Assembly (NCBI RefSeq): GCF_900103185.1
Contig: NZ_FNJD01000010.1
Span: 1-64,000 of the forward strand
Source of the DNA: Sulfitobacter litoralis
Lineage (GTDB): Bacteria > Pseudomonadota > Alphaproteobacteria > Rhodobacterales > Rhodobacteraceae
Direction: 5' to 3'
DNA length: 64,000 nucleotides
Each line of letters begins with the position of its first letter. The stretch's first letter is position 1. The position numbers and the translations under genes were made by a program. Shown here in pieces: positions 1 through 64,000 of the stretch. The notes beneath the pieces are model-generated. The model worked only from the letters and a program-made list of their open reading frames with translations. It searched no databases and had not been told where the DNA came from.

Positions 1-62
1 GCGATCACATCTGACGGGAAACGGTGCCGGTGATAGAGCGAAGAAGGGCTAGATTTGGTCAT
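1..62 (-). CDS. IS6-family transposase, N-terminal fragment (runs off window)
   Basis: The start codon at 60-62 on the minus strand follows a GGAAGG ribosome site and opens the same reading frame (MTKSSPSSLYHRHRFPSD) as the full transposase in the right-hand IS6 copy. Only about 20 residues are inside the window, so whether this copy is intact cannot be judged. Confidence 0.85.
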   Translation of the reverse strand, partial: MTKSSPSSLYHRHRFPSDVI

Positions 63-111
63 GCCTTCCCTTCGCATATCAACAGACCCGGTGCATTAAG
101 TTTACGGTGCC
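1..111 (-). mobile_element. IS6-family element, partial left copy
   Basis: This stretch is the right end of an IS6-family element. It matches positions 26994-27104 with one visible difference in the terminal repeat (t at 96 against c in the other copy). It ends in the inverted-repeat sequence GGCACCGTAAACTTAA read on the minus strand. The rest of the element lies outside the window. The two copies point the same way, which is the arrangement expected of an IS6 pseudo-compound transposon. The 8 bases after this end (ctcggagt) do not match either flank of the right copy. Confidence 0.93.
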
Positions 112-471
112 CTCGGAGTGGTTTCGATACTAACTCAGGGCTCGCGAACCTTTAAGGACCCAATGTTGCGCACCGTGATCATGGTCTCGGGAATGTTTTC
201 CAAACCCTTTTCCCATGTGTGGATGCCCCGTTTGATGCAAGAGATTTTTTTCAACGGTTCGAACATGTGATCGGGTACGGTCATGTGTCAGGCCTCAGTT
301 TGCGACTTTTCACATGCCGCGGGCCGGTATGGCGATGCGAAGGTCGGGTCCAAATCAATGCCGCGAGCGCGAAGCTCTTTGGGAAGGCCTGGTTTTCCTA
401 ACCTCGATCTAATCGATCATTTTGTCCTTACTGTCTCTGTGTCCTTCTCACATCATACCGAGCGTTGCAGT
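112..471. other. 360-bp gap after IS6; one short unrecognised ORF
   Basis: No recognisable gene lies between the IS6 end and the IS110 transposase. The minus strand has a 49-residue ORF at 135-284 beginning MTVPDHMFEPLKK, with no family I recognise and no clear ribosome site. It may be a fragment of a gene broken by IS activity or chance coding. The longer plus-strand ORFs here overlap each other and show no domain features. The right part probably contains the end of the IS110 element, whose border I cannot fix. Confidence 0.4.
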
Positions 472-1497
472 TTACACAGCCGCGATCGGATCTCGATAAT
501 CTTCATGCTTCGTCATCATTGCCCAGATGGTGCGCGCTGTTTTGTTGGCCAGCGCAATCGCCACCAACATGCGCGGCTTGCGCTCCAACATCTGCTCCAG
601 CCATGAGCCTTTCGGCGGGCCATTCTTGATCGCCCATCTGACCCGGGACATGGCACCAATGATCAACAATCTACGGATATCGCGTTGCCCCATCTTCGAT
701 GTCTTGCCTAATATTTGCCTGCCGCCGGTGGATTTCTGGACAGGGACCAACCCAAGCCATGCGGCATAATCACGTCCTCTCTTGAAGCCCTCCAGTGGGG
801 GTGAGAACGCTTTGATTGCCATGGCGCTGACTGGGCCAATGCCCGGTGCTGTCTGCAAACGGATCGTCTCCGGGTCAGATTTCGACTCCTCCTTTAGACG
901 TCGCTCTATCGCGACAACCTTGTCCGTGATGACACTGAGCTGATCCAGATGCACACGGCTAAGTTCCATGACAATTGAAGGCAGGTCACTATCTGGGTTT
1001 TCAATCTGTTCAGCTAATTTCTTCACAAAATTTCGGCCGGGTGGAGCGATGATGCCGTATTCCATCAAATGGCCGCGCAACGCGTTAATGATCGCATTGC
1101 GTTGCCGAACGAACAAATCTCGCGTCTTAAAAACCATAGAACGGGATTGTTGTTCAGCCGATTTGACCGGCACAAACCGCATCGTTGGCCGGACGGCTGC
1201 TTCTGCAATGGCCTCGGCATCGTTCGCGTCATTCTTCTGACGCTTGACGAATGGCTTCACATAGATCGGCGGGATCAAGCGGACGTCATGGCCGAGCTTC
1301 ATGATCTCACGTCCCCAGTAATGCGATGAGGCACAAGCCTCCATCGCCACCACACAGGGCGGATGTTCGCTGAGGAACTTTAAGAACTGCCCTCGAGATA
1401 ATTTCTTACGGAACACGGGTTCACCCGTCGCTGTCGCGCCATGCGCTTGGAAAACTGACTTTGCCAAGTCTACGCCAATCATTGTAACTTCGTTCAT
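472..1497 (-). CDS. IS110/IS1111-family transposase (DEDD)
   Basis: A 341-residue DEDD transposase. The N-terminal RuvC-like half shows MIGVDLAKSVFQAHG (first Asp), VVAMEACASSHYWG (Glu) and KNDANDAEAIAEA (Asp pair). The C-terminal transposase_20 half has the helix-hairpin-like TAPGIGPVSAMAIKAF and later GRQILGKTSKMGQRDIRR. The start at 1497 is chosen because GGAGGAGGC precedes it closely; an in-frame start at 1584 would add residues outside the family fold. The gene appears intact. Element ends were not determined because IS110 members lack clear terminal repeats. A decayed relative is present near 17.1 kb. Confidence 0.93.
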   Translation of the reverse strand: MNEVTMIGVDLAKSVFQAHGATATGEPVFRKKLSRGQFLKFLSEHPPCVVAMEACASSHYWGREIMKLGHDVRLIPPIYVKPFVKRQKNDANDAEAIAEAAVRPTMRFVPVKSAEQQSRSMVFKTRDLFVRQRNAIINALRGHLMEYGIIAPPGRNFVKKLAEQIENPDSDLPSIVMELSRVHLDQLSVITDKVVAIERRLKEESKSDPETIRLQTAPGIGPVSAMAIKAFSPPLEGFKRGRDYAAWLGLVPVQKSTGGRQILGKTSKMGQRDIRRLLIIGAMSRVRWAIKNGPPKGSWLEQMLERKPRMLVAIALANKTARTIWAMMTKHEDYRDPIAAV

Positions 1498-1622
1498 GGA
1501 TGCCTCCTCCGGTTTGGTGCTTTCAACATCACCACTATGGCACAGTTTGATGCCGGTTTCGGGGTGGGGCATCCACACCATCAATACCGGATGATCTCGC
1601 CATTATTCCACGTGTAGTCGCT

Positions 1623-1997
1623 CTAAACCACAATGGCGGGTTCATCTGAAAGAATGACGCCCTCTTGAGCAATATTCGCTTTTAGGCGTTTGGATTTCTT
1701 CGGGCTTGGTTTTGAGCTTTCATCGGCAATTTCCATCGGGCGAAACACTCCCTTTTCTTTATCGAAGCGTTGTACAAACTGGAAAGGCTCGTCTCCGACA
1801 AGCAGCCAGGACGGCACGACATTCAAGGCCGTCACGATCCTCTCAACCATGTCCAAACTGGCCGAATTCTTCGCATTCTCCAGCTTGCCCATATAGCCAC
1901 GATTGACCTTCGCCATCAGCGCAAGATCTTCCTGACTGATGCCGCGTTCGCGGCGCAGTTTCTGAATGTTGAGACCCACTTGGTGACGAAGTTTCAT
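1623..1997 (-). CDS. XRE-family HTH regulator
   Basis: A 124-residue protein with an HTH_3 domain near the N-terminus (RRERGISQEDLALMAKV followed by RGYMGKLENAKN) and a lysine-rich tail. HTH proteins of this size usually act as DNA-binding repressors; the target is not visible. The start at 1997 puts the HTH in the usual place, and an upstream in-frame start at 2024 would add nine residues. It sits alone between the IS110 transposase and the EamA gene, and its role in the catabolic block is unclear. Confidence 0.8.
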   Translation of the reverse strand: MKLRHQVGLNIQKLRRERGISQEDLALMAKVNRGYMGKLENAKNSASLDMVERIVTALNVVPSWLLVGDEPFQFVQRFDKEKGVFRPMEIADESSKPSPKKSKRLKANIAQEGVILSDEPAIVV

Positions 1998-2111
1998 GTG
2001 ACTGAAAACGCCACAGTGGGTCACATTTAGCCACTCACTATATTATACATTCGGTGAAGGAATGAAAGAAAAGGGTATGTTTTTAAAGGGGAAAATCAAA
2101 AAGGTAAAAGA

Positions 2112-2138
2112 GGCGGCACTGAAAGGTTCAGTGCCGCC
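2112..2138 (-). terminator. Rho-independent terminator after the EamA gene
   Basis: A perfect 12-bp stem (GGCGGCACTGAA) with a 3-nt loop. Read on the minus strand it is followed by TCTTTTACCTTTTTG. It lies 114 bases beyond the stop of the EamA gene and would end the minus-strand oxygenase-permease unit. Confidence 0.85.
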
Positions 2139-2251
2139 AGTACTTCACTCACAGGGAGGAGGTAGAGGATGAAATGCGATTTTCGCCAGGACTCGGCGAC
2201 GTACGAAAGTGGGACGGGTCAAGACAACAGATTCACTGTCGATAATACAGC

Positions 2252-3160
2252 TTAACCCATTGCTACCATCGCAACACCAATCGCGGCGACTATTGTCGCC
2301 AGGATCATCGCGCGGCCCGGCACAGGTTCGCTCTTGAACAGAAAGGCTGCAAAATATGCACCGACAAACATCTCGAGCGACCCAATGATCGCAACCACCG
2401 CGACAGGTGCCGAAAGCAAAGCAAAGAACAGCAGGATTTGCCCAAAAGACATTCCGAGGGCAGCCATCCACTGCCAGATGCCGGACGACTTCAAAACAGA
2501 GGTTATCGCCATGCGATATCGAACACTTATGCACGCCGCGATAAAATACCACACAACACCGGTCAAAGCGCCCACAAGCGCGCCCAAGGCAGCGTCTGGC
2601 AGGTCCTCCAATGCCAATTTGCGCGCGACATAAGCGAGAGCATAACAAAGGGCTGAAACCGCTGCCAGCAAGAGGCCGAGCTGGAGATTACCCGTGGGTA
2701 TTGCGGACGCTTTAGCGGAGATTTGTGGCACCCGTACCCACATTGCAACGGCGATGCTGCACAGGATCACGATCATACCCACAAGAACCATTACCGAGTA
2801 ACGCTCTTGAAGCAGGACAAAAGCAAGTGCTGTGGAAAACACCGGGATCAGCCGCCTGAACAGGCTGGAGCGAATAGCACCGGATAGCGCAATAGACCGG
2901 AAATTCGTCAACCGCCCAAAAACTGTCGCTAATACACCCGCGGAGATGAAGAACCCGATGCCGATCAGAAATGAGCGCGTGTCGTCAACGGTTGTGAGGT
3001 CGATGCCGCACGCCAGCCAGATCACGCTCGACAGGGCGAGCGTAAGCATGATTGAAAGGAAGACACCGTTGTCGCCCTTCGCTTTGGAGGCACCCTTGGC
3101 GACAGCGGCACCGGCGATGCCAAAACTTACCGCCGAAAGTAGTGCATATATCTCACCCAT
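2252..3160 (-). CDS. EamA/DMT-family permease
   Basis: A 302-residue inner-membrane protein with about ten hydrophobic segments arranged as two EamA repeats of five. It begins MGEIYALLSAVSFGIAGAAV and ends in a membrane helix (VAAIGVAMVAMG). DMT permeases export or import small metabolites; the substrate is not readable from sequence. It is the last gene downstream of the Rieske oxygenase, separated from it by a hairpin at 3239-3279, so it may be only partly co-transcribed. Efflux of an aromatic intermediate is a reasonable guess but not shown. Confidence 0.85.
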   Translation of the reverse strand: MGEIYALLSAVSFGIAGAAVAKGASKAKGDNGVFLSIMLTLALSSVIWLACGIDLTTVDDTRSFLIGIGFFISAGVLATVFGRLTNFRSIALSGAIRSSLFRRLIPVFSTALAFVLLQERYSVMVLVGMIVILCSIAVAMWVRVPQISAKASAIPTGNLQLGLLLAAVSALCYALAYVARKLALEDLPDAALGALVGALTGVVWYFIAACISVRYRMAITSVLKSSGIWQWMAALGMSFGQILLFFALLSAPVAVVAIIGSLEMFVGAYFAAFLFKSEPVPGRAMILATIVAAIGVAMVAMG

Positions 3161-3238
3161 ATTGGCTGCCCTTCAATTCTTTAGCGGCCTGTCTAAGCTA
3201 GACTCGCTGAAATCGGTTGGCCATTCCGCAAGTGCAAA

Positions 3239-3279
3239 CAAACTGCGCACCCACCTTTGACAGGTCGGTGCGCAGTTTG
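3239..3279 (-). terminator. Terminator-like hairpin between oxygenase and permease genes
   Basis: Two perfect 13-bp arms, CAAACTGCGCACC at 3239-3251 and its complement at 3267-3279, enclose a 15-nt loop just past the oxygenase stop codon. The following bases on the minus strand (TTTGCACTT) are only modestly T-rich, so it may attenuate rather than fully stop transcription into the EamA gene. Confidence 0.65.
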
Positions 3280-3295
3280 GCCTAGAAAACACAGC

Positions 3296-4576
3296 TTACT
3301 CGGCGGCTTGATCTGCCGACGGGGAAGAAACAAGTGTACGCCAATCGACTTCTTTCGGATGAACACCTTCGTGGGACGCAATTTGCCCCTGCGGGATTTC
3401 GGACTCCGTTCCGATCGCCTTGCCGCCATCTGCCACTTTCTGCGCGGCATCTGCCATCAAGCGGCGAAACTCGACAATCGCCAGGTCGGACGCGCCAAGT
3501 GTATCGGTAGAACGCTGTACCCGGCTGCCCATGGACACCCACATGATGATATCTTCGTTCGGAATACCGGGAACACCTGTGAAATGGCCCTCTTTCATCA
3601 ACTCACGGTCTTGCATGAAGTCATTTTCGAGTGTCCGCTTGGTCCGCCACTTCTTGTCCACATCCTTACCTGGAACCGCGTGGTTAAACGCGCGCCATTC
3701 GGCATTCGATGGTACATTGGGGCCACCAAATGCCAGAAAGTGAAATGCGGTTTCGTCGTCATTAATTGGCACGATCACGCTGGCCACTTTGTAATTGTTG
3801 TTTGGCGGAATCAGTGAGTAGTAAGGCGCGATGAACTCGGTGATCCGGAGATAGTTGTGCGTCTTTGCATTCTTGATTGGCTTGCGGATCGCGGCGTAGT
3901 GGAAACCATAGCTCGTCGTTTCGGTCTGCATGCGCGGTGACTTGTCCGTCGAGGGACGGTACCAGGCCTTGTCATCTGCCGACGCACTTTCGACCCGGGC
4001 GGGCTTCATTGTGGACGAGTGCAAAGAGGAAGAGTGGGCAGAATCAATCTGACCTTCGTGGATTTGGGCCCAGTTTGCAGGAACACGGATCTTGAGTACC
4101 GCAACCGGTGTATCCTCCTCCGGCGCAAATGCGGGCGGTTGGAATTCTGGCATGTCGTCTTTTTCACCCAGCCATGCCCAGACAAAACCACCCCATTCAC
4201 GTAACGGGTAGGCGCGCGCCTTGACCTTGTCCATCAACGGGCTGCCTTCGGGCTCCGACGACATAGCGACAATATTGCCATCAACGTCCATCTTCCAGCC
4301 GTGATACAAGCAACGAAGCCCGCATTCTTCGTTGCGTCCATATACGAGAGAAGCTTTGCGGTGCGGGCAAAGCTCATCGAGCATCCCAAGGCGACCTTTT
4401 GTATCTCTGAAAGCAACGTAAGTTTCGCCGAGTACCTCCACACGCAAAGGATTGCCGTCGGGTGTATCGACTTCTTCGACAAGGCACACCGGTGTCCAGT
4501 GTTGACGCATGAGCTGCGCCATGGGAGCATCGTTTTCAACACGTGTAAGAAGCTCGTTTTCTTCGTGAGTAAGCAT
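3296..4576 (-). CDS. pht3: Rieske oxygenase alpha subunit, phthalate 4,5-dioxygenase type
   Basis: A 426-residue ring-hydroxylating oxygenase. The Rieske [2Fe-2S] site is CPHRKASL followed by CLYHGWK (residues about 70-95), and the mononuclear iron site is seen in DSAHSSSLH (Asp, two His) near residue 180. The N-terminus (MLTHEENELLTRVE, then QHWTPVCL) resembles phthalate 4,5-dioxygenase oxygenase components (Pht3/OphA2), which convert phthalate to its 4,5-cis-dihydrodiol. Matching reductase, dehydrogenase and decarboxylase genes lie at 12.5-15.6 kb. AAGGAGGAAC precedes the start. It has its own promoter with a probable MarR-type operator at 4620. Another aromatic carboxylate substrate is possible. 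Confidence 0.85.
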   Translation of the reverse strand: MLTHEENELLTRVENDAPMAQLMRQHWTPVCLVEEVDTPDGNPLRVEVLGETYVAFRDTKGRLGMLDELCPHRKASLVYGRNEECGLRCLYHGWKMDVDGNIVAMSSEPEGSPLMDKVKARAYPLREWGGFVWAWLGEKDDMPEFQPPAFAPEEDTPVAVLKIRVPANWAQIHEGQIDSAHSSSLHSSTMKPARVESASADDKAWYRPSTDKSPRMQTETTSYGFHYAAIRKPIKNAKTHNYLRITEFIAPYYSLIPPNNNYKVASVIVPINDDETAFHFLAFGGPNVPSNAEWRAFNHAVPGKDVDKKWRTKRTLENDFMQDRELMKEGHFTGVPGIPNEDIIMWVSMGSRVQRSTDTLGASDLAIVEFRRLMADAAQKVADGGKAIGTESEIPQGQIASHEGVHPKEVDWRTLVSSPSADQAAE

Positions 4577-4619
4577 AAGTTCCTCCTTAGCAAAAGTGAC
4601 TACATTAGTTTGATTAATT

Positions 4620-4646
4620 ACTTAGCTATCTAAGTTTATATGTCAA
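4620..4646 (-). promoter_or_regulatory. Promoter with probable MarR operator upstream of the oxygenase gene
   Basis: On the minus strand a TTGACA -35 box (4641-4646) is followed five bases later by the inverted repeat ACTTAG-N4-CTAAGT (4620-4635), which lies where the spacer and -10 region would be. A related repeat occurs at 8055-8070 and 15695-15710, upstream of the other two main units. Repressor binding here would block polymerase directly. The MarR gene at 8126-8701 is the obvious candidate regulator. Confidence 0.7.
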
Positions 4647-4678
4647 GCTGAGAACTGTAATTACAGTTGGGCAAATCC

Positions 4679-4969
4679 TTATTGATATAGCCAGTCGTGA
4701 AGCTGACGGTTCAGGAATGGCAATATCAGACCGGTAGTCAGGCCCGTCAGGCAAGTCGCGATGATGAACAATGAAAGGACCACAGGCGTTGAATCGAGCA
4801 CGTATCTGGAGGCAAGCACCAAGCATACCAGCGGAGGATAGACCGCGAGCATGCTCACCGCCCACCTTTTCCAGAAAACAGGCATCGAGCGCATCTCTAC
4901 GAGGTCTGATTCATCTCTAGCCTGTTTGCCGTTAGTGATTTTACTCTTTGCTGGCACGGCTATCTCCAT
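4679..4969 (-). CDS. Small two-helix membrane protein (COG3224-like C-terminal domain)
   Basis: A 96-residue protein with a charged N-terminus and two hydrophobic segments (AVSMLAVYPPLVCLVLA and VVLSLFIIATCLTGLTTGL), ending FLNRQLHDWLYQ. The pattern of a Trp-rich entry, the YPP turn and the final LxxWLY resembles the membrane part found after the antibiotic-biosynthesis-monooxygenase domain in COG3224 proteins, here standing alone. It lies between the TRAP permease and the oxygenase promoter and may be co-transcribed with the TRAP genes. Its function is unknown. Confidence 0.6.
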   Translation of the reverse strand: MEIAVPAKSKITNGKQARDESDLVEMRSMPVFWKRWAVSMLAVYPPLVCLVLASRYVLDSTPVVLSLFIIATCLTGLTTGLILPFLNRQLHDWLYQ

Positions 4970-5054
4970 TGTCTAACGAGGTCATTTTTGTTCTGGCCCA
5001 TCGCGGATTGGAAAGGCAAGGCAAAGGGAGTGTGCCCTGCCGTTCTTTTGTGGT

Positions 5055-6956
5055 TCACGACAGATTTATGGGGTCCTGCTTGCGGAGCAACATGACATAG
5101 CGCACAGCCATTGCAATAATCACGGCAATACCTACAAACGCCAATGGTATGCTTGGCAACACTGCGGCAATGGCAGCAACCACGAGGATAATTCGCTCCA
5201 CCGGACTTAGTGCTACGCCGATATAGCCCTCGATCGAAATCGCTATTGCAGCAGTAGCAAACAAACCACCGATCAAAGCCACAGTGTTCGTCGTAAAATC
5301 ACCTAGCAAAAGCAACCCGGGGTTCCAGATGAACGCAAATGGCATAAGAAACCCGATGGCTGCGAGCCTAACTGCCGAAAATGCAATCTTGAAAGGATCT
5401 GTATCGGCAATTGCGGCCGCTGCCAGCGCTGCAACCGCAATCGGTGGCGTAAGTGCAGACATAATTGCGTAGTAGAGCAAGAACATGTGGCTTTGAAGAA
5501 TCGGATATCCGAGCTTTGCCAGCGCGGGACCAACCAGTACTGCTGCAAGAATGTAAGCACTTGGAGTCGGCATTCCCAAACCCAAGATGATCGTCACAAT
5601 GGCGGCAATTATCAACGTCAAAGCCGGCTGCCCTCCACTGACTGTCAGGATCACGTTAGCTGACTTCATACCTAATCCGGTCATCGATAAACCACCAATC
5701 ACCAAACCTGCAGCGGCACATGCACCGGCCACTGGAAGAATTCGAAGCGTAGTTTCGCCAAGCCCCTCTACGATCTGCCATGGCGAAAGCCGCGTGGCTT
5801 TCAGAAGGCCAGAGGCTATGACTGCCGCCAATACTCCAACACCCGCAGTGAATGTGGGCGAATAACCTGCAACAAGGGCTGCTACTATCCCGAAGATAGG
5901 TATGAGAAATACCCAACCTGTCCCGAACGTTTCAGCAGCTGTCGGAATTTCGCCATCGGACGGTCTGAGGTCTTCCTTAACGGCCCTGAAGTGAACCTGA
6001 AGAAAAACGCCTAGGTAATAAAGCAAGGCGGGAAACAACGCAGCTAGCACAACTTCTTTGTAAGGGACTGTGGTATATTCGGCGAGAATGAATGCCGCTG
6101 ATCCCATAATCGGTGGCATCGCGCTACCGCCTGTAGATGCCGCAACTTCTACCGCGCCTGCAAAACGAGCACTGTAACCAAGGCGTTTCATTACGGGAAT
6201 GGTAATCGAACCGGTCGCGACCACGTCCGAAGTCGGACTTCCCGACATTGTTCCGTAAAGGCCCGAAGAAAGAACCGCAATCTTTGCTGGACCACCCCTC
6301 GATTTTCCGGTGACCAATGACGCGAGGTTAAAGAAAAACTCTCCGCCGCCTGATTTCGACAAAAACGTACCGAACATTACGAACAAAAAGACATAGCTGG
6401 CCACAACCTGAATCGGAACGCCGAAAACTCCGTCTGTAGTAAACACCAGAATATCAAGAAGATAAGTATATTCAGATATGCCGTGTCCGAATGGTGGCGG
6501 AAGGTAAGATCCGAACTGGTTGTATAGCAAGAACAGGACGACAACGCCCGTCAAACCCAGACCTGTGGTTCTGCGCGTCACTTCCAGCGTCAGGAATAAC
6601 AAAGCACTTCCGAAGAAAAGCTGTGCCGGCGTGAACGGATTGAGCAAGCTAATGCGGTCCGAAATTGCCCCGGCATTTAAGAAGAAAAAGATACCGCACG
6701 AGATACTGAGTAGCGTGAAAATCCAATCATAGAAGGGCACTTTGTTCGGCGCGTTAGGTGTTGCACCGATCGCGACAAACAAGATTGTGTAAATTCCGCT
6801 GACAAAAAGAATGCCCAGAATAAGAGGGTCGGAAATTGTGAACAAATTCGCGTATACGACCCAACCTGCAAAGATTGCGGAAGCAATAATCAGGGTGCGC
6901 TGCGAACCAGCCGCAAGCGTACGCCTGCGGCCGGTGGCTACAAGAGAACCTATCAC
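5055..6956 (-). CDS. TRAP transporter fused permease (TAXI type, 4TM/12TM)
   Basis: A 633-residue inner-membrane permease in which the small (DctQ-like) and large (DctM-like) subunits are fused, as in TAXI-TRAP systems. Roughly 16-17 hydrophobic segments can be counted; GLYGTMSGSPTSDVVATG, GLGMPTPSAYIL and ALTPPIAVAALAAAAIA are typical of the DctM-like half. The start overlaps the stop of the TAXI binding-protein gene by four bases, so the two are translationally coupled. It would bring an organic anion into the cell by a sodium or proton gradient; given the context the substrate is probably phthalate or a related aromatic acid, which is inference. Confidence 0.93.
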   Translation of the reverse strand: MIGSLVATGRRRTLAAGSQRTLIIASAIFAGWVVYANLFTISDPLILGILFVSGIYTILFVAIGATPNAPNKVPFYDWIFTLLSISCGIFFFLNAGAISDRISLLNPFTPAQLFFGSALLFLTLEVTRRTTGLGLTGVVVLFLLYNQFGSYLPPPFGHGISEYTYLLDILVFTTDGVFGVPIQVVASYVFLFVMFGTFLSKSGGGEFFFNLASLVTGKSRGGPAKIAVLSSGLYGTMSGSPTSDVVATGSITIPVMKRLGYSARFAGAVEVAASTGGSAMPPIMGSAAFILAEYTTVPYKEVVLAALFPALLYYLGVFLQVHFRAVKEDLRPSDGEIPTAAETFGTGWVFLIPIFGIVAALVAGYSPTFTAGVGVLAAVIASGLLKATRLSPWQIVEGLGETTLRILPVAGACAAAGLVIGGLSMTGLGMKSANVILTVSGGQPALTLIIAAIVTIILGLGMPTPSAYILAAVLVGPALAKLGYPILQSHMFLLYYAIMSALTPPIAVAALAAAAIADTDPFKIAFSAVRLAAIGFLMPFAFIWNPGLLLLGDFTTNTVALIGGLFATAAIAISIEGYIGVALSPVERIILVVAAIAAVLPSIPLAFVGIAVIIAMAVRYVMLLRKQDPINLS

Positions 6957-7936
6957 TTGATCAAACCTGCTTCTTTATAGACTGCAGCTGCAGCTGGGTG
7001 GAATTCAAGAACGCTCGGCTTTGCAAGAAGTTCTGGTGACAGCGCTTTCATGGCTCCGTGTACGGCGCGAATTTCATCCATGTGGTTAAGCAGCGAGCTT
7101 GCCAGAGAACCTGCGGTTGCGTCGTCCATTGCATCTGTGGTGACCAGAAGTGCTCCGAGGGTAACAGTTTCAAGATCGCCAGCTTGATTAGGATAGCTGC
7201 CAGCAGGAATGACCATTGTACCTGTCCCGAATGCTTCATTCGTCGCGGCGATAACCTCCGCAGGAACCGCCAGCAAAACAACATCACTGTTTTCGTTCAC
7301 AGCTCTGAAGGAAGAGTGGTTAATGAAAATTCCGTTTGTGATCATATCCAGGCGCCCGTCCTGAATCAAATCGGCCTGCTCGTTCGCTCCGGCGCGAACA
7401 AATTGTCCGCCTGCGTTGCTAAGTGACTCCTCGGTTACACCAACCAATTCTAGCATATGCAGGGCTATGTTTGATGTAATGTTGCCGGACCGGTTGATCC
7501 CGATCCGCACCGCTCCCCCGCTGGTCGCGATATCGTCAATACTGTCAATGTTGTATTTTTCAGCAACCGAGCGCTCGAGGAAGAAATGCATTGGTGCCCA
7601 GTTGTACATGTAGCCAATGGCGCGCATGTTCTCAACGGGTGCTTGGAACGGCTCACCGCCGTCCAGTGCGATTTTTGCTTCTGCGTCATGTACCAAACCA
7701 AGGTCCGAACGGTTGGTGCCAAGCAGACCGATGTTCGCAAAACCACCACCAGTCGCCTGATATGTCACGACAGAAGATGAATCATCAACTTTGGTCGCGC
7801 GGTCAATACCAGCGCCGAGAAGCGACCATAGCCCGCCGGGGTTACCACCGGACAAAGTAAGATTCACAGGTTCCGCGACGGCGAAAGTCGTTGTTGCAGC
7901 GATGCAAATAGCAGCCGCCAGTGCAGTCAGTCTCAT
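6953..7936 (-). CDS. TAXI-family TRAP solute-binding protein
   Basis: A 327-residue periplasmic binding protein with a Sec signal peptide (MRLTALAAAICIAATTTFAVA, cleaved near residue 21). The mature N-terminus LTLSGGNPGGLWSLLG is typical of the TAXI family. The gene has a GGGAGGAAG ribosome site and is the first of its unit, reading into the fused permease. It would capture the substrate in the periplasm. A promoter with a MarR-type box lies about 110-135 bases upstream. Confidence 0.92.
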   Translation of the reverse strand: MRLTALAAAICIAATTTFAVAEPVNLTLSGGNPGGLWSLLGAGIDRATKVDDSSSVVTYQATGGGFANIGLLGTNRSDLGLVHDAEAKIALDGGEPFQAPVENMRAIGYMYNWAPMHFFLERSVAEKYNIDSIDDIATSGGAVRIGINRSGNITSNIALHMLELVGVTEESLSNAGGQFVRAGANEQADLIQDGRLDMITNGIFINHSSFRAVNENSDVVLLAVPAEVIAATNEAFGTGTMVIPAGSYPNQAGDLETVTLGALLVTTDAMDDATAGSLASSLLNHMDEIRAVHGAMKALSPELLAKPSVLEFHPAAAAVYKEAGLIK

Positions 7937-8046
7937 TAGGTCTTCCTCCCAGTTTGCTTTGCGGCAAAAACCGTCAAAACGTTTTTTCAGCGGTCGGCGG
8001 ACCGACTACATACTTAGACGTCTATGATTTAATCAAATCGCGCCGC

Positions 8047-8070
8047 TGTCAACTACTTAGATATCTTATT
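8047..8070 (-). promoter_or_regulatory. Promoter with probable MarR operator upstream of the TAXI-TRAP genes
   Basis: A repeat half-matching the other two operators, ACTTAGATATCTTATT (8055-8070), sits just upstream, in the minus-strand sense, of a TTGACA -35 box (8047-8052). The operator therefore precedes the -35 box here instead of overlapping the spacer. It lies between the MarR gene and the binding-protein gene, and is the least symmetrical of the three sites. Confidence 0.55.
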
Positions 8071-8125
8071 TTCTAACAAAAATCGAAAATATCGACTGCA
8101 CACAGAATTTTTCTGGGGATTCAGA

Positions 8126-8701
8126 TCAAAGGCCGTTGCGCGAACGCGTAGAGGGAATCTTTAGGCCTCGGGAAGCGCCAACCTTTTCATCATGTTCAAG
8201 GTTTCGAATCATTTTGCTCAATGCACGGCGCAGGATCGTAACCTCATCATCCTTGAGCCCTGCAATGGCAGATTCGTTGGTTTCAACAGCCATTGGCTCT
8301 AAACGATCGCGCAAATCCCAGCCCTTCTCCGTCAGAAAGGCATGTTGGCGTCTCTTGTTGCTGCCAACGTTCCGGCGAACAATAAAGCCAAGCTCTTCCA
8401 TGCGACGCAATGCGGAATGCGCGGTTGGCTCGGTCAAGTGTGCCTTGTCGCTCAGTTCACGCTGTGAAAGGCCATCGTGGCTCCACAATATTCGTAAAAA
8501 TATCCACTGGCCGAACGTCACGCCCTCGGTGTTTAACCGCATCTGTAAAGACCGGTTGAAAGCGCGCGCAGCAAGTCGAACCAACCGCGCAATTCGCTCT
8601 TCCGACTGTCCGGCCGAATGCGGAATGCTACCTTCAGGGGGTAATTCTGTCACTTGTGCATCTCCGGGTTCGCGATTTTTGCCTGCGACCCAACGTTGCA
8701 T
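8126..8701 (-). CDS. MarR-family transcriptional regulator
   Basis: A 191-residue winged-helix regulator. The recognition helix region is LSQRELSDKAHLTEPTAHSAL, followed by the wing (LGFIVRRNVGSNKRR). MarR proteins usually bind palindromes as dimers and let go when an aromatic ligand binds. The gene lies between the phthalate enzyme unit and the TRAP unit, all on one strand. Three similar inverted repeats upstream of 4576, 7936 and 15632 suggest it controls the whole upper pathway. The N-terminal 30 residues are poorly conserved, so a later start is possible. Confidence 0.9.
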   Translation of the reverse strand: MQRWVAGKNREPGDAQVTELPPEGSIPHSAGQSEERIARLVRLAARAFNRSLQMRLNTEGVTFGQWIFLRILWSHDGLSQRELSDKAHLTEPTAHSALRRMEELGFIVRRNVGSNKRRQHAFLTEKGWDLRDRLEPMAVETNESAIAGLKDDEVTILRRALSKMIRNLEHDEKVGASRGLKIPSTRSRNGL

Positions 8702-8751
8702 GCATTCTATGTTATTCGCGATGAATACGCCAAACGGGAGAATTACTCAAA

Positions 8752-10512
8752 TCAGTTGTTGGTCATCCCGTCGGTCATGTCGTCGCTATAGCCAGGCGTC
8801 ACTCTTGCATCGACAACAACGGTTTTCCCTTCTTGCGCGGCACGGATCGCCTCTGCGAGTGTTGTGTTTAGCTCCCCGATCGTCTTCACCGGCCCGAAGG
8901 CCTTGGCTCCCTGCGCTGCTGCAATCGCGGCGATATCGATGTCCGGCTCGCCGATTGCCTGCCCGACATGTTTGTTTTCTACGGGCCGGCTCCGATCAAT
9001 TGCGACGCGCTCCTGATGCACCTCATCATTGAAATAAGACCGGTTGTTCGCGACGACTATGAGCAACGGAACTTTGTGATGTGCTGCCGTCCAGATTGCG
9101 GTTGCCCCCATCATGAAATCGCCATCCCCCAAGACAGCGACCGGCAGGCGATCGGAATCTTTAAACGCGAGGGCGGATCCAACAGCCATTCCAGGCCCTG
9201 AACCGATGCCTGCGCCGCCATCATATCCGAGATAATCCAGAGGGCCGCGGAAATCACATTTCGAGCCGTTCCAGCTCAGTGTGAGGCGTAAAAAGCTCGC
9301 GGTTTCCTCGCTCAACGCGTCGGCCAAAACATCAGAAAGAGAGTCGATGGATATCTGAGCATCCGGATGATGATCGGGACGCGCCGGTGCCTCGATTGCC
9401 ATTTTCCCAACAGCCATATCTGAAAGCCCCGCTGCCAGACAGATTGCACGGATCGCTTCGTCGGGGTCCGCCAACATGGTAAGGTCCGAAGGTGAGAGCG
9501 ACTGGTGGTCCAGCGACCAGCCATTGGTCAGCAGGGAATCGAGCGAGATATTTACAACTTTAGTGCGCTCAAGGTCGACATCGGCCTGTTGCAATGTTCC
9601 ACCAAGATCAACCCAATCGAAGCTGACAACCAGATCGGCTTGACCGATACGCTGCGCAGCATCCTGCGACACAAAGTAGCCCGGTGCACCAAAATGCAGT
9701 GGATGGCATGTTGGAAATGCTGCGGCGGTCTTGATATCAGTGACAACACGGGCCCCGAAATGCTCCGCGAGCGCGACGCGCCGGTTCCAATCTGCCTGAT
9801 CGCGCGACACCCGCCCCATCAAGAAGACCGGTTTTTCTGATGTTTCCAGCAAATCTAAAACCGAACGTGCATCGGATTCCGAGAATTGCGCCATTCGGGG
9901 TGCGGCATGGCGCTCTGGTGACGGAAACGCCGGCATTTCGTCGATTGGCTCTTCTTGTACGGATACGTCAAAACAGACATAGGTTGGCGCCTTGGGTGCC
10001 GTCTGTGTGATAATCGAAGACCGCAACATCGAAGATAATGACGCCTCCAGCGAAGCGGGCTGGTCATCCCATTTCACATAAGGGCGGATGATCGCAGCCT
10101 GATCGCGCGACGTATGTATCCAGTCAATCCAAGGCCTGCGCTTGGCGGCATCCACCGGACCTGTAGCGCCGAAAATCAGCATCGGCACGCGGTCGCACCA
10201 TGCATTATATACGGCCATGGAAGCGTGCATTACACCGACGTTCGCATGTAGGATTACGGCCAATGGTGTGCCTGTAACTTTGGCCCAACCATGCGCGATG
10301 GCAACCGCGTGTTCTTCGTGCAGGCATAACAGCATCTGCGGATCGCGATTGCCCAGGTAGTTGACGAGGCTGTCATGTAGTCCTCGAAAGCTCGAGCCAG
10401 GATTGAGCGCCACATAGGGCGTGTCGAGCTTGCGCAGCATCTCAGCAATGGCATCGCTGCCGAAAAGCTCTGTGATTTCGCTGGGAATTGGGCGGTCTAG
10501 ATCATCGTTCAT
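8752..10512 (-). CDS. Thiamine-diphosphate-dependent enzyme (benzoylformate decarboxylase/acetolactate synthase family)
   Basis: A 586-residue ThDP enzyme with the usual three-domain layout. The N-terminal pyrimidine domain contains the Glu region LCLHEEHAVAIAHGWAKVTG, and the C-terminal domain has the GDGD...NN cofactor motif (AVLGDGDFMMGATAIW, then VANNRSYFN). The start at 10512 is chosen because GGAG precedes it. It follows the aldehyde dehydrogenase by 21 bases in the same unit. Such a pair could decarboxylate a 2-oxo acid and oxidise the resulting aldehyde, as in mandelate/benzoylformate routes. Neither step is needed for phthalate, so the substrate is open. Confidence 0.8.
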   Translation of the reverse strand: MNDDLDRPIPSEITELFGSDAIAEMLRKLDTPYVALNPGSSFRGLHDSLVNYLGNRDPQMLLCLHEEHAVAIAHGWAKVTGTPLAVILHANVGVMHASMAVYNAWCDRVPMLIFGATGPVDAAKRRPWIDWIHTSRDQAAIIRPYVKWDDQPASLEASLSSMLRSSIITQTAPKAPTYVCFDVSVQEEPIDEMPAFPSPERHAAPRMAQFSESDARSVLDLLETSEKPVFLMGRVSRDQADWNRRVALAEHFGARVVTDIKTAAAFPTCHPLHFGAPGYFVSQDAAQRIGQADLVVSFDWVDLGGTLQQADVDLERTKVVNISLDSLLTNGWSLDHQSLSPSDLTMLADPDEAIRAICLAAGLSDMAVGKMAIEAPARPDHHPDAQISIDSLSDVLADALSEETASFLRLTLSWNGSKCDFRGPLDYLGYDGGAGIGSGPGMAVGSALAFKDSDRLPVAVLGDGDFMMGATAIWTAAHHKVPLLIVVANNRSYFNDEVHQERVAIDRSRPVENKHVGQAIGEPDIDIAAIAAAQGAKAFGPVKTIGELNTTLAEAIRAAQEGKTVVVDARVTPGYSDDMTDGMTNN

Positions 10513-10533
10513 TGCTGTCTCCAACTATCCTGC

Positions 10534-12006
10534 CTATTGGCCGGACAGGTTGATGTGAATGTTCTTTTCGTGGGTAAAGGAAAGCAGTTCGCCAATACCT
10601 TCTTCCCGGCCAATGCCGGATTGTTTTACGCCGCCAAACGGCGCACCGAGGAAGTGTTTGCCAACCTCGTTGATCCAGACGAACCCGGCCTCAACGCGAT
10701 TTGCCGCGCGATGCGCTTTCGCCAGATCGCGGCTCCAGATCGCACAGGTCAGGCCGACATCAAGGCCGTTGACCTCTTCAAGCATCTCGGTCTCGTCACT
10801 CCACCGGCGAACGGCGAGCACAGGGCCAAAAATTTCTTCCCGCGCGATCCGCATTTGTGGCGTTACGTCGGCAAAAATCGTGGGCGCTATGAAACACCCG
10901 TCTGCCAGCGCGCCATCGGTCACTGCATGCCCTCCGGTCACGGCGTGCGCCCCTTCGGATTTGGCACTTTCAATAAATTCCATCACACGATTAAAATGCG
11001 TTTGGGATACCAGTGCCCCCATCGTCGTCGCGGGATCTGTTGGAATGCCGGGTTGGTAACGCGCTATTTTCGCGGGCAATTGCGAAACGACAGCATCATG
11101 TAGTTCATCATGCAGGAACGCGCGGCTGGTCGATCCACAGGATTGCCCGCACCAGCCGAAATTCATACCAGCGACAATCGCATCGGCAATCTTGCTTGGG
11201 TCACTGTCGGGATAGGCGATCAACGCGTTTTTTCCGCCAAGTTCCAACAGGACCGGTTTAAGTGTGTCTGATGCACTACGCATTACAGCCTGCCCTGCGG
11301 CCACTGACCCGATCAAGGTGACTTTTGCCACGCCCGGATGTTCGGCCAGCGCTGCACCCGCCTCCGTGCCACCGGGCAGTACGCTGAATACCCCCTCCGG
11401 AAACAAACCATCGACCAGCTCTGCCAGTCTCAACGCCGAAAGCGGTGCCTGCACAGGAGGCTTAATAATCACCGCGTTACCTGCGGCCAGCGGCGCTGCC
11501 ATCTTTCCCCCGCAGAACATGAACGGGTGGTTAAAAGCGAGGATCCGCGCGACGACGCCCAACGGTTCACGGGTTGTCATATTCACACGATCGGGACCCA
11601 TCGGGATCGTGTCACCTTTCATTTCAGTCACCAGACCCGCAAAGAAATCCATTTGCGCCGCAGCAATCGCGGCATCCCCCCGCATCTCGGTATAGGGGTT
11701 TCCGCAGTTGGCCGCATCGATCATGGCAAGTTCGTCACCGTGAAGTCGTAGTAGCGTGGCAACTTCTTTAAGGATACGGGCGCGTTCAAGCGGGACAACG
11801 TCGCGCCATTCCAAAAAGCCCTTCTGGGCCCTTTTAACAACGGCATCCGCATCCTGTGCACTGGCCTCTGCAACCGATGCCAGAACTTTCCCTGTTGCCG
11901 GATTCAAGGTGTCGACATAGCTGCCCGCGATAGGGGCCTGCCATGTGCCACCAGCATAAATATCAGTGCGACGTGGCAACACCTTGTCCAATTCCGGTTG
12001 TGTCAT
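10534..12006 (-). CDS. NAD(P)-dependent aldehyde dehydrogenase
   Basis: A 490-residue aldehyde dehydrogenase. The general base region is ELGGKNALIAYPDSD and the catalytic Cys is in WCGQSCGSTSR; the substrate-binding N-terminus shows FNHPFMFCGGKMAAPLAAGN. The start at 12006 has GGGAGGGTG upstream, which is better than an earlier in-frame codon at 12015. It is co-directional with the phthalate genes. Family members oxidise aromatic or aliphatic aldehydes to acids; it may act with the ThDP enzyme downstream. The precise substrate cannot be deduced. Confidence 0.88.
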   Translation of the reverse strand: MTQPELDKVLPRRTDIYAGGTWQAPIAGSYVDTLNPATGKVLASVAEASAQDADAVVKRAQKGFLEWRDVVPLERARILKEVATLLRLHGDELAMIDAANCGNPYTEMRGDAAIAAAQMDFFAGLVTEMKGDTIPMGPDRVNMTTREPLGVVARILAFNHPFMFCGGKMAAPLAAGNAVIIKPPVQAPLSALRLAELVDGLFPEGVFSVLPGGTEAGAALAEHPGVAKVTLIGSVAAGQAVMRSASDTLKPVLLELGGKNALIAYPDSDPSKIADAIVAGMNFGWCGQSCGSTSRAFLHDELHDAVVSQLPAKIARYQPGIPTDPATTMGALVSQTHFNRVMEFIESAKSEGAHAVTGGHAVTDGALADGCFIAPTIFADVTPQMRIAREEIFGPVLAVRRWSDETEMLEEVNGLDVGLTCAIWSRDLAKAHRAANRVEAGFVWINEVGKHFLGAPFGGVKQSGIGREEGIGELLSFTHEKNIHINLSGQ

Positions 12007-12077
12007 TGCACACACCCTCCCAGTTTTAAGCGATTTTCAAATGGTCTGCTCTACAGGGACAAACCATGCGGATGGTT

Positions 12078-12515
12078 TCAGGCCGCGATGAGCTCGAGGA
12101 AGCGCTTCCCCGTCATGACCTCGCGCAATGGCAGGGCGTCTTGTGCTTCTGTCAATTCGACATCATAGCTCAAACCTCGCCCATCCCACAGCCACCAATA
12201 GATAATTTCGCCCTTCTTATCCCGTATCGGCATGCGAAAGGTCGGAAAATCTCGGTGAGCAGCCGGAACTTCGAAATTCCCGACGATCTCGAAAGAAGCG
12301 CCCGCGCGCTTCAAGGCCGTACCGAGCGGGATCATCGCTATGAACTGCGTCTCTCCCGCTACCAGCGCGCCAATGTCAGATGGTCTTTCGTCAAGAAGGC
12401 CATCCAAGACGCGTACAACAGGGGGATAACTCGAATGGTAGTGCGTGATCTGGGCATAGGCCTTCCTCTGGCCGACCTCGATCTCGACCACTTCTCCTGG
12501 GGTCAAATCGGTCAT
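12078..12515 (-). CDS. Conserved hypothetical protein (Imm26-like barrel possible)
   Basis: A 145-residue soluble protein opening MTDLTPGEVVEIEVGQRKAYAQI, rich in beta-strand-like sequence, with a Trp cluster (IIYWWLWDGRGLSYDVEL) near residue 110. The opening resembles the small-barrel start of Imm26-type proteins, but I cannot confirm that family. It follows the decarboxylase by nine bases and precedes the aldehyde dehydrogenase, so it belongs to the operon. No catalytic motif is evident. Confidence 0.7.
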   Translation of the reverse strand: MTDLTPGEVVEIEVGQRKAYAQITHYHSSYPPVVRVLDGLLDERPSDIGALVAGETQFIAMIPLGTALKRAGASFEIVGNFEVPAAHRDFPTFRMPIRDKKGEIIYWWLWDGRGLSYDVELTEAQDALPLREVMTGKRFLELIAA

Positions 12516-12524
12516 ATCACTTCC

Positions 12525-13517
12525 TTACAGACTATATGCTTCGTAGGTTGACGGGTGGAACAGATCCTCGACCGAAACACGCTGGGGCGATAAGCCCTGA
12601 TCGTGGTGGTACTGCAGAAACTTATCCAGCACATGGGTGTTAGGGGCCACGCCGTAAGACCAAGGATCGGGACCCATAAGCGCGCGCGCGCGGTTCAACG
12701 TGTCCTCCACAAAGGGCATTGTCACTTTGGTAGCCGAAGTATCATTCAACGCCTCCTGCGCAGCGGCCTTTGACTGTGTGAAGCCTTTTACCAATGCGCC
12801 CGGCAACCAAGGATGTTCTTCAGCCAAACTACGCCGCACTCCTAGAACGTGCATAATAGGAAAGATCTGAGTTTCACGGAAATAGCCCTCTGCCGCTCCG
12901 ATACTGTCAGAGAAGAGCCGCCCCACATGCGGATGACCCTCTGAAAAACAGCGCGGCCAGCGCGGTCCGATGAAACCGTCGATTTCCCCGTCTGCTAACA
13001 TCTGGTTAAGTGTCGAGCCTTCGGGGGCAAGCGTTACGCGAACGTCATCGGGCAAATCGACTTTGATCTTTTCGGGGCGACCCGGAGTGTCCATCCCACC
13101 ACGAACCCACTCTATATCGGAAGGCTTCACCCCGAAGTGTTCTTCGAGAATGCCGCGCACCCAGACATTTGCGGAAAGCTGGTATTCCGCGATTCCGATC
13201 TTGCGCCCTTTCAAGTCCTCGGGACGGTCAATTCCTCGGTCGGTCCGGATGTAGACGGACGTATGGCGGAATGCACGGCTCAGAAACACAGGGACCGCGA
13301 CATAGTGCGGATCACCGCGCGCTACCGATATTGAATAGGATGACAGTGACAACTCGGAGATGTCGAACGCCTGATGCCGGAAAGCACGGAAGAACATTTC
13401 TTCGGGCGAAAGAAGCATCGGCACCGGATCGACGCCATCAATCTTGACTGTGCCGTCCACAATGGCGCGTGTTCTGTCATAGTTGCCCATTGCGAGGGAA
13501 AGGGAAAGGTTGGTCAA
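12525..13517 (-). CDS. pht5: 4,5-dihydroxyphthalate decarboxylase
   Basis: A 330-residue protein that closely resembles 4,5-dihydroxyphthalate decarboxylases (Pht5/OphC), which form protocatechuate and have a periplasmic-binding-protein-like fold. Typical stretches are LSLAMGNYDRTRA at the N-terminus, FISELSLSSYSI-like sequence near residue 55, and GIAEYQLSANVWVRGIL near 110. The C-terminus PSTYEAYSL is also characteristic. The start is a TTG overlapping the stop of the dehydrogenase gene (TTTGA), with GGAGG just upstream, so the two are translationally coupled. This gene is the strongest marker that the cluster handles ortho-phthalate. Confidence 0.9.
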   Translation of the reverse strand: MTNLSLSLAMGNYDRTRAIVDGTVKIDGVDPVPMLLSPEEMFFRAFRHQAFDISELSLSSYSISVARGDPHYVAVPVFLSRAFRHTSVYIRTDRGIDRPEDLKGRKIGIAEYQLSANVWVRGILEEHFGVKPSDIEWVRGGMDTPGRPEKIKVDLPDDVRVTLAPEGSTLNQMLADGEIDGFIGPRWPRCFSEGHPHVGRLFSDSIGAAEGYFRETQIFPIMHVLGVRRSLAEEHPWLPGALVKGFTQSKAAAQEALNDTSATKVTMPFVEDTLNRARALMGPDPWSYGVAPNTHVLDKFLQYHHDQGLSPQRVSVEDLFHPSTYEAYSL

Positions 13518-14710
13518 AGTGTTTCCTCCTGAAATTCAACGCCACATTGCCTTGTGAGCGGTATTTTTTCGCCTGTTTCGGCCGAGTCTAGGATCGCATG
13601 ACAAACTTCCAGACTCGCCCTGCCCCACGCTGCGGTTTGTGGCGGCGCAATATTTTTCCTGACAGCGGCCTCAAGGGCATCGATCACGGTTTTACGTGGC
13701 GCGGCGTTAAGCGGTACTTCGATGTGCTGCCGCTCTGTGTCGCCAAAAATGTCGATACCGCCCGGGCGCAATCTCAGATCGGCACGGTCACTTAGAATAA
13801 GGATCGGCCCAAAATGTTCGTTATTCTGAGCTATTGGCGGCACGGTACCCGCTCCATATGTGCGGGTGGCCTTCAGCTTTGTCTCTGCCGCTGAGTCGAG
13901 TGTCTGCAGCGCACGGCGCGCTTCGCCATAATTCGCGGGATCTTTCATGCCTCCAAGTTCGGCCACATTGTCCATCCAGATATCGCTGTCAAAGTGCGCG
14001 TAACCCGAATAGGTCACTGACGCAAAGCTGCCGGCTTCGAAATCCAGCAAGGCAGAATACGCGCCCTCTGTCGGTCGCTCCGGATCCCATACACCGGTCA
14101 TTGCCGTCACACTCTTCGCGCGGCCACCGCAAAGCAGCCGAACGATATCAATCTGATGAACGCCTTGGCTGAACAGAACCCCGCCGCCTTCTTCGGTCCG
14201 CAGCTCTTCGGGGCGGCGCGGTCGATAGAGAAAGTCGGTATAATTGAACGCCTGCACCATCCGAACTGCACCGAATTCACCGCTCTCGATTATCTGCCGC
14301 GCATGGAGAACTGACGGATCAAAGCTGTGACTGGGCCCGACGATAAGATGAACACCCGCGGATCTCGCGGCCTCCACCATCATGTCCGCATCTTCCATCG
14401 TAACAGAGAGCGGCTTGTCGACCAGAATATGCTTGCCTGCCGCAGCAAAGATAGCAACGTGCTCGGCGTGCATCTGATGCGGGGTCGCAATATACACGGC
14501 TTCAACCTCAGGGTCTTCGGCCATCTCTTCCACACAGCTATAGCCGCGTCCACCGAACTCTGCCTCAAATGCGGCACGGCTCTCGGCACGTGGAGCGGCG
14601 GCCGCGACCAACTTGACACGGGGATCGTTTTGGAAGGTTCGAAGCATCAGCACGAAGGCCCGCCCAAGCCCGGCAACACCGAGGCGAATAGGTTCAGAGG
14701 TCAAGAACAA
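13514..14710 (-). CDS. pht4: Gfo/Idh/MocA-family dehydrogenase, probable phthalate 4,5-cis-dihydrodiol dehydrogenase
   Basis: A 398-residue oxidoreductase with an N-terminal Rossmann fold (GVAGLGRAFVLML) and the family lysine motif DKPLSV near residue 100. Known Pht4/OphB enzymes of phthalate clusters belong to this family and oxidise the cis-dihydrodiol to 4,5-dihydroxyphthalate. It starts with TTG inside the end of the reductase gene (17-base overlap) and runs into the decarboxylase gene with a 4-base overlap, which places it in the core operon. Function is assigned mainly from context, because family members act on many sugars and diols. Confidence 0.85.
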   Translation of the reverse strand: MFLTSEPIRLGVAGLGRAFVLMLRTFQNDPRVKLVAAAAPRAESRAAFEAEFGGRGYSCVEEMAEDPEVEAVYIATPHQMHAEHVAIFAAAGKHILVDKPLSVTMEDADMMVEAARSAGVHLIVGPSHSFDPSVLHARQIIESGEFGAVRMVQAFNYTDFLYRPRRPEELRTEEGGGVLFSQGVHQIDIVRLLCGGRAKSVTAMTGVWDPERPTEGAYSALLDFEAGSFASVTYSGYAHFDSDIWMDNVAELGGMKDPANYGEARRALQTLDSAAETKLKATRTYGAGTVPPIAQNNEHFGPILILSDRADLRLRPGGIDIFGDTERQHIEVPLNAAPRKTVIDALEAAVRKNIAPPQTAAWGRASLEVCHAILDSAETGEKIPLTRQCGVEFQEETL

Positions 14711-15632
14711 GATCCCCTTCTTCGGCTCGTGAAACGCAGATCATCACATAACTGTCTTTTTCTTCCTCCATCAGCACCATGTCCCGGTGATCGACCTTCC
14801 CAGAGACGAGCCGGGTCTTGCAAGTACCGCAGGTGCCGCTTTCGCAAGAACTCACGGTCGGCACACCACTTTCCCTCAGGGCTTCCAGTATGGATCGATC
14901 TGCAGGGACCTCGATCGTTATGCCGGATTTCTCGAGCTTGACCTCGAATGGTTTGTCATCAGCGCGCACAACTTCGACAGGCTTGAAATCCTCAAAGATC
15001 ACGCGACCTTCGGGCCAGTGTCCGGAAATGGCTTCGATCTCGTCAATCAGTGGTTGCGGTCCGCAGCAATAGACTTTCATGTCCTTGGGTTCTTCAAAGT
15101 GATCCCAGAAATCAAAAACCGCTTCGGGATCGCCGCCATCGTGGTGCAGTGTCAGCCGGTCGCCGAGCGTGGATTTCATCTCTTCAAGAAACGCTGTGTC
15201 GGCCTCGCCCCTTGTGCAATAAATTACCTCAAAAGGCTTAAACTCGCGCAATAGTTGCTGAGACATAGCGTAAATTGGCGTGACACCAATACCACCCGCG
15301 ATGAGAAGGTAGTTCTTGGCATCGGTCAGCTCAAAGGTATTTTCCGGGACCTCAACTTGTAGCTCGGTCCCCTCTTGCGCATCGTCATGCATAGACATCG
15401 ATCCGCCGCGACCGTGAATTTCGCGCTTCAGAGCAATCTTGTATACTTCGGGGTTCGTCCCGTCATTGACGAGCGAGTATCGCCGCATTGCTCCCGAAGG
15501 CGTTTCGACGGTGATATGCGCTCCAGCAGTGAAGGATTGAAGTTTGCTTCCGTCAGCGGGTGCCAGAGTAAATTCACAAATGTGCTCGGTCAGTTGGCGC
15601 CTTTCGGCAACAGTCATCTTCAGGGCATCCAT
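14694..15632 (-). CDS. pht2: Phthalate dioxygenase-type reductase (FMN/NADH plus plant-type 2Fe-2S)
   Basis: A 312-residue class IA oxygenase reductase. The order is flavin-binding barrel (RRYSLVNDG near residue 60), NADH domain (LLIAGGIGVTPIYAMS, then CCGPQPLI) and C-terminal ferredoxin (CESGTCGTC near 260, last Cys in MICVSRA). It would pass electrons from NADH to the Rieske oxygenase encoded 10 kb away at 3296-4576, so electron donor and acceptor sit in separate units. The start at 15632 follows GGACGGGAAT; a longer frame to 15692 would run into the operator. First gene of the operon. Confidence 0.92.
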   Translation of the reverse strand: MDALKMTVAERRQLTEHICEFTLAPADGSKLQSFTAGAHITVETPSGAMRRYSLVNDGTNPEVYKIALKREIHGRGGSMSMHDDAQEGTELQVEVPENTFELTDAKNYLLIAGGIGVTPIYAMSQQLLREFKPFEVIYCTRGEADTAFLEEMKSTLGDRLTLHHDGGDPEAVFDFWDHFEEPKDMKVYCCGPQPLIDEIEAISGHWPEGRVIFEDFKPVEVVRADDKPFEVKLEKSGITIEVPADRSILEALRESGVPTVSSCESGTCGTCKTRLVSGKVDHRDMVLMEEEKDSYVMICVSRAEEGDLVLDL

Positions 15633-15694
15633 ATTCCCGTCCTCTTTTCTAGGTCGCCAATTTTGATAGGCTTTGATCCATTCACAGAACAAAT

Positions 15695-15719
15695 AATTAG
15701 ATAACTAAGTTGTTGTCAA
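15695..15719 (-). promoter_or_regulatory. Promoter with probable MarR operator upstream of the reductase operon
   Basis: Read on the minus strand, TTGACA (15714-15719) is followed three bases later by ACTTAGTTATCTAATT (15695-15710), an inverted repeat with a TTAG-N4-CTAA core. The arrangement is nearly the same as upstream of the oxygenase gene (4620-4646), with the operator in the spacer and -10 region. This supports joint control of oxygenase and reductase. Confidence 0.7.
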
Positions 15720-16040
15720 GATTAGACATGAACAGAATTGCACGGCGGCACAGGTTGAATAAATTTAAGAACAATTGCAGGTGCTTACGCAATCGAAAGG
15801 CCCCATTCCTTTTGTTCTTGCCGGTACGAATGTTGGATATTGACGCCACCACCCGTGTGGAGTCGTAGGTGAGGTGACGAGATCTCGCCCGTTAGACCAA
15901 GGCGTTAGCGTCTGGCCGCTTGTTCTGGAATGATCGAAGCATGAACCCGTTTCAGCGTCGTTGATACAACAATCAAATTAGCTGACCAGCATGATGACCT
16001 ATAATTATTGTACATTGCTACACGCCGACGTCACAAAGGC
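15720..16040. other. Intergenic stretch without a recognised gene
   Basis: About 320 bases between the reductase promoter and the IclR remnant. No ORF with family features is present on either strand. There is a short interrupted repeat of gcgttagc/gttagacc type near 15895-15925 but no convincing terminator. It adjoins IS debris and may be the scar of earlier insertions. Confidence 0.4.
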
Positions 16041-16274
16041 TTAGCTTTGGGCGCGCACCTCTTCAACCAGATCAAGCAGCCGTGAGCAGACCATCTCTGC
16101 CTTGTCCGTGATACGGGAGGTTGGGCCGTGCACACCGACACCAAGGAGGCGGCGATGCCCTTCCGGAACAGGGATCAGGGCTGAGACCATAGAGGCGTTT
16201 CAGTGGGCCGTACCCATGAGCAGATCCTTTGCATGCAAAACGGAGACTTCACGTTCGCGATGTTCTTTGATTGT
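16041..16274 (-). pseudogene. IclR-family regulator, C-terminal remnant
   Basis: On the minus strand, sequence ending RRLLGVGVHGPTSRI...LVEEVRAQS matches the end of an IclR effector-binding domain. The preceding part (EHREREVSVLHAKD) is in the same frame but is separated from it by an in-frame TGA. The DNA-binding half is missing, the left end of an IS5-family element taking its place. It is a dead gene and not part of the intact IclR gene at 17.3-18.0 kb. It may once have regulated genes in this cluster. Confidence 0.7.
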
Positions 16275-16353
16275 AGCTAGGCGCCAGACCCATTAATCGG
16301 CTTGAGCCTGTCAAGCCTGCGTGATTCAACCTCACCAAATTGAGGGGGGGATT

Positions 16354-16920
16354 ATGAGCAATCTTTATTGGCTGAGCGAAGATCAAATGGCGCGGCTCCG
16401 GCCGTATTTTCCGAAGAGCCATGGCGTGCCACGCGTTGATGATCGTCGCGTCCTCAGTGGTATTATCTTCGTCAATCGCAATGGCTTGCGGTGGTCTGAT
16501 GCGCCGAAAGAGTATGGTCCTCCCAAGACGTTTTACAACCGCTGGAAACGGTGGAGCGATATGGGTGTGTTCGCGAGGATCATGACCGGACTGGCTGCGG
16601 AGGCACCCGAGAATAAAACGATCTCCATTGACGCAACTTATCTCAAAGCGCACCGCACAGCCTCAAGCCTGCGGTTGAAAAAAGGGGGCGTGGACGCCTG
16701 ATCAGGCGAACGCAAGGCGGTATGAACACGAAGCTGCATGCCGTCACCGACACCATTGGGCGGCCAATCCGGTTCTTCATGACCGCAGGCCAGGTTAGTG
16801 ATTACACTGGGGCCAGAGCTTTGGTGGAAAGCCTGCCAGCCGCTGATTGGTTATTGGGAGACCGAGGTTATGACGCAGATTGGTTCCGTGAAGCCCTTGT
16901 AGGCAAAGGAATGAACCGCC
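16354..16920 (+). pseudogene. IS5-family (IS427-type) transposase, 3'-truncated
   Basis: The first ORF (16354-16701) reads MSNLYWLSEDQMARLRPYF with the family stretch GLRWSDAPKEYGPPKTFYNR and the first Asp in ISIDATYLKAHR. The second ORF, in another frame from 16722, reads MNTKLHAVTDTIGRPIRF and contains the second Asp region WLLGDRGYDADWF. IS427-type elements use a programmed frameshift to join such halves. The second half breaks off near 16915 (GKGMNRPLFAGE), before the catalytic Glu, and IS3-like sequence follows. The element is therefore inactive. Confidence 0.85.
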
Positions 16921-16929
16921 CCTTGTTTG

Positions 16930-17075
16930 CCGGAGAACGTTTGGCTGCTTTTTCATTTGGGTTCAAGGTTGCATGGAACATTTCCTCTGCTTCATGCGGC
17001 GTGACATATCCGATGGCGCTGTGCAGGCGCTTGGTGTTGTACCAATCGACCCATTTCAGCGTTTCCCGGCTTTGT
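16930..17075 (-). pseudogene. IS3-family OrfB C-terminal remnant
   Basis: The minus strand reads TLKWVDWYNTKRLHSAIGYV then TPHEAEEMFHATLNPNEKA, the end of an IS3-family DDE transposase (the Trp-Tyr-Asn and RLHSA motif lies just after the catalytic Glu). Everything upstream in the element is missing. It joins the broken IS427-type gene on the left and an IS110-like fragment on the right. Confidence 0.8.
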
Positions 17076-17079
17076 TGAT

Positions 17080-17190
17080 GGCGTGGATGCCCCCACCTAC
17101 CGGCATAGAGCTTGCAAAGCGCGTGTGTCAACTTCACGGGGCTTGCGCAAACGGAGCCGTTATTTTTGAACCTCTTCAATTAGGGGGCGG
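17080..17190 (+). pseudogene. IS110-family transposase N-terminal remnant
   Basis: The plus strand reads TGIELAKRVCQLHGACANG then AVIFEPLQL, matching the first 30 or so residues of IS110 transposases, including the intact one at 472-1497. The first catalytic Asp region has become GIELAK (Glu instead of Asp). The leader just before it (gatggcgtggatgccccc...ccggcat) also resembles the leader of the intact copy. Only the element's first end survives. Confidence 0.7.
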
Positions 17191-17269
17191 AGCAACAGGT
17201 GCATGGCTCAGTGCGGTTTGTGAATTGCTCGTGCAAAAAAAAGGAATTTACGGAGTTGATGAACAATTT

Positions 17270-18028
17270 CTACAGAATCCGCCTTAGCCCCGCTTGAACC
17301 ATCAGAAGCTTCGGAAGAATTGTTTCAATCAATCCTTCTGCGGGTTCTGGAATTGCGGCCATTCCTGTGTTCAATGCCGCGACAACATTGCTCCGCTGGT
17401 CAAAAATAGGCACGGCGATCGAGCGCAAACCAATCTCGACTTCTTGGTCGATGATAGCATAGTGTTGTTGCCGGCTTAAATCCACGCACGCCATAACGTC
17501 GACGGGGTATGTTATGCTGTGAACGGTTCGTGGCGTCAGGTCCGAAGCTTCAACAATTGCCTCTGCTTCTTGGCGCGGCAAAGCTGCCAAAAGCACCCGC
17601 CCCATTGATGTGCAATGGGCAGGAAGGCGCGAGCCCGGCATAAGCCCGATGGACATCACCCGCTTTTGCGCGGCGCGTGCAAGATAGACAATTTCGGTGC
17701 CGTCTAGAATCGAAACCGAGCAGCTTTCGCCGATCTGCTCGGTGAGTTGATCCAGCCATGGCTGTACCAGTTGTGGCAAGGGCAGCGATGCAATAGCGCT
17801 CAATCCTAATCGAAGAGCGCGTGGTGTCAGCGTAAAAAATTTGCCATCGTAGTCGGCATAACCTTCGGAATGCAAAGTAAGGAGGCAACGCCGTGCCGTA
17901 GCACGATCCAAACCAGTTTGTTTGGATACATCTGTAATCGAAAGCTTGGGCGTTTCTGCACCGAAGCATTCAAGAACATGCAGCCCTTTGGCCAATGAAG
18001 AGATTATATCAGGGGATTTGTTCGCCAC
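17270..18028 (-). CDS. pcaR: IclR-family regulator, probable PcaR
   Basis: A 252-residue IclR protein: N-terminal winged helix (LSITDVSKQTGLDRATARRC) and C-terminal effector-binding domain (PAHCTSMGRVLLAALP, then IAVPIFDQRSNVVAALNTGM). It is divergent from pcaIJF. In Sinorhizobium the IclR protein PcaR controls pcaIJF in answer to 3-oxoadipate, and the same arrangement here supports that assignment. The start is uncertain: GTG at 18028 gives the usual length, while an upstream ATG at 18073 would add 15 residues. Confidence 0.85.
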   Translation of the reverse strand: MANKSPDIISSLAKGLHVLECFGAETPKLSITDVSKQTGLDRATARRCLLTLHSEGYADYDGKFFTLTPRALRLGLSAIASLPLPQLVQPWLDQLTEQIGESCSVSILDGTEIVYLARAAQKRVMSIGLMPGSRLPAHCTSMGRVLLAALPRQEAEAIVEASDLTPRTVHSITYPVDVMACVDLSRQQHYAIIDQEVEIGLRSIAVPIFDQRSNVVAALNTGMAAIPEPAEGLIETILPKLLMVQAGLRRIL

Positions 18029-18132
18029 GCGGATCACTATGTTCGCATAACGAATAAAGATCAAGATGCGCACAAATAGTTTCGCGCAAGCGACAGAATG
18101 ATCTACATCGGCAACAAAAAAAGGAGTGTTTC

Positions 18133-18852
18133 ATGGACAAAACCATCCCTACCTTGGAAAAGGCGATTTCCGAAATCCCCGACGGCGCGCAGATCATGAT
18201 CGGCGGTTTCGGCGGTTCTGGCGCACCAATCGAGCTGATCCACGCATTGATCGACCGCTTTCGTGCAACTGGCAGCCCAAAGAATGTCACTGTAATTAAC
18301 AACAATGCCGGAAACGGATTTATCGGCATCGCAGCCATGATCAAAGCTGGAATGGTTGGCAAGATGATCTGCTCGTTTCCGCGCAGTTCCAACGCAGAAG
18401 CGTTTAATGAGAAGTATCTTGCTGGCGATATTGAACTAGAACTCGTGCCGCAAGGGACTTTGGCCGAACGCATTCGTGCGGCTGGGGCGGGCATTCCTGC
18501 GTTTTATACGCCGTCATCCTTTGGCACCGAACTCGCGAACGGCAAGCCAACTGAGGAATTCGAGGGAAAAAGTTATGTGCGAGAGCACTGGCTAAAGGCG
18601 GACTTCGCTTTAATCAAAGGTCAAGAAGGCGACACTGTCGGAAACTTAACCTATCGCCTCGCAGGGCGGAATTTTAATCCGCTGATGGCCATGGCCGCTG
18701 ACAAGACCATCGCGCAGGTCTCCGTATTGGGTGCTGCTGGAACCATAAACCCAGAGCAAGTAATAACGCCCGGCATCTTTGTCGATGCGGTGGTCGAGGT
18801 TTCAAATCCTCAACAAGAAGAAGTGCTTGTTCGCACAGGAGAGGTTCACTGA
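18133..18852 (+). CDS. pcaI: 3-oxoadipate CoA-transferase subunit A
   Basis: A 239-residue family I CoA-transferase alpha subunit. The N-terminal glycine-rich stretch MIGGFGGSGAPIELIHAL and AGMVGKMICSFPRS are typical of PcaI. With PcaJ it transfers CoA from succinyl-CoA to 3-oxoadipate. AAAAGGAGTG precedes the start. Its stop overlaps the start of pcaJ (TGATG), giving coupled translation. First gene of the pcaIJF operon, divergent from the IclR gene. Confidence 0.96.
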   Translation: MDKTIPTLEKAISEIPDGAQIMIGGFGGSGAPIELIHALIDRFRATGSPKNVTVINNNAGNGFIGIAAMIKAGMVGKMICSFPRSSNAEAFNEKYLAGDIELELVPQGTLAERIRAAGAGIPAFYTPSSFGTELANGKPTEEFEGKSYVREHWLKADFALIKGQEGDTVGNLTYRLAGRNFNPLMAMAADKTIAQVSVLGAAGTINPEQVITPGIFVDAVVEVSNPQQEEVLVRTGEVH

Positions 18853-19544
18853 TGACTGATTTCAACATTTCCGATGTGGCCCTATCCAACGCTCAAATTG
18901 CGTGGCGCGCGGCCCAAGACATCGAAGACGGTTCATATGTGAATCTTGGCATCGGTTTCCCTGAGATGATCGCCAAGTTCCAACCTGATGGTCGCGATGT
19001 TACCTATCACACTGAAAATGGCGTGTTAGGTTTTGGCAAAGCGCCGCTTGAAGGCGAGGAAGACTGGGACCTGATCAATGCAGGGAAAAAGGCGATTACG
19101 CTTAACCCCGGTGCTTCGTATTTTCATCACGCTGACAGTTTCGCGATGGTTCGCGGTGGGCACCTCGATTTGGCTGTTTTAGGAGCCTATCAGATTGCCC
19201 AGAACGGGGATCTTGCAAATTGGCGTATCGGCTCCAAGGGTGTTCCTGCCGTTGGCGGTGCGATGGACTTGGTCCATGGCGCAAAGCGGGTCGCTGTTGT
19301 CACCGATCATGTCACCAAAGATGGCAAACCCAAGCTAGTTGAATCCTGCACCTTCCCACTTACTGGTGTAGGATGTGTTACGCGGGTTTATACCTCACTG
19401 GCTGTAATAGATATTGCGGGTAGTAAATTCGTTTTGAAAGAAAAATTGCCAGCGGTCACCCTAACGCAACTGCAATCGGTGACGGGTGCGACGCTGCACA
19501 TTGATGGCGAAGTTGCCGACCTTACTGTTCCTGAGGATTTGTAA
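18852..19544 (+). CDS. pcaJ: 3-oxoadipate CoA-transferase subunit B
   Basis: A 230-residue beta subunit. The catalytic Glu lies in YHTENGVLGFG (residue about 55), preceded by YVNLGIGFPEMI. It forms the transferase with PcaI. The start overlaps the pcaI stop by one base and the stop abuts the pcaF start, so the three genes form one tightly packed operon. Confidence 0.96.
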   Translation: MTDFNISDVALSNAQIAWRAAQDIEDGSYVNLGIGFPEMIAKFQPDGRDVTYHTENGVLGFGKAPLEGEEDWDLINAGKKAITLNPGASYFHHADSFAMVRGGHLDLAVLGAYQIAQNGDLANWRIGSKGVPAVGGAMDLVHGAKRVAVVTDHVTKDGKPKLVESCTFPLTGVGCVTRVYTSLAVIDIAGSKFVLKEKLPAVTLTQLQSVTGATLHIDGEVADLTVPEDL

Positions 19545-20744
19545 ATGACTGGCGTTTATATCTGCGATTACATCCGCACACCGATTGGCCGCTATGGCGG
19601 CGCTTTGTCAACCGTGCGCGCCGACGATCTGGGTGCAATTCCGCTAAAGGCTTTGGCTGAACGCAACCCTAAAATGGACCTATCTGCTATTGATGAAGTG
19701 ATTTTTGGTTGCGCCAACCAAGCGGGCGAAGACAACCGCAACGTCGCTCGCATGTCTTTGCTGTTGGCAGGCTATCCGGATTGCGTCCCTGGTACGACGA
19801 TGAACCGGCTCTGCGGCTCAGGCATGGACGCGGTGATAACTGCGGCGCGTGCCATTAAGGCAGGCGAGGCCGAATTGATCGTCGCAGGCGGTGTCGAATC
19901 CATGTCACGTGCGCCGTTTGTAATGCCTAAGGCAGAAACCGCGTATTCCCGCGCGAACACCGTCCATGATACAACCATTGGCTGGCGCTTCGTTAACCCA
20001 GTGATGAAAACGCTATATGGCTTCGATTCCATGCCCGAAACTGGGGAGAACGTTGCCGAAGATTTTGGCATTACCCGCGCAGATCAAGATCATTTTGCAC
20101 TGCGATCACAGCACAACGCAGGCACCGCGATAGCGCAAGGGCGTTTTGCCAAAGAGATCACACCGGTAAGGGTTCCGCAGCGCAGAGGCGATCCAATTAT
20201 CGTGTCCGAGGACGAACATCCGCGGCCATCAACCACGTTGGCAGATCTCCAAAAGCTGAAGGCCTTCGTCAAGGCCGACGGAACAGTGACAGCCGGGAAT
20301 GCCTCTGGCGTGAACGACGGCGCTGCGGCGCTCATCCTGGCCAGCGAAGACGCGGTAAAAAAGCATGGGCTAAACCCAATTGCCAAGGTATTAGGCGGCG
20401 CTAGCGCCGGTGTCGCGCCACGCATCATGGGTTTTGGCCCCGCGCCCGCGTCCCGCAAATTGATGGCAAGGCTTGGCCTGACGGTGAACGATTTTGCGGT
20501 CATCGAACTGAACGAAGCTTTTGCCTCACAGGGGTTGGCCACATTGCGTGATCTGGGCATTGCTGACGATGACGCTCGTGTAAATCGTAACGGCGGCGCG
20601 ATTGCGCTGGGGCATCCATTGGGCATGTCGGGTGCAAGGATCACTGGCACAGCGATGCTAGACCTCAAGGCTGGTGAAAAATCTTTATCGACCATGTGTA
20701 TTGGGGTCGGTCAAGGTATCGCAATCGCCTTGGAAGCCGTCTAG
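19545..20744 (+). CDS. pcaF: 3-oxoadipyl-CoA thiolase
   Basis: A 399-residue thiolase that cleaves 3-oxoadipyl-CoA to succinyl-CoA and acetyl-CoA, the last step of the beta-ketoadipate pathway. The acylated Cys is in NRLCGSGMDA (about residue 90), with NEAFASQG, the His motif GGAIALGHPLGMSGAR and the second Cys in CIGVGQG near the C-terminus. The start codon directly follows the pcaJ stop. Full length and apparently intact. Confidence 0.96.
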   Translation: MTGVYICDYIRTPIGRYGGALSTVRADDLGAIPLKALAERNPKMDLSAIDEVIFGCANQAGEDNRNVARMSLLLAGYPDCVPGTTMNRLCGSGMDAVITAARAIKAGEAELIVAGGVESMSRAPFVMPKAETAYSRANTVHDTTIGWRFVNPVMKTLYGFDSMPETGENVAEDFGITRADQDHFALRSQHNAGTAIAQGRFAKEITPVRVPQRRGDPIIVSEDEHPRPSTTLADLQKLKAFVKADGTVTAGNASGVNDGAAALILASEDAVKKHGLNPIAKVLGGASAGVAPRIMGFGPAPASRKLMARLGLTVNDFAVIELNEAFASQGLATLRDLGIADDDARVNRNGGAIALGHPLGMSGARITGTAMLDLKAGEKSLSTMCIGVGQGIAIALEAV

Positions 20745-20751
20745 GATAATC

Positions 20752-20788
20752 GCATCAGCGAGCAGTATTAAGTGCCGCCCGCTGATGC
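20752..20788. terminator. Inverted repeat between convergent pcaF and pcaQ
   Basis: Nine-base arms GCATCAGCG (20752-20760) and CGCTGATGC (20780-20788) enclose 19 bases and include the pcaQ stop codon. Lying between converging genes it may act as a weak two-way terminator, but there is no clear T-run. Confidence 0.45.
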
Positions 20789-21669
20789 AGCAATTCGGCT
20801 AATAGAGTCGCCAAGCTATTCTGGCCAGCGCCGGTCTTACGCGTCAGCCCCACTGCACCTGACAAATAGTCGACCTTTAAATCCATAGCGACAAGGCTGC
20901 CGTTTTTCAGCTCACGCGCAACGACACCCTTTGAGATAAACCACAACATTTTCGAACGTTCCAGCAATGTCAGCGCGACTGGCAAAGCTACGGTTTCGAG
21001 CGCCGGACGCAGATCAGACAGACCCATGGCTGACAGATACTGATCTACAGATTGTCGAATGATTGCACCGGGGTTGGGCAGGATAAGCGGGTATTCCGTA
21101 AGCATCTGAGCCGGTTTACGGCCAAGTGCCGGATGATCTGAGCGCGCGACCAGTTCTATCGGTTCGTCATAAAGGTGTTCAAACGACAGGCCTGGCATAT
21201 CCTTTGAATTGGGCATCCGGCCTATCATAAGATCAATCTTCCCAGAACGGAGCATGTCGATCAGATAGTGATTTGGACCGGTCAGCACGCCAATGCGCGC
21301 GTCAGGACGCTGATCATAAAACTCCAATGCGACCGAAGGAAAAAATCCGCCGGCCACAGTGGGCAACACCCCCGCTTTGACCAGATCCGTATGCGACGGG
21401 GCACTAAGCACCCGACACCCAGCCTCAAGGCTTTGTAGTGACGCCTTTGCATGGCGGCGAAAAACCTCACCACCCGTTGTTAGAATAGCGCGTCGCCCTG
21501 TACGCTCGAACAATTGGCATCCAAGCTGCCCCTCAAGATCAGATAGGGTTTTAGACATCGCAGGTTGCGACACATGCTGCGCCCGCGCAGCGCCCGAAAT
21601 CGTTCCAGTCTCCGCAATTGCGAGGAATGCCTCAAGATGGCGAAGCTTTAGATCTCTTGGTATATTCAT
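20755..21669 (-). CDS. pcaQ: LysR-family regulator PcaQ
   Basis: A 304-residue LysR protein with an N-terminal HTH (LRHLEAFLAIAETGTISGAA, then HVSQPAMSKTLSDLEGQLG) and a substrate-binding domain. In Agrobacterium and Sinorhizobium PcaQ sits beside and activates pcaDCHGB in response to 3-carboxy-cis,cis-muconate and 3-oxoadipate enol-lactone. The same divergent arrangement with pcaD holds here. Confidence 0.93.
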   Translation of the reverse strand: MNIPRDLKLRHLEAFLAIAETGTISGAARAQHVSQPAMSKTLSDLEGQLGCQLFERTGRRAILTTGGEVFRRHAKASLQSLEAGCRVLSAPSHTDLVKAGVLPTVAGGFFPSVALEFYDQRPDARIGVLTGPNHYLIDMLRSGKIDLMIGRMPNSKDMPGLSFEHLYDEPIELVARSDHPALGRKPAQMLTEYPLILPNPGAIIRQSVDQYLSAMGLSDLRPALETVALPVALTLLERSKMLWFISKGVVARELKNGSLVAMDLKVDYLSGAVGLTRKTGAGQNSLATLLAELLHQRAALNTAR

Positions 21670-21744
21670 TTGATTATACCTTTAGCATAGTTTTGTATTT
21701 TTCCCATGCTTTTAATTATGGCACATTAACATCAGGAGGAACCA
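21670..21744. promoter_or_regulatory. pcaQ-pcaD divergent control region
   Basis: This 75-base AT-rich interval must hold both promoters and the PcaQ site. A LysR-type half-palindrome ATACC-N7-TAGTT occurs at about 21676-21692, loosely like the ATAACC-N4-GGTTAA PcaQ box of rhizobia, but the match is poor. AGGAGGAACC precedes pcaD. Confidence 0.5.
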
Positions 21745-22527
21745 ATGCACGCACTAGATTTAGAGTGGGGCACCATGCATCTAAGCCTATCAAATGGCGA
21801 CGGACCCACCCTCGTTTTCCTAAATTCGCTGGGCACCGATCTTCGTATGTGGGATGCGGTTTGCGCCCTATTGCCCACTGATTGGGCCACGCTGCGGATG
21901 GACAAGCGTGGGCATGGGCTTTCAGATACAGCGCCCGACAGCTACAGCATTCCCGATTTGGCAAAAGACGTATTGGCCGCAATGGACAACGTTGGCATCA
22001 ACCGCGCAGTCGTAGTTGGCTGTTCGATTGGCGGCTTGATTGCACAGCATATCGCCTTGATGGCACCCGAGCGGGTCTTGGGGTTGGTATTGTCCAACAC
22101 AGCGCCAAAGCTGGGCTCCGCTGAGGATTGGCATGCGCGTATTGAGATGATCAATGAAAGTGGTATGCGCGCTGTGGCAGAGGGCATTTTGCCGCGTTGG
22201 TTTGGGCCCGAGTTTCTCATGAAACCAGAGGTCAACCTATGGCGCACGCTGCTCGCACGCACTGACCAGGCGGGATACGTTGCCACCTGTAACGCGATTG
22301 CAGGCACTGACATAACAGAACAACTGAGTGAGATTGCGGCACCTACGCTGGTTTTTGCAGGACAACACGATTTGGCCACTCCGCCGAACGTCATTGCGGC
22401 GCTAGCAGCTGCCCTACCCGACGCCGATCTGATCTCTTTTGAAACGACGGGGCACTTGCCCGCGATTGAAGCGCCGGATGCACTTGTCGATGCACTCATT
22501 AGTTTTGTTAAAAGGATTACCCCATGA
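21745..22527 (+). CDS. pcaD: 3-oxoadipate enol-lactonase
   Basis: A 260-residue alpha/beta hydrolase that opens 3-oxoadipate enol-lactone to 3-oxoadipate. The nucleophile Ser is in GCSIGGLIAQ (about residue 90), the acid is in the VFAGQHDLATPP region and the His in ETTGHLPAIEAP. AGGAGG lies seven bases before the start. Its stop overlaps the pcaC start (ATGA). Confidence 0.95.
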   Translation: MHALDLEWGTMHLSLSNGDGPTLVFLNSLGTDLRMWDAVCALLPTDWATLRMDKRGHGLSDTAPDSYSIPDLAKDVLAAMDNVGINRAVVVGCSIGGLIAQHIALMAPERVLGLVLSNTAPKLGSAEDWHARIEMINESGMRAVAEGILPRWFGPEFLMKPEVNLWRTLLARTDQAGYVATCNAIAGTDITEQLSEIAAPTLVFAGQHDLATPPNVIAALAAALPDADLISFETTGHLPAIEAPDALVDALISFVKRITP

Positions 22528-22910
22528 GCGAAAAGTTCGACCAAGGGATGAAAACCCGCCGCGAGGTTCTGGGCGACGCCCATGTTGACCGTGCGGAAGC
22601 CGCAAAATCAGAATTCGACCTACCTTTCCAAGGCCTCATAACCGAAGGGGCCTGGGGTACCGTCTGGTCGTCGGACAAAATCAGCCGGCGCGAGCGTTCT
22701 ATGCTGACCATCGCTCTTTTGGCCGCGACAGGAAATTTTGAAGAAATCCCGATGCACATTCGCGCCACCGCACGCACGGGAGCGTCTAAAGACGATGTGG
22801 CTGAGGCACTACAACATGTCGCGATCTATGCGGGCGTGCCCAAAGCCAACCACGCCCTAAAACTCGCGAAACAGACTTTTGTTGAAATGGAGGAAAACAA
22901 CGATGCTTGA
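22524..22910 (+). CDS. pcaC: 4-carboxymuconolactone decarboxylase
   Basis: A 128-residue CMD-family protein. Typical sequence includes KTRREVLGDAHVDRAEA at the N-terminus, QGLITEGAWGTVWS, and HIRATARTGASKDDVAEAL. It decarboxylates 4-carboxymuconolactone to 3-oxoadipate enol-lactone. It overlaps pcaD by four bases and pcaH by eight, so it is translationally coupled on both sides. Confidence 0.96.
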   Translation: MSEKFDQGMKTRREVLGDAHVDRAEAAKSEFDLPFQGLITEGAWGTVWSSDKISRRERSMLTIALLAATGNFEEIPMHIRATARTGASKDDVAEALQHVAIYAGVPKANHALKLAKQTFVEMEENNDA

Positions 22911-23631
22911 TCTTGGCCCATTAATTCCGCGCAACCGCGAAATTCACCCGATACCGCATGCCCCGGACTATAAAACGAGCGTCTCTCGCTCCCCTAACCT
23001 GCCGCTCCTTTCAATGGAAAGCGGCCTTTCTGAGGAAACCGGCCCCACCTTTGGCCACAACAAACTCGGAGCGCTAGACAACAATCTGATTTTGAATTGG
23101 AGCAAAGGCGCGGCCCCCGCTGTGGGTGAACGCATCTTGGTCCACGGGCGCGTATTGGATGAAAATAGTCGGCCCGTGCCTCATACTTTGGTCGAGATTT
23201 GGCAGGCAAATGCGGGCGGACGATATCGCCACAAGAAAGATACCTATTTCGCGCCCCTTGATCCAAACTTTGGCGGATGCGGTAGGACGATAACGGACGA
23301 AAACGGCTATTACGAATTTCTGACTGTGCGTCCCGGAGCCTATCCTTGGCCCAATCGGGGCAACGATTGGCGCCCCATGCACCTTCACGTCTCAGTGTTC
23401 GGAAATAGTTTTGGTCAGCGCTTGATTACCCAGATGTATTTCGAAGGTGATCCGTTGATCAATCACTGCCCGATTGCCGCAACAATCAAAGATCGCAGCC
23501 AACTTGACCGGCTTGTGGCCCCGCTTGATTTCTCAAAGTCGCGCCCGCTAGATTTCCTTGCGTACAAGTTTGACATCGTGTTGCGCGGCAGGCGTCAAAC
23601 CATGTTCGAAAACAAATTGGAGGGGATGTAA
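22903..23631 (+). CDS. pcaH: Protocatechuate 3,4-dioxygenase beta subunit
   Basis: A 242-residue intradiol dioxygenase subunit. The non-haem Fe(III) ligands are all visible: Tyr in KDTYFAPLDPNFGG, Tyr in RPGAYPWPN and the two His in RPMHLHVSVFG. The start at 22903 overlaps the end of pcaC, and an earlier frame opening at 22879 is not needed. With PcaG it cleaves protocatechuate to 3-carboxy-cis,cis-muconate. Confidence 0.96.
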   Translation: MLDLGPLIPRNREIHPIPHAPDYKTSVSRSPNLPLLSMESGLSEETGPTFGHNKLGALDNNLILNWSKGAAPAVGERILVHGRVLDENSRPVPHTLVEIWQANAGGRYRHKKDTYFAPLDPNFGGCGRTITDENGYYEFLTVRPGAYPWPNRGNDWRPMHLHVSVFGNSFGQRLITQMYFEGDPLINHCPIAATIKDRSQLDRLVAPLDFSKSRPLDFLAYKFDIVLRGRRQTMFENKLEGM

Positions 23632-23632
23632 A

Positions 23633-24238
23633 ATGAGCCAGAAATTAAATACATTGATTGAATCCGCTTCTCAAACTGCGGGCCCCTATGTCCACATCGG
23701 CCTAATGCCGACCTATGCAGGCAATGCTGGCTATTATGACGAAGAAATCGGCACCACCCCATTTCTAGACGAGGGCAATGCCAAAGGCGAGATTGTCGAG
23801 ATCGTCGGCTCTGTGTTTGATGGCACCGGTTGGGCGATGCGCGATGCGTTGATCGAAAGCTGGCAATGTGACGCGAGCGGCCTGTTTGCGGGCGCAGAAG
23901 GTTCGGATCCGGCCTTTACCGGCCACTGCCGTTTTGCCGCCGACGCGGACTCCGGTGAATTTACACTGCGCACGGTCAAACCCGCCCCCACCACGGGGCG
24001 TGGCGGTGTTAAACTCGCGCCGCATATCTCGCTTTGGGTTGTGGCGCGGGGGATTAACATCGGCCTGCAAACCCGCATCTATTTCGAAGATGAGGACAAT
24101 TCCAACGATCCACTTTTGAACCGGATCGAACAACGTCCGCGCGTTGACACGCTAATCGCCCAAAAGACCGGCGACGGGAAATACAGATTTGATATTCGGC
24201 TTCAAGGCGCTGGCGAAACCGTGTTTCTAGATATCTAA
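23633..24238 (+). CDS. pcaG: Protocatechuate 3,4-dioxygenase alpha subunit
   Basis: A 201-residue alpha subunit opening with the typical SASQTAGPYVHIGLMP. It lacks the iron ligands, as the family does, and pairs with PcaH. The gene starts one base after the pcaH stop, behind GGAGGGGATGT. It ends before a strong hairpin at 24257, so pcaB may be expressed partly by read-through. Confidence 0.96.
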   Translation: MSQKLNTLIESASQTAGPYVHIGLMPTYAGNAGYYDEEIGTTPFLDEGNAKGEIVEIVGSVFDGTGWAMRDALIESWQCDASGLFAGAEGSDPAFTGHCRFAADADSGEFTLRTVKPAPTTGRGGVKLAPHISLWVVARGINIGLQTRIYFEDEDNSNDPLLNRIEQRPRVDTLIAQKTGDGKYRFDIRLQGAGETVFLDI

Positions 24239-24256
24239 ACCTGCACCGATATGATT

Positions 24257-24285
24257 AAATGGGGTGCATGATGCGCCCCATTTTT
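24257..24285 (+). terminator. Rho-independent terminator between pcaG and pcaB
   Basis: An 11-bp stem, AAATGGGGTGC against GCGCCCCATTT with one G-T pair, encloses a 4-5 base loop and is followed by a run of five T. It is placed 18 bases after the pcaG stop and 20 before the pcaB start, so it would reduce pcaB expression relative to pcaDCHG. Confidence 0.8.
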
Positions 24286-24304
24286 ACGTGATTAGGAAAT
24301 CGCG

Positions 24305-25357
24305 ATGACTGTATCTGCCTTCAATCACCTATGGCTTTCGGGATTATTTGGTGATCTCGCAATGGGCGAAGTATTTTCGCCCGAAAGGCAAATGGCGCAC
24401 ATGCTCGCCTTCGAGGCGGCGTGGTCACGCGCTTGCGGAGCGGCTGGGCTATTTGACCCGACTAGGGCCGAAACTGCCGCGTGTGCGATCGAAACAGCAC
24501 AGGTCAATTATGCAGATATCGCAGCGGGAATGGCACAAGACGGCGTTCCGGTTCCGCGTTTGGTGAAACAGTTGCAAGCAATTGCGCCTGCCGATGCCCT
24601 GCACAAAGGTGCCACTTCACAAGATGTGGTCGACACGGCGCTGGCGATGACCCTGCGCGAGGCATCAGATCTGATTGCCGCTCGGTTGGCCGATTTGGAA
24701 ACACATTTAATGGCACTAGAGGCCCGTTTCGGGGACAGGCCACTTATGGGGCGCACCCGAATGCAGGCCGCCACCCAAATCACCGTGCGCGACCGGATAT
24801 TGACATGGCACTGTCCATTGAAAGGGCATTTGGATCGGTTGGAGATGCTGCGTCCAAAGACCGAAAAGGTTCAGATCGGCGGTGCGTCGGGCGACCGCAA
24901 GGCGCTTGGTGACAAGGCCGATACGGTTGTCGCCGAGGTCGCCAAATCTCTTGGCCTCGCACCAACGAATAAAGCGTGGCACACTATGCGCGAAAGCGTG
25001 ACTGAGTATGCTTCGTTTCTATCGCTAGTGAGTGGAACGCTGGGCAAGGTGGGTCAGGATATTTCCTTGATGTCCCAACAGGGCATCGAGGAAATTAGTA
25101 TGTCTCGCGGTGGTGGATCGTCGGCAATGCCCCATAAACAAAACCCTGTCGCAGCAGAACTATTGGTCACGCTGGCACGATTTAACGCAACCCAAGTCTC
25201 GGCGATGCACCACGCCATGGTGCATGAACTGGAACGTTCGGGCGCGGCTTGGGCGTTGGAGTGGATGATATTGCCGCAAATGGCGATGGCCACGGCGCGG
25301 GCGCTTACCGTAGCTATCGACCTGTCTCAGAATATCACCCGATTGGGCAGTGATTAA
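24305..25357 (+). CDS. pcaB: 3-carboxy-cis,cis-muconate cycloisomerase
   Basis: A 350-residue fumarase/aspartase-superfamily protein. The signature SSAMPHKQNPV lies near residue 277, with TSQDVVDTALAMTLRE and GRTRMQAATQITV earlier. It forms 4-carboxymuconolactone from the PcaHG product. Many PcaB proteins run to about 450 residues; the shorter form without the C-terminal extension is common in Alphaproteobacteria. It is separated from pcaG by a terminator-like hairpin, although the gene order pcaDCHGB is conserved. Confidence 0.94.
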   Translation: MTVSAFNHLWLSGLFGDLAMGEVFSPERQMAHMLAFEAAWSRACGAAGLFDPTRAETAACAIETAQVNYADIAAGMAQDGVPVPRLVKQLQAIAPADALHKGATSQDVVDTALAMTLREASDLIAARLADLETHLMALEARFGDRPLMGRTRMQAATQITVRDRILTWHCPLKGHLDRLEMLRPKTEKVQIGGASGDRKALGDKADTVVAEVAKSLGLAPTNKAWHTMRESVTEYASFLSLVSGTLGKVGQDISLMSQQGIEEISMSRGGGSSAMPHKQNPVAAELLVTLARFNATQVSAMHHAMVHELERSGAAWALEWMILPQMAMATARALTVAIDLSQNITRLGSD

Positions 25358-25365
25358 GCTACGCG

Positions 25366-25605
25366 CTAGAACGGCAGCCCGATGTAGTTTTCCGCCAAGT
25401 CGCGCCGCGCTGTTTCCGACGCCGCAAGGTGAGCCAGTGAGGCTTTGCGAATTTGTTCGGCAAAGGCGTCTTCACCGTCGAACCGGTGCAACATGGTGGT
25501 CATCTGCCAACTAAACCGCATCGCCTTCCAAATCCGCTCCGATGCGCGGGCCGAATATTCATCGATGCCTGATTTGGAACCGGCCTTAACGGCGTCAAAG
25601 GGCAC
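25366..25605 (-). pseudogene. pobA: 4-hydroxybenzoate 3-monooxygenase, C-terminal remnant
   Basis: The minus strand reads YSARASERIWKAMRFSWQM, TTMLHRFDG and ends LAENYIGLPF, the last 75-80 residues of PobA (family length about 390). FAD and substrate domains are missing. The break lies near 25605, where plasmid backbone sequence leading to the ParB-like gene begins. This shows that the pca cluster once carried pobA and that its right edge was cut during recombination. Confidence 0.87.
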
Positions 25606-25744
25606 CTGATTTGGAAATTGGACGTCGGATGGGGCTGTTAATCAGGGCGCTGCAAACAGAGAGCCAGAGAAAGGGAAGCCCGGATGCCGGGCTTGAAAGG
25701 ATAGAGAGAGTCTCATTCGGGCCCGGTCTGAAAGGACCATCCCC

Positions 25745-26287
25745 ATGGCCAAGACCACAACCAAATCCATGGCTGCTAGCGGTAAAAAGACACCTGCAAA
25801 GCAGTCAGCACCCGAAGCAACCGGCGTATCCCGTTTCTCCGACATTCGCATGATCCCCCTCAACCAGCTGTCGCTCAGCCCGCTCAATGTGCGCAAAGTC
25901 GCGGCTAATGCCGCTGACGACGCCGAACTGCTGGCCAGCATTCGCGAAAATGGCATCAAGCAGAACCTGGTGGTTCATCCGGTTTCAGAAACGGGTTTCG
26001 CAGTGGATGCAGGTGGACGTCGCCTGAAAGCGCTGCAACAGCTTGCTGAAGATGGGGCAATTCCAACGGATCATCCAATCCCGTGCTTGATCGAGGATGA
26101 ACGCGACGCTGTCGTTACTTCCGCTACAGAAAACCTTCAGCGCGCAGCCATGCACCCTGCCGAACAGTTCGAAGCCTTTGACAAGATGATTGGCGAGAGC
26201 CGCAGTGAAGACGAGATCGCGCTGAAGTTCGGCGTCTCGGTCGATCTGGTGCGCCGCCGCCTTAAACTGGCCCGTGTTGCGCCCGAG
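25745..26287 (+). pseudogene. ParB-like partition protein, truncated by IS6
   Basis: The gene starts normally behind AAAGGACCATCCCC and encodes about 181 residues: a basic N-terminus, the ParB/Srx core (LSPLNVRKVAANAADDAELL, VDAGGRRLKALQQL, SATENLQRAAMHPAEQFEAF) and an HTH (LKFGVSVDLVRRRLKLARVA). It stops exactly where the IS6 inverted repeat begins. The remaining part is not found on the other side of the IS, so this was not a simple insertion. Its leader resembles those of the backbone genes at 41-48 kb. Confidence 0.88.
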
Positions 26288-27104
26288 GGCACCGTAAACT
26301 TAACTTAACTGGGCCAATGAGTTTTCCGCACCCGGAAGCTATACTGCTCTAACCTGTGCGATTTCGCGCCAAGTTTGCGTCGCAAATGATCTCATTTCAC
26401 GGAAACCGGTGGATGTCATTTTGTGGCGAGGAAGCTGGAACAAGTTTGCAATCGGATCATGGATGGAAAGAAATCGTTGCAACTGCCTCGGGGATTTGAA
26501 CCGCTTCATCGCCCTCTCTCGCTGCCGCGTTGGCTGATGGGAATTCTCGGCTCTATTATTCAGGCCCTTGTGTGATCGGTGTTCGACACCGGGCATGACC
26601 TCTCGTTTTGCCGCCCCGTATGACCGCAATTTATCGGTGATCATGACACGCGGCGCTGATCCATGTCGCTTCAGAAGTTTGCGCATCAAGCGCTTGGCCG
26701 CCTTCGTATTGCGGCGGCTTTGCACCAAAACATCCAAAACGAAACCGTTCTGATCGACAGCGCGCCACAGCCAGTGCTTCTTGCCGCGCATCGTGATCAC
26801 GACCTCATCGAGATGCCACTTGCCATCGAACTGGCCCGCCGACCTGCGGCGGATGTTGGCGGCATATTGACAGCCAAATTTCTCGGCCCACGTCCGTATT
26901 GTCTGATGCGAAACGATTATGCCGCGCTCGGCCAGCATGTCTTCGACCATTCGCAAACTGAGTGGAAATTTGAAATACAGCCAAACCGCATGAGCGATCA
27001 CATCTGACGGGAAACGGTGCCGGTGATAGAGCGAAGAAGGGCTAGATTTGGTCATGCCTTCCCTTCGCATATCAACAGACCCGGTGCACTAAGTTTACGG
27101 TGCC
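26288..27104 (-). mobile_element. IS6-family insertion sequence, complete right copy
   Basis: An 817-bp element with terminal repeats GGCACCGTAAACTTAA (left) and GGCACCGTAAACTTAG (right, read inward), holding one transposase. Flanking octamers are cgcccgag on the left and gcttagac on the right, so there is no target duplication. Loss of the duplication and different genes on each side fit replicative cointegrate formation or recombination with the left copy at 1-111. Confidence 0.92.
26339..27055 (-). CDS. IS6-family transposase
   Basis: A 238-residue DDE transposase. The catalytic triad is visible as HLDEVVI, MITDKLRSY and NNRAENSH, and an N-terminal HTH (ERGIIVSHQTIRTWAEKFG) is present. 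The start at 27055 follows GGAAGG; an upstream start at 27070 is possible. It appears intact and could act on both copies in the window. Confidence 0.93.
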   Translation of the reverse strand: MTKSSPSSLYHRHRFPSDVIAHAVWLYFKFPLSLRMVEDMLAERGIIVSHQTIRTWAEKFGCQYAANIRRRSAGQFDGKWHLDEVVITMRGKKHWLWRAVDQNGFVLDVLVQSRRNTKAAKRLMRKLLKRHGSAPRVMITDKLRSYGAAKREVMPGVEHRSHKGLNNRAENSHQPTRQRERAMKRFKSPRQLQRFLSIHDPIANLFQLPRHKMTSTGFREMRSFATQTWREIAQVRAV

Positions 27105-27343
27105 GCTTAGACTGACCTGCTGGTGGTTTTTTGGTCACCCAGAACTCAGCACCCGCCAAGCCGAATGTAACGGTGACCAAGTCCAAGGCATAGAAATCGC
27201 AGAACAGCATTTTGATCAGCTTCACCAGTTAATTAGACGTGAATACCTGCGCTTGATCGCTTCTGGAACAGCCTCTCAAGGCAAACCGCCCAGATCAGCG
27301 CGTTTCGCAGCGTGAGCCGCACCCATCGGGCATGCCGACCGCC
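27105..27343. other. Short stretch right of IS6, no recognised gene
   Basis: This 239-base stretch contains a plus-strand ORF (to 27315) whose first codons lie inside the IS end. Part of it reads EIAEQHFDQLHQLIRREYLR, which looks helical but which I do not recognise. It is not the missing part of the ParB-like gene. It may be a fragment of a gene disrupted by the IS. Confidence 0.35.
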
Positions 27344-27940
27344 TCAGACCTCAGCAATCACCCCTGCATCCACCAGCTGCTCCCGATCCGGAAGATCGCG
27401 AAGGCTCTCAAAGCCAAACGCGACAAGGAACTGGCCAGTCGTCACATAGGTGTATGGTGCCCCGCGCCGAGGCGACCGTGGTCCCGTCCCGATGAGTCCA
27501 CGCGCATGTAGCCGACCGATCAAATCCCGGCTGATCTCCTTGCCGAAAATGTCTTTGAGACCGTCGCGCGTGATGGGCTGATTATAAGCGATGGCGGCCA
27601 GCACCGCCGCGTCGAATTCACTCAAATCCAGCAGTTGGTCCCCGACATCTCCCGCCGAGCGGATCGCGGGCGCGTAGGCCGCACGCGTGCGGAACATCCA
27701 GCCGCCGGCCACCTGGGTGATCTCGAAGGCCCGGCCTTCAATATCCGTGGCAAGGTCCTCGACCAGCAGATCGACCGAGGCCCCCTGACCCACCACGCGG
27801 GCGAGGTCTTCGCGCGGCACAGGCGAGGCGGAAGCAAACAGCACAGCCTCAATCCGGCGCATCCATTCGCGCCACCGCAGCTCCGGTGGCAGGTCGGACA
27901 ACTCGCGGTCCAGCTCGGGTGCGGATCTGTCCTTGGCCAT
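27344..27940 (-). CDS. ScpB-like chromosome segregation/condensation protein
   Basis: A 198-residue ScpB-family protein with two winged-helix parts: EAVLFASASPVPREDLARVV at the start, then EFDAAVLAAIAYNQPITRDG and GLIGTGPRSPRRGAPYTYVT. ScpB is a subunit of the SMC-ScpAB loop-extruding complex. No scpA or smc is adjacent, so this plasmid-borne copy may act with chromosomal partners or have another job. It follows the DUF1403 gene by two bases, so the pair is probably co-transcribed. Such pairs are common on Rhodobacteraceae plasmids. Confidence 0.88.
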   Translation of the reverse strand: MAKDRSAPELDRELSDLPPELRWREWMRRIEAVLFASASPVPREDLARVVGQGASVDLLVEDLATDIEGRAFEITQVAGGWMFRTRAAYAPAIRSAGDVGDQLLDLSEFDAAVLAAIAYNQPITRDGLKDIFGKEISRDLIGRLHARGLIGTGPRSPRRGAPYTYVTTGQFLVAFGFESLRDLPDREQLVDAGVIAEV

Positions 27941-27942
27941 GC

Positions 27943-28848
27943 TTACACCCCGTAGAGCCGGAAAGTGTCGCGCCCCGTGAGTTCGCGCACGGCACCGAGG
28001 TCAACCAGCCGGTCGCAGAGCCGCCGCGCGGCGCGATCCGGCAAAGGCAAGGCCGAAGGTGCCACGGCATCGCAGGTCAGGAACATCTCGACCGCGTCGC
28101 CCGCACCCTTGGCCCGCAGCTTTGGCGCGACCGCTTTCAGGTGCTCTGCCCGACGCGCGAGCTCGGCGGCCTGCCGCACAGCTTTGATCGTCGATGAGAT
28201 GAGCCCCCGATGACATGCCGAGCGAAGGTCATCGCCTTGCTTGCGCAGGTCGGCACGTTTCAGGCCGGCGGCCAGAAGAGGCACGAGATGATCCCAGCCA
28301 AGCGCCTGTGCCAGCGCTGCATCCGCAAGGATAAGCGCTGCCTCGTCTGCACGGGGCACCTCGCGCAGAACGGTCTCCAGCACCATCGCGGCGCGATCGA
28401 CCGGCCCGCCCTTCCCCGCATCGAACCACGCGGCAAGCTGGCCCGGCTCGAAGGTCGGCAAGGCTCGGCCTAAAGCCTTGATCGACACCGGCCGCTCCAC
28501 CGCGCGCCGCCAAGCAAGGTAGGTTTCTCCCGCCGGCCCAGGCAAATCACCGGGTCGCAACAAATGCACGGCATCGCGCAACTCCCCTGCCCGCTCTGGC
28601 CGCCCAGAGAACGCGACACAAGCCTCCGTTGCCCGCAGCGCCAAGCGGTCCCGCAGCAAGGTATGGGGGACTTCCTCGCGGCTCAACACAAGATGCAAAT
28701 GAGACAGCGAGGCACCCGAAAAAAACGAAACATCTTCAAGGTCTTCTGGTCGTACTGAGGTGACCCACTCGGGCATCCGGGGTAGCGCATCAAGGGTGCT
28801 GATGTGTTCTGGCCGAGTAAATTTCATGCCTGAAGCATATGTCATCAC
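27943..28848 (-). CDS. DUF1403-family protein
   Basis: A 301-residue mostly helical protein that resembles DUF1403 members (SFFSGASLSHLHLVL near residue 45, LRDRLALRATEACVAFSGRP, and LPLPDRAARRLCDRLVDLG near the C-terminus). The family is found on alphaproteobacterial plasmids, typically with an scpB-like gene as here; its function is unknown. The last 50 residues look like a winged helix, which would suit DNA binding or a kleisin-like partner role. An alternative start lies at 28827. Confidence 0.85.
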   Translation of the reverse strand: MMTYASGMKFTRPEHISTLDALPRMPEWVTSVRPEDLEDVSFFSGASLSHLHLVLSREEVPHTLLRDRLALRATEACVAFSGRPERAGELRDAVHLLRPGDLPGPAGETYLAWRRAVERPVSIKALGRALPTFEPGQLAAWFDAGKGGPVDRAAMVLETVLREVPRADEAALILADAALAQALGWDHLVPLLAAGLKRADLRKQGDDLRSACHRGLISSTIKAVRQAAELARRAEHLKAVAPKLRAKGAGDAVEMFLTCDAVAPSALPLPDRAARRLCDRLVDLGAVRELTGRDTFRLYGV

Positions 28849-28981
28849 GGCGCTTTATACCACAGAATAGCACAATAACCGCCCTACTTTATCGCTTCAA
28901 TTTATGTCCAATAAGTTTACATTATCGGACACAAAGGAATATGCTGTAACATAGGCTTAAAATGAGTGGATTTTTGGAAAA

Positions 28982-30118
28982 ATGATGGGCGCAGAACACG
29001 ATAAATCGACCTCAGCACGCTCTGATAAGTTTGATGATGCTCAGGGTAACGAGAGCCGTCAAGAGAAAAGCGACTGGATCGCCCGGCCGGCTCATGTTGC
29101 TGGGTCTGGCACCCTCGATCGGCTGGTAGATACCGCCCGCGGCTACGCGCGCGCCGCGGCCTCCGATAACACACTGAAGGCCTACGCAAAGGACTGGGCG
29201 CACTTCGCGCGCTGGTGCCGACTGAGGGGGGTGGAGCCCCTGCCCCCCTCGGCCGAGATGATTGGCCTTTACCTCGCGGATCTCGCCTCCGGGTCCGGTC
29301 CCTCACCATCGCAGTCCACGTTCGGACCGCAGTCGGCGTCCCGCCCCCTGTCTGTCAGCACGATCGAACGTCGCCTGTCAGGCCTTGCCTGGAACTATGC
29401 GCAACGCGGCTTCACCTTTGAACGTAAGAACCGCCACATCGCAACCGTCCTTGCCGGGATCAAGCGCAAGCACGCGCGACCGCCCGTGCAAAAGGAGGCG
29501 ATCCTGGCCGAGGACATCCTCGCGATGGTGGCCACCCTGCCCTACGACCTGCGCGGGCTCAGGGATCGGGCGATCCTGCTGAACGGTTATGCGGGCGGTA
29601 TGCGCCGGTCAGAAATCGTCAGCCTCGACGTGCACAAGGACGACACGCCGGATTCTGGTGGCTGGATTGAGATCTTCGACAAAGGCGCCCTGCTCACGCT
29701 CAACGCCAAGACCGGCTGGCGCGAGGTCGAAATTGGCCGCGGCTCCAGCGATCAGACCTGCCCGGTCCAGGCGCTGGAACAATGGCTGCACTTTGCAAAG
29801 ATCGACTTCGGCCCTGTCTTCGTCGGCACCTCGCGGGATGGCAAGCGCGCATCTGAAACACGCCTGAACGACAAACATGTCGCACGACTGATCAAGCGCA
29901 CGGTCCTCGACGCCGGCATCCGATCCGAACTGTCCGAAAAAGAGCGCCTGGCGCTGTTTTCCGGCCATTCCTTGCGCGCCGGTCTCGCGAGCTCTGCCGA
30001 AGTCGATGAGCGCTACGTCCAAAAGCATCTTGGTCACGCCTCAGCCGAAATGACCCGCCGCTATCAGCGTCGCCGCGACCGGTTCCGCGTAAACCTGACC
30101 AAGGCTGCGGGGCTGTAA
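28982..30118 (+). CDS. Tyrosine recombinase/integrase
   Basis: A 378-residue phage-type integrase. The N-terminal SAM-like domain (ASDNTLKAYAKDWAHFARWC) is followed by the catalytic domain with Arg in GYAGGMRRSEIVSLD, HSLRAGLASSA (His-x-x-Arg) and LGHASAEMTRRYQRR (His and nucleophile Tyr). It lacks a neighbouring excisionase or an evident att site, so it may serve dimer resolution or mobility of the plasmid. The region upstream (28849-28981) is AT-rich and probably holds its promoter, divergent from the DUF1403 gene. Confidence 0.92.
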   Translation: MMGAEHDKSTSARSDKFDDAQGNESRQEKSDWIARPAHVAGSGTLDRLVDTARGYARAAASDNTLKAYAKDWAHFARWCRLRGVEPLPPSAEMIGLYLADLASGSGPSPSQSTFGPQSASRPLSVSTIERRLSGLAWNYAQRGFTFERKNRHIATVLAGIKRKHARPPVQKEAILAEDILAMVATLPYDLRGLRDRAILLNGYAGGMRRSEIVSLDVHKDDTPDSGGWIEIFDKGALLTLNAKTGWREVEIGRGSSDQTCPVQALEQWLHFAKIDFGPVFVGTSRDGKRASETRLNDKHVARLIKRTVLDAGIRSELSEKERLALFSGHSLRAGLASSAEVDERYVQKHLGHASAEMTRRYQRRRDRFRVNLTKAAGL

Positions 30119-30221
30119 TCTTCGGACCTTCGGCGCGTTTGCCAGAAATGGTCAGCAACACCTCAAGCCGGAAGAGCCGCGTTCGCATGCTTTGGCGCAA
30201 CGTCTAGGCGGCGAGCCCCTG

Positions 30222-33200
30222 TCACACCCCGAGCGGCGCAAACAGATCTTGCAGTATCGCCTCGTCCAGCAACGGGCCAGCCTGTCCCCCATCCTTGTCG
30301 AACAAGGCGTCGGCCAGCGCCTGTTTGTGCGACTGCATGTCCAGTATCTTTTCCTCTACCGTGCCTGCAGCGACCAGACGATGCACGAATACCGGTTTGT
30401 CCTGACCTATGCGATGGGTGCGGTCCATGGCCTGACGCTCCACAGCTGGGTTCCACCATGGGTCATAAAGGATCACCGTATCCGCCTCGGTCAAGGTCAG
30501 CCCAAGACCACCGGCTTTCAGGCTGAGCAGGAAAACCGGCGCAGTGCCTTTTGCAAAGCTTTCCAGTACATCGGCACGCTTTTGCGTCTGGCCCGTCAAT
30601 GTCAGATGGGGGATACCGGCGGCCGCAAGATCCGCTTCGATCAGATGCAGCATTTCAACGAATTGCGAAAACACCAGAACGCGGCGACCCTCGGCCACAA
30701 GCTCGGCCAGCAATTCACGCAAACGCACGCGTTTGGCGCTGTCCGCCACCGCGCGCGCCGCGTCAGTCTTGACCAGCGCGGGGTCGCAGCACACCTGCCG
30801 CAGCTTGAGCAGCGCATCGAGCACAGTAATCCGCGCTGCGGCCAGACCACGGGCGCTGATCGCCTCGCGCACCCGGGCATCCATGGTGCTGCGCACGGTT
30901 TCATAAAGCGCTTGCTGCGGCTTTGGCAGCTCCACCCGTTCCAGGATTTCGGTCTTAGGAGGAAGTTCGGTTGCGACCTGCTCCTTGGTGCGACGCAGCA
31001 TGAAGGGGCGCAGCCGACGGTTGAGACGCGATTGTGCGACCGCGTCACCATGCTTTTCGATCGGGGTGCGAAACAGTTTCTGAAACTCTTTTCTATACCC
31101 CAGAAGACCCGGATTCACCCAGTCGATCAGTGTCCAAAGGTCTTGCAGCGAGTTTTCCAGCGGCGTGCCGGTCAGCGCCAGCCGCCCCTTGGCAGGAATG
31201 TTGCGCAGGCTCTTGGCCATTTGCGACGCAGGGTTCTTGAGGGTTTGCGCTTCGTCCAGGATCACCAGAGGCCACTCTGTCGCTGTCAGCCAGTCTTGAT
31301 CACGCGCCAGCAACGGATAGGTGGTGACGACCAGATCGGCGCGCAGAGCCTCGTCGCGCAGCGCCGCCCGGCCTGTGCCATGCAGGACCACGAGTCGAAT
31401 ATCCGGTGTGAATTGCGCGGACTGCATCTGCCAGCCATGCAGCAGGCTGGTCGGTACGATCAGAAGCGCCGGGCCAGCTGCTCCTGCTTCGCGACGTGCC
31501 TGCAAGAGGGCCAACACCTGAATTGTCTTGCCCAGCCCCATATCATCCGCCAGAACTCCGCCAAAACCGGCTTCGAGCAAGCTGCCCATCCAGGCGGAAC
31601 CATAGGCCTGATAGGGGCGCAACTGCGCGCGCAATCCCTTTGGTGGAGCAAAACTCTCGGCCTCGGCCAATGCCTTCAGGCTACGAGCCAGCGGAATGAT
31701 CCCGGCGTTATCGGCGAAGTGTACCGAGCTGCCTGCCAGCGCCTTTTCTGCCAACCGAGCGACATCGGCATCCGACGGGTGCAGCGCGCCCAACTCGGCA
31801 TAATGCGTCAGCACCAGATGGAGTAGGGGTGCCAGCGGACTGAGGTCCAGGGGGGCATAGCCCGCCTTGCCCCGGTTCAGGTAAACCGGCTTATCGGACA
31901 GATGCTGCGACAGGACGTCGACATCCGGCACGGCGTCCCATTCGTCACGCACCTGTTCAAGAAAGGCCGCGATCAGGGGCGCGACATCCACTGGCTTGCC
32001 GCCGATCTCGGCTTGAAACCCCAGCGAGAACCAGTCGTTGCCGTGGAATGCGTCGCCTGCCTCGGTCTGTGTTGCAACCGTCAGCGCGGCAGCTTCATCG
32101 CTCAAACGGAAGGGCCACTTTGATGTTTCAATGATTTCCCAGCCTTCGGTCCGCAACCCGGGCAGCGTCCGGAACGCAAACTCGAGACCATCGCGCGACG
32201 ACGGGAGGCGCATACTGTTCGCGCCCATCTCCTCCTCAGCGAAGACGAAATCGCATTGCAGCATTCGAGCGCTCGGCAAAAGATAGTCCATTTCGTCAAC
32301 GGGTATCGCCCCTGCATCCATCAGCCGGATGACGCAAGCAGCTTCCCATTGATGATCGCGCGTCAGCGTTACGACCTCGTTGTTTTCAACGACCCGGGGG
32401 TCGGCGTCGCCTTCCCAAACCTCCTGCCCGTCATAGACAAAGCGCAATGTCAGTGTTGGCAGAGTGACAGAAACGCTGTCCCAACGCCTATAGCCGTCAC
32501 GCGCGCTCTCCGCTCCAAGCGTCAAACGAGCGATGCGTTTATGGGCCGCGCGCCGTCTCTGTCGCGCCACATGCGGCGGCGGCAAGGCCAGTCCAGCGAG
32601 CGTGGCGGGCATCTCCGCAGCCAGGGCCGCCGCTTCATCGGGCGCGACTTGGGGAGCGCTCTGGACAAGCTGCAGCGCCTCAATCTGCACCGGCTGTGCC
32701 AGCGCCCCGATCTGACCGTGCGCGGTGTTCACCCATAGCGCTGCCCCGTCCAACGCCCGCAACTCCAACTGTATGCCGTCTGCGTCCTCAAACCCCAGGC
32801 TCTGACTGCCATCCGCCGCCATGCGCCAGGCCAGTCTGGCCTTTGGACACGCTTCTGACCAGCTCAACTCCGCGTCCGGAGAATTGTCATGGAGGAAGCG
32901 ACCCGTGTCGCACAAGCGCCGGATCAGGGGCAAAGCATCCTGCCCCTTTGGCTTGAACATACCGGGCAGGCCGTAGCTATAGTGCGTTTCCCACAGTTGG
33001 GTCTGCGCCAGCGCAGACAAAAGCTCCAGATCGGTCGGTCGGATGAATTTTGCCACAGCGTTGCTGCGCAGCGCATCATAGCGCCGGATCGCCTTGTTCA
33101 GGCCTGTGCCAGCAGCATTGATACGGCCCTTGTAAATGTCGATCCTGACTTTTGTTTCATTCGGGATCAGGACATAAAGCAGGCGTTCCTTCACCTTGTC

Positions 33201-33563
33201 CGGATAGTCCTCGGGACGTGCCTCAGGCGGCACTAGGGCTGTCGGCTGCTGCTTGACACGGGTCAGCCAACCCCGCACCGGTGCTGCCAGTTGCGGGGAG
33301 CTGGAATCGCGTTCCGCCGATGTCATCAAAACAGCGACCACGTGCTTGCAATTATGCCCCACCGGGCAAGAGCAAATCCCGTCCACAAAGCTGTTGCTCA
33401 GGGTAATCCGCTGTTGGTAGCTTTCCCCGCGCCCATTCAACACACGCCCGCGGATACTCCCATCCGGCAGAGGCTCGACCGTCGCGACCAGACCGCGATG
33501 CGCATAATCTTCACCGCGTTGCAGCGTGCCGACATCAAAATAATCCCTCAACCGTAAGTCCAT
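30222..33563 (-). CDS. SWIM zinc finger and SNF2-family DEAD/DEAH helicase
   Basis: A protein of about 1113 residues. The N-terminus begins MDLRLRDYFDVGTLQRGEDY and carries a SWIM finger (CSCPVGHNCKH). The SNF2 ATPase lies in the C-terminal half: Walker A ADDMGLGKTIQV, Walker B LDEAQTLKNP, GTPLENSLQDLW, then LKAGGLGLTLTEAD and DRTHRIGQ. Such proteins are ATP-driven DNA translocases, and some are tied to repair or defence. The open frame extends to 34013, but that part overlaps the resolvase gene; 33563 and 33638 are the credible starts. It is divergent from the resolvase. Confidence 0.92.
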   Translation of the reverse strand: MDLRLRDYFDVGTLQRGEDYAHRGLVATVEPLPDGSIRGRVLNGRGESYQQRITLSNSFVDGICSCPVGHNCKHVVAVLMTSAERDSSSPQLAAPVRGWLTRVKQQPTALVPPEARPEDYPDKVKERLLYVLIPNETKVRIDIYKGRINAAGTGLNKAIRRYDALRSNAVAKFIRPTDLELLSALAQTQLWETHYSYGLPGMFKPKGQDALPLIRRLCDTGRFLHDNSPDAELSWSEACPKARLAWRMAADGSQSLGFEDADGIQLELRALDGAALWVNTAHGQIGALAQPVQIEALQLVQSAPQVAPDEAAALAAEMPATLAGLALPPPHVARQRRRAAHKRIARLTLGAESARDGYRRWDSVSVTLPTLTLRFVYDGQEVWEGDADPRVVENNEVVTLTRDHQWEAACVIRLMDAGAIPVDEMDYLLPSARMLQCDFVFAEEEMGANSMRLPSSRDGLEFAFRTLPGLRTEGWEIIETSKWPFRLSDEAAALTVATQTEAGDAFHGNDWFSLGFQAEIGGKPVDVAPLIAAFLEQVRDEWDAVPDVDVLSQHLSDKPVYLNRGKAGYAPLDLSPLAPLLHLVLTHYAELGALHPSDADVARLAEKALAGSSVHFADNAGIIPLARSLKALAEAESFAPPKGLRAQLRPYQAYGSAWMGSLLEAGFGGVLADDMGLGKTIQVLALLQARREAGAAGPALLIVPTSLLHGWQMQSAQFTPDIRLVVLHGTGRAALRDEALRADLVVTTYPLLARDQDWLTATEWPLVILDEAQTLKNPASQMAKSLRNIPAKGRLALTGTPLENSLQDLWTLIDWVNPGLLGYRKEFQKLFRTPIEKHGDAVAQSRLNRRLRPFMLRRTKEQVATELPPKTEILERVELPKPQQALYETVRSTMDARVREAISARGLAAARITVLDALLKLRQVCCDPALVKTDAARAVADSAKRVRLRELLAELVAEGRRVLVFSQFVEMLHLIEADLAAAGIPHLTLTGQTQKRADVLESFAKGTAPVFLLSLKAGGLGLTLTEADTVILYDPWWNPAVERQAMDRTHRIGQDKPVFVHRLVAAGTVEEKILDMQSHKQALADALFDKDGGQAGPLLDEAILQDLFAPLGV

Positions 33564-33754
33564 GCAACACCCCAATGCCCGCCCCGCAGACCCGGCCCAC
33601 AGGTCTCCCGCATATTCTTCCAGATAGCGGTTTTCCATTGCGCCGCCTATGTGGAACTTACAGAAAAAAGGTGGCACCAACCTCCGAAACGTTATTCTTC
33701 TGCCATCAATCGGTCGTTTATTGGCGTTATATGAAACTGCAAAAGACTGTTTTG

Positions 33755-34636
33755 ATGCCCCTGATAGGTTATGCCCGGGTCTCGACCGAGGATCAGACCC
33801 CCCTGCCCCAGTCGCAGGCCCTGAAATCAGCAGGCTGCGCCGAGATCCATGAGGAGCAGGCCTCTGGCGGCAATCGTGCGCGGCCGGTGTTGGCGCGCGT
33901 GCTGGAACGCGTCGCCAAGGGCGACACGCTGGTGGTCGTGCGGATCGACCGGCTGGCGCGGTCGCTTTCGCATCTCCTCGAGGTGATCGAACGGCTTGAG
34001 GCAAAGGGCGCATTCTTCCGCTCGATCGAGGATCCGATCGACACCGGATCCCCGCAGGGCAAGTTCACGCTGCAGGTTCTGGGTGCAGCAGCCGAGTTCG
34101 AGCGCGCCCTGATCCGTGAACGGACCAAGGCTGGGCTTGCCAGCGCACGAACAAAGGGGCGGGTCGGCGGAAACCCTGGCCTGCGCGCCCGGGATCCGGC
34201 TGCGCTACGCAAGGTCCGACTGGCGCGACAGGACGGATATATGGAACGCCTGAATGAAACTGCGCAGGACTGGGTGCCCCATGTGCGTCGGCTGCGCCCC
34301 GATCTGGCTTGGGAAGATGTGGTGCGCATCATCAACGGCCCCCTACCCGAGGCCCGGCGCTGGACGCAAAGCCGTCTGCTGCGCGCTGTGAACGCCTACG
34401 TCCGCGATGGGTTCCTCCCCGCGACCGTGCTTGATCGCGCGGGCCCGCGTGCGCGAGATGATCGCCTGCCCGCCATCGTCGCGGGTATCAAGGGCGCCGA
34501 TCCCGACATTACGCTTCAGGCCATCTGCGCCCGCTTGGAGAACATGCGTGAGCGCACACCCCGCGGCCGGACAAGCTGGCAGCCATCATCAGTGAAGATG
34601 TTGCTGGAGCGGGCGAAGCGGCTTGGAATACTATGA
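33755..34636 (+). CDS. Serine recombinase (resolvase/invertase family)
   Basis: A 293-residue serine recombinase. The catalytic Ser is in LIGYARVSTEDQTPLPQSQ near the N-terminus, followed by VVRIDRLARSLSHLLE and AEFERALIRERTKAGLASA. The C-terminal 120 residues go beyond a simple resolvase HTH (VRRLRPDLAWEDVVRIING, then TLQAICARLENMRERT) and may bind DNA. The start may be 33731 or 33755. Small recombinases near replicon genes often resolve multimers. Its promoter region overlaps that of the helicase. Confidence 0.88.
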   Translation: MPLIGYARVSTEDQTPLPQSQALKSAGCAEIHEEQASGGNRARPVLARVLERVAKGDTLVVVRIDRLARSLSHLLEVIERLEAKGAFFRSIEDPIDTGSPQGKFTLQVLGAAAEFERALIRERTKAGLASARTKGRVGGNPGLRARDPAALRKVRLARQDGYMERLNETAQDWVPHVRRLRPDLAWEDVVRIINGPLPEARRWTQSRLLRAVNAYVRDGFLPATVLDRAGPRARDDRLPAIVAGIKGADPDITLQAICARLENMRERTPRGRTSWQPSSVKMLLERAKRLGIL

Positions 34637-34755
34637 GTGAGTTTTGACGCTAAGCCTGTTCGTCACATCAGGCGACATCTCCAATTGAGTGGCAACTTTA
34701 CCCGCTAAGCAGTTTATCCTTGCAAATCTTCCATCGTGTGGAGTAATTGCAAGGT

Positions 34756-35919
34756 ATGTATAAGCGCCAAACTCATCACTTTGTGCAATCCGCGCTAGAG
34801 AGCCAAGCTGCTGTTGTCCTCCTCGGCCCCCGGCAGGTTGGGAAAACCACGCTCGCTCTAGACATCGCTTCGGAGCAACCATCGGTATACTTTGATCTAG
34901 AACGAGATGCGGACAGGCAGATCCTGACCGAACCGGATCTATATCTGGATGAACAGGCGGGAAAACTCGTCATCCTCGATGAGGTGCAGCAGATGCCTGG
35001 CCTGTTCAAGAGCCTGCGTGGTCAGATCGACCAGCGCAGGCGGGCCGGTTTTCGAGCGGGCCAGTTTCTGCTCTTGGGATCAGCCTCCAACGTCCTACTC
35101 CAACAGTCGGCAGAATCCCTTGCTGGACGTGTCAGGTATATCGAAATGCCCCCTCTACAGCTTACCGAGGTGGGGGCTGATCAGTTGAATGCGCTCTGGC
35201 TGCGTGGTGGCTTTCCTGACAGCTTCATGGCTTCAAGCGATCAAGCCAGCATGGATTGGCGTCTGGATTTTCTGCGTACATATTTGGAACGTGACATCCC
35301 TGCCCTCGGACCGCGTATTCCAGCCGCAACCTTGCGGCGCTTCTGGACAATGCTTGCGCATGTGCAAGGTGGTCTATTGAACGCTTCAGCCCTCGCCGAG
35401 GGGCTGGGCGTCTCCGGCCAAACGATTGGACGCTACCTCGATCTGCTCGTTGATCTCATGCTGGTGCGGCGACTGCAGCCCTGGCATGAGAATGTCGGCA
35501 AGCGTTTGGTGAAATCGCCAAAGGTTTATGTCCGCGACAGCGGGGTCGTGCATGCCCTGTTAAGTATTGGGACAATCGAGGGCTTGCTCGGGCACCCCGT
35601 CGTTGGCGGCAGTTGGGAGGGGTTCTGCATCGAGGCCCTTCTTGCCGCTGCACCAACCGGCACCGAACCCTTCTTCTATCGCACTTCTGCCGGAGCTGAA
35701 CTTGACTTGGTCCTTCGCCTGCCTGGGGGTGACATCTGGGCCGTTGAGATCAAGCGCACGACTGCGCCAAAGGTCTCGCGCGGGTTCTATGTGGGCGCGG
35801 AAGACATCAAGGCCAGCCGGAAGCTGTTGATCTACGCCGGAGAGCATGACGTCCCCGTGGCCGAAGGCGTTCGTGCAATGCCTCTTGAGCAAGGGATCGG
35901 GCTGTTGAGAGCACTATAG
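34756..35919 (+). CDS. AAA ATPase with DUF4143 domain
   Basis: A 387-residue protein with Walker A (LLGPRQVGKTTLALDI, residue about 25), Walker B (KLVILDEVQ), and a C-terminal DUF4143 part whose ELDLVLRL...WAVEIKRT pattern fits a PD-(D/E)XK nuclease-like fold. These proteins are widespread orphans of unknown function with proposed links to mobile elements and stress. It stands alone between the resolvase and the repABC cassette. The start at 34756 (MYKRQTHHF) is preferred to a TTG at 34747. Confidence 0.87.
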   Translation: MYKRQTHHFVQSALESQAAVVLLGPRQVGKTTLALDIASEQPSVYFDLERDADRQILTEPDLYLDEQAGKLVILDEVQQMPGLFKSLRGQIDQRRRAGFRAGQFLLLGSASNVLLQQSAESLAGRVRYIEMPPLQLTEVGADQLNALWLRGGFPDSFMASSDQASMDWRLDFLRTYLERDIPALGPRIPAATLRRFWTMLAHVQGGLLNASALAEGLGVSGQTIGRYLDLLVDLMLVRRLQPWHENVGKRLVKSPKVYVRDSGVVHALLSIGTIEGLLGHPVVGGSWEGFCIEALLAAAPTGTEPFFYRTSAGAELDLVLRLPGGDIWAVEIKRTTAPKVSRGFYVGAEDIKASRKLLIYAGEHDVPVAEGVRAMPLEQGIGLLRAL

Positions 35920-36141
35920 CGCAACGCTTGTTGCGCGCGTGCACGAGAGTAAGGAGTCTACTTGTTTTGTTCAGTTTTAAGTACGCCGCGCATTTCCCTG
36001 TGGCATTTTTTCCGGTCCCCGCAGGTCTCCCGGTGCGTACCGGTTGCATGGAATGCACATCGCAGCGGCCGCCCCGTCTACAACGGCTGTGGCCCATCTT
36101 CCTCCCCTACCCTTCTATGCGGCGCTTCGCATCCAGCGTGG

Positions 36142-36525
36142 TCAGGCCTTGGTCAACCGCGCAGCTACCCTTCGGGCTGCATCAGTTTCACAAGCGCCGA
36201 CAATGAAACCGCCAAATGCTTCGGCACAATCTCCATCTTGACCTCCGACCTGGAAATTACCATCGAACCCGTCGCGAGGTCGAACAGGACGGCCTTCGCG
36301 CAACGCGTCGCCGGACGCTCCCCGTGAGGCAAGCTGACCGAGTGCGGCGGCATCTAGAAGATTCAGAAAGGGGAGACCGGTGCTGGCTACTTCACGGTGA
36401 GCATCTGTGATCACGGCTTCAACGCAGACATGGGCAAAGCCACCAACTAGGACGGTCATCTCCCGGGGTCCGAAAGACGCGGCGTGAAACATGCATGGTT
36501 GATCGGCTTCGCTCTGGTCAGCCAC
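36142..36525 (-). CDS. Hypothetical ORF upstream of the repABC cassette
   Basis: A 127-residue frame beginning MADQSEADQPCMFHAA, ending beside the 36-bp palindrome. It has no family I recognise, and its composition (GGQDGDCAEAFGGFIVGACE) does not suggest a clear fold. Other frames on both strands are open too, so it may not be real. The stretch 35920-36141 holds nothing else recognisable. Confidence 0.25.
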   Translation of the reverse strand: MADQSEADQPCMFHAASFGPREMTVLVGGFAHVCVEAVITDAHREVASTGLPFLNLLDAAALGQLASRGASGDALREGRPVRPRDGFDGNFQVGGQDGDCAEAFGGFIVGACETDAARRVAARLTKA

Positions 36526-36527
36526 TT

Positions 36528-36563
36528 AAACTCCAATCTTGAACGCGTTCAAGATTGGAGTTT
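36528..36563. repeat. 36-bp perfect palindrome, probable parS partition site
   Basis: Left arm AAACTCCAATCTTGAACG (36528-36545) is followed directly by its exact complement. The core CTTGAACGCGTTCAAG has the GTT/AAC symmetry expected of RepB-binding parS sites on repABC plasmids, where such palindromes lie just before repA or elsewhere in the cassette. It is 135 bases before repA. No T-run follows on either strand, which speaks against a terminator. Confidence 0.8.
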
Positions 36564-36697
36564 CTGGAGCCACTGAACCTCAAAATAAGCGCCTGAAACC
36601 TATAGGCGCGTGGTATCTTTATCTTTTGCTCAGAACCATGCTACCATTGGAACAGAATCGAGTCGAACTCGGACCCAACCGAAGTCAGGGCTTATAA

Positions 36698-38053
36698 ATG
36701 AGCGGTAGTTTAGAACAGTTTTTGACGGATCTGTCACGTGGGCTTGAGCGCACGATGGTGGCAGTGAACAAGGAACTCACCTTGCGTCAGCGCATCAAGC
36801 GAACCTGGTCCATGCGCCAGTGCGCTAGGTTTCTCAATGTGAGTATTCAGTATCTGACCAAATTCGCCAATTCGAGCGATGACTTTCCCGCAGGAGAATA
36901 TGTTGGAAGAGAGCGTGTTTTCACGCTTTCAGAATTGATGCACATGCGGGCCCTTCTGGCAGCCTCGGCAAAGCGGCCGTACGACTACCTGGCCTGGCGG
37001 AAGCCTGACGCACCTTTGCCCGTCATCTCGTTTGCAAGCCAGAAAGGCGGCACCGCCAAAAGTCTGAGCGCCGCGCATTTTGCCCAGTATCTCAGCTTGC
37101 ACTACGGCATGCGTGTCGGTGTCATGGATGCTGACCCGCAAAGTACAATAACGCTCTACTTCGTCGGGGGAGAAGGCCTTCCCCAAATGCCCGACGAAAA
37201 CACCGCCTCCATGGTGGACTTTGCTGGACTCTTTCAGTCGGAAGACGCGCCATATACCGACCACGATGCGCAAACGCTCGACAGCTTTCTTCTCAAGACC
37301 TCCTGGCCAGGCCTGCGCCTGCTTCCAGCTCACGGCGAAACATCCGAGGGCGAGATCCAGATTGCGCGGCTTGTCCGCGAAGCCCCCGCAGGAAAGAGCT
37401 TTTACCGCTACCTACGCGATGCCATCGACCGCTGGAAAGCGGGCCACCCACCGAAAACGCTACCCAACGAATTGGTAGTCGACGGCAAGGTCGACCAGGA
37501 GCGGCTCGACACCGCACTAACGGAGACGCTGGATGTCATCATCATCGACTATCAACCCGCGCTCACACTGTTCCAGTTGAATAACGTGATTGCGTCGTCT
37601 TCGCTGGTCATACCGCAAACCATGAAGGGGTTCGACATCGCGACGTTGTCGACCTTTGTGACTGGCCTGCTTGGGATGCTTCAGCACATCCTGGCCCATG
37701 AAAGGATCGAGATCGGAACCGGTGCGAACATGCTGTTGCCAACGATCGTTCAACGGTCCAATGCGCAGGATCTTAACCACATCGGAAACCTGCTAGAACA
37801 TTGCCCCACGGAGATTCTGCCCGTGTTTTATCTGCGTTCCGACGCGATCTCGAACGCGTCGGACGTCTATCAGTCCGTATACGAATACGAGCCGGACACG
37901 CCGGGAAAGCGCAAGGGGATCAACCGGTTCATCACGAATGCCGATGCCGTGAACGACGCCATAATATCGCGACTCTGGCCAGGACTCGAACGTGGCTACG
38001 CCAATACTTGGATGGACGAATTCTATGAAGATGACGGCGAGGGTGAAGCATGA
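36698..38053 (+). CDS. repA: Plasmid partition ATPase RepA
   Basis: A 451-residue ParA-family protein. An N-terminal HTH region (MRQCARFLNVSIQYLTKFA) precedes the deviant Walker A KGGTAKS at residues 116-122, then VGVMDADPQS and the Walker B-like VIIIDYQPAL. RepA drives plasmid segregation with RepB and represses the repABC promoter. Its stop overlaps the repB start (ATGA). Confidence 0.97.
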   Translation: MSGSLEQFLTDLSRGLERTMVAVNKELTLRQRIKRTWSMRQCARFLNVSIQYLTKFANSSDDFPAGEYVGRERVFTLSELMHMRALLAASAKRPYDYLAWRKPDAPLPVISFASQKGGTAKSLSAAHFAQYLSLHYGMRVGVMDADPQSTITLYFVGGEGLPQMPDENTASMVDFAGLFQSEDAPYTDHDAQTLDSFLLKTSWPGLRLLPAHGETSEGEIQIARLVREAPAGKSFYRYLRDAIDRWKAGHPPKTLPNELVVDGKVDQERLDTALTETLDVIIIDYQPALTLFQLNNVIASSSLVIPQTMKGFDIATLSTFVTGLLGMLQHILAHERIEIGTGANMLLPTIVQRSNAQDLNHIGNLLEHCPTEILPVFYLRSDAISNASDVYQSVYEYEPDTPGKRKGINRFITNADAVNDAIISRLWPGLERGYANTWMDEFYEDDGEGEA

Positions 38054-39072
38054 AACGCAGTATTCCAAGGTCTCTGGTCAGCAAGGCTACCAATCTCGAT
38101 ACAAACAAGGAACGTGCGAGCGGCTCCGAAGGCAGGACAGAATCGAGTGATGCTGTTTCGACTCCTTTCAAGGGGGCCGGCAGTGCCTGGAAATCAGGAG
38201 CGCTTGCGCAGTCGCAAGCTGCAGTAGAGCGAAGCAGAGCCGAGCTTTGTTTGGATATCCTCAACGGTCGCCATGAGATAAGCCTGTCGCCAGATCAAAT
38301 CTCCGATCCAATGGGAACCGACCGCCGACAAGACTGGATGTCCCAGGAAGCCTTCAGGTCTTTGGTAAACAGCATCGCTTCGAACGGGCAGGACACGCCC
38401 ATTCTAGTGTGGCCGGAGGATCCGGATTGGCAGCCGGATCCGTTGGACCCGTCGAATATCGCGGGGGTTCCATTCGTGATGCTGACAGGACGCCGCCGAC
38501 TGGCTGCCGCGTCAGAGCTCGGTGTACCCCTTCGTGCAATACTTGCTCCGCCTGACGCGCGAAACGCTGAGAACAGCAAGTTTGAAATGTTGTTTCTGCG
38601 GTTTCGCGAGAATGAGGAGCGCGAGAATCTCAGCCCTTTTGAGCGATTGGTTTCGATTGGTGAAATGTATGAGACGCTGGCTTCTGGCGAAGAGAAACTG
38701 ACAGCTGTGGCCTTCGCCAAGAAAATTGGTGTGCATGAGAGCCTAGTCTCGCGAGCACGGTCCGTTTTCGCTGCGCAGGATCAAATCTTGAACACGTTCA
38801 AGAACGTCTACGACATGAGCTTTCGCGATTTACAGGGTGCCTTAGCGAGCTTGGAGAGAACGAACAAAGCCAAGCCAAAACCAAAGACAAAGCCCCAAAA
38901 ACTCACCGTAAAGCGCAAGGTGGGCAACCGAAATCTTTCGGTCACTTCCGTCGATGGAAACCTATCAATCAAGGTTGCAGGAGTGCCGATTGACCAAGAG
39001 CGTCTCGAAAAGCTTGGAGACTTAGTCGCAAGCTATTTGAACGTCGAAGACGCGGAGAAGGATACCGACTGA
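38050..39072 (+). CDS. repB: Plasmid partition protein RepB (ParB family)
   Basis: A 340-residue ParB-like protein with a ParB/Srx core (MLTGRRRLAAASELGVPLRA, then RFRENEERENLSPFERLV) and an HTH (TAVAFAKKIGVHESLVSRA). A basic linker KAKPKPKTKPQKLTVKRK lies near residue 285. RepB binds parS, which here is probably the palindrome at 36528. The gene overlaps repA by four bases. A shorter imperfect copy of the palindrome lies within it at 38787. Confidence 0.97.
   Translation: MKRSIPRSLVSKATNLDTNKERASGSEGRTESSDAVSTPFKGAGSAWKSGALAQSQAAVERSRAELCLDILNGRHEISLSPDQISDPMGTDRRQDWMSQEAFRSLVNSIASNGQDTPILVWPEDPDWQPDPLDPSNIAGVPFVMLTGRRRLAAASELGVPLRAILAPPDARNAENSKFEMLFLRFRENEERENLSPFERLVSIGEMYETLASGEEKLTAVAFAKKIGVHESLVSRARSVFAAQDQILNTFKNVYDMSFRDLQGALASLERTNKAKPKPKTKPQKLTVKRKVGNRNLSVTSVDGNLSIKVAGVPIDQERLEKLGDLVASYLNVEDAEKDTD
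38787..38804. repeat. Imperfect internal copy of the parS-like palindrome
   Basis: TCTTGAACACGTTCAAGA inside repB matches the 18-base core of the perfect palindrome at 36528-36563 except at one central base, which breaks the symmetry. It could be a secondary RepB site or reflect coding constraint. Confidence 0.45.
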
Positions 39073-39299
39073 AGACAGCGTTGGTGAGATGTTCTTCGGA
39101 ACGATGAGGCAAGGAGCAAAAAAGGAACGACAAGTGAATTAACGGCAAAAGAAAAGCCCCCAAGCGGTGTGGCCTGAGAGCTGATCTTAATGGTTTGGTC
39201 ACCTTCAAGATAAGTCTCACAGGATTCACTGTCAACGACGAACGCTTCTGAGCGAACGGCTTTCTTTTGCCTCCACACAACCGGAGGTGAGATACAGGC
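39073..39299 (-). ncRNA. repB-repC intergenic region, probable antisense ctRNA locus
   Basis: In repABC plasmids the repB-repC gap encodes a small antisense RNA that limits repC expression and sets incompatibility. This 227-base gap has the right size. Arms GGCAAAAGAAAAGCC (39144-39158) and GGCTTTCTTTTGCC (39258-39271) can pair with one bulge in the repC leader. Read on the minus strand, a G-rich stretch runs into CTTTTCTTTTG, suiting the ctRNA terminator near 39145-39160. The exact RNA ends are not determined; GGAGGTGAG lies before repC. Confidence 0.6.
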
Positions 39300-40580
39300 A
39301 TGAAACATACAGGTTGGCGCAAGCCGACACCGGGTCTTGGGGTTGCTGAGCAGCTTGCCCAAGCCGGTGAACGGGTAGCAGTACCCAAGACGCGGGCATT
39401 TGTCGCGCTCAAGCGCGTTGGAGCGCATATCGGTCTGAAGGCCGGCGACATGATGCTCCTCGATACACTGGGGGCCTTCACGCAGGCCCAGGACTGGGAG
39501 GAGGGGCAGCGCCCGATCGTCTGGGCCTCTAACGCCTATCTGATGGAACAGACCGGCTTCTCTCTGTCGGCACTAAAGCGTCATGCGCGGCGTCTGGCAG
39601 AGAACGGTGTGATCTCTTTCCAGGATAGCCCGAATGGCAAACGGTGGGGCCGCAGAGACGCTGAGGGGCGTATCGTCGAGGCCTACGGCTTCGATCTGTC
39701 GCCGCTTTCGGCTCGAGTCGAGGAGTTTGAAGAGCTGCAGGCCGAGTTGCAGGCCGAGCGCGAGCTCTGCCAGCGCTTGAAGCGTCAGATCACGGTTGCG
39801 CGCCGGATGATCCGCGCGCGGATCGAGGCGGCGGTAAGCGGCGCGTTGCGCGGGCCCTGGACGCAATTCACGGGTCTCTTCGAGGAGCTTCTGGACCGAC
39901 TTCCGCGCCGCCATCAAGCCTCTGAACAACTGGAGCGACTACTGGCGTGGTTCAAGGAACTTCAGGAACGAGTCGAGGCGGCCTACCTCAAGGCGACTGG
40001 TGCGATAAACCCTGTGGAAAACACCGACAAAAATGACGCCCAAGTTATGAAGAAGACTCAAGAAATGAACTCCAGGGAGGTCATTTCTGAACCCCATATA
40101 CTAATTACAAATCAACTTATTCCTGTAATAAGTAATTCCTCTGAAAAAGAGGAAGCGGCGGATGTCGTGCCCAATGCACGACCCGAGGAGCGGGTTGATG
40201 GGGAACTGGAAGACTGGGTTGCAGAGGTGCGCAAGAAGCGAACCGCGCTTGACCTGCCAACAATCATGCAGGCCTGTCCAGAGTTCGCGTCCTGGGCGCG
40301 TAATATGGGCGGATTCCTGAAGGATTGGGGCGATCTGCATCGGGTTGCCGGGCAACTCAGGCCGATGATCGGGATTTCGGAGCATGCTTGGAACGTGGCT
40401 CAGGACCGAATGGGCACTCAGGTGGCCACGGCTGCGTTTGCACTTGTGTTCGAGAAGCACAGCGCGGGCGAGGTTGCTTCACCAGGCGGATATCTGCGCG
40501 GCATGGTCGAGAAAGCCGGGGCAGGGGAGCTGCATCTTGAGCGTAGCTTTTATGGCAGGCTCAGCGGGCAAGCGGCGTAA
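39300..40580 (+). CDS. repC: Plasmid replication initiator RepC
   Basis: A 426-residue RepC protein. The N-terminal winged-helix part begins MKHTGWRKPTPGLG, with FVALKRVGAHIGLKAGDMML and QTGFSLSALKRHARRL. The C-terminal part ends FALVFEKHSAGEV and GGYLRGMVEKA, typical of the family. RepC starts replication from an origin that in this family lies inside the repC gene itself. The middle of the gene, near 40000-40160, is AT-rich and is the most likely origin. Intact. Confidence 0.97.
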   Translation: MKHTGWRKPTPGLGVAEQLAQAGERVAVPKTRAFVALKRVGAHIGLKAGDMMLLDTLGAFTQAQDWEEGQRPIVWASNAYLMEQTGFSLSALKRHARRLAENGVISFQDSPNGKRWGRRDAEGRIVEAYGFDLSPLSARVEEFEELQAELQAERELCQRLKRQITVARRMIRARIEAAVSGALRGPWTQFTGLFEELLDRLPRRHQASEQLERLLAWFKELQERVEAAYLKATGAINPVENTDKNDAQVMKKTQEMNSREVISEPHILITNQLIPVISNSSEKEEAADVVPNARPEERVDGELEDWVAEVRKKRTALDLPTIMQACPEFASWARNMGGFLKDWGDLHRVAGQLRPMIGISEHAWNVAQDRMGTQVATAAFALVFEKHSAGEVASPGGYLRGMVEKAGAGELHLERSFYGRLSGQAA

Positions 40581-40954
40581 GAGGGTAAGATTAAAAGATG
40601 TTACGCATCCGCAGATGTAGGCAGGGCTGTAGAAAAATATCTTGCCGATCTGCTGAATCTGCTAACTACCTGCCAAGTAACGATAATTTAGCAACTTGTG
40701 CAAGCTTTTGCCGATTCCCGTTGCCGATTTTGCGTCCCCAGATGCCTCTGCTGTTCCAGATCAATGGCTTCGACAAAAACGCAGGCATGGCGCGGTGTGG
40801 TGAGGATCCGCTGAAATTGGCCAGGACAGGGTCAATGCACGAAAAAAGAGAAAGTGTTCTTCGGGTTTTGTGACTGACGGATGAGGGCCTTTGGGGTCCC
40901 TCAGATGGGTCCGGGCCGGGTTCCGGTTTGCCGTTCCTGATTAAGGGCATTCCC
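40581..40954. other. Intergenic stretch after repC
   Basis: About 370 bases with no convincing gene. Short overlapping ORFs on both strands have no family features. The end (40880-40954) looks like a leader for the next gene: a G-rich palindromic patch (gggtccctcagatgggtccg), then AAGGGCATTCCC before the start codon, as in other backbone genes. Confidence 0.45.
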
Positions 40955-41425
40955 ATGCAAACAGGTGTCTTGCGCGTGTTGCGCGCGACCGCTGCCTCGT
41001 GGTGGCGACACAAGGAACTACGCCGAACCGGCCAGACGGGGCAGGCACAGCAGCCCAAGCGCGAGACCATCCTGCGTGATCTCGGCTATCTGAAGCAGGC
41101 GGCGTTATTGCCAAACGCGCACGTGATCTGCGGAGAGGGCGGGACATTCATCCATCTTGGTTGGACCACCGTGTCGACCTTCGCGCCGATCGAGCGCTTT
41201 CCCTTGGCCTCTCTTGCGGTCGCACGAGGGACCCCGTTCATCGATATCCGACCCGTCACCGATGTCATCGCCTTCGCGAACCTGCCGCGGGTGGCGCGGG
41301 ACGGATCGGACGACTCTGAACACTGGGGCCCTGGCAGGTCCGTCTCGCTGACCACCTACATCGACATGGTCGAAGGGCTCGGCGCGAGGATCGCCAACGA
41401 TCCACGCCCCCGTCAGTCAACCTGA
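40955..41425 (+). CDS. Conserved plasmid hypothetical protein
   Basis: A 156-residue protein starting MQTGVLRVLRATAASWWRH. The start at 40955 is chosen over 40928 because it has the same AAGG...TCCCATG leader as the downstream backbone genes. No domain is recognised. The first 40 residues are basic, and the rest seems globular (TFIHLGWTTVSTFAPIERF). It is the first of a series of same-strand genes leading to ArdC. Confidence 0.65.
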   Translation: MQTGVLRVLRATAASWWRHKELRRTGQTGQAQQPKRETILRDLGYLKQAALLPNAHVICGEGGTFIHLGWTTVSTFAPIERFPLASLAVARGTPFIDIRPVTDVIAFANLPRVARDGSDDSEHWGPGRSVSLTTYIDMVEGLGARIANDPRPRQST

Positions 41426-41465
41426 TCACCACTCCCTCTCATCAACACTCGAAAGGAGGCCATCC

Positions 41466-42407
41466 ATGGCCCGATCCCGCACGCCCAAATTCGATGCCTC
41501 CGAGGTCATCACAAACGAAATCATCCGCATCATTGAGCGCGGCGTCCTGCCATGGCGCAAGCCCTGGACTGCAGGCGGCAGCTCTCGTCCCCTGCGCGTG
41601 GGCGGTGAGCCCTACCAGGGGGTGAACAACTTCCTGCTGACGATGCGGACCGTGATGGCGGGCCACAGCTCTCCCTTCTGGATGACGCTGCCGCAAGCCA
41701 ATGCGTTGGACGCAAAGGTCCGCAAGGGCGAGAAGTCCTCTGTCGTCGTTTATTACGGTCAAAGCCGGAAAGACGCGGGCGGCGACGAGCATGACCGCAG
41801 CGACGGGGATGATCGCTCCGAGGAAGCCCACATCTTCCGCTTCCAGAAATCCTACCGCGTGTTCAATGCCTGCCAGATCGATGGCCTGCCCGACAGTTTC
41901 TACCCCAATCCGGAGCCCGCGCCCGAGCATCCGTCGTCCGAGCCCATCCCGCACATGCAGGCGTTTTTCGATGCCATCGACATCACAACCGTCTTCACGG
42001 GCACGGAGGCGTACTATTTGCCCCCCGTGGACAAGGTCTACATGCCATCCATCACGCGGTTCCAGGACCCGCGCAATTTCTACGGGGTCTGGGCCCATGA
42101 GCTGGCCCATGCCACGAAAGCCCCACATCGACTGAACCGTGATTTCGGGTTCTCGAAGTTTGGCAACACGTCCTATGCGCGCGAGGAGATCGTCGCGGAA
42201 TTGACCTCGGTGTTCCTGGGTCAGACGCTCGGCTTCACGGCGCATACGCTCGAGATGAATGCCGCCTATCTCCACAACTGGTTGCGCGTTCTTCGGTCGG
42301 ATAAGGGCGCGATCTTCCGGCACGCCGCGGACGCGCAGCGCGCCTGCGACTATCTGATCGCCAGATCGGAGACGGGCAGGGCAGGGCGCAGTGCCGAGGC
42401 CGCCTGA
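41466..42407 (+). CDS. ArdC-like antirestriction protein (ssDNA-binding domain plus zincin)
   Basis: A 313-residue protein. The N-terminal ArdC domain (ITNEIIRIIERGVLPWRKPW, then YQGVNNFLL) binds single-stranded DNA in known members, and the C-terminal metallopeptidase domain has the HExxH motif in WAHELAHATKAPHRL (about residue 215). ArdC proteins protect incoming plasmid DNA from host restriction during conjugation. GGAGGCCATCC precedes the start. It heads the accessory island that includes the ParB-like protein and toxin-antitoxin genes. Substrate of the protease part is unknown. Confidence 0.9.
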   Translation: MARSRTPKFDASEVITNEIIRIIERGVLPWRKPWTAGGSSRPLRVGGEPYQGVNNFLLTMRTVMAGHSSPFWMTLPQANALDAKVRKGEKSSVVVYYGQSRKDAGGDEHDRSDGDDRSEEAHIFRFQKSYRVFNACQIDGLPDSFYPNPEPAPEHPSSEPIPHMQAFFDAIDITTVFTGTEAYYLPPVDKVYMPSITRFQDPRNFYGVWAHELAHATKAPHRLNRDFGFSKFGNTSYAREEIVAELTSVFLGQTLGFTAHTLEMNAAYLHNWLRVLRSDKGAIFRHAADAQRACDYLIARSETGRAGRSAEAA

Positions 42408-42430
42408 CCGCACTGAGAACGGAGACTTCC

Positions 42431-42640
42431 ATGTCATGCAAGGAACCCAAGACGCTGCGGGTGGCATGCTTCAAAGATGGCCGCCGCAAGATCATCACCT
42501 TCAAGCGCAGTGCCTATTGGTGGAGCGCGTCCGAGGGTGCCTATCCTCTCTCGGCAGCGCTCGGAACCATCAAAAAACAGGGTGGCTGGGTCGAAACCAT
42601 CCCTAACCCGAATTACAGACCCAAAGGGCTGTTCGGGTAG
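42431..42640 (+). CDS. Small conserved hypothetical protein
   Basis: A 69-residue basic protein beginning MSCKEPKTLRVACFKDGRRK and ending NPNYRPKGLFG. It follows ardC by 23 bases and is probably in the same transcript. Several aromatic residues (SAYWWSASEGAYPLSA) suggest a small beta fold. No function known. Confidence 0.65.
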   Translation: MSCKEPKTLRVACFKDGRRKIITFKRSAYWWSASEGAYPLSAALGTIKKQGGWVETIPNPNYRPKGLFG

Positions 42641-42728
42641 GGCGCCTTCGGCCTCGATTCATCCGCCAAGCGGAAAAGAAAAAGCGGGCTTTGAGAAAGG
42701 TGTTTCAAACCTCTCAAAGGAGATCCCC

Positions 42729-43118
42729 ATGTCCATGACCGTTCAACCCCAGCCAGACCGTCCGGATCCGAGTGTGATCGCGGCGCAGAACGACGCGTTT
42801 CGCAAGCTCGCGTGCCTTGGAGTGCCGCCCGCGCAGCCCATCCAGGGCCGGATGCATGTCACCCGCTCGCTTATGGAGGCCGGTGACGGCTTCATGGCCG
42901 AGGCGGTGAAGGCCACCGGTGCGTTCGATACATTCGAGCCTGAGAATGATCCCGAGGGATGGCACGATTTTGGCGCGGTCGAGATCCGGGGCGAGACCGT
43001 GTTCTGGAAAATCGATCTCTATGAGGCAGATTCGGATTTCCGCTACGGGGCCGAGACCCCGGACAATCCTGCCACAACCATGCGCGTGCTGACCATCATG
43101 CTGGCGCGTGACTGGTAG
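42729..43118 (+). CDS. DUF3768 domain protein
   Basis: A 129-residue protein matching the DUF3768 type: AQNDAFRKLACLGV near the N-terminus, then NDPEGWHDFGAVEIRG and VFWKIDLYE. The family occurs on alphaproteobacterial plasmids beside ArdC and ParB-like genes and has no known role. AAAGGAGATCCCC leads directly into the start; the longer frame from 42477 overlaps the previous gene and is rejected. A terminator follows at 43156. Confidence 0.85.
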   Translation: MSMTVQPQPDRPDPSVIAAQNDAFRKLACLGVPPAQPIQGRMHVTRSLMEAGDGFMAEAVKATGAFDTFEPENDPEGWHDFGAVEIRGETVFWKIDLYEADSDFRYGAETPDNPATTMRVLTIMLARDW

Positions 43119-43155
43119 GGTAGGAGGGCTTCCCAAAGTGTCGATCTGAAAACTC

Positions 43156-43194
43156 AAGGCCCACTGACCCCTCAAAGGGAAAGTGGGCCTTTTG
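43156..43194 (+). terminator. Rho-independent terminator after the DUF3768 gene
   Basis: Arms AAGGCCCACT and AGTGGGCCTT with a 16-base loop, followed by TTTGTCTT. It separates the DUF3768 gene from the ParB-like gene. Confidence 0.75.
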
Positions 43195-43272
43195 TCTTGG
43201 TGATCCCTGAAGCCGGGGATTGGTCACGCGCAAGCGCGCGGGCCGCATCTCACCCACCTGGAAGGATATCCC

Positions 43273-45255
43273 ATGACCGCAAGCTTTGCCCCTCTCACCG
43301 TCGCCATCGGCGATCTCACTGCGCATGCCGCCAATGTGCGCAGCAACTCTTCGGAAACCTATGACCCCGAGAACATCGCGCATCTGAAGGCCAGCATCGC
43401 TGTGCTGGGCCTGCTCCAGCCGCTCTTGGTCCAGAAGCTTGACGGCAAATATGCTGTCCTCGCCGGTGGCCGGCGCCATGCCGCGCTGAAGGAGCTGGTC
43501 GCCGACAAGGTCGCCAAGGGGTTCACTGCGAAAACCAAGGTCGACTGTCGCCTTGTGCCGGAGGAGTGCGACGTCACCACGGCGCTGTCGCTCGCCGAGA
43601 ACATCACCCAGGCACCGATGAACGCCATTGACGAGTTCGAGGCTTTCGCGCGGATGATGGAGGCCGACGGCCAGACGCCCGAGACGATCGCAAAGACCTT
43701 TGGCACCACGGTGGCCGCCGTGAAAGGCCGGTTGCGCTATGGCCTTATCCACCCCGACATCCGCGCCGCGGCCCGGGGCAAGGTGATCACGCTCGACACG
43801 ATGAAAGCCTTCGCCGAGCACCCGAGCCAGGAGGCGCAGCGCGAGGTCTTCGAGGCGCTCACGAAAGACGGCGGCTATCTGCAGGCCTACACCGTCCGTC
43901 AGGCCCTCAAATCCCGCGGCGTGCACGTCAGCGATGATATTGGGGCCTTTGTGCGCGCGGACTACGAGGCGCGGGGCGGTGCTGTCGCGGCTGACCTTCT
44001 GGAAGAGCATTCCGTGCTTGAGGATGCAGCACTGGTCGAGACCATCCTGCTCGAGAAGCTCGGTGCCGCCGCCGAAGAGGCCCGTATGAGGCTGGGCTTT
44101 GCCTGGGCCGATGCGATGGTCCGCTATGATTACGCGACCATGGCGGACTATGGCCGCGTCTATCCCGGCCCGATTGAGCCGGATGAAGCGGCCCAGAAGC
44201 GCATCGATGAGATCACCGCAGAACTCGAGAAGCTGCAGCTCGAGATGGAGGATGAGGGGCTCGAGGACGGTGCCTACAATGCCCTTTACGAGCGCGTGGA
44301 CGCCTTGGAAGAAGAAGCGCGCGATCTGCAGGAGGCCTACAGCGCCGAGGACCTCGCGCGGTCCGGGGTGATCGCGTCGTGGCAGGGTGGGCAGGTCACG
44401 CTCCATGTGGGCCTAGTCCGCCCCGAGGACACCGTGAAAGTGGAAGGCGCGCGCGGCCCGTCGGTCAACCCGACGGGGGAGGAGGCCCCGGACGCCGGCG
44501 AAATCAGCTACCCGGCCTCACTGGCCGAGGATCTGAAGACCGAGCGCGCCATGGCGCTCGGGGCCGCGATGGCGCTGCATCCGGAAGCCACGCTCGATCT
44601 GACGCTCTTCAAGCTGGTCAGTGACGTTCTGGCCAGTGGCATGAGTGTCACGCAGGCGATCAAGATCGATGCCCGCAAGGAATACCGCAGCCATGCCAAG
44701 ATGGACGAGATCGACGAGACCTCGCTCGAGCAGGTGGCGGCGGCGCATGATGCGCTTGATCTGTCCTGGCTCGATGACACCCGCGCGCCCGCCGATCAGT
44801 TCGCGGCGTTTCGCGCGCTGGAGGCAGGGGAGAAGGCCAAGCTTGTCGCCTATGCTACGGCCAGCACCACGCAGTCCTGCTTCGCACGGGACCGCCAGCG
44901 CGACAGCCTGATGCATGATTTCGAGATTGAGATCATGCCCGACATTCGCGCCCACTGGACGCCGAATGCGGCGCTCTTCAACCGCTTCAAGAAGGCCTGG
45001 CTCCTGAAGATCCTCGGCGAGGATTTGGGCCTGGCCCAGGAGGCTGTGACGCTCGCCTCGTCGAGCAAGAAGGAGATCGTCGCCTTCTGCGACAAGCTCT
45101 TCGCCGAGCCCTTCGCCACGCTCACGGACGCGCAGCGCGCCGCGGTGGCCGCCTGGTGCCCACCGATGATGCAGACCGCCGGTGTCGCCTTTGAGGAGGC
45201 GGAGCCCGCTGCGGAAACCCCGGAGCCTGACAGCGAGGTCGCGCAAGCGGCCTGA
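43273..45255 (+). CDS. Large ParB/RepB/Spo0J-like nuclease-domain protein
   Basis: A 660-residue protein. The N-terminal 200 residues form a ParB/Srx core (LTAHAANVRSNSSETYDPEN, VLAGGRRHAALKEL, LSLAENITQAPMNAIDEFEAF) and HTH (KTFGTTVAAVKGRLRYGL). A charged probable coiled coil lies near residues 310-350, and the last half is a plasmid-specific extension. It is twice the length of a usual ParB, and repB already serves partition, so a different DNA-related job such as nuclease or transfer protection is likely. The family is common on alphaproteobacterial plasmids. Confidence 0.9.
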   Translation: MTASFAPLTVAIGDLTAHAANVRSNSSETYDPENIAHLKASIAVLGLLQPLLVQKLDGKYAVLAGGRRHAALKELVADKVAKGFTAKTKVDCRLVPEECDVTTALSLAENITQAPMNAIDEFEAFARMMEADGQTPETIAKTFGTTVAAVKGRLRYGLIHPDIRAAARGKVITLDTMKAFAEHPSQEAQREVFEALTKDGGYLQAYTVRQALKSRGVHVSDDIGAFVRADYEARGGAVAADLLEEHSVLEDAALVETILLEKLGAAAEEARMRLGFAWADAMVRYDYATMADYGRVYPGPIEPDEAAQKRIDEITAELEKLQLEMEDEGLEDGAYNALYERVDALEEEARDLQEAYSAEDLARSGVIASWQGGQVTLHVGLVRPEDTVKVEGARGPSVNPTGEEAPDAGEISYPASLAEDLKTERAMALGAAMALHPEATLDLTLFKLVSDVLASGMSVTQAIKIDARKEYRSHAKMDEIDETSLEQVAAAHDALDLSWLDDTRAPADQFAAFRALEAGEKAKLVAYATASTTQSCFARDRQRDSLMHDFEIEIMPDIRAHWTPNAALFNRFKKAWLLKILGEDLGLAQEAVTLASSSKKEIVAFCDKLFAEPFATLTDAQRAAVAAWCPPMMQTAGVAFEEAEPAAETPEPDSEVAQAA

Positions 45256-45331
45256 GCCATCACGCGACCCGCGCGTGGACCACGCCGCCCGCGCGGGTCG
45301 ACCCTCCCACACCCAACGGAAAGACATCCCC

Positions 45332-45925
45332 ATGGCTATTCTCAAGTTCTCTGCCTCCGCTGTCGCAGCGCAGATCGCCCACGCGCGTGCCTGCAAAACC
45401 TTCCTGCCCAACTGGAACGGGCCCGTGGACAGGCCCGCCCTGATCCTCATCGTCGGCAACGGCGTGCATCTGCGCTCGAACGGCATCGATGGCACGACCA
45501 CCCGTATCGTCACCACCGAACAGGCCGATCCCTCCTTCGCCTTCGCCGACGGCATGAACCCGTTTCGGGACACCGACTGGATGGCGCAGCGCCGCATGGC
45601 GTTTCGCGATCTGACCGGCCAGTTCTACACCGACATCCTGGACGATGTGCAGGTGCTCATCGACCGAGGGCAGGGGGCGATCCGGCTCGCCACCGATGGC
45701 CACAGCATCCGCGTCTTCGTGCGCCGGGCCTCGGACTATCTCATCGGCGGGACCTACGAGGTGCCCTCGGGCCTCGGCGGCACCTTCCGGGTCATCCTCA
45801 AGGATGCCTGCGACACCTTCGCGATCGTGCAGAACTGCGGCAATTGCGAGGATTTCGACGCCATGCAGCCCTATCGCGTGCCGCTTGATGCGCTGATGGA
45901 AATCGATGACCGGAGGGCGGCGTGA
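45332..45925 (+). CDS. DUF3085 domain protein
   Basis: A 197-residue protein resembling DUF3085 members (FLPNWNGPVDRPALILIVGN, then DRGQGAIRLATDGHSI). The family is found next to plasmid ParB-like and DUF6927 genes and has no assigned function. AAAGACATCCCC leads into the start. The stop overlaps the next start (GTGATG), so translation is coupled. Confidence 0.8.
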   Translation: MAILKFSASAVAAQIAHARACKTFLPNWNGPVDRPALILIVGNGVHLRSNGIDGTTTRIVTTEQADPSFAFADGMNPFRDTDWMAQRRMAFRDLTGQFYTDILDDVQVLIDRGQGAIRLATDGHSIRVFVRRASDYLIGGTYEVPSGLGGTFRVILKDACDTFAIVQNCGNCEDFDAMQPYRVPLDALMEIDDRRAA

Positions 45926-46578
45926 TGGGTTGGCTCTTCTACACCGACGGCCGCGTCCAGACCTACGCAGATGAGAAAGCGGAGATTGCTCGGCTGTGCA
46001 CCTTCGAGGGCGAAAGGCGCAAGACGGAACTGGTCAAAGCCTGCAAGGTGGGTTCGACTTGGTACGCGGCGGCAAAGGTCACATATATCGACGGCACCCC
46101 TGTCGAAGACACGACCTATGTCACCGATGCGGATGGCTCCATCACTTTCGCCGCCGTATTCCTTACCCGATATGATGACGGCAGCTGGGGCTACAAGAAC
46201 ATGGAGGAAAGCGCGGGACCGGTCGAATCCCGCGCGCCACTGAGCCTATTGGCCCTGCTGTCCGAGCTGAAAGACCCAGACAGCTATGCTCATGCCTGGT
46301 GCCAGCGCTGCCAGGACTGGGCTGCGATCCCGGACTACGAGGAAGGCGACAAGATCAAGCTCGCAGCACCTGTGACGCTCACCGATGGCAGTACCTGCCA
46401 GATTGTCACCGCGACCCACTACAGGCGCGGGCGGCAAAAGCGCCGCTGCTACCGCATCGAGGAAACTGGTGGGCTCGTGCGCCTGTCGAAGGCCTCGCTT
46501 GCGGGCTCGGAGCTGCTCAGCTCCGCGAAAGGTGCGGCTAGCCCGGTGCTGGCGGAGTTCCTGACGAGGCGAAATTAG
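45925..46578 (+). CDS. DUF6927-like plasmid protein
   Basis: A 217-residue protein beginning MGWLFYTDGRVQTYADEKAE, with a Cys pair in WCQRCQDW about residue 125 that may bind metal. It resembles a family seen with DUF3085 genes on Rhodobacteraceae and rhizobial plasmids. Function is unknown. The ATG at 45925 overlaps the DUF3085 stop. Confidence 0.7.
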   Translation: MGWLFYTDGRVQTYADEKAEIARLCTFEGERRKTELVKACKVGSTWYAAAKVTYIDGTPVEDTTYVTDADGSITFAAVFLTRYDDGSWGYKNMEESAGPVESRAPLSLLALLSELKDPDSYAHAWCQRCQDWAAIPDYEEGDKIKLAAPVTLTDGSTCQIVTATHYRRGRQKRRCYRIEETGGLVRLSKASLAGSELLSSAKGAASPVLAEFLTRRN

Positions 46579-46635
46579 GTCCTGCGCCGGACGGGTCATC
46601 GACCTGCCCGGCGACAGCAGATGCTGCGGCTTGTC

Positions 46636-46664
46636 TTGACAAGGCAATGCAAATGCATTACCTA
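46636..46664 (+). promoter_or_regulatory. prlF-yhaV promoter with operator
   Basis: TTGACA (46636-46641) and TACCTA (46659-46664) are 17 bases apart. The spacer contains the inverted repeat AATGCA-AA-TGCATT (46646-46659). Type II antitoxins with AbrB-like domains commonly bind such repeats to repress their own operon, so this is a likely PrlF/YhaV operator. Confidence 0.7.
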
Positions 46665-46703
46665 TCGCAGGCAGCAAAGATCCCTCTCTTTCAGGAGACT
46701 GCC

Positions 46704-47030
46704 ATGACAGCGCTCGCACAAGATGTCTCGAAACTCACGGATCGGTATCAGACGACCGTGCCGGCGGGTGTTCGCAAGCAACTCAAGCTGGGCAAGGGCG
46801 ACCAGATTCGTTACTGCACTGAGCCGAGTGGCAGGGTCTATATCGAGCCCGTGCGCAGCGAAGAGGAAGATCCCGTGCTCGGAGCCTTTCTCGATTTTGT
46901 CGAGGCCGATATCAAGGCGCATCCGGACCGCATTCGGGCCTTCGATGGGGCTTTGCATGACCGTCTTGCAGCACTGGTCGGAGACGTTGACGTCGATCTC
47001 GATGCGCCGCTATCGCTCGAGGATGAATGA
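46704..47030 (+). CDS. prlF: Antitoxin PrlF (SpoVT/AbrB fold)
   Basis: A 108-residue protein. The swapped-hairpin AbrB-like domain is seen in LTDRYQTTVPAGVRKQLKLG and KGDQIRYCTEPSGRVYIEPV; the acidic C-terminus (DVDLDAPLSLEDE) would bind the toxin. It neutralises YhaV and represses the operon. Its stop overlaps the toxin start (ATGA). Confidence 0.92.
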   Translation: MTALAQDVSKLTDRYQTTVPAGVRKQLKLGKGDQIRYCTEPSGRVYIEPVRSEEEDPVLGAFLDFVEADIKAHPDRIRAFDGALHDRLAALVGDVDVDLDAPLSLEDE

Positions 47031-47545
47031 GCGGCGATAGCGTGCCCGCCCAAGCGCCCCTTGTCGTAAACGGATGGTCGATATATGCGCATCCGCTCTT
47101 TCTGGACCAGCTCGAAGGGCTGACCCTGGAGGTCGAGGCGCGTAAGGCGCGCGATCCCAAGACCTGGCGCAAGAAAAATTCCACGAAACGGCTGGCCGCC
47201 ATCTTCAAGCTGGTGACCGAGGCCATACCGGCAGATCCGGGTGCCGCAGCCTTCCGGCAAGGCGGCACACTCGGCGACCACCGCAAGCACTGGTTCCGGG
47301 CGAAATTCTTCCAGCAGTATCGGTTGTTCTACCGGTTCAACAGCGATGCGAAGGTCATCGTGGTGGCCTGGGTGAACGACGACAAGACCCTGCGCGCCTA
47401 TGGCAGCAAGACGGATGCCTATGCGACGTTCAAAGGGATGCTGGAAGATGGCAACCCACCTGACAATTTCGACGCGCTCTTGAAAGAAGCTGCGGCGGCG
47501 GACAAGCGGTTCGAAACTTCCCTTGAAGCGGCGCCAGATCGGTAG
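47027..47545 (+). CDS. yhaV: Toxin YhaV (RelE-superfamily ribonuclease)
   Basis: A 172-residue toxin with family stretches GWSIYAHPLFLDQLEGL, KRLAAIFKLVTEAIPADP, and HWFRAKFFQQYRLFYRFN. YhaV cleaves RNA and is held inactive by PrlF. A plasmid-borne pair like this gives post-segregational stabilisation. The two genes overlap by four bases. Confidence 0.93.
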   Translation: MSGDSVPAQAPLVVNGWSIYAHPLFLDQLEGLTLEVEARKARDPKTWRKKNSTKRLAAIFKLVTEAIPADPGAAAFRQGGTLGDHRKHWFRAKFFQQYRLFYRFNSDAKVIVVAWVNDDKTLRAYGSKTDAYATFKGMLEDGNPPDNFDALLKEAAAADKRFETSLEAAPDR

Positions 47546-47640
47546 GTGGCCCGGTTTGCTGTGAACCTACCGGCATTGCCGTTTACGACGTCAGGCTGGG
47601 TGATGTAGCATCAACCCATAGTATAGTCGGAGAAAGCGCA

Positions 47641-47805
47641 ATGGACCCAAAGGGTAAGGAAGGGCCGCACCTCGGCACCGATGAGCAAGGCGCGTCTCGG
47701 ATGAAACGGAAGCGTTGCCAATTTGCGGTGCGCGTTGCAGACATGCCCGATGACCTCGGCAAGCTTCTGGACTGGGGCCTAGAGGAGCATTTCCGTGGCC
47801 GCTGA
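47641..47805 (+). CDS. Small hypothetical ORF
   Basis: A 54-residue basic ORF beginning MDPKGKEGPHLGTDEQG and ending LDWGLEEHFRGR. A TATAGT-like -10 box lies about 20 bases upstream. Its 3' end overlaps the relB remnant in another frame. No family is recognised. Confidence 0.45.
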   Translation: MDPKGKEGPHLGTDEQGASRMKRKRCQFAVRVADMPDDLGKLLDWGLEEHFRGR

Positions 47806-47947
47806 AGCGAATTCGTATGACGCCTGGTTTTGCGCGCAGGTACAGGCCGCGCTGGAGGATGCACGCTCGGGAACATCTCAGGTTCAGGTGATGCAGGCCG
47901 CACAGGCATTGATTGATGCGAAGCGGCAGGTCGAACCCAAGTCCTGA
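47795..47947 (+). pseudogene. RelB-like antitoxin, C-terminal remnant
   Basis: From a GTG at 47795 the frame reads NSYDAWFCAQVQAALEDARS then MQAAQALIDAKRQ. This matches the second half of the intact RelB-like antitoxin at 60315-60614 (DAYDAWFRAKVQEALDD, AMQDAQALIDGKR). The DNA-binding N-terminus and the toxin gene are missing. It marks the start of a diverged repeat of the 60.5-61.1 kb region. Confidence 0.75.
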
Positions 47948-48048
47948 CCAAGCCTTGGAGGTCAGCGCGGTCTGACCCCGTCACCCTGAAAAGCGAAAGC
48001 GGGCTTTTTGTCCTTTGGAACTCAGACCCTGATCCAAAGGAAATCCCC

Positions 48049-48221
48049 ATGTCCAAGCCCAAACCGGCAAACCCGGCTCTCTCAATCTCCGACGCTGATC
48101 TCGTCTGTGCGCTGGCGCAAATCGGCGCGGAGATCGACCACCAACCCCTGCGCAGCTCAGCGCTCGCGCGCATCATGCGCGAGACATTCCATGGCAGTGA
48201 TGCCGGCGGCGCCTGGGACGG
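48049..48221 (+). pseudogene. Strawberry-notch-like gene, 5' fragment cut by IS256
   Basis: The first 58 codons (MSKPKPANPALSISDADL, then RIMRETFHGSDAGGAWD) match the start of the large intact gene at 60984. The frame breaks where the IS256 repeat begins at 48222, and a few codons of IS sequence then lead to a stop. Even the leader (AAAGGAAATCCCC and the preceding gggctttttgtcctttgg) is shared. The DNA is roughly 90 percent identical by eye, so the two copies are not a recent duplication. Confidence 0.9.
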
Positions 48222-49619
48222 GATAGTGTCCCACCGACTGGTGTAAGAGCGCCGACCTTCGGAGAAGTCCAAGCCTGATCAGGAGGCCACGGCGGGCAAC
48301 CTGATGCCGGGATTGTCGATGACGCGTGCGAGGGATTCAAGGCTCATGTAGCGGCGCGCGACTGTCCACTCGTCATTGGTCTCCAGCATCAATGCGCCAA
48401 CGAGCCGAACAATGGCCTCGTCGTTGGGAAAGATGCCGATGACATCGGACCTTCTCTTTATTTCGCGGTTCACCCGCTCAAGTGGGTTCGTCGACGCGAT
48501 CTGGGGCCAGTGCTCGCGAGGGAAATCCATGTAGGCGAGCACGTCATCGCGGGAAGCGTCCATCAGGGCGCCGAGCGTCGCCTGCTTCTCACGCAGCGCG
48601 TCGGCAACCACCTCCCACTGGGCTTCGGCATCGGCCTTGTTGTCCTGGGCAAAGATCGTCTTCAGCATCGCGGCCACGGCCGTGCGCTGCTTGGCCGGGG
48701 CATGGGCCAGAGCGTTTCGCATCCAGTGAACCCGGCATCTTTGGTGGGTCGCATTGAAGACCCGCCGCGCGGCGGCCCGGAGCCCCTTGTGATCGTCGGA
48801 GATCACCAGTTTCACTCCCCGCAGGCCGCGGTCGGCAAGACTGCGCAGGAAGTCGATCCAGAAGGTTTCTGCCTCGGAGAGGCCCGTGGCGACGCCCAGC
48901 ACCTCGCGTTTGCCATCTTCGTTGACTGCCACGGCCACTATCACAGCACGGCTGACGATCCGCCCGCCGTCACGGACCTTCAGATAGGTCGCGTCGAGCC
49001 AGAGGTATGGCCAGCTCCCCTCCAGCGGCCGATCCAGGAACGCGTTCACCCGATCGTCGATCTCGCCGCAGAGGCGACTGACCTGGCTCTTCGACATGCC
49101 ACCGGCGCCCATGGCCTTCACCAGGTTGTCGACCGAGCGGGTGGAAATGCCTTGGACGTAAGCCTCCTGGATCACGGCCACGAGCGCCTTCTCGGCCGTG
49201 CGGCGAGGCTCAAGGAAGCTGGGCAGATAGCTGCCCTTGCGCAGCTTCGGAATTTCCAACGCGACCCGGCCGGCACGCGTGTCCCAGTCCCGCGCGCGAT
49301 AGCCGTTCCGATGGACCTCGCGCAGCGGCGAACGCGCGCCCTTCGCAACGCCCGTTCTCGCCTCAACCTCTGCCTCCATGATCCGCTCGGCCGCGAAGGC
49401 CAGCATCTCGCGGACCAGATCTCCATCAGCCTGCTTTTCAACCAGCTCGAGCAGAGCCATTCTGTCGTCGGTCATCGTCGTCTCCATCTGGTTCAAGGTT
49501 GCCCAACCTGAACCTACTTCGAAGATCGACGGTGACCGCCAGCGTCACACCCGGCCGCGCGCTGCGCTACGCCAAGGGCTCCGCCCGCGGCCTCTTACAC
49601 CAAGCGTTGGGACACTATC
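48222..49619 (-). mobile_element. IS256-family insertion sequence
   Basis: A 1398-bp element. Left end GATAGTGTCCCACCGACTGG and right end, read inward, GATAGTGTCCCAACGCTTGG share terminal repeats that continue to TGTAAGAG. It carries one intact transposase gene. Flanks are ctgggacgg on the left and gtttcgcgc on the right, so no 8-9 bp target duplication remains. Both neighbouring genes are truncated at its ends, which points to an IS-mediated deletion or rearrangement. Confidence 0.92.
48279..49475 (-). CDS. IS256-family (MULE-type) transposase
   Basis: A 398-residue DDE transposase. The triad lies in [28 protein letters not shown] and [14 protein letters not shown], and the signature [11 protein letters not shown] is present. 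The start at 49475 follows GGAGACGACG; longer in-frame starts exist at 49487 and 49496. It appears functional. Confidence 0.94.
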
Positions 49620-50055
49620 GTTTCGCGCCAACGGAGCAGCATTGCGGGGCGCACTTTGCGACGGTGTGGTCTGGCCGCGCAGTCGATGGCACCGGTTGAA
49701 CGTCTTGCTGGGTGCTGTTGCCGCCAAGCTGATCTCAGCCACGCATTACGTCTGGGCCGGGCTTGCCGTGGGCGTGGTGCTGGCACCTTTCGACTATCTG
49801 TTCTTGATGGTATTCGCCGGTTTTTCACTTGTGCTGTCGCGGTTTGTCCGGGTGCCGGGAGGTTTTGTCATCGGGTCCGCACTGGCGTTCGATCTGCTCG
49901 GAGTGCCCGTTGAACAGGCCCTTTTGATGATCCTGTTCAACTGGATGATGTCGATCATACTCGTCGTCAGTGTCGGGCTGATCGTCCTGTGGCAATCCGG
50001 CATCGACATCCGGCGCGCGCGACAGGAAGCTGAGGCCGCCGATGTCAGCGCCTGA
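49620..50055 (+). pseudogene. Membrane protein, C-terminal part only, truncated by IS256
   Basis: The frame is open across the IS border, and the host part reads LISATHYVWAGLAVGVVLA, then three further hydrophobic segments (YLFLMVFAGFSLVLSRFV, GGFVIGSALAFDLLG, FNWMMSIILVVSVGLIVLW). It ends in a charged tail. It appears to be the last 110-145 residues of a transporter. I cannot name the family. The missing 5' part is not elsewhere in the window. Confidence 0.65.
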
Positions 50056-50162
50056 CGTCCCTGTTCTGCGCAACCAGCGGAGGCGCTTTTGGCATGGCGC
50101 GCGCAAGCCACTTTCTCGTGCGCATTGACATGAAGGAATAGACCCGACCCTGTCTGGAGCGT

Positions 50163-50501
50163 ATGTCCGCCCCGATGAAAACAGTTCTGATCAACTTCAT
50201 TGCCGCGCTTGCTGAAATCACTGGATGTTTTGCCTTCTGGGCTAGGTTCCGACTGGACAAGAGTCCGTTCTGGCTGGTGCATGGGATGCTGTCATTGGCG
50301 GTTTTCGCATCGTTGCTAGCCCTCAGCCCCGCCGATCAGGCGGGACGCGCCTATCCAGTCTACGGTGGCATCTACATCGTATCGTCCCTGCTATGGCTAT
50401 GGGGTGTGGAAGGCCATCGCCCGGATCAATGGGATGTTATCGGAGCGGCCATTTGCCTTGTCGGTGCGGGTATAATTCTCTTGGCACCGCGTGGTATTTG
50501 A
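50163..50501 (+). CDS. YnfA-family small membrane protein
   Basis: A 112-residue protein with four membrane segments, matching YnfA (UPF0060): [20 protein letters not shown], then [19 protein letters not shown]. YnfA is related to SMR transporters and some members export toxic cations. It lies among metal and sulfur stress genes. An in-frame ATG at 50175 is an equally good start. Confidence 0.9.
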
Positions 50502-50639
50502 CGCGGCTCTGCCACAACCCTGTCTTCCCCGAAAATCGTGATCAGTCTTTCGTTTCACAGGTTCCATTGATGTTGGCATTCTGCACATTCGGAAGGTTTT
50601 CCTGAGTCGCAGACGGTGCGAAAACGCTGGAGCGTTCGA

Positions 50640-51764
50640 TCAGATCGCTTTCTGATTCACCCGCTTCGACAACTTGGCGGCGCTTTCCCTGCGCTCGCTG
50701 TAACGGTCGAGCAGGACATCCACGTTGTCCCGGGTAAGCAGGGTGAACTTCATCAGCTCCTCCATAACATCGACCATCCTGTCGTATAACGGAGACGGCT
50801 TCATGCGGCCCGCCTCGTCGAATTCCAGAAACGCCTTCGGGGTGGAGGACTGGTTCGGGATGGTCAGCAGGCACATCCATCGGCCGAGGATGCGGAGCTG
50901 GTTCACGGCGTTGAAGCTCTGCGAGCCGCCGCTGACCTGCATGACGGCCAGCGTCTTGCCCTGCGTCGGGCGCACGCCGCCGAGGCATAGCGGTATCCAG
51001 TCGATCTGGGTTTTCATGACGCCGGTCATCGCGCCGTGGCGTTCGGGCGAACACCAGACCATGCCCTCGGACCAGGTGACGAGATCGCGTAGTTCTTTCA
51101 CCTTCGGATGATCGGCGTCCGCGTCGTCGGGCAGTGGAAAACCGGACGGGCAATAGGTTCGCGTCTCCGCCCCCAGTCGCGTCAGGATACGGGCGGCTTC
51201 CTCGGTCATCAGTCGGCTGAACGAGCTATCTCGCAGCGAACCGTAGAGCAGCAGGATGCGCGGGGCGTGCGTCGCCCGCGCGGGTGCCAACAGCCGATCG
51301 GTGTCAATGGGTTGGAAATGGGTTTCTTCGATGTTCCGTGTATCAGCCAAAGCGGCGTCTGCAGGGTGATCAATTGGCAGTTCCGGTGCCCAGGTCTCCC
51401 CCGGCCCGAAGGCAAGCTGCGGGCCGCCATCAAGGTAGCCCGGCACGTGCATCCCGTGCCAGTGTGCCGTGATTGGCTCATCAAGGCGGTTCGTTACGCT
51501 GATGTTTGCGGTGCGCCCACGCTGGAAACGCAGCAATGGCCCAAGGTAATCCTGCGAGTAACCCCAAGTCTCTGAGGCAGCTCCACCGACGAAGTCACGT
51601 GTTCCGCGTATAGCCTCAAGCGCGTTACCCGCGCCGGATCCGACCTCCATAATCTCCGGTATTGGCAATGGCGCACCAGGCTCGGCAGCCCAAGCCCGAC
51701 TGATGTTGAGTACAGGGGTTGCGATAGCGGCGGTGGCGAGGCCGAGGAATTTGCGGCGTTTCAT
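50640..51764 (-). CDS. Chimeric ORF: multicopper oxidase N-terminus fused to ArsH
   Basis: A 374-residue frame made of two unrelated parts. Residues 1-135 are the start of a multicopper oxidase: a Tat-type signal ([19 protein letters not shown]), and the first copper-binding stretch [16 protein letters not shown]. The oxidase breaks off at LPIDHPAD, just before the expected WYHSH motif. From about residue 140 it is ArsH, an NADPH-dependent flavin reductase ([49 protein letters not shown]). The junction is near 51350. A TTG there could start ArsH, but no ribosome site is seen. It is probably a deletion product; whether an exported fusion is made is unknown. Confidence 0.85.
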
Positions 51765-51867
51765 AGGGATACTCCGTTATTGCAAGAGTTGTAGGGCGTT
51801 GGCTAACCATTGAGGGAAACATGATCGTCACGATCCCCGCAGCGATAAGATCGCGACAGCGTCCGCG

Positions 51868-52254
51868 TTAGATCCGAAACGGCAGGTCCGCCTCTTTCCA
51901 AGCCGCGAGACCGCCTTCGATCACCGTTGTGACATAGCCCATCTGGCGCAGGCTGTCGGCTGCCAGAGCCGCACGCGCACCCGATGCACACAGCACGTGA
52001 ACCCGTCCGTTGCCGCCGCGTTTATTGGCCAGGACCTCGTTTGCCTTGCCCGTGTCCGCGTCGGCCTGCGCCTCGACCAGTCCGCGCGGGATATGGACCG
52101 CGCCGTCAACCGCTCCATCGCTGTCCAGTTCCGCCGGTTCGCGCACGTCGAGAATAATATCTCCCTGCTTCATCGCGCTGTGGGCTTCCGCTGGGCTGAT
52201 CACATCAACACGTGATCTGGCATCTTCAACGAGGTCTTTCATGGATTTATTCAT
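51868..52254 (-). CDS. Rhodanese-domain sulfurtransferase
   Basis: A 128-residue single rhodanese domain. The active-site loop is LCASGARAALAADSL with the catalytic Cys, preceded by DIILDVREPAELDSDGAVDG. It would move sulfane sulfur from persulfides to an acceptor. It follows the metallo-hydrolase gene by 13 bases in one operon, an arrangement typical of sulfide detoxification. Confidence 0.9.
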   Translation of the reverse strand: MNKSMKDLVEDARSRVDVISPAEAHSAMKQGDIILDVREPAELDSDGAVDGAVHIPRGLVEAQADADTGKANEVLANKRGGNGRVHVLCASGARAALAADSLRQMGYVTTVIEGGLAAWKEADLPFRI

Positions 52255-52267
52255 AATGGCATCTCCT

Positions 52268-53179
52268 TCAAAATTTGTTCACGGGCATTTTCAAGTAATG
52301 CGCACCGTCGTCCTCGGACGCGGGTAATTGGCCCGCGCGAAGATTGATCTGGAGCGCGGCCAACATCCGGTCCGGCAAACCCAGCGTGGCATCGCGATCC
52401 TCACGGGTCTGAATGTAGTCGCTTTTGTCGGTGCCGTCCTTCACATGCACATTCTCGGCCTTGTGCATAGCGACTGTGGCTTCCCAATGCGGCTCGTCGC
52501 GATCCTCGGACCCGTAGTCATGCCCGACAAAGAGCCGGGTCTCCTCCGGCAAAGACAGGATTGCCTGGATGGAATTCCACAGGTCCTCAGTGGACCCGCC
52601 AGGAAAATCGGCACGCGATGTGCCACTGTCGGGCTGCATCAGCGTGTCGTGTACGAAGGCCGCATCGCCGCAAACATAGGTGATAGAGCCCAGTGTGTGC
52701 CCTGGTGACAGCATTACGTAAATGTCCAGATCGCCGATGCTGAAGGTATCGCCGGCCGCGAACAGACGATCAAAATCGCGATCCACGTCGAACGCGTCCG
52801 GCGTGTTGTAGTATTCGCGCCAGAGTCCGGCGATATCGCGAACCTTCTCACCGATGGCGTTGACGGCACCGGTCCGTTCCTTGAGGTGCGAAGAAGCCGT
52901 GACGTGATCGGCGTGGGGGTGCGTATCGAGAACCCATTCGACTGTAAGGCCGTGTTCGGCCACAAGGTCCAGTACCTGCTCCATACTGCGCATATCGGTT
53001 GTAAAACTTGCAGGATCGAAGTTCAGTACGACATCGATCAATGCAGCCTTTTTGGTCGTCGGGTCGGCGCAAATGTACTGGATGGACCCGGTGTCGGGCT
53101 CATAGATGCCCCAGACATCGGGGCTATTTTCCCCTGTCGATGCAGAATGGCGAACGACAGGTTCTTTCAGCTTGGACAT
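52268..53179 (-). CDS. MBL-fold hydrolase, probable persulfide dioxygenase (Blh/ETHE1-like)
   Basis: A 303-residue metallo-beta-lactamase-fold protein with the metal motif LDTHPHADHVTASSHL (HxHxDH), a later His in SPGHTLGSITYV and another in LFVGHDYGSEDRDEPHW. The type adjacent to rhodanese and BigR is known to oxidise glutathione persulfide or act in sulfide detoxification (Blh). It is divergent from the ArsR-family gene at 53280, the expected place for the BigR operator. Confidence 0.88.
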   Translation of the reverse strand: MSKLKEPVVRHSASTGENSPDVWGIYEPDTGSIQYICADPTTKKAALIDVVLNFDPASFTTDMRSMEQVLDLVAEHGLTVEWVLDTHPHADHVTASSHLKERTGAVNAIGEKVRDIAGLWREYYNTPDAFDVDRDFDRLFAAGDTFSIGDLDIYVMLSPGHTLGSITYVCGDAAFVHDTLMQPDSGTSRADFPGGSTEDLWNSIQAILSLPEETRLFVGHDYGSEDRDEPHWEATVAMHKAENVHVKDGTDKSDYIQTREDRDATLGLPDRMLAALQINLRAGQLPASEDDGAHYLKMPVNKF

Positions 53180-53279
53180 GTTTACGCTCCTTTGCTTGCG
53201 AAGTCTGTGACCGGCCCAGTATGGGGCTCTGTTGAAATATTGTATTGTTCAAGTCGTCTGTCGGAAGTATATGTAAGTC

Positions 53280-53633
53280 ATGTCTAAATTAGTCAACTCT
53301 AATACAGAGAAACCCATGCCCTCCCTCTCCATCTTGCAGACGCGCGCGCAGGATGTGGCGGGTCAACTGGCGTTGCTGTCGAATGCCAACAGGCTTCTCG
53401 TGCTCTGTCACTTACTGGAGGGAGAGCAATCGGTGGGTGAGCTACAGGGCCAGCTCGCCCTGAGCCAGTCGGCACTCAGCCAGCATCTCGCGAAGTTGCG
53501 TGAGGCTGGCATGGTCGCGACAAGGCGCGAAAGTCAGACGATTCACTACAGCATTGCCGATCTACGCCTACACGACATGATCGATGCGCTCTATCGCATC
53601 TACTGTGAAAGGGATGAGAGCGCGCTGGGTTGA
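53280..53633 (+). CDS. bigR: ArsR-family repressor, BigR/SqrR-like
   Basis: A 117-residue winged-helix protein. The recognition helix is LALSQSALSQHLAKLREAGM. Two cysteines lie in VLCHLLEGEQ (helix 2 region) and IYCERDES (C-terminal helix), the pair that forms a di- or polysulfide bond in BigR, SqrR and YgaV when sulfane sulfur is present. It probably represses the divergent hydrolase-rhodanese operon. A later start at 53316 is possible. Confidence 0.85.
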   Translation: MSKLVNSNTEKPMPSLSILQTRAQDVAGQLALLSNANRLLVLCHLLEGEQSVGELQGQLALSQSALSQHLAKLREAGMVATRRESQTIHYSIADLRLHDMIDALYRIYCERDESALG

Positions 53634-53718
53634 TGAACGTACCGGTTCCGTTACCCGGACGGGCTAGGTTGTAATTATGGTGAAGAGTTCAGGATTTCGC
53701 GGGCCGCGACATGATCGC

Positions 53719-54069
53719 TTACGCTTCGCGGTAATTGTCACACGCCTCAACACCCTCTGCAACCAATTCTAGAAGTGCGTCAACATCGTTCAAAAGGGCT
53801 GTAATGCGCGGGTTGCTGATGCGGTAGCGGATGAAGCGTCCGTCGCGATCGCTGGCCACGAGCCCGCAATCCAGAAGACACCGGAGATGGTTGGAAACGT
53901 TTGGCTGCGATAACTCCGTGCGCGTCACGATCTCATGAACGGCCAACGGCGCTTCGCGCAAGGCGTCCATAATCGCGAGGCGGCTCGGGTCCGCAAAGCC
54001 GCGAAACAGCTTCGCTCTTCGTTCAATAACGGTAGTCCCGGTATTGCAGTCGGCGATAATTTGATCCAT
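53719..54069 (-). CDS. ArsR/SmtB-family metal sensor, CmtR-like
   Basis: A 116-residue repressor with HTH LSQPNVSNHLRCLLDCGLV. The two Cys four residues apart in the recognition helix, together with Cys in GVEACDNY at the C-terminus, match the Cd(II)/Pb(II) site described in CmtR. It is divergent from an HMA-CDF transporter gene 56 bases away, and probably represses it until metal binds. Confidence 0.87.
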   Translation of the reverse strand: MDQIIADCNTGTTVIERRAKLFRGFADPSRLAIMDALREAPLAVHEIVTRTELSQPNVSNHLRCLLDCGLVASDRDGRFIRYRISNPRITALLNDVDALLELVAEGVEACDNYREA

Positions 54070-54125
54070 ATCATTCCTCGCTGATATGTTGTTTCTTGAT
54101 TCACTCTAGCAGGAGAAGTGCACCC

Positions 54126-54980
54126 ATGGCCAACACCGATAGCGCCGGTTCGACGGCAGATATCCCATCCTTCCGTTACCGCGTCTCCGGCATGGATTGC
54201 GCCAAGGACGCCGCGCAGATTGAACGAGCGGCGCAATCTGCCGGGGTCGCGCCCGACGCGGTGAAAGTGTCGGCGGCGACCCACATTATGACCCTGAAGG
54301 CCCCCGAAGCGCGGTTGCCGGAGATCGAGAAAGCCGTTGAAACCACGGGGTACGGGTTCGACCGCATCGAGAGCGACGAGGACCTTCAGCAAGGTGCGGC
54401 CCATCAGGATCCAGCCTACCGACGCGCGCTCTGGATCGTCGTGATCCTGAACGTTGGTTACGGTGTCATCGAGTTGGTCGGCGGGTTCATCTCCGGATCG
54501 CAGGCTGTGAAGGCCGATGCGCTCGATTTCATCGGCGATGGCGCGATCACCTTCCTTGGCCTTCTGGCAATCGGTTGGAGCCTTGCCTGGCGGGCGCGGT
54601 CAGCCCTGATTCAGGGCATCTTTCTCGGTCTGCTCGGTCTTGGCGTCCTTGGCACAACCATCATGCGGGCATTCGAGCCGACACCGCCAGATGCCACTCT
54701 GATGGGGATACTGGGCCTGATTGCTCTTGTCATCAATGTCATCTCCGTGTTGCCCCTGCTGAAATTCCGCAAGGGCGACGCGAACATGCGGGCTGTTTGG
54801 CTGTTTTCGCGCAACGACGCCATCGGCAACGCGGCAGTCGTTATCGCCGCCGGTCTGGTGTTTTGGCTGGGTAGCGCATGGCCCGACCTGATCGTCGCCT
54901 TCGGCATCGCCGGATTGTTCCTGCATTCTTCCTGGGCGATCATCAGCGATGCGCGTTCCGATCTGAAAGTGGCGGCATGA
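54126..54980 (+). CDS. Cation efflux protein with HMA-like N-terminus (CDF family)
   Basis: A 284-residue protein: an HMA-like domain (residues 15-80; RVSGMDCAKDAAQIERAA) followed by six membrane segments of a cation diffusion facilitator (VGYGVIELVGGFISGSQAV, then ADALDFIGDGAITFLGLL, with the second metal motif ...FSRNDAIGNAAV). The usual GMDCxxC motif has Asp-Ala in place of the second Cys, so the N-terminal site is altered. It would export Cd, Zn or a similar ion. It overlaps lspA by four bases. Confidence 0.88.
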   Translation: MANTDSAGSTADIPSFRYRVSGMDCAKDAAQIERAAQSAGVAPDAVKVSAATHIMTLKAPEARLPEIEKAVETTGYGFDRIESDEDLQQGAAHQDPAYRRALWIVVILNVGYGVIELVGGFISGSQAVKADALDFIGDGAITFLGLLAIGWSLAWRARSALIQGIFLGLLGLGVLGTTIMRAFEPTPPDATLMGILGLIALVINVISVLPLLKFRKGDANMRAVWLFSRNDAIGNAAVVIAAGLVFWLGSAWPDLIVAFGIAGLFLHSSWAIISDARSDLKVAA

Positions 54981-55474
54981 ACAGCCGCATTCTGGGTGCG
55001 CTCTGCGCGATTGCAGCTTTCGGTCTCGATCAGGGCACCAAGACGCTGGCCCTTAACACCCCGGCGCTTGAGCATGGGGTCGAAGTTCTGCCCTTTCTCA
55101 ATCTCGTTCGTGTCCTGAACGATGGGGTCAGCTTCGGCATGCTCGGCGGGATCGTGCCCTGGTGGGGTCTCATCGCGCTTGCTGCCGTGATCGTGGCATG
55201 GCTGCTGATCTGGTTATGGCGCGCGCCGGACAGGCTGACGGCTGCTGCTCTCGGTCTGGTTATCGGCGGTGCGCTCGGCAATGTCATCGACCGGCTGCGT
55301 TATCAGGCGGTCCCTGACTTTCTGGATTTCCATTTCGGAACATACCACTGGCCGTCCTTCAACCTCGCTGACGTGGCGATTTTCTGCGGGGCGGCACTGC
55401 TGTTCTGGGACGGCTTTCGCGCGACGAAAGACTCCGAACAGGACCACCGCAAGGAAAATATCACCGGGGGATAA
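54977..55474 (+). CDS. lspA: Signal peptidase II (lipoprotein signal peptidase)
   Basis: A 165-residue inner-membrane aspartyl protease with four membrane helices. The two catalytic Asp are in ALGNVIDRLRYQAVPDFLDF and FNLADVAIFCGAA. It cleaves the signal from lipoproteins. An extra lspA copy after a cation efflux gene is a recurrent feature of mobile metal-resistance operons. Start overlaps the transporter stop. Confidence 0.94.
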   Translation: MNSRILGALCAIAAFGLDQGTKTLALNTPALEHGVEVLPFLNLVRVLNDGVSFGMLGGIVPWWGLIALAAVIVAWLLIWLWRAPDRLTAAALGLVIGGALGNVIDRLRYQAVPDFLDFHFGTYHWPSFNLADVAIFCGAALLFWDGFRATKDSEQDHRKENITGG

Positions 55475-55511
55475 AAGCTGACAAGTAAGGAACTTTGGGA
55501 GGTGACTAGGC

Positions 55512-56033
55512 TTGAGATTTTTGGATTGGATTGACCGTGGGATACGCGGCATCGGCGTCGTGACTGCATGGCTGACAGTTGTTGCGATTGCCGCTTACGG
55601 CGCGCTTCAGATGCTGGATCGCAAGCTACAACTTGGCGTTTCGAGCTACCTGCCGGACCTGTCCACGTCACTGCTGTTCATCCTGATCTTCTTGACCTTT
55701 GGGTATACCTACCTGCGCGACGGTCACGTGCGCGTGGATGTTCTTCGCAGGCATTGGTCCGCGCACCGCATTGCGTGGATCGAATTGATAGGTGGCCTTT
55801 TTGTCCTTCTCCCGCTCGCCGCCATCCTGACCTATTACGGGTGGGACGGTCTGATGCGCACCACGAAATACGCCGAGACCCAGTTGTGGGCAGAACGCAT
55901 TGCCGGAGTCATCGGCCCCATCTTGCTGGCTCTTGCGGGGGTGATCGTAGCCCTGCGCAACATCGCCTTTCTGGCGGGGAAACGTGCGCAAGGCGCTCCG
56001 GAACAATCGGGCGGCCTCCATAATGGCAAATGA
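55512..56033 (+). CDS. TRAP transporter small permease (DctQ-like)
   Basis: A 173-residue protein with four membrane segments; the loop FGYTYLRDGHVRVDVL is typical of DctQ. It begins with TTG behind GGGAGGTGAC. It overlaps the large-subunit gene by 11 bases. It is distinct from the TAXI-type fused permease at 5-7 kb. Confidence 0.9.
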   Translation: MRFLDWIDRGIRGIGVVTAWLTVVAIAAYGALQMLDRKLQLGVSSYLPDLSTSLLFILIFLTFGYTYLRDGHVRVDVLRRHWSAHRIAWIELIGGLFVLLPLAAILTYYGWDGLMRTTKYAETQLWAERIAGVIGPILLALAGVIVALRNIAFLAGKRAQGAPEQSGGLHNGK

Positions 56034-57396
56034 GGTCCTCACGGTCGCTATGCTGGTTGTGATGGCCATCGGGGTCTTCAGTGGCTTTCCGGTGGCTCTG
56101 GTCCTGGCGGGGACGGGCTTTCTGGGATTTGCGGCTGCGGTCTGGGTGGGAATCACTGACTTTCAGCATCTGGGGCTGATCTACCTGCGGGCTCGCGGCG
56201 TGCTGACCAATGAATCAGTCCAATTCACCAGCGTGCCAATGCTGATTTTCCTCGGACTGGTCCTGAATGCCAGCGGGGTTGCCGAAACCATGTTTCGCTT
56301 GCTGGGGCGTCTTCTGACAGGCGTTCCGGGTCGCTACGCCATTGCGACCCTGCTGATCGGCCTCGTGCTCGCGCCAGCCGCCGGGGTCATCGGCGCTTCG
56401 GTCATCACGGTGGCGCTGGTCGCCTATGCCCCGATGATGGCCTCCGGCTACGCACCGCGAACCGCGGGTGCCGCTGTCGCGGCCTCCGGCGCATTGGGCG
56501 TCGTGTTTCCACCCGCCGTGATGTTGTTCTTCATCTCGAACGTGTTCTATCTGCGTATCGGGTTGATGTACGTGGCCCTGATCGTGCCTGTTCTTCTGAT
56601 GGTCATGGCCTTCGCGATCTACTTTGCCCTCACCTTGCGAAAAACCGTTGAAATCCCCCTGGACGCGCCTAAGACCAATCTTGTGTCAGACCTTTTGTTC
56701 GTACTCGCTTCAGTCGCTGTTATCGCATTCATTCCGCTCAGCATTATCCTGGGCTTTGCAACACTCACGGAGGCGGCTGGCGTAGGGGTGTTTGGCGCTC
56801 TGTTGGTCGCGCTGGTGCGAAAGCGCTTGTCTTTCTCGTCGTTGAACTCTGTCACGGTGCAGACAAGTACCATGACGTCGATGGTCTTCTTCATTGTACT
56901 GGGCGCATCAGTCTTTTCGCTGAGTTTCCACCTTGTTGGTGGACCCGATGTCATCTTCGACTGGATATCCGCATTTGATCTCTCCCGATGGGAATTATTG
57001 GCGATGCTCCTTGGTGTGGTCATCGTCCTCGGGTTTGTTTTTGACTGGATCGAGGTGCTGCTGGTTTTCATACCCGTGCTGATGCCGATCTTCTCGGAAC
57101 TCGACTTCGCGGATCACGTCGGCTCTGCATACTTTGCGCAAATCTGGATCGCCGGACTGATAGCACTGGCGTTGCAGACGTCTTTTCTGACGCCTCCTTT
57201 CGGCTATGCCCTGTTCTTTGCCAAGATGGCGGCACCGAAGGGTATCAACCTTTCCGATATCTACCGCGGCGCGGTACCGCTTGTCGCCATCGAGATCGTA
57301 TTGATTGCGGCGCTAATCTCGTTCCCTCAGCTTATCACCTGGCTGCCTGAAATGTCCCTTGGGTCTGCTGATGCGCCGCAGTTGATCCAGCGGTGA
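56023..57396 (+). CDS. TRAP transporter large permease (DctM-like)
   Basis: A 457-residue protein with about 12 membrane segments. Typical stretches are SVQFTSVPMLIFLGLVLNAS, GALGVVFPPAVMLFFISN and LQTSFLTPPFGYALFFAKMA. The ATG at 56023 is preferred to a GTG at 55984. No solute-binding protein gene is adjacent, so the system needs a partner from elsewhere or has lost it. Confidence 0.91.
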   Translation: MANEVLTVAMLVVMAIGVFSGFPVALVLAGTGFLGFAAAVWVGITDFQHLGLIYLRARGVLTNESVQFTSVPMLIFLGLVLNASGVAETMFRLLGRLLTGVPGRYAIATLLIGLVLAPAAGVIGASVITVALVAYAPMMASGYAPRTAGAAVAASGALGVVFPPAVMLFFISNVFYLRIGLMYVALIVPVLLMVMAFAIYFALTLRKTVEIPLDAPKTNLVSDLLFVLASVAVIAFIPLSIILGFATLTEAAGVGVFGALLVALVRKRLSFSSLNSVTVQTSTMTSMVFFIVLGASVFSLSFHLVGGPDVIFDWISAFDLSRWELLAMLLGVVIVLGFVFDWIEVLLVFIPVLMPIFSELDFADHVGSAYFAQIWIAGLIALALQTSFLTPPFGYALFFAKMAAPKGINLSDIYRGAVPLVAIEIVLIAALISFPQLITWLPEMSLGSADAPQLIQR

Positions 57397-57500
57397 CAGG
57401 TATTGCTGGCGCGGATGTAGTGACTTCCTGCCGAGTGGCACTTCTGTTCTGGAATAGCTGCCGCACCGCAGGCGGCCAGACTGAACAGGGCGAAAGTAAA

Positions 57501-57524
57501 GAAACAGAAACAGAAACAGAAACA
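57501..57524 (+). repeat. Four tandem GAAACA hexamers before the P450 gene
   Basis: GAAACA is repeated four times without change and runs straight into the Shine-Dalgarno-like GAAGGA (57525-57530), with the P450 ATG at 57537. A change in copy number would alter the distance between any upstream promoter and the ribosome site, but not that between the ribosome site and the start codon. Confidence 0.85.
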
Positions 57525-57536
57525 GAAGGATAATGC

Positions 57537-58790
57537 ATGTCCGACATACCATCCGCAAAGGGCTTTGACAGCACGCTCTCCCTTCTGCGCAATCCTTACG
57601 GGTTCATCCCGGACACCTGCCGCGCCCTTGACACCGATCTGTTCGCAACCCGCATCCTCCTTCAAAAGACGATCTGTATGACCGGTGCGGCGGCAGCGGA
57701 AGTTTTCTACTCCGAGGATAAACTGGTTCGCGAAGGCTCGATGCCCGGCCGCATTCAGAAGACACTGCTCGGAGAAGGTGGCGTTCAGGGACTGGACGGC
57801 GAGGCCCATCGGCACCGCAAACAGATGTTCATGTCGCTGATGGGAACGGAGCGGATCGCTGCTCTCCAGGGCATATCGCTTCACATGCTGGACAATTACG
57901 CACCCGACTGGGCGGCAGCAGATAAGATCGTTCTCTATGGCGAATTGCGCGAGATTCTTACGAGAGCTGTCTGCGCGTGGGCCGGAGTGCCGCTTCCCGA
58001 GGCGGAGGCGAAGACGCGAACGGCGCAGCTGACGGCTCTGTTTCAGGATGCCGGAGCCGTTGGCCTAAAACATTGGCGCGCGCGTCTGTCGCGGCACAGC
58101 CTGGAAAGGTGGGCTGAACGGATCATCGGGCAGGTTCGCGATGGAAGTCTCCAGCCACAAAAAGAAAACGCCCTCCACGTCATCGCGACATGGAGCGACC
58201 TCAATGGGGAGTTATTGACCCCCAAGGTGGCCGCCGTAGAGCTTTTGAATGTCCTGCGCCCGACCGTCGCGGTATCCGTGTTCATCGTTCAGGCCGTCCA
58301 TGCCCTGCACCAGTATCCCCACTGGGTGCAAAAACTGAAAGACGACGAAAGCCGACTTGAGCCTTTCGTGCAGGAGGTTCGCCGCCTATATCCGTTCTTT
58401 CCCGCAGTCGCGGCACGGGTAAAAAGCGCATTCGAGTGGCGCGGATATCGGTTTCCGGAAGGGTGCAGGGTTCTGCTCGACCTTTATGGCACAAACACCG
58501 ATCCGCGTTCATGGGACGCGCCGCAAGAGTTCCGGCCCGAACGCTTTCGGGACCGCGCCAAAAACCCCTATGATTTCATCCCGCAGGGCGGTGGCGACCA
58601 CCACTTGGACCACCGCTGTCCGGGCGAATGGATTGCTATCAGCCAGATGAAGGCATTCTGCGGATATTTCGTGAATTCCATCGACTACGATGTGCCGGAT
58701 CAGGATTTGGAGCTTGATACAAAAGAGTTGCCGCCCCTGCCGAAGACCCGGTTTGTCATGTCCGATGTCAGGCTTAAAAATGGATCGTGA
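57537..58790 (+). CDS. CYP152-family cytochrome P450 (fatty-acid peroxygenase type)
   Basis: A 417-residue P450. The haem-Cys loop FIPQGGGDHHLDHRCPGEW and the Arg-Pro in place of the usual acid-alcohol pair in helix I (LLNVLRPTVAVSVF) are hallmarks of CYP152 (P450-BSbeta, SPalpha, OleT), which use hydrogen peroxide to hydroxylate or decarboxylate fatty acids. No reductase or ferredoxin gene is nearby, in keeping with the peroxygenase mechanism. GAAGGA lies six bases before the start. Confidence 0.92.
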   Translation: MSDIPSAKGFDSTLSLLRNPYGFIPDTCRALDTDLFATRILLQKTICMTGAAAAEVFYSEDKLVREGSMPGRIQKTLLGEGGVQGLDGEAHRHRKQMFMSLMGTERIAALQGISLHMLDNYAPDWAAADKIVLYGELREILTRAVCAWAGVPLPEAEAKTRTAQLTALFQDAGAVGLKHWRARLSRHSLERWAERIIGQVRDGSLQPQKENALHVIATWSDLNGELLTPKVAAVELLNVLRPTVAVSVFIVQAVHALHQYPHWVQKLKDDESRLEPFVQEVRRLYPFFPAVAARVKSAFEWRGYRFPEGCRVLLDLYGTNTDPRSWDAPQEFRPERFRDRAKNPYDFIPQGGGDHHLDHRCPGEWIAISQMKAFCGYFVNSIDYDVPDQDLELDTKELPPLPKTRFVMSDVRLKNGS

Positions 58791-58884
58791 TTGGACAGCT
58801 CCGGTTTCCCTGCGAGCTCTGGAAATCGAGGCGCGCCGATTGGTTGCTAAGAAAGTGGAACATACAAATGCCCAAACGAACTAA
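58780..58884 (+). CDS. Tiny ORF overlapping the P450 3' end
   Basis: A 34-residue frame, MDRDWTAPVSLRALEIEARR and a short tail, overlaps the P450 stop by 11 bases. The helical EIEARRLVAKK part is like small alphaproteobacterial proteins of unknown role (RSP_7527 type), but it is short and may be a fragment or chance. Confidence 0.25.
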   Translation: MDRDWTAPVSLRALEIEARRLVAKKVEHTNAQTN

Positions 58885-58965
58885 ACGTCCGGTCTGACTG
58901 CCCTGCCTGCGCGATGGAGTGGGTGATAGTGTCCACCATGGATAGTGGACATCTTGAGGTTGGTG

Positions 58966-59198
58966 ATGGCGGGGAAGAAGGGTTTGAAGAAGCGGCTCTG
59001 GTCGGATGACGAGAAGCGCACGATTTGCGCGCAGACGTTGACGCCGGGCGTTTCGGTTGCACAGGTTGCCCGCCGCTATTCGATGAACGCGACCCTGATT
59101 TTCAAGTGGCTGAAAGATCCCCGGTTTGCGCCGTTGGAGAGCGGACCGTCGCCAGAGGAAAGTATCGCTCTTGAAGGCGTTTTCCTTCCTGTCGAGAG
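58966..59198 (+). pseudogene. IS66-type accessory protein TnpA, truncated
   Basis: The frame starts MAGKKGLKKRLWSDDEKRTI, and its HTH (PGVSVAQVARRYSMNATLIF) matches IS66 TnpA. It is cut after about 78 residues (EGVFLPVE) by the left end of an IS5-family element. No tnpB or tnpC remains. Confidence 0.82.
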
Positions 59199-60248
59199 AC
59201 CTTGTTGCACATATCGGTGAGGGGGATTCACTGAGCGCGCGCTGACGGTTAGCTCGAGGTCATGCCGAAGCCTTCCCCGATCCGCTACCGCACGACGAAC
59301 TGGTCAGACTACAACGCGGCGCTGCGCAAGCGCGGCTCGCTGTCGGTCTGGTTCGACCCCGAGATGGTCTGGCATGCGGAGAAAACTGGCAAGCGCGGAC
59401 GGCCCGAGACCTTCTCGGACGCTGCGATCCAGACATGCCTCACCCTGAAAGTGCTCTTCGGTCTTCCGCTCCGGCAGACGGTCGGGCTGGTTGAAAGCCT
59501 GATCCAGATGGCGGGGCTCGACTGGCCGGTTCCGGACTATTCGACGCTGTGCCGCCGGCAGGCGCGGATCGCGGTGCAGGTCCCGTATCGCACCTCGGGC
59601 CAGCCGCTGAACCTGTTGATCGACAGCACTGGCATCAAGTTCCGCGGTGATGGCGAGTGGCAGGCTCGCAAGCATGGCCCGTCACGCCGGAGGCAATGGC
59701 GGAAGGTTCATATTGCCATGGACGCGGGCACCGGGGATGTGCGCGCGGTTGAATTCACCTCGAGCCGCCAAGGCGACAGCCCGTTGCTGCCGGAGCTGCT
59801 GACGCAGATCCCCCCGGAGGAGGCGATCGGCACGGTCACCGCGGACGGGGCTTACGATACACGACGATGCCATGGCGCGATCATCGACCGAGGCGCGGAT
59901 GCCGTCATACCGATCCGCCGTAATGGCCGCGCCTGGCAAGAAAACTGTCCCGCTGCTGCCGCGCGAAATGAGATCCTGCGGGCAACCAGGCGCTTGGGCC
60001 GGACGCTCTGGAAGAAATGGACCGGCTATCACGTCCGAAGTCGGGTCGAGGCTGTGATGAACTGCCTGAAGCTCTTCGGCGAGAGGATCATGTCACGAGA
60101 CCCCGACCGCCAGACCGCCGAAATCCAGATCCGCATCGCCATCATGAACCGCTTCTCGGCCCTTGGCAGGGCCGAGATCGAAGCCGTCCGCTGAAGAAAG
60201 GCGGGAAAGGGGGCAGTCATGCTCGGGGCTGATTTGCGCAACATCGCC
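59199..60248 (+). mobile_element. IS5-family (IS903-like) insertion sequence
   Basis: About 1050 bp. The left end gaccttgttgcacatatcgg and, read inward, the right end ggcgatgttgcgcaaatcag share the TGTTGC-CA-ATC pattern of IS903-like terminal repeats. The borders are approximate, within a few bases. Flanks show no clear target duplication. It sits 20 bases left of the relBE operator. Confidence 0.8.
59262..60194 (+). CDS. IS5-family transposase
   Basis: A 310-residue DDE transposase: first Asp in LLIDSTGIKFRGDGEW, second in TVTADGAYDTRRCH, Glu in SRVEAVMNCLKLFGERIM, with the typical RRQWRKVHIAMDAGTG. The N-terminus PSPIRYRTTNWSDYNAALRK is that of the IS903 group. Apparently intact. Confidence 0.94.
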   Translation: MPKPSPIRYRTTNWSDYNAALRKRGSLSVWFDPEMVWHAEKTGKRGRPETFSDAAIQTCLTLKVLFGLPLRQTVGLVESLIQMAGLDWPVPDYSTLCRRQARIAVQVPYRTSGQPLNLLIDSTGIKFRGDGEWQARKHGPSRRRQWRKVHIAMDAGTGDVRAVEFTSSRQGDSPLLPELLTQIPPEEAIGTVTADGAYDTRRCHGAIIDRGADAVIPIRRNGRAWQENCPAAAARNEILRATRRLGRTLWKKWTGYHVRSRVEAVMNCLKLFGERIMSRDPDRQTAEIQIRIAIMNRFSALGRAEIEAVR

Positions 60249-60268
60249 CATACTGCCGACTTGAATTC

Positions 60269-60286
60269 GTATCTCAAATGAGATAC
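60269..60286 (+). promoter_or_regulatory. relBE operator palindrome
   Basis: GTATCTCA-AA-TGAGATAC is a perfect inverted repeat with a 2-base centre, 28 bases before the antitoxin start. RelB-type antitoxins bind such repeats to repress their own operon. The adjacent IS5 element leaves the site intact but replaces sequence upstream. Confidence 0.7.
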
Positions 60287-60314
60287 ATCACTCCCATCAA
60301 CTGGAGGACCATCC

Positions 60315-60614
60315 ATGCCTGCCCAAACATCCATGCTTCATGTCCGTGTTGACGATCAGCTGAAAGCACAGGCTTCGGAGGCACTTGCGGGCGTCGGTCT
60401 GACGCTCTCCGACGCGGTGCGTATTCTTCTGACCCGCGTGGCCGCAGAAGGCGGCTTGCCTGCCGGATTGACTGCTGATCCGGATGCCTATGACGCCTGG
60501 TTCAGGGCGAAGGTACAGGAAGCGCTGGACGATCCAAGGCCCACAACGCCCCATGCCAAGGCGATGCAAGACGCCCAGGCATTGATTGACGGGAAGCGCC
60601 TTGCCAAATCTTGA
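60315..60614 (+). CDS. RelB/DinJ-family antitoxin
   Basis: A 99-residue antitoxin. The N-terminal ribbon-helix-helix is MLHVRVDDQLKAQASEAL followed by VGLTLSDAVRILLTRVA. The C-terminus, with DAYDAWFRAKVQEALDD, is repeated in the remnant at 47795. Its 3' end overlaps the toxin gene. GGAGGACCATCC precedes the start. Confidence 0.92.
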   Translation: MPAQTSMLHVRVDDQLKAQASEALAGVGLTLSDAVRILLTRVAAEGGLPAGLTADPDAYDAWFRAKVQEALDDPRPTTPHAKAMQDAQALIDGKRLAKS

Positions 60615-60876
60615 ATGGAAAGCCACGGCCATAGCCGACTTGCTGGCAATCATTGACTACATCTCTGACGACAACCCGGATGCCGCCCAAGTTCTCAAAG
60701 ACGAGATTGAACACAAGACGTCCCTCATTCCAGAACGCCCTCAGATGTACCGTGCGGGCCGTGTGGACGGGACTAGGGAGATGGTTGTTCGGCCGAACTA
60801 CATCGTGGTTTATGCTGAAAGCCCTGAGATGGTGACCATTTTGCGCGTTCTTCATGCTGCGCAGCAGTGGCCATGA
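60601..60876 (+). CDS. RelE/ParE-family toxin
   Basis: A 91-residue toxin: LEWKATAIADLLAIIDYISD at the start, then MYRAGRVDGTREMVVRPNYI and VVYAESPEMVTILRVLHA. It begins with TTG inside the antitoxin gene; 60601 and 60586 are both possible. ParE-like members poison gyrase and RelE-like ones cut mRNA, and the sequence does not decide between them. Confidence 0.9.
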   Translation: MPNLEWKATAIADLLAIIDYISDDNPDAAQVLKDEIEHKTSLIPERPQMYRAGRVDGTREMVVRPNYIVVYAESPEMVTILRVLHAAQQWP

Positions 60877-60905
60877 TCGGGGTGCAGGCCCCCCGCTAAG
60901 AAATT

Positions 60906-60943
60906 GCCCGCTCTACGCCTTCAAAGTGTAGAGCGGGCTTTTT
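60906..60943 (+). terminator. Rho-independent terminator after the toxin gene
   Basis: GCCCGCTCTAC and GTAGAGCGGGC form an 11-bp perfect stem with an 11-base loop followed by TTTTTG. It ends the relBE transcript just before the Strawberry-notch-like gene leader. Confidence 0.9.
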
Positions 60944-60983
60944 GTCCTTTGGAACTCAGACCCTGATCCAAAGGAATATTCCC

Positions 60984-63900
60984 ATGTTCAAGCCCAATCC
61001 GGCAAACCCGGCTTTCCCAATCTCCGATACTGACCTCGCCTCTGCGCTGGCGCAGATCTGCGCGGAGATCGTCCACCAACCCCTGCGCAGCTCAGCGCTG
61101 GCGCGCATCATGCGCGAGACGTTTCATGGCAGCGATGCCGGCGGTGCCTGGGACTGGCGCATGGCATATGACCTGATGCAGGCCGCGGCTGTCCAAGTGC
61201 TGCTGCGTGGGAACGGCGTGGCAGGTGACATCGCCGCTGCAAGGCTGCTTGCCTCGCGGCTGCTGACGGAAACCCGCCGGTCAGAGCAGCAGATCCGGCT
61301 GCAGCAGTTTTCCACGCCGCTGGCATGCGCGGCCCTGACGGTGCGGGCTGCAGCGATCCGCAAGGGCGAGACCGTGCTGGAGCCGTCGGCTGGCATCGGC
61401 GCCCTGGCTGCTTTCGCTGCCCGGGCCGGTGCCACGCTTGTGCTCAATGAAATCGACCCCTTTCGCCAGCGCCTCCTGCGCGCGGTTTTCGGCGGCGAGG
61501 TGACGGGCCATGACGGCGAGCATATCGACGATCTGCTGCAGACGCCGGTTCTACCCGACGTCGTGGTGATGAACCCGCCCTTCGCTTCCTCGGTCGATCG
61601 CTCCCGGGACAAGCACATCGCCGCCAAACATCTTATCGCGGCTGCCAAGCGCCTGGCACCCGGCGGGCGGCTGGTGGCGATCATGCCTCCGGGGTTCAGC
61701 CCCGAACGCGATGCCGCGCATTGGTCCCGCGCCTGCGGTCTCCTGAAGCCGCGCTTGGCACTCACGATGCCGGGACAGGTCTATCGCAAGCTCGGCACCT
61801 CTGTGGAAACCCAGCTGATGGTCTTCGACAAGGTGCAGGAGGACGGCGAGATGATCCGCGCCAATGTCCGGGATCTGGATGAAGCCTTGGTATATGTCGA
61901 TGCCATGGCCGCAACCCGGACCGAGATACGCCCCGTCCAACGGGCGGCAGCGGTTACTCCTGCGCGACCGATCGGTCCATCCTCTGCCCCGCGCAAGACC
62001 GCCGCTGCGCCTGTTGCCGCCTACAAACCCCGGGCCAATGCCGTCCGTCCGCTCAGCTTCACAAGCTTTGAGACCCCTCGTGACAACACGCCCATCTCGG
62101 ACATCTATGCGCGCTACCGTCCTCAGCGGATCGAGATCGCAGGCGCGCAGGAACATCCCACGCCGCTCGTTGAAAGCATCGCCATGGCCTCGGTTGCACC
62201 GCCCATGCCCTCAAACACGGGCAGTGATGACTTGCGACTGCCCGCACGGTTGATCGAGGAGGGACATCTCTCCGAGGCGCAGCTGGAAACCATCATCATG
62301 GCGCATGATGCCCATGGGCGCGACCTGCCCGGTCGGTTCACTATCGATGACGACCAGACCAAGCTGACGCGCGCCGATGATGACCCGGACGCACGGGCCT
62401 ATCGCCTCGGGTATTTCCTCGGCGACGGCACCGGTTGCGGCAAGGGGCGCGAATGCGCGGGACTCATTCTCGTGAACTGGCTTGCCGGGCGCAGGAAGGC
62501 GATCTGGGTCTCCAAATCCGCCACGCTCATCGAGGACGCCACCCGCGACTGGACCGATCTCGGCGGCTCGCCCGCTGACATCCAGCCGCTCTCCAAATGG
62601 AAACCGGACCAGCCCATCACCGTGACCTGTGGCATCCTCTTCGTCACCTACGCCACGCTGCGGTCCGCGGGCAAATGCGGCACCACGCGACTGAGCCAGA
62701 TCCTCGACTGGATGGGCGAAGACTTCGACGGCGTGCTGGCTTTTGATGAGGCCCATGCCATGCAGAATGCGGCGGGGTCCGAGCAGGGCAGGGGGGCCAA
62801 ACCCTCCCAGCAGGGCCTTGCCGGCCTGCGTTTGCAACTGGCAGCACCCCGCGCTCGCGTCTTCTACATCTCGGCCACGGGTGCCACGAGCGTGCACAAC
62901 CTGGCCTATGCCGCGCGGCTGGGGCTCTGGGGGCAGGGCCCCGAATACCCCTTCCCGAGCCGCGAGAGCTTTGTGTCGGCGATGGAAGCTGGCGGTGTCG
63001 CCGCCATGGAGGTGGTCGCGCGCGATCTCAAGACGCTCGGGCTTTACACGGCCCGCGCCCTCAGCTTCGACGGCGTGGAGTATGACGTGCTCGAACACGC
63101 GCTCACCCCGGCCCAGATCGAGGTCTACGACGCCTACGCTGGAGCGTTTCGGACGATCCACCACAATCTCGAAGCCGCGCTGACGGCGACCGGCGTCAAC
63201 GATGCCTCTGGCGAGACCAATGCCTCGGCCGCTCGCGCCTCGGCCAAGTCCCGCTTCGAGAGCACGAAGCAGCGCTTCTTCAACCATCTCCTGATGGGCA
63301 TGAAAGCCCCGACCATCATCCGCGCCATCAAGGACGATCTGGCGGCAGGCAATGCTTGCGTCATCCAGGTTGTCTCGACAGGCGAGAGCCTGCTGAAACG
63401 CCGGCTTGAGACAATGGACCCCGAGGATGAACTCGTCGAGGGTGCCTTGACGCCGCGCGACTATGTTCTGGGCTACCTCGAACAGGCCTTCCCGATCCAT
63501 GCGCAAAAGCTCGTGGAGATTGACGGCAACATGGTGGCGGAACCTTTGCGGGATGAGACCGGGGCGCTGGTCGTCTCGCGCGAGGCGCTCGCTCTGCGTG
63601 ACGCGGCCATGATAGAGTTGATGACGCTGGCTCCGATCCCCTCGGCGCTCGATCAGATCCTCTGGGCCTTTGGCGACGAGGCCGTGGCAGAAGTCACGGG
63701 GCGGTCCATCCGGCCCCTCAAGGCCGAGGACGGCCATCTCTTCATCGAGAAGCGCGCCGCCAGCAGTAATTCGTCAGAGACCCAAGCCTTTATGGATGGT
63801 GAGAAGGATATCCTGATCTTCTCCGATGCGGGCGGTACGGGCCGGTCCTATCATGCGGCGCAAACGGCGAAGAACCAGAAACGGCGGCGGCACTACCTGT

Positions 63901-64000
63901 TGGAGCCCGGCTGGCGCGCAGATGCGGCCATCCAAGGGCTCGGCCGCACGCATCGCTCTGCCCAGGTCAGCGCGCCCTTCTTCCGGGTCTGCACCTCCGA
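60984..64000 (+). CDS. Strawberry-notch-like methyltransferase-helicase, 3' end outside window
   Basis: At least 1005 residues, open to the window edge. An N-terminal class I methyltransferase-like domain shows VLEPSAGIGALAAFAARAG and the catalytic-type motif VVVMNPPFASS (about residue 197). A linker follows, then an SF2 helicase: Walker A LGDGTGCGKGRECAG (about 480), Walker B AFDEAHAMQN (about 588), YISATGATS and motif VI GLGRTHRSAQ (about 985). Bacterial Strawberry-notch relatives on phages and plasmids include P1 DarB, an antirestriction protein. With ArdC on the same island, protection of incoming DNA is a fair inference. AAAGGAATATTCCC precedes the start. Confidence 0.9.
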   Translation, partial: MFKPNPANPAFPISDTDLASALAQICAEIVHQPLRSSALARIMRETFHGSDAGGAWDWRMAYDLMQAAAVQVLLRGNGVAGDIAAARLLASRLLTETRRSEQQIRLQQFSTPLACAALTVRAAAIRKGETVLEPSAGIGALAAFAARAGATLVLNEIDPFRQRLLRAVFGGEVTGHDGEHIDDLLQTPVLPDVVVMNPPFASSVDRSRDKHIAAKHLIAAAKRLAPGGRLVAIMPPGFSPERDAAHWSRACGLLKPRLALTMPGQVYRKLGTSVETQLMVFDKVQEDGEMIRANVRDLDEALVYVDAMAATRTEIRPVQRAAAVTPARPIGPSSAPRKTAAAPVAAYKPRANAVRPLSFTSFETPRDNTPISDIYARYRPQRIEIAGAQEHPTPLVESIAMASVAPPMPSNTGSDDLRLPARLIEEGHLSEAQLETIIMAHDAHGRDLPGRFTIDDDQTKLTRADDDPDARAYRLGYFLGDGTGCGKGRECAGLILVNWLAGRRKAIWVSKSATLIEDATRDWTDLGGSPADIQPLSKWKPDQPITVTCGILFVTYATLRSAGKCGTTRLSQILDWMGEDFDGVLAFDEAHAMQNAAGSEQGRGAKPSQQGLAGLRLQLAAPRARVFYISATGATSVHNLAYAARLGLWGQGPEYPFPSRESFVSAMEAGGVAAMEVVARDLKTLGLYTARALSFDGVEYDVLEHALTPAQIEVYDAYAGAFRTIHHNLEAALTATGVNDASGETNASAARASAKSRFESTKQRFFNHLLMGMKAPTIIRAIKDDLAAGNACVIQVVSTGESLLKRRLETMDPEDELVEGALTPRDYVLGYLEQAFPIHAQKLVEIDGNMVAEPLRDETGALVVSREALALRDAAMIELMTLAPIPSALDQILWAFGDEAVAEVTGRSIRPLKAEDGHLFIEKRAASSNSSETQAFMDGEKDILIFSDAGGTGRSYHAAQTAKNQKRRRHYLLEPGWRADAAIQGLGRTHRSAQVSAPFFRVCTS

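Follow-up and report, generated by a model that had tools for sequence, protein, structure and literature searches.

A predicted phthalate-to-central-metabolism block between IS6 copies on a Sulfitobacter litoralis plasmid, with a candidate phthalonate entry

The 64,000 nucleotides of Sulfitobacter litoralis DNA analyzed here (the window) raise the question of which aromatic acids a gene cluster near one end would consume, how it is controlled, and whether it travels as one unit. Quite probably, it is an IS6-bounded plasmid block that combines a phthalate pathway with pca genes, a candidate entry for phthalonate and 2-carboxybenzaldehyde, and probable MarR control. The features of the phthalate route are as follows.

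2252-3160, minus strand, EamA/DMT-type transporter (Pfam EamA)
3296-4576, minus strand, phthalate 4,5-dioxygenase oxygenase, Pht3/OphA2 type (Pfam Rieske and LigXa_C)
4679-4969, minus strand, hydrophobic ORF of 96 amino acids between the TRAP permease and the oxygenase (read from the sequence)
5055-6956, minus strand, TRAP fused permease (TIGR02123, 564 bits)
6953-7936, minus strand, TAXI-type TRAP solute-binding protein (TIGR02122, 133 bits)
12525-13517, minus strand, 4,5-dihydroxyphthalate decarboxylase, Pht5 (434 bits to the solved 9jp7_A)
13514-14710, minus strand, phthalate 4,5-dihydrodiol dehydrogenase, Pht4 (Gfo/Idh/MocA)
14694-15692, minus strand, dioxygenase reductase (NAD-binding domain plus a 2Fe-2S domain at the C terminus; C-x4-C-x2-C with a further C downstream)

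The first-pass annotation had placed the oxygenase at 3296, the reductase at 14694, the dehydrogenase at 13514, and the decarboxylase at 12525 and had included TAXI-TRAP uptake; domains and solved relatives agree with the four enzymes, and TIGR02123 and TIGR02122 locate the transporter at 5055-7936. The TAXI-TRAP system would import the substrate. By homology, the oxygenase and reductase would convert phthalate to phthalate 4,5-cis-dihydrodiol, Pht4 would oxidize this product, and Pht5 would decarboxylate 4,5-dihydroxyphthalate to protocatechuate; Pht4 and Pht5 are encoded together in overlapping ORFs. Homologues of the EamA-type transporter (35 to 70%) recur in many related pht loci. At the place of the 96-amino-acid ORF, loci L005 and L097 have shorter hypothetical genes, a likeness of position only.

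The protocatechuate branch lies beyond the reductase.

17270-18073, minus strand, PcaR/PcaU-type IclR regulator (TIGR02431, 312 bits, above cut-off)
18133-19544, plus strand, pcaI and pcaJ (TIGR02429 and TIGR02428, cut-offs passed)
19545-20744, plus strand, pcaF (TIGR02430, 677 bits, cut-off passed)
20755-21669, minus strand, PcaQ-like LysR regulator (best model TIGR02424 for PcaQ, 285 bits, below the cut-off of 304)
21745-22910, plus strand, pcaD and pcaC (TIGR02427 and TIGR02425, cut-offs passed)
22879-24238, plus strand, pcaH and pcaG (TIGR02422 and TIGR02423, cut-offs passed)
24305-25357, plus strand, pcaB (PRK05975, 436 bits against a cut-off of 371)

All eight beta-ketoadipate structural genes of this branch are thus present, as had been proposed for pcaHG, pcaB, pcaC, pcaD, pcaIJ, and pcaF; pcaB is recognized through PRK05975 only and falls below the TIGR02426 cut-off (332 against 356 bits). 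By homology, pcaHGBCDIJF would take protocatechuate to central metabolism. The arrangement pcaIJFDCHGB with PcaR- and PcaQ-type regulators is that of the known beta-ketoadipate pathway, and only its carriage with pht genes between IS6 copies is unusual. A second pcaHG is found on another contig of the same genome (C18; pcaH identity, 64%), so the plasmid pca branch is partly redundant and not the sole protocatechuate route.

Between the transport and pht5 genes lie three further genes, which, like the EamA-type transporter, had been overlooked.

8752-10524, minus strand, TPP enzyme, benzoylformate decarboxylase-like, proposed phthalonate decarboxylase
10534-12015, minus strand, aldehyde dehydrogenase (ALDH; Pfam Aldedh), proposed 2-carboxybenzaldehyde dehydrogenase
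12081-12515, minus strand, 145-amino-acid protein of no known family, directly after pht5 (conserved ORF)

Phthalate is probably not the sole entry point of the pathway, given that the operon also encodes a TPP decarboxylase and an ALDH. 2-Carboxybenzaldehyde may arise by decarboxylation of phthalonate (2-carboxybenzoylformate) on the TPP enzyme and be oxidized to phthalate by the neighboring ALDH, in which case the block would feed on oxidized side-chain precursors besides phthalate. No NCBIfam cut-off was passed among the 25 models listed of 49 for the TPP enzyme or the 25 listed of 40 for the ALDH, and the TPP enzyme scored 210 bits against a cut-off of 456 with its best model (PRK08327) and 154 against 493 with benzoylformate decarboxylase (PRK07092). 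The catalytic residues of benzoylformate decarboxylase are Ser26, Glu47, His70, and His281; S44, E70, and H93 of the TPP enzyme align to the first three, and the fourth is a glycine, in a weakly aligned region. Among the open-license PMC papers listed, none was found on a bacterial phthalonate-decarboxylation gene, and those on phthalonate or its synonyms did not, by title, concern bacterial catabolism.

The alternative that survives best, although we consider it somewhat unlikely, is that phthalate is the only substrate and that the TPP enzyme and ALDH merely share the operon while acting on a different 2-oxo acid and aldehyde. Their substrate would then be a substituted benzoylformate or a non-phthalate compound. 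Of the 58 loci with a TPP enzyme below 55% identity, 13 have an ALDH and neither PDO nor Pht5, and TPP-ALDH pairs also occur on Novosphingobium pCAR3, Agrobacterium pAt2, and Pacificitalea pDY25-E; such loci mark the pair as a portable module. A genome of the same family (G149; TPP, 51%; ALDH, 57%; about 1.2 kb apart) and a Pacificitalea plasmid (L092; TPP, 50%; ALDH, 57%) carry the pair with no Pht5 match, suggesting that such pairs also serve something else. Furthermore, 11 of 20 Pht5-bearing genomes lack a TPP match of at least 55%, so the TPP enzyme is unnecessary for the phthalate route itself.

Against this stands the distribution of close relatives. Among 295 same-family genomes, for which the best candidates per genome were scored (4 for TPP, 5 for ALDH, 6 for PDO, 7 for Pht5, and 13 for the 145-amino-acid protein), TPP homologues of at least 55% occur in 9, the window's own genome included, and Pht5 of at least 58% in 20. 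In all nine, the TPP gene lies on the same contig as Pht5, within about 11 kb (hypergeometric probability, 4e-12, with genomes treated as unrelated), and this co-occurrence argues against the pair being unrelated passengers. PDO and Pht5 accompany 17 of the 80 TPP-anchored genome loci (the best 80 of 200 confirmed), and all 17 have an ALDH of at least 45%. In the TPP tree, 26 of 28 PDO-linked tips fall in one clade of 28 (support, 0.99); the TPP enzymes of the PDO-linked loci L031 and L032 lie outside it, which suggests separate recruitment. At the position of S44, 23 of 24 TPP enzymes linked to PDO and Pht5 have Ser, and 39 of the 56 that lack any Pht5 match have Ala, with 15 of the 95 rows, the window included, in neither group; this pattern follows the tree and may reflect ancestry. 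Decarboxylation and oxidation of phthalonate would, moreover, yield the very substrate of the dioxygenase.

Related clusters would extend the candidate phthalonate entry by further steps. Those in L004, L093, and L094 add an alpha-hydroxyacid oxidase and a 2-hydroxyacid dehydrogenase, and L006 has relatives of both, the latter over only 55% of its length. The initial 28 kb of the window contains no alpha-hydroxyacid oxidase, and the best matches to this enzyme in the whole genome are 34 to 47% identical. The mandelate pathway comprises MdlB, MdlC, and MdlD. The grouping of 2-hydroxyacid oxidase, TPP decarboxylase, and ALDH in L004, L093, and L094 resembles it, but here the set is attached to phthalate, so its substrates would bear an ortho carboxylate, and the window has the last two steps only. 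A more extended reading, possible but tentative, is an island from phthalonate to central metabolism with a TPP phthalonate decarboxylase, with related plasmids reaching 2-carboxymandelate, and with the 145-amino-acid protein as a near-obligate Pht5 partner whose fold has no PDB match and which was possibly recruited from a family distantly related to immunity genes. This protein is newly noted here. Its best Foldseek comparison with the PDB gave an E value of 0.049 and a TM score of 0.22, Pfam searches of 11 members gave three families at chance level, none in more than one member, and NCBIfam gave no family; its profile was built from pht-linked members, which favors the recovery of such members.

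A shared regulatory site would tie the transcription units together.

4620-4635, no strand, predicted palindromic operator, 59 bp upstream of the oxygenase start
8055-8070, no strand, predicted palindromic operator before TAXI-TRAP
8126-8701, minus strand, MarR-family regulator (Pfam MarR), probable owner of the operator
15695-15710, no strand, predicted palindromic operator before the reductase-led operon

The search pattern for the operator was drawn up from these three sites, so that its shuffle figure is biased and the test on other loci is fairer. In 19 related loci, 29 of 30 matches lay upstream of cluster genes, and 61 control loci had none; the loci are related to each other, and the controls are unmatched for G+C. 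The count leaves out L012 and L020, whose sequence is nearly that of the window, together with L006, L010, L018, L022, L023, L027, L031, L032, L070, and L125, which carry PDO or TPP. The operator before the three pht transcription units is probably bound by MarR, which would repress the three promoters until released by an aromatic acid. Of the three local regulators that had been proposed, all are recovered: MarR (8126), IclR (17270), and LysR (20755), the last below the PcaQ cut-off. The operator is new with this analysis; two publications mention phthalate, MarR, operator, TRAP, and protocatechuate together.

Whether the cluster moved as a unit depends on its edges.

1-111, no strand, 3' end of the left IS6-family copy (in direct orientation, with 99% identity to 706-816 of the right copy)
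216-1581, minus strand, IS110 insertion, a later addition (transposase ORF 472-1584; NCBIfam IS110)
16281-16911, plus strand, insertion of a partial DDE transposase that separates pht from pca (Sulfitobacter DFL-14 lacks it at this position)
25745-26308, plus strand, ParB-domain gene truncated to 187 amino acids by the right IS6 (DFL-14 homologue, 730 amino acids)
26288-27104, minus strand, right IS6-family copy (NF033587, 230 bits; 15-bp terminal inverted repeats)

The first-pass annotation had drawn one mobile block at 3296-25357; the segment between the directly repeated IS6-family ends is wider (112-26287). We infer that this 26.2-kb catabolic block of a repABC plasmid was acquired as a unit. 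The block is 95.9 to 97.8% identical to DFL-14 in three large pieces, with rpoB at only 83.2%, and 99.97% identical over about 19,114 bp to the HyVt-317 MAG, with rpoB at 88.6%; movement is inferred because in both genomes the block is much more similar than rpoB. Chance insertion of IS6 copies beside a plasmid-inherited cluster, the block as such being immobile, seems improbable to us. It would suit a left copy cut by the contig start, with 111 bp assembled, a right copy around which, considered alone, no 8-bp target duplication was seen, and two more IS insertions inside the block. Yet homology to DFL-14, which carries the cargo without IS6, starts and stops at 112 and 26287, and the ParB-domain gene is cut exactly at the right IS6 end. 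Apart from the later insertions, the block is shared with a different genome: DFL-14 lacks the IS110 stretch here, its DNA joining 215 to 1582. That pht and pca were united only by the DDE insertion is rejected, as DFL-14 has both adjoining without it at that point. IS6/IS26-type pseudo-compound transposons and translocatable units are a known element class; the two direct copies and the right copy without duplication fit it, and the differences here are the catabolic cargo, the Roseobacter-group plasmid, and the incompletely assembled left copy.

The best solved relative of the oxygenase is 7fjl_A (564 bits over residues 1 to 415), which we take to be the Comamonas testosteroni KF1 phthalate dioxygenase, and S182, R207, R244, I256, and F280 stand at identical numbers in the 7fjl chain and the window protein. 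The Pfam domain LigXa_C is named after an O-demethylase. These five residues are named for phthalate binding and dioxygenation in PDO-KF1 in the accessible part of PMC12445078, where an isophthalate enzyme has V178 and L198 at the places of S182 and R207. The comparison with characterized enzymes that had been proposed thus yields a phthalate-dioxygenase-family Rieske oxygenase whose residues favor ortho-phthalate over isophthalate. LigXa_C oxygenases are diverse and sequence alone does not fix their substrate, but a different aromatic substrate (isophthalate, trimellitate, 4-hydroxyphthalate, or an O-methyl aromatic) is very improbable given S182 and R207 in place of V178 and L198 (PMC12445078, in part) and Pht4 and Pht5 in the same cluster, where Pht5 matches its solved relative at 434 bits. 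An isophthalate- or O-demethylase-like oxygenase is rejected, since residues and solved relatives favor phthalate.

The phthalate pathway, TAXI-TRAP uptake, and the phdK-pht association are already published. As far as the available portion of PMC9604089 describes it, the phdK-pht cluster known from Thalassospira GO-4, Roseovarius indicus, and Rhodobium orientis likewise unites ALDH, Pht2/3/4/5, TRAP, and MarR, and GO-4 grows on 2-carboxybenzaldehyde, which speaks for the proposed entry; that portion names no TPP gene, and the GO-4 chromosome has pht and pca at distant sites, whereas here they form one IS6-bounded plasmid unit. A one-transfer pathway had been called ecologically notable in a marine-type bacterium. 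Its one-transfer part is supported by a unit that genomes share, but the cluster is less exceptional than thought, since it has that published Thalassospira relative (PMC9604089) and similar clusters on other Roseobacter-group plasmids, some with pca genes. The cluster on the Thalassospira plasmid (L095) differs in gene order, and its ALDH is only 50% identical to that of the window, a point against the proposed entry.

Overall, a complete, self-regulated, IS6-bounded cassette that is nearly identical in distinct genomes illustrates how a whole route can spread within the Roseobacter group. Phthalate arises from plasticizers and also as an intermediate when polycyclic aromatics are broken down. 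The operator offers a sequence handle for locating such regulons. If the TPP step is true, these bacteria would have a dedicated entry for oxidized aromatic side-chain acids, one that the annotation "thiamine pyrophosphate-binding protein" now hides.

All of the genes named in the first-pass annotation, which had read positions 3296 to 25357 as one mobile block carrying every step from phthalate to central metabolism, were located where it placed them by profile and structure-relative searches of the window ORFs, and the core of that reading is right and ordinary. The features discussed here are as follows.

3296-4576, phthalate 4,5-dioxygenase oxygenase (PDO)
8126-8701, MarR regulator
8752-10524, TPP enzyme, benzoylformate-decarboxylase-like
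10534-12015, aldehyde dehydrogenase (ALDH)
12081-12515, ORF of 145 aa
12525-13517, 4,5-dihydroxyphthalate decarboxylase (Pht5)
26288-27104, IS6 element

The closest solved relative of the oxygenase is 7fjl, which is titled only as a Rieske protein and which we take to be the phthalate dioxygenase of Comamonas testosteroni KF1. The alignment runs without gaps to about residue 288, and S182, R207, R244, I256, and F280 (5 of 5) stand at identical numbers in 7fjl and the window protein. For PDO-KF1, R207 and R244 are reported to make the carboxylate contacts and S182 to be key to phthalate, whereas I256 is named for dioxygenation and F280 as stabilizing the ring; the isophthalate enzyme has V178 and L198 at the positions corresponding to S182 and R207 (PMC12445078). 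At these positions, the window oxygenase resembles the ortho-phthalate enzyme rather than the isophthalate enzyme. The window decarboxylase matched 9jp7 with 434 bits, and ortho-phthalate uptake by TAXI-TRAP has been described for denitrifiers in a review (PMC13040137). The plasmid pca branch is not unique within this genome; further pcaHG-like genes on contig C18 match the window pcaH at 64% and 36%.

The window is the opening 64 kb of contig C26 (134,221 bases in a genome of 3.68 Mb); genes for a RepC of the RepABC type and for a ParA-type protein lie within it, and it is therefore a plasmid. In 2-kb steps, G+C is 51 to 57% over the first 26 kb versus 56 to 66% over the remainder of the window. 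Elsewhere in the window, we observed a plasmid-borne ScpB-like segregation protein adjoining a DUF1403 protein (27344-28848), an odd fusion of multicopper-oxidase and NADPH-dependent FMN reductase domains in a single ORF (50640-51764), and a TRAP DctM permease with a cytochrome P450 next in line (55984-58790), possibly a further uptake and oxidation unit.

Support for one mobile block proved stronger than originally claimed. The IS6 element has perfect 15-bp terminal repeats, and the first 111 contig bases are 99% identical to its end, in equal orientation. The block was also found on contig C5 of Sulfitobacter DFL-14, where homology is limited to window positions 112 to 26287, with identities of 97.8% over 14,725 bp, 95.9% over 3,774 bp, 97.6% over 5,945 bp, and 93.3% over 209 bp, and, at the left edge, of 87.5% over 104 bp. 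Across 3,385 bp of rpoB, identity is only 83.2%. Neither IS110 nor the DDE insertion is present at the corresponding places in DFL-14, and an 87% copy of the DDE insertion lies elsewhere on the same DFL-14 contig. A ParB-domain gene encodes 730 aa in DFL-14 versus 187 aa in the window, where it is truncated at IS6. The MAG HyVt-317 was 99.97% identical to the window across all 19,114 bp compared, with rpoB at 88.6%, although a binning error is possible in a MAG. Recent transfer of an IS6-bounded unit is the simplest account.

A near-perfect palindrome lies upstream of the oxygenase (4620), the TAXI-TRAP genes (8055), and the reductase-led operon (15695), and at no other place in the 64 kb even when as many as two mismatches are tolerated, the pattern having been written after inspection of these sites. 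At the same tolerance, 19 related loci totaling 416,041 bp gave 30 matches, of which 29 fell within 350 bp upstream of cluster genes, regions that make up 7.5% of those bases; loci L024 and L025 had zero matches, as did 61 control loci (997,137 bp). Because its gene sits in the cluster, the MarR regulator is the natural candidate for binding this predicted operator.

The 145-aa protein has no match in Pfam or NCBIfam, and its AlphaFold model is confident (pLDDT 92.7), with no significant match in the PDB. It occurs in 18 of the 295 family genomes, 17 of them among the 20 with Pht5, and its gene lies within 60 bp 3' of pht5 at 17 of 19 places; the two exceptions are G233, with the gene on another contig, and G284, which lacks Pht5. 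A nearer relative (43%, L121) is preceded, as in the window, by an SBP-annotated gene, a Gfo/Idh/MocA gene, and a reductase. Two of three distant relatives examined (34% and 38%, on Rhizobium plasmids L122 and L124) lie beside immunity genes (Imm8, immunity-53, and MafI-type), and the third (34%, Simkania, L123) has none adjoining. Our guess is that it works together with Pht5 or protects it.

An extra nadC (quinolinate phosphoribosyltransferase) lies inside phthalate clusters L004, L006, L093, L094, and L095, with a match also in L096; the window's first 28 kb gave no such gene. Since the affinity of human QPRT for phthalic acid is close to that for quinolinate (Kd of 5.2 versus 4.8 uM; PMC4726147), it is plausible that this is a phthalate-tolerant copy protecting NAD synthesis.

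The phthalate route held, but its entry point had been drawn incompletely, with the TPP enzyme and ALDH genes between the MarR gene and pht5 overlooked. Mandelate catabolism uses an oxidase, a TPP decarboxylase, and an ALDH in series, and a similar set is found within the pht clusters of plasmids L004, L093, and L094, which have a 2-hydroxyacid dehydrogenase immediately 3' of the TPP gene plus an alpha-hydroxyacid oxidase. In L094, these two genes match models of the 2-hydroxyacid dehydrogenase type and of the FMN L-lactate dehydrogenase type, with no model shown exceeding its cutoff; L006 is a degraded copy of the cluster, with TPP coverage of only 32%. With phthalate as the end product, such a series would have 2-carboxymandelate, phthalonate, and 2-carboxybenzaldehyde as its substrates. 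We count as printed support that 2-carboxybenzaldehyde supports growth of Thalassospira GO-4, which owns a phdK-pht cluster, as given in PMC9604089; the word "thiamine" is absent from that paper's main text, whereas a Thalassospira plasmid cluster (L095) does contain the TPP gene. A Rhizobium plasmid (L098) carries TPP, alpha-hydroxyacid oxidase, ALDH, a Pht5 homologue (66%), and a P450, with no PDO match within the fetched stretch, and could possibly be a variant entering at hydroxylated phthalates.

Across the 295 genomes of the same family, the source genome included, Pht5 matches of at least 58% occur in 20, every other match being at most 46%, and all 18 genomes with PDO (at least 61%) are among these 20. 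So are all nine with the TPP enzyme (at least 55%), on the same contig as Pht5 and about 11 kb from it at most, and all nine with ALDH at a limit of 75%, which would miss the Thalassospira-type ALDH (about 50%); two of the 11 listed ALDH places carry one stop each. Among the best 80 of 200 confirmed TPP-anchored loci, 17 contain PDO together with Pht5, and every one of these also has ALDH. In a midpoint-rooted FastTree phylogeny of 95 TPP proteins, 26 of 28 PDO-linked tips fall inside a single clade of 28 (support 0.99), leaving by exclusion Comamonadaceae loci L031 and L032. Against exclusivity, genome G149 has TPP (51%) near ALDH (57%) without Pht5, and family genomes hold TPP matches of 41 to 48% at other places. 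Because each occurs in nine genomes, all within the 20 with Pht5, the TPP enzyme and ALDH look, from this distribution, like optional extensions of a core pathway.
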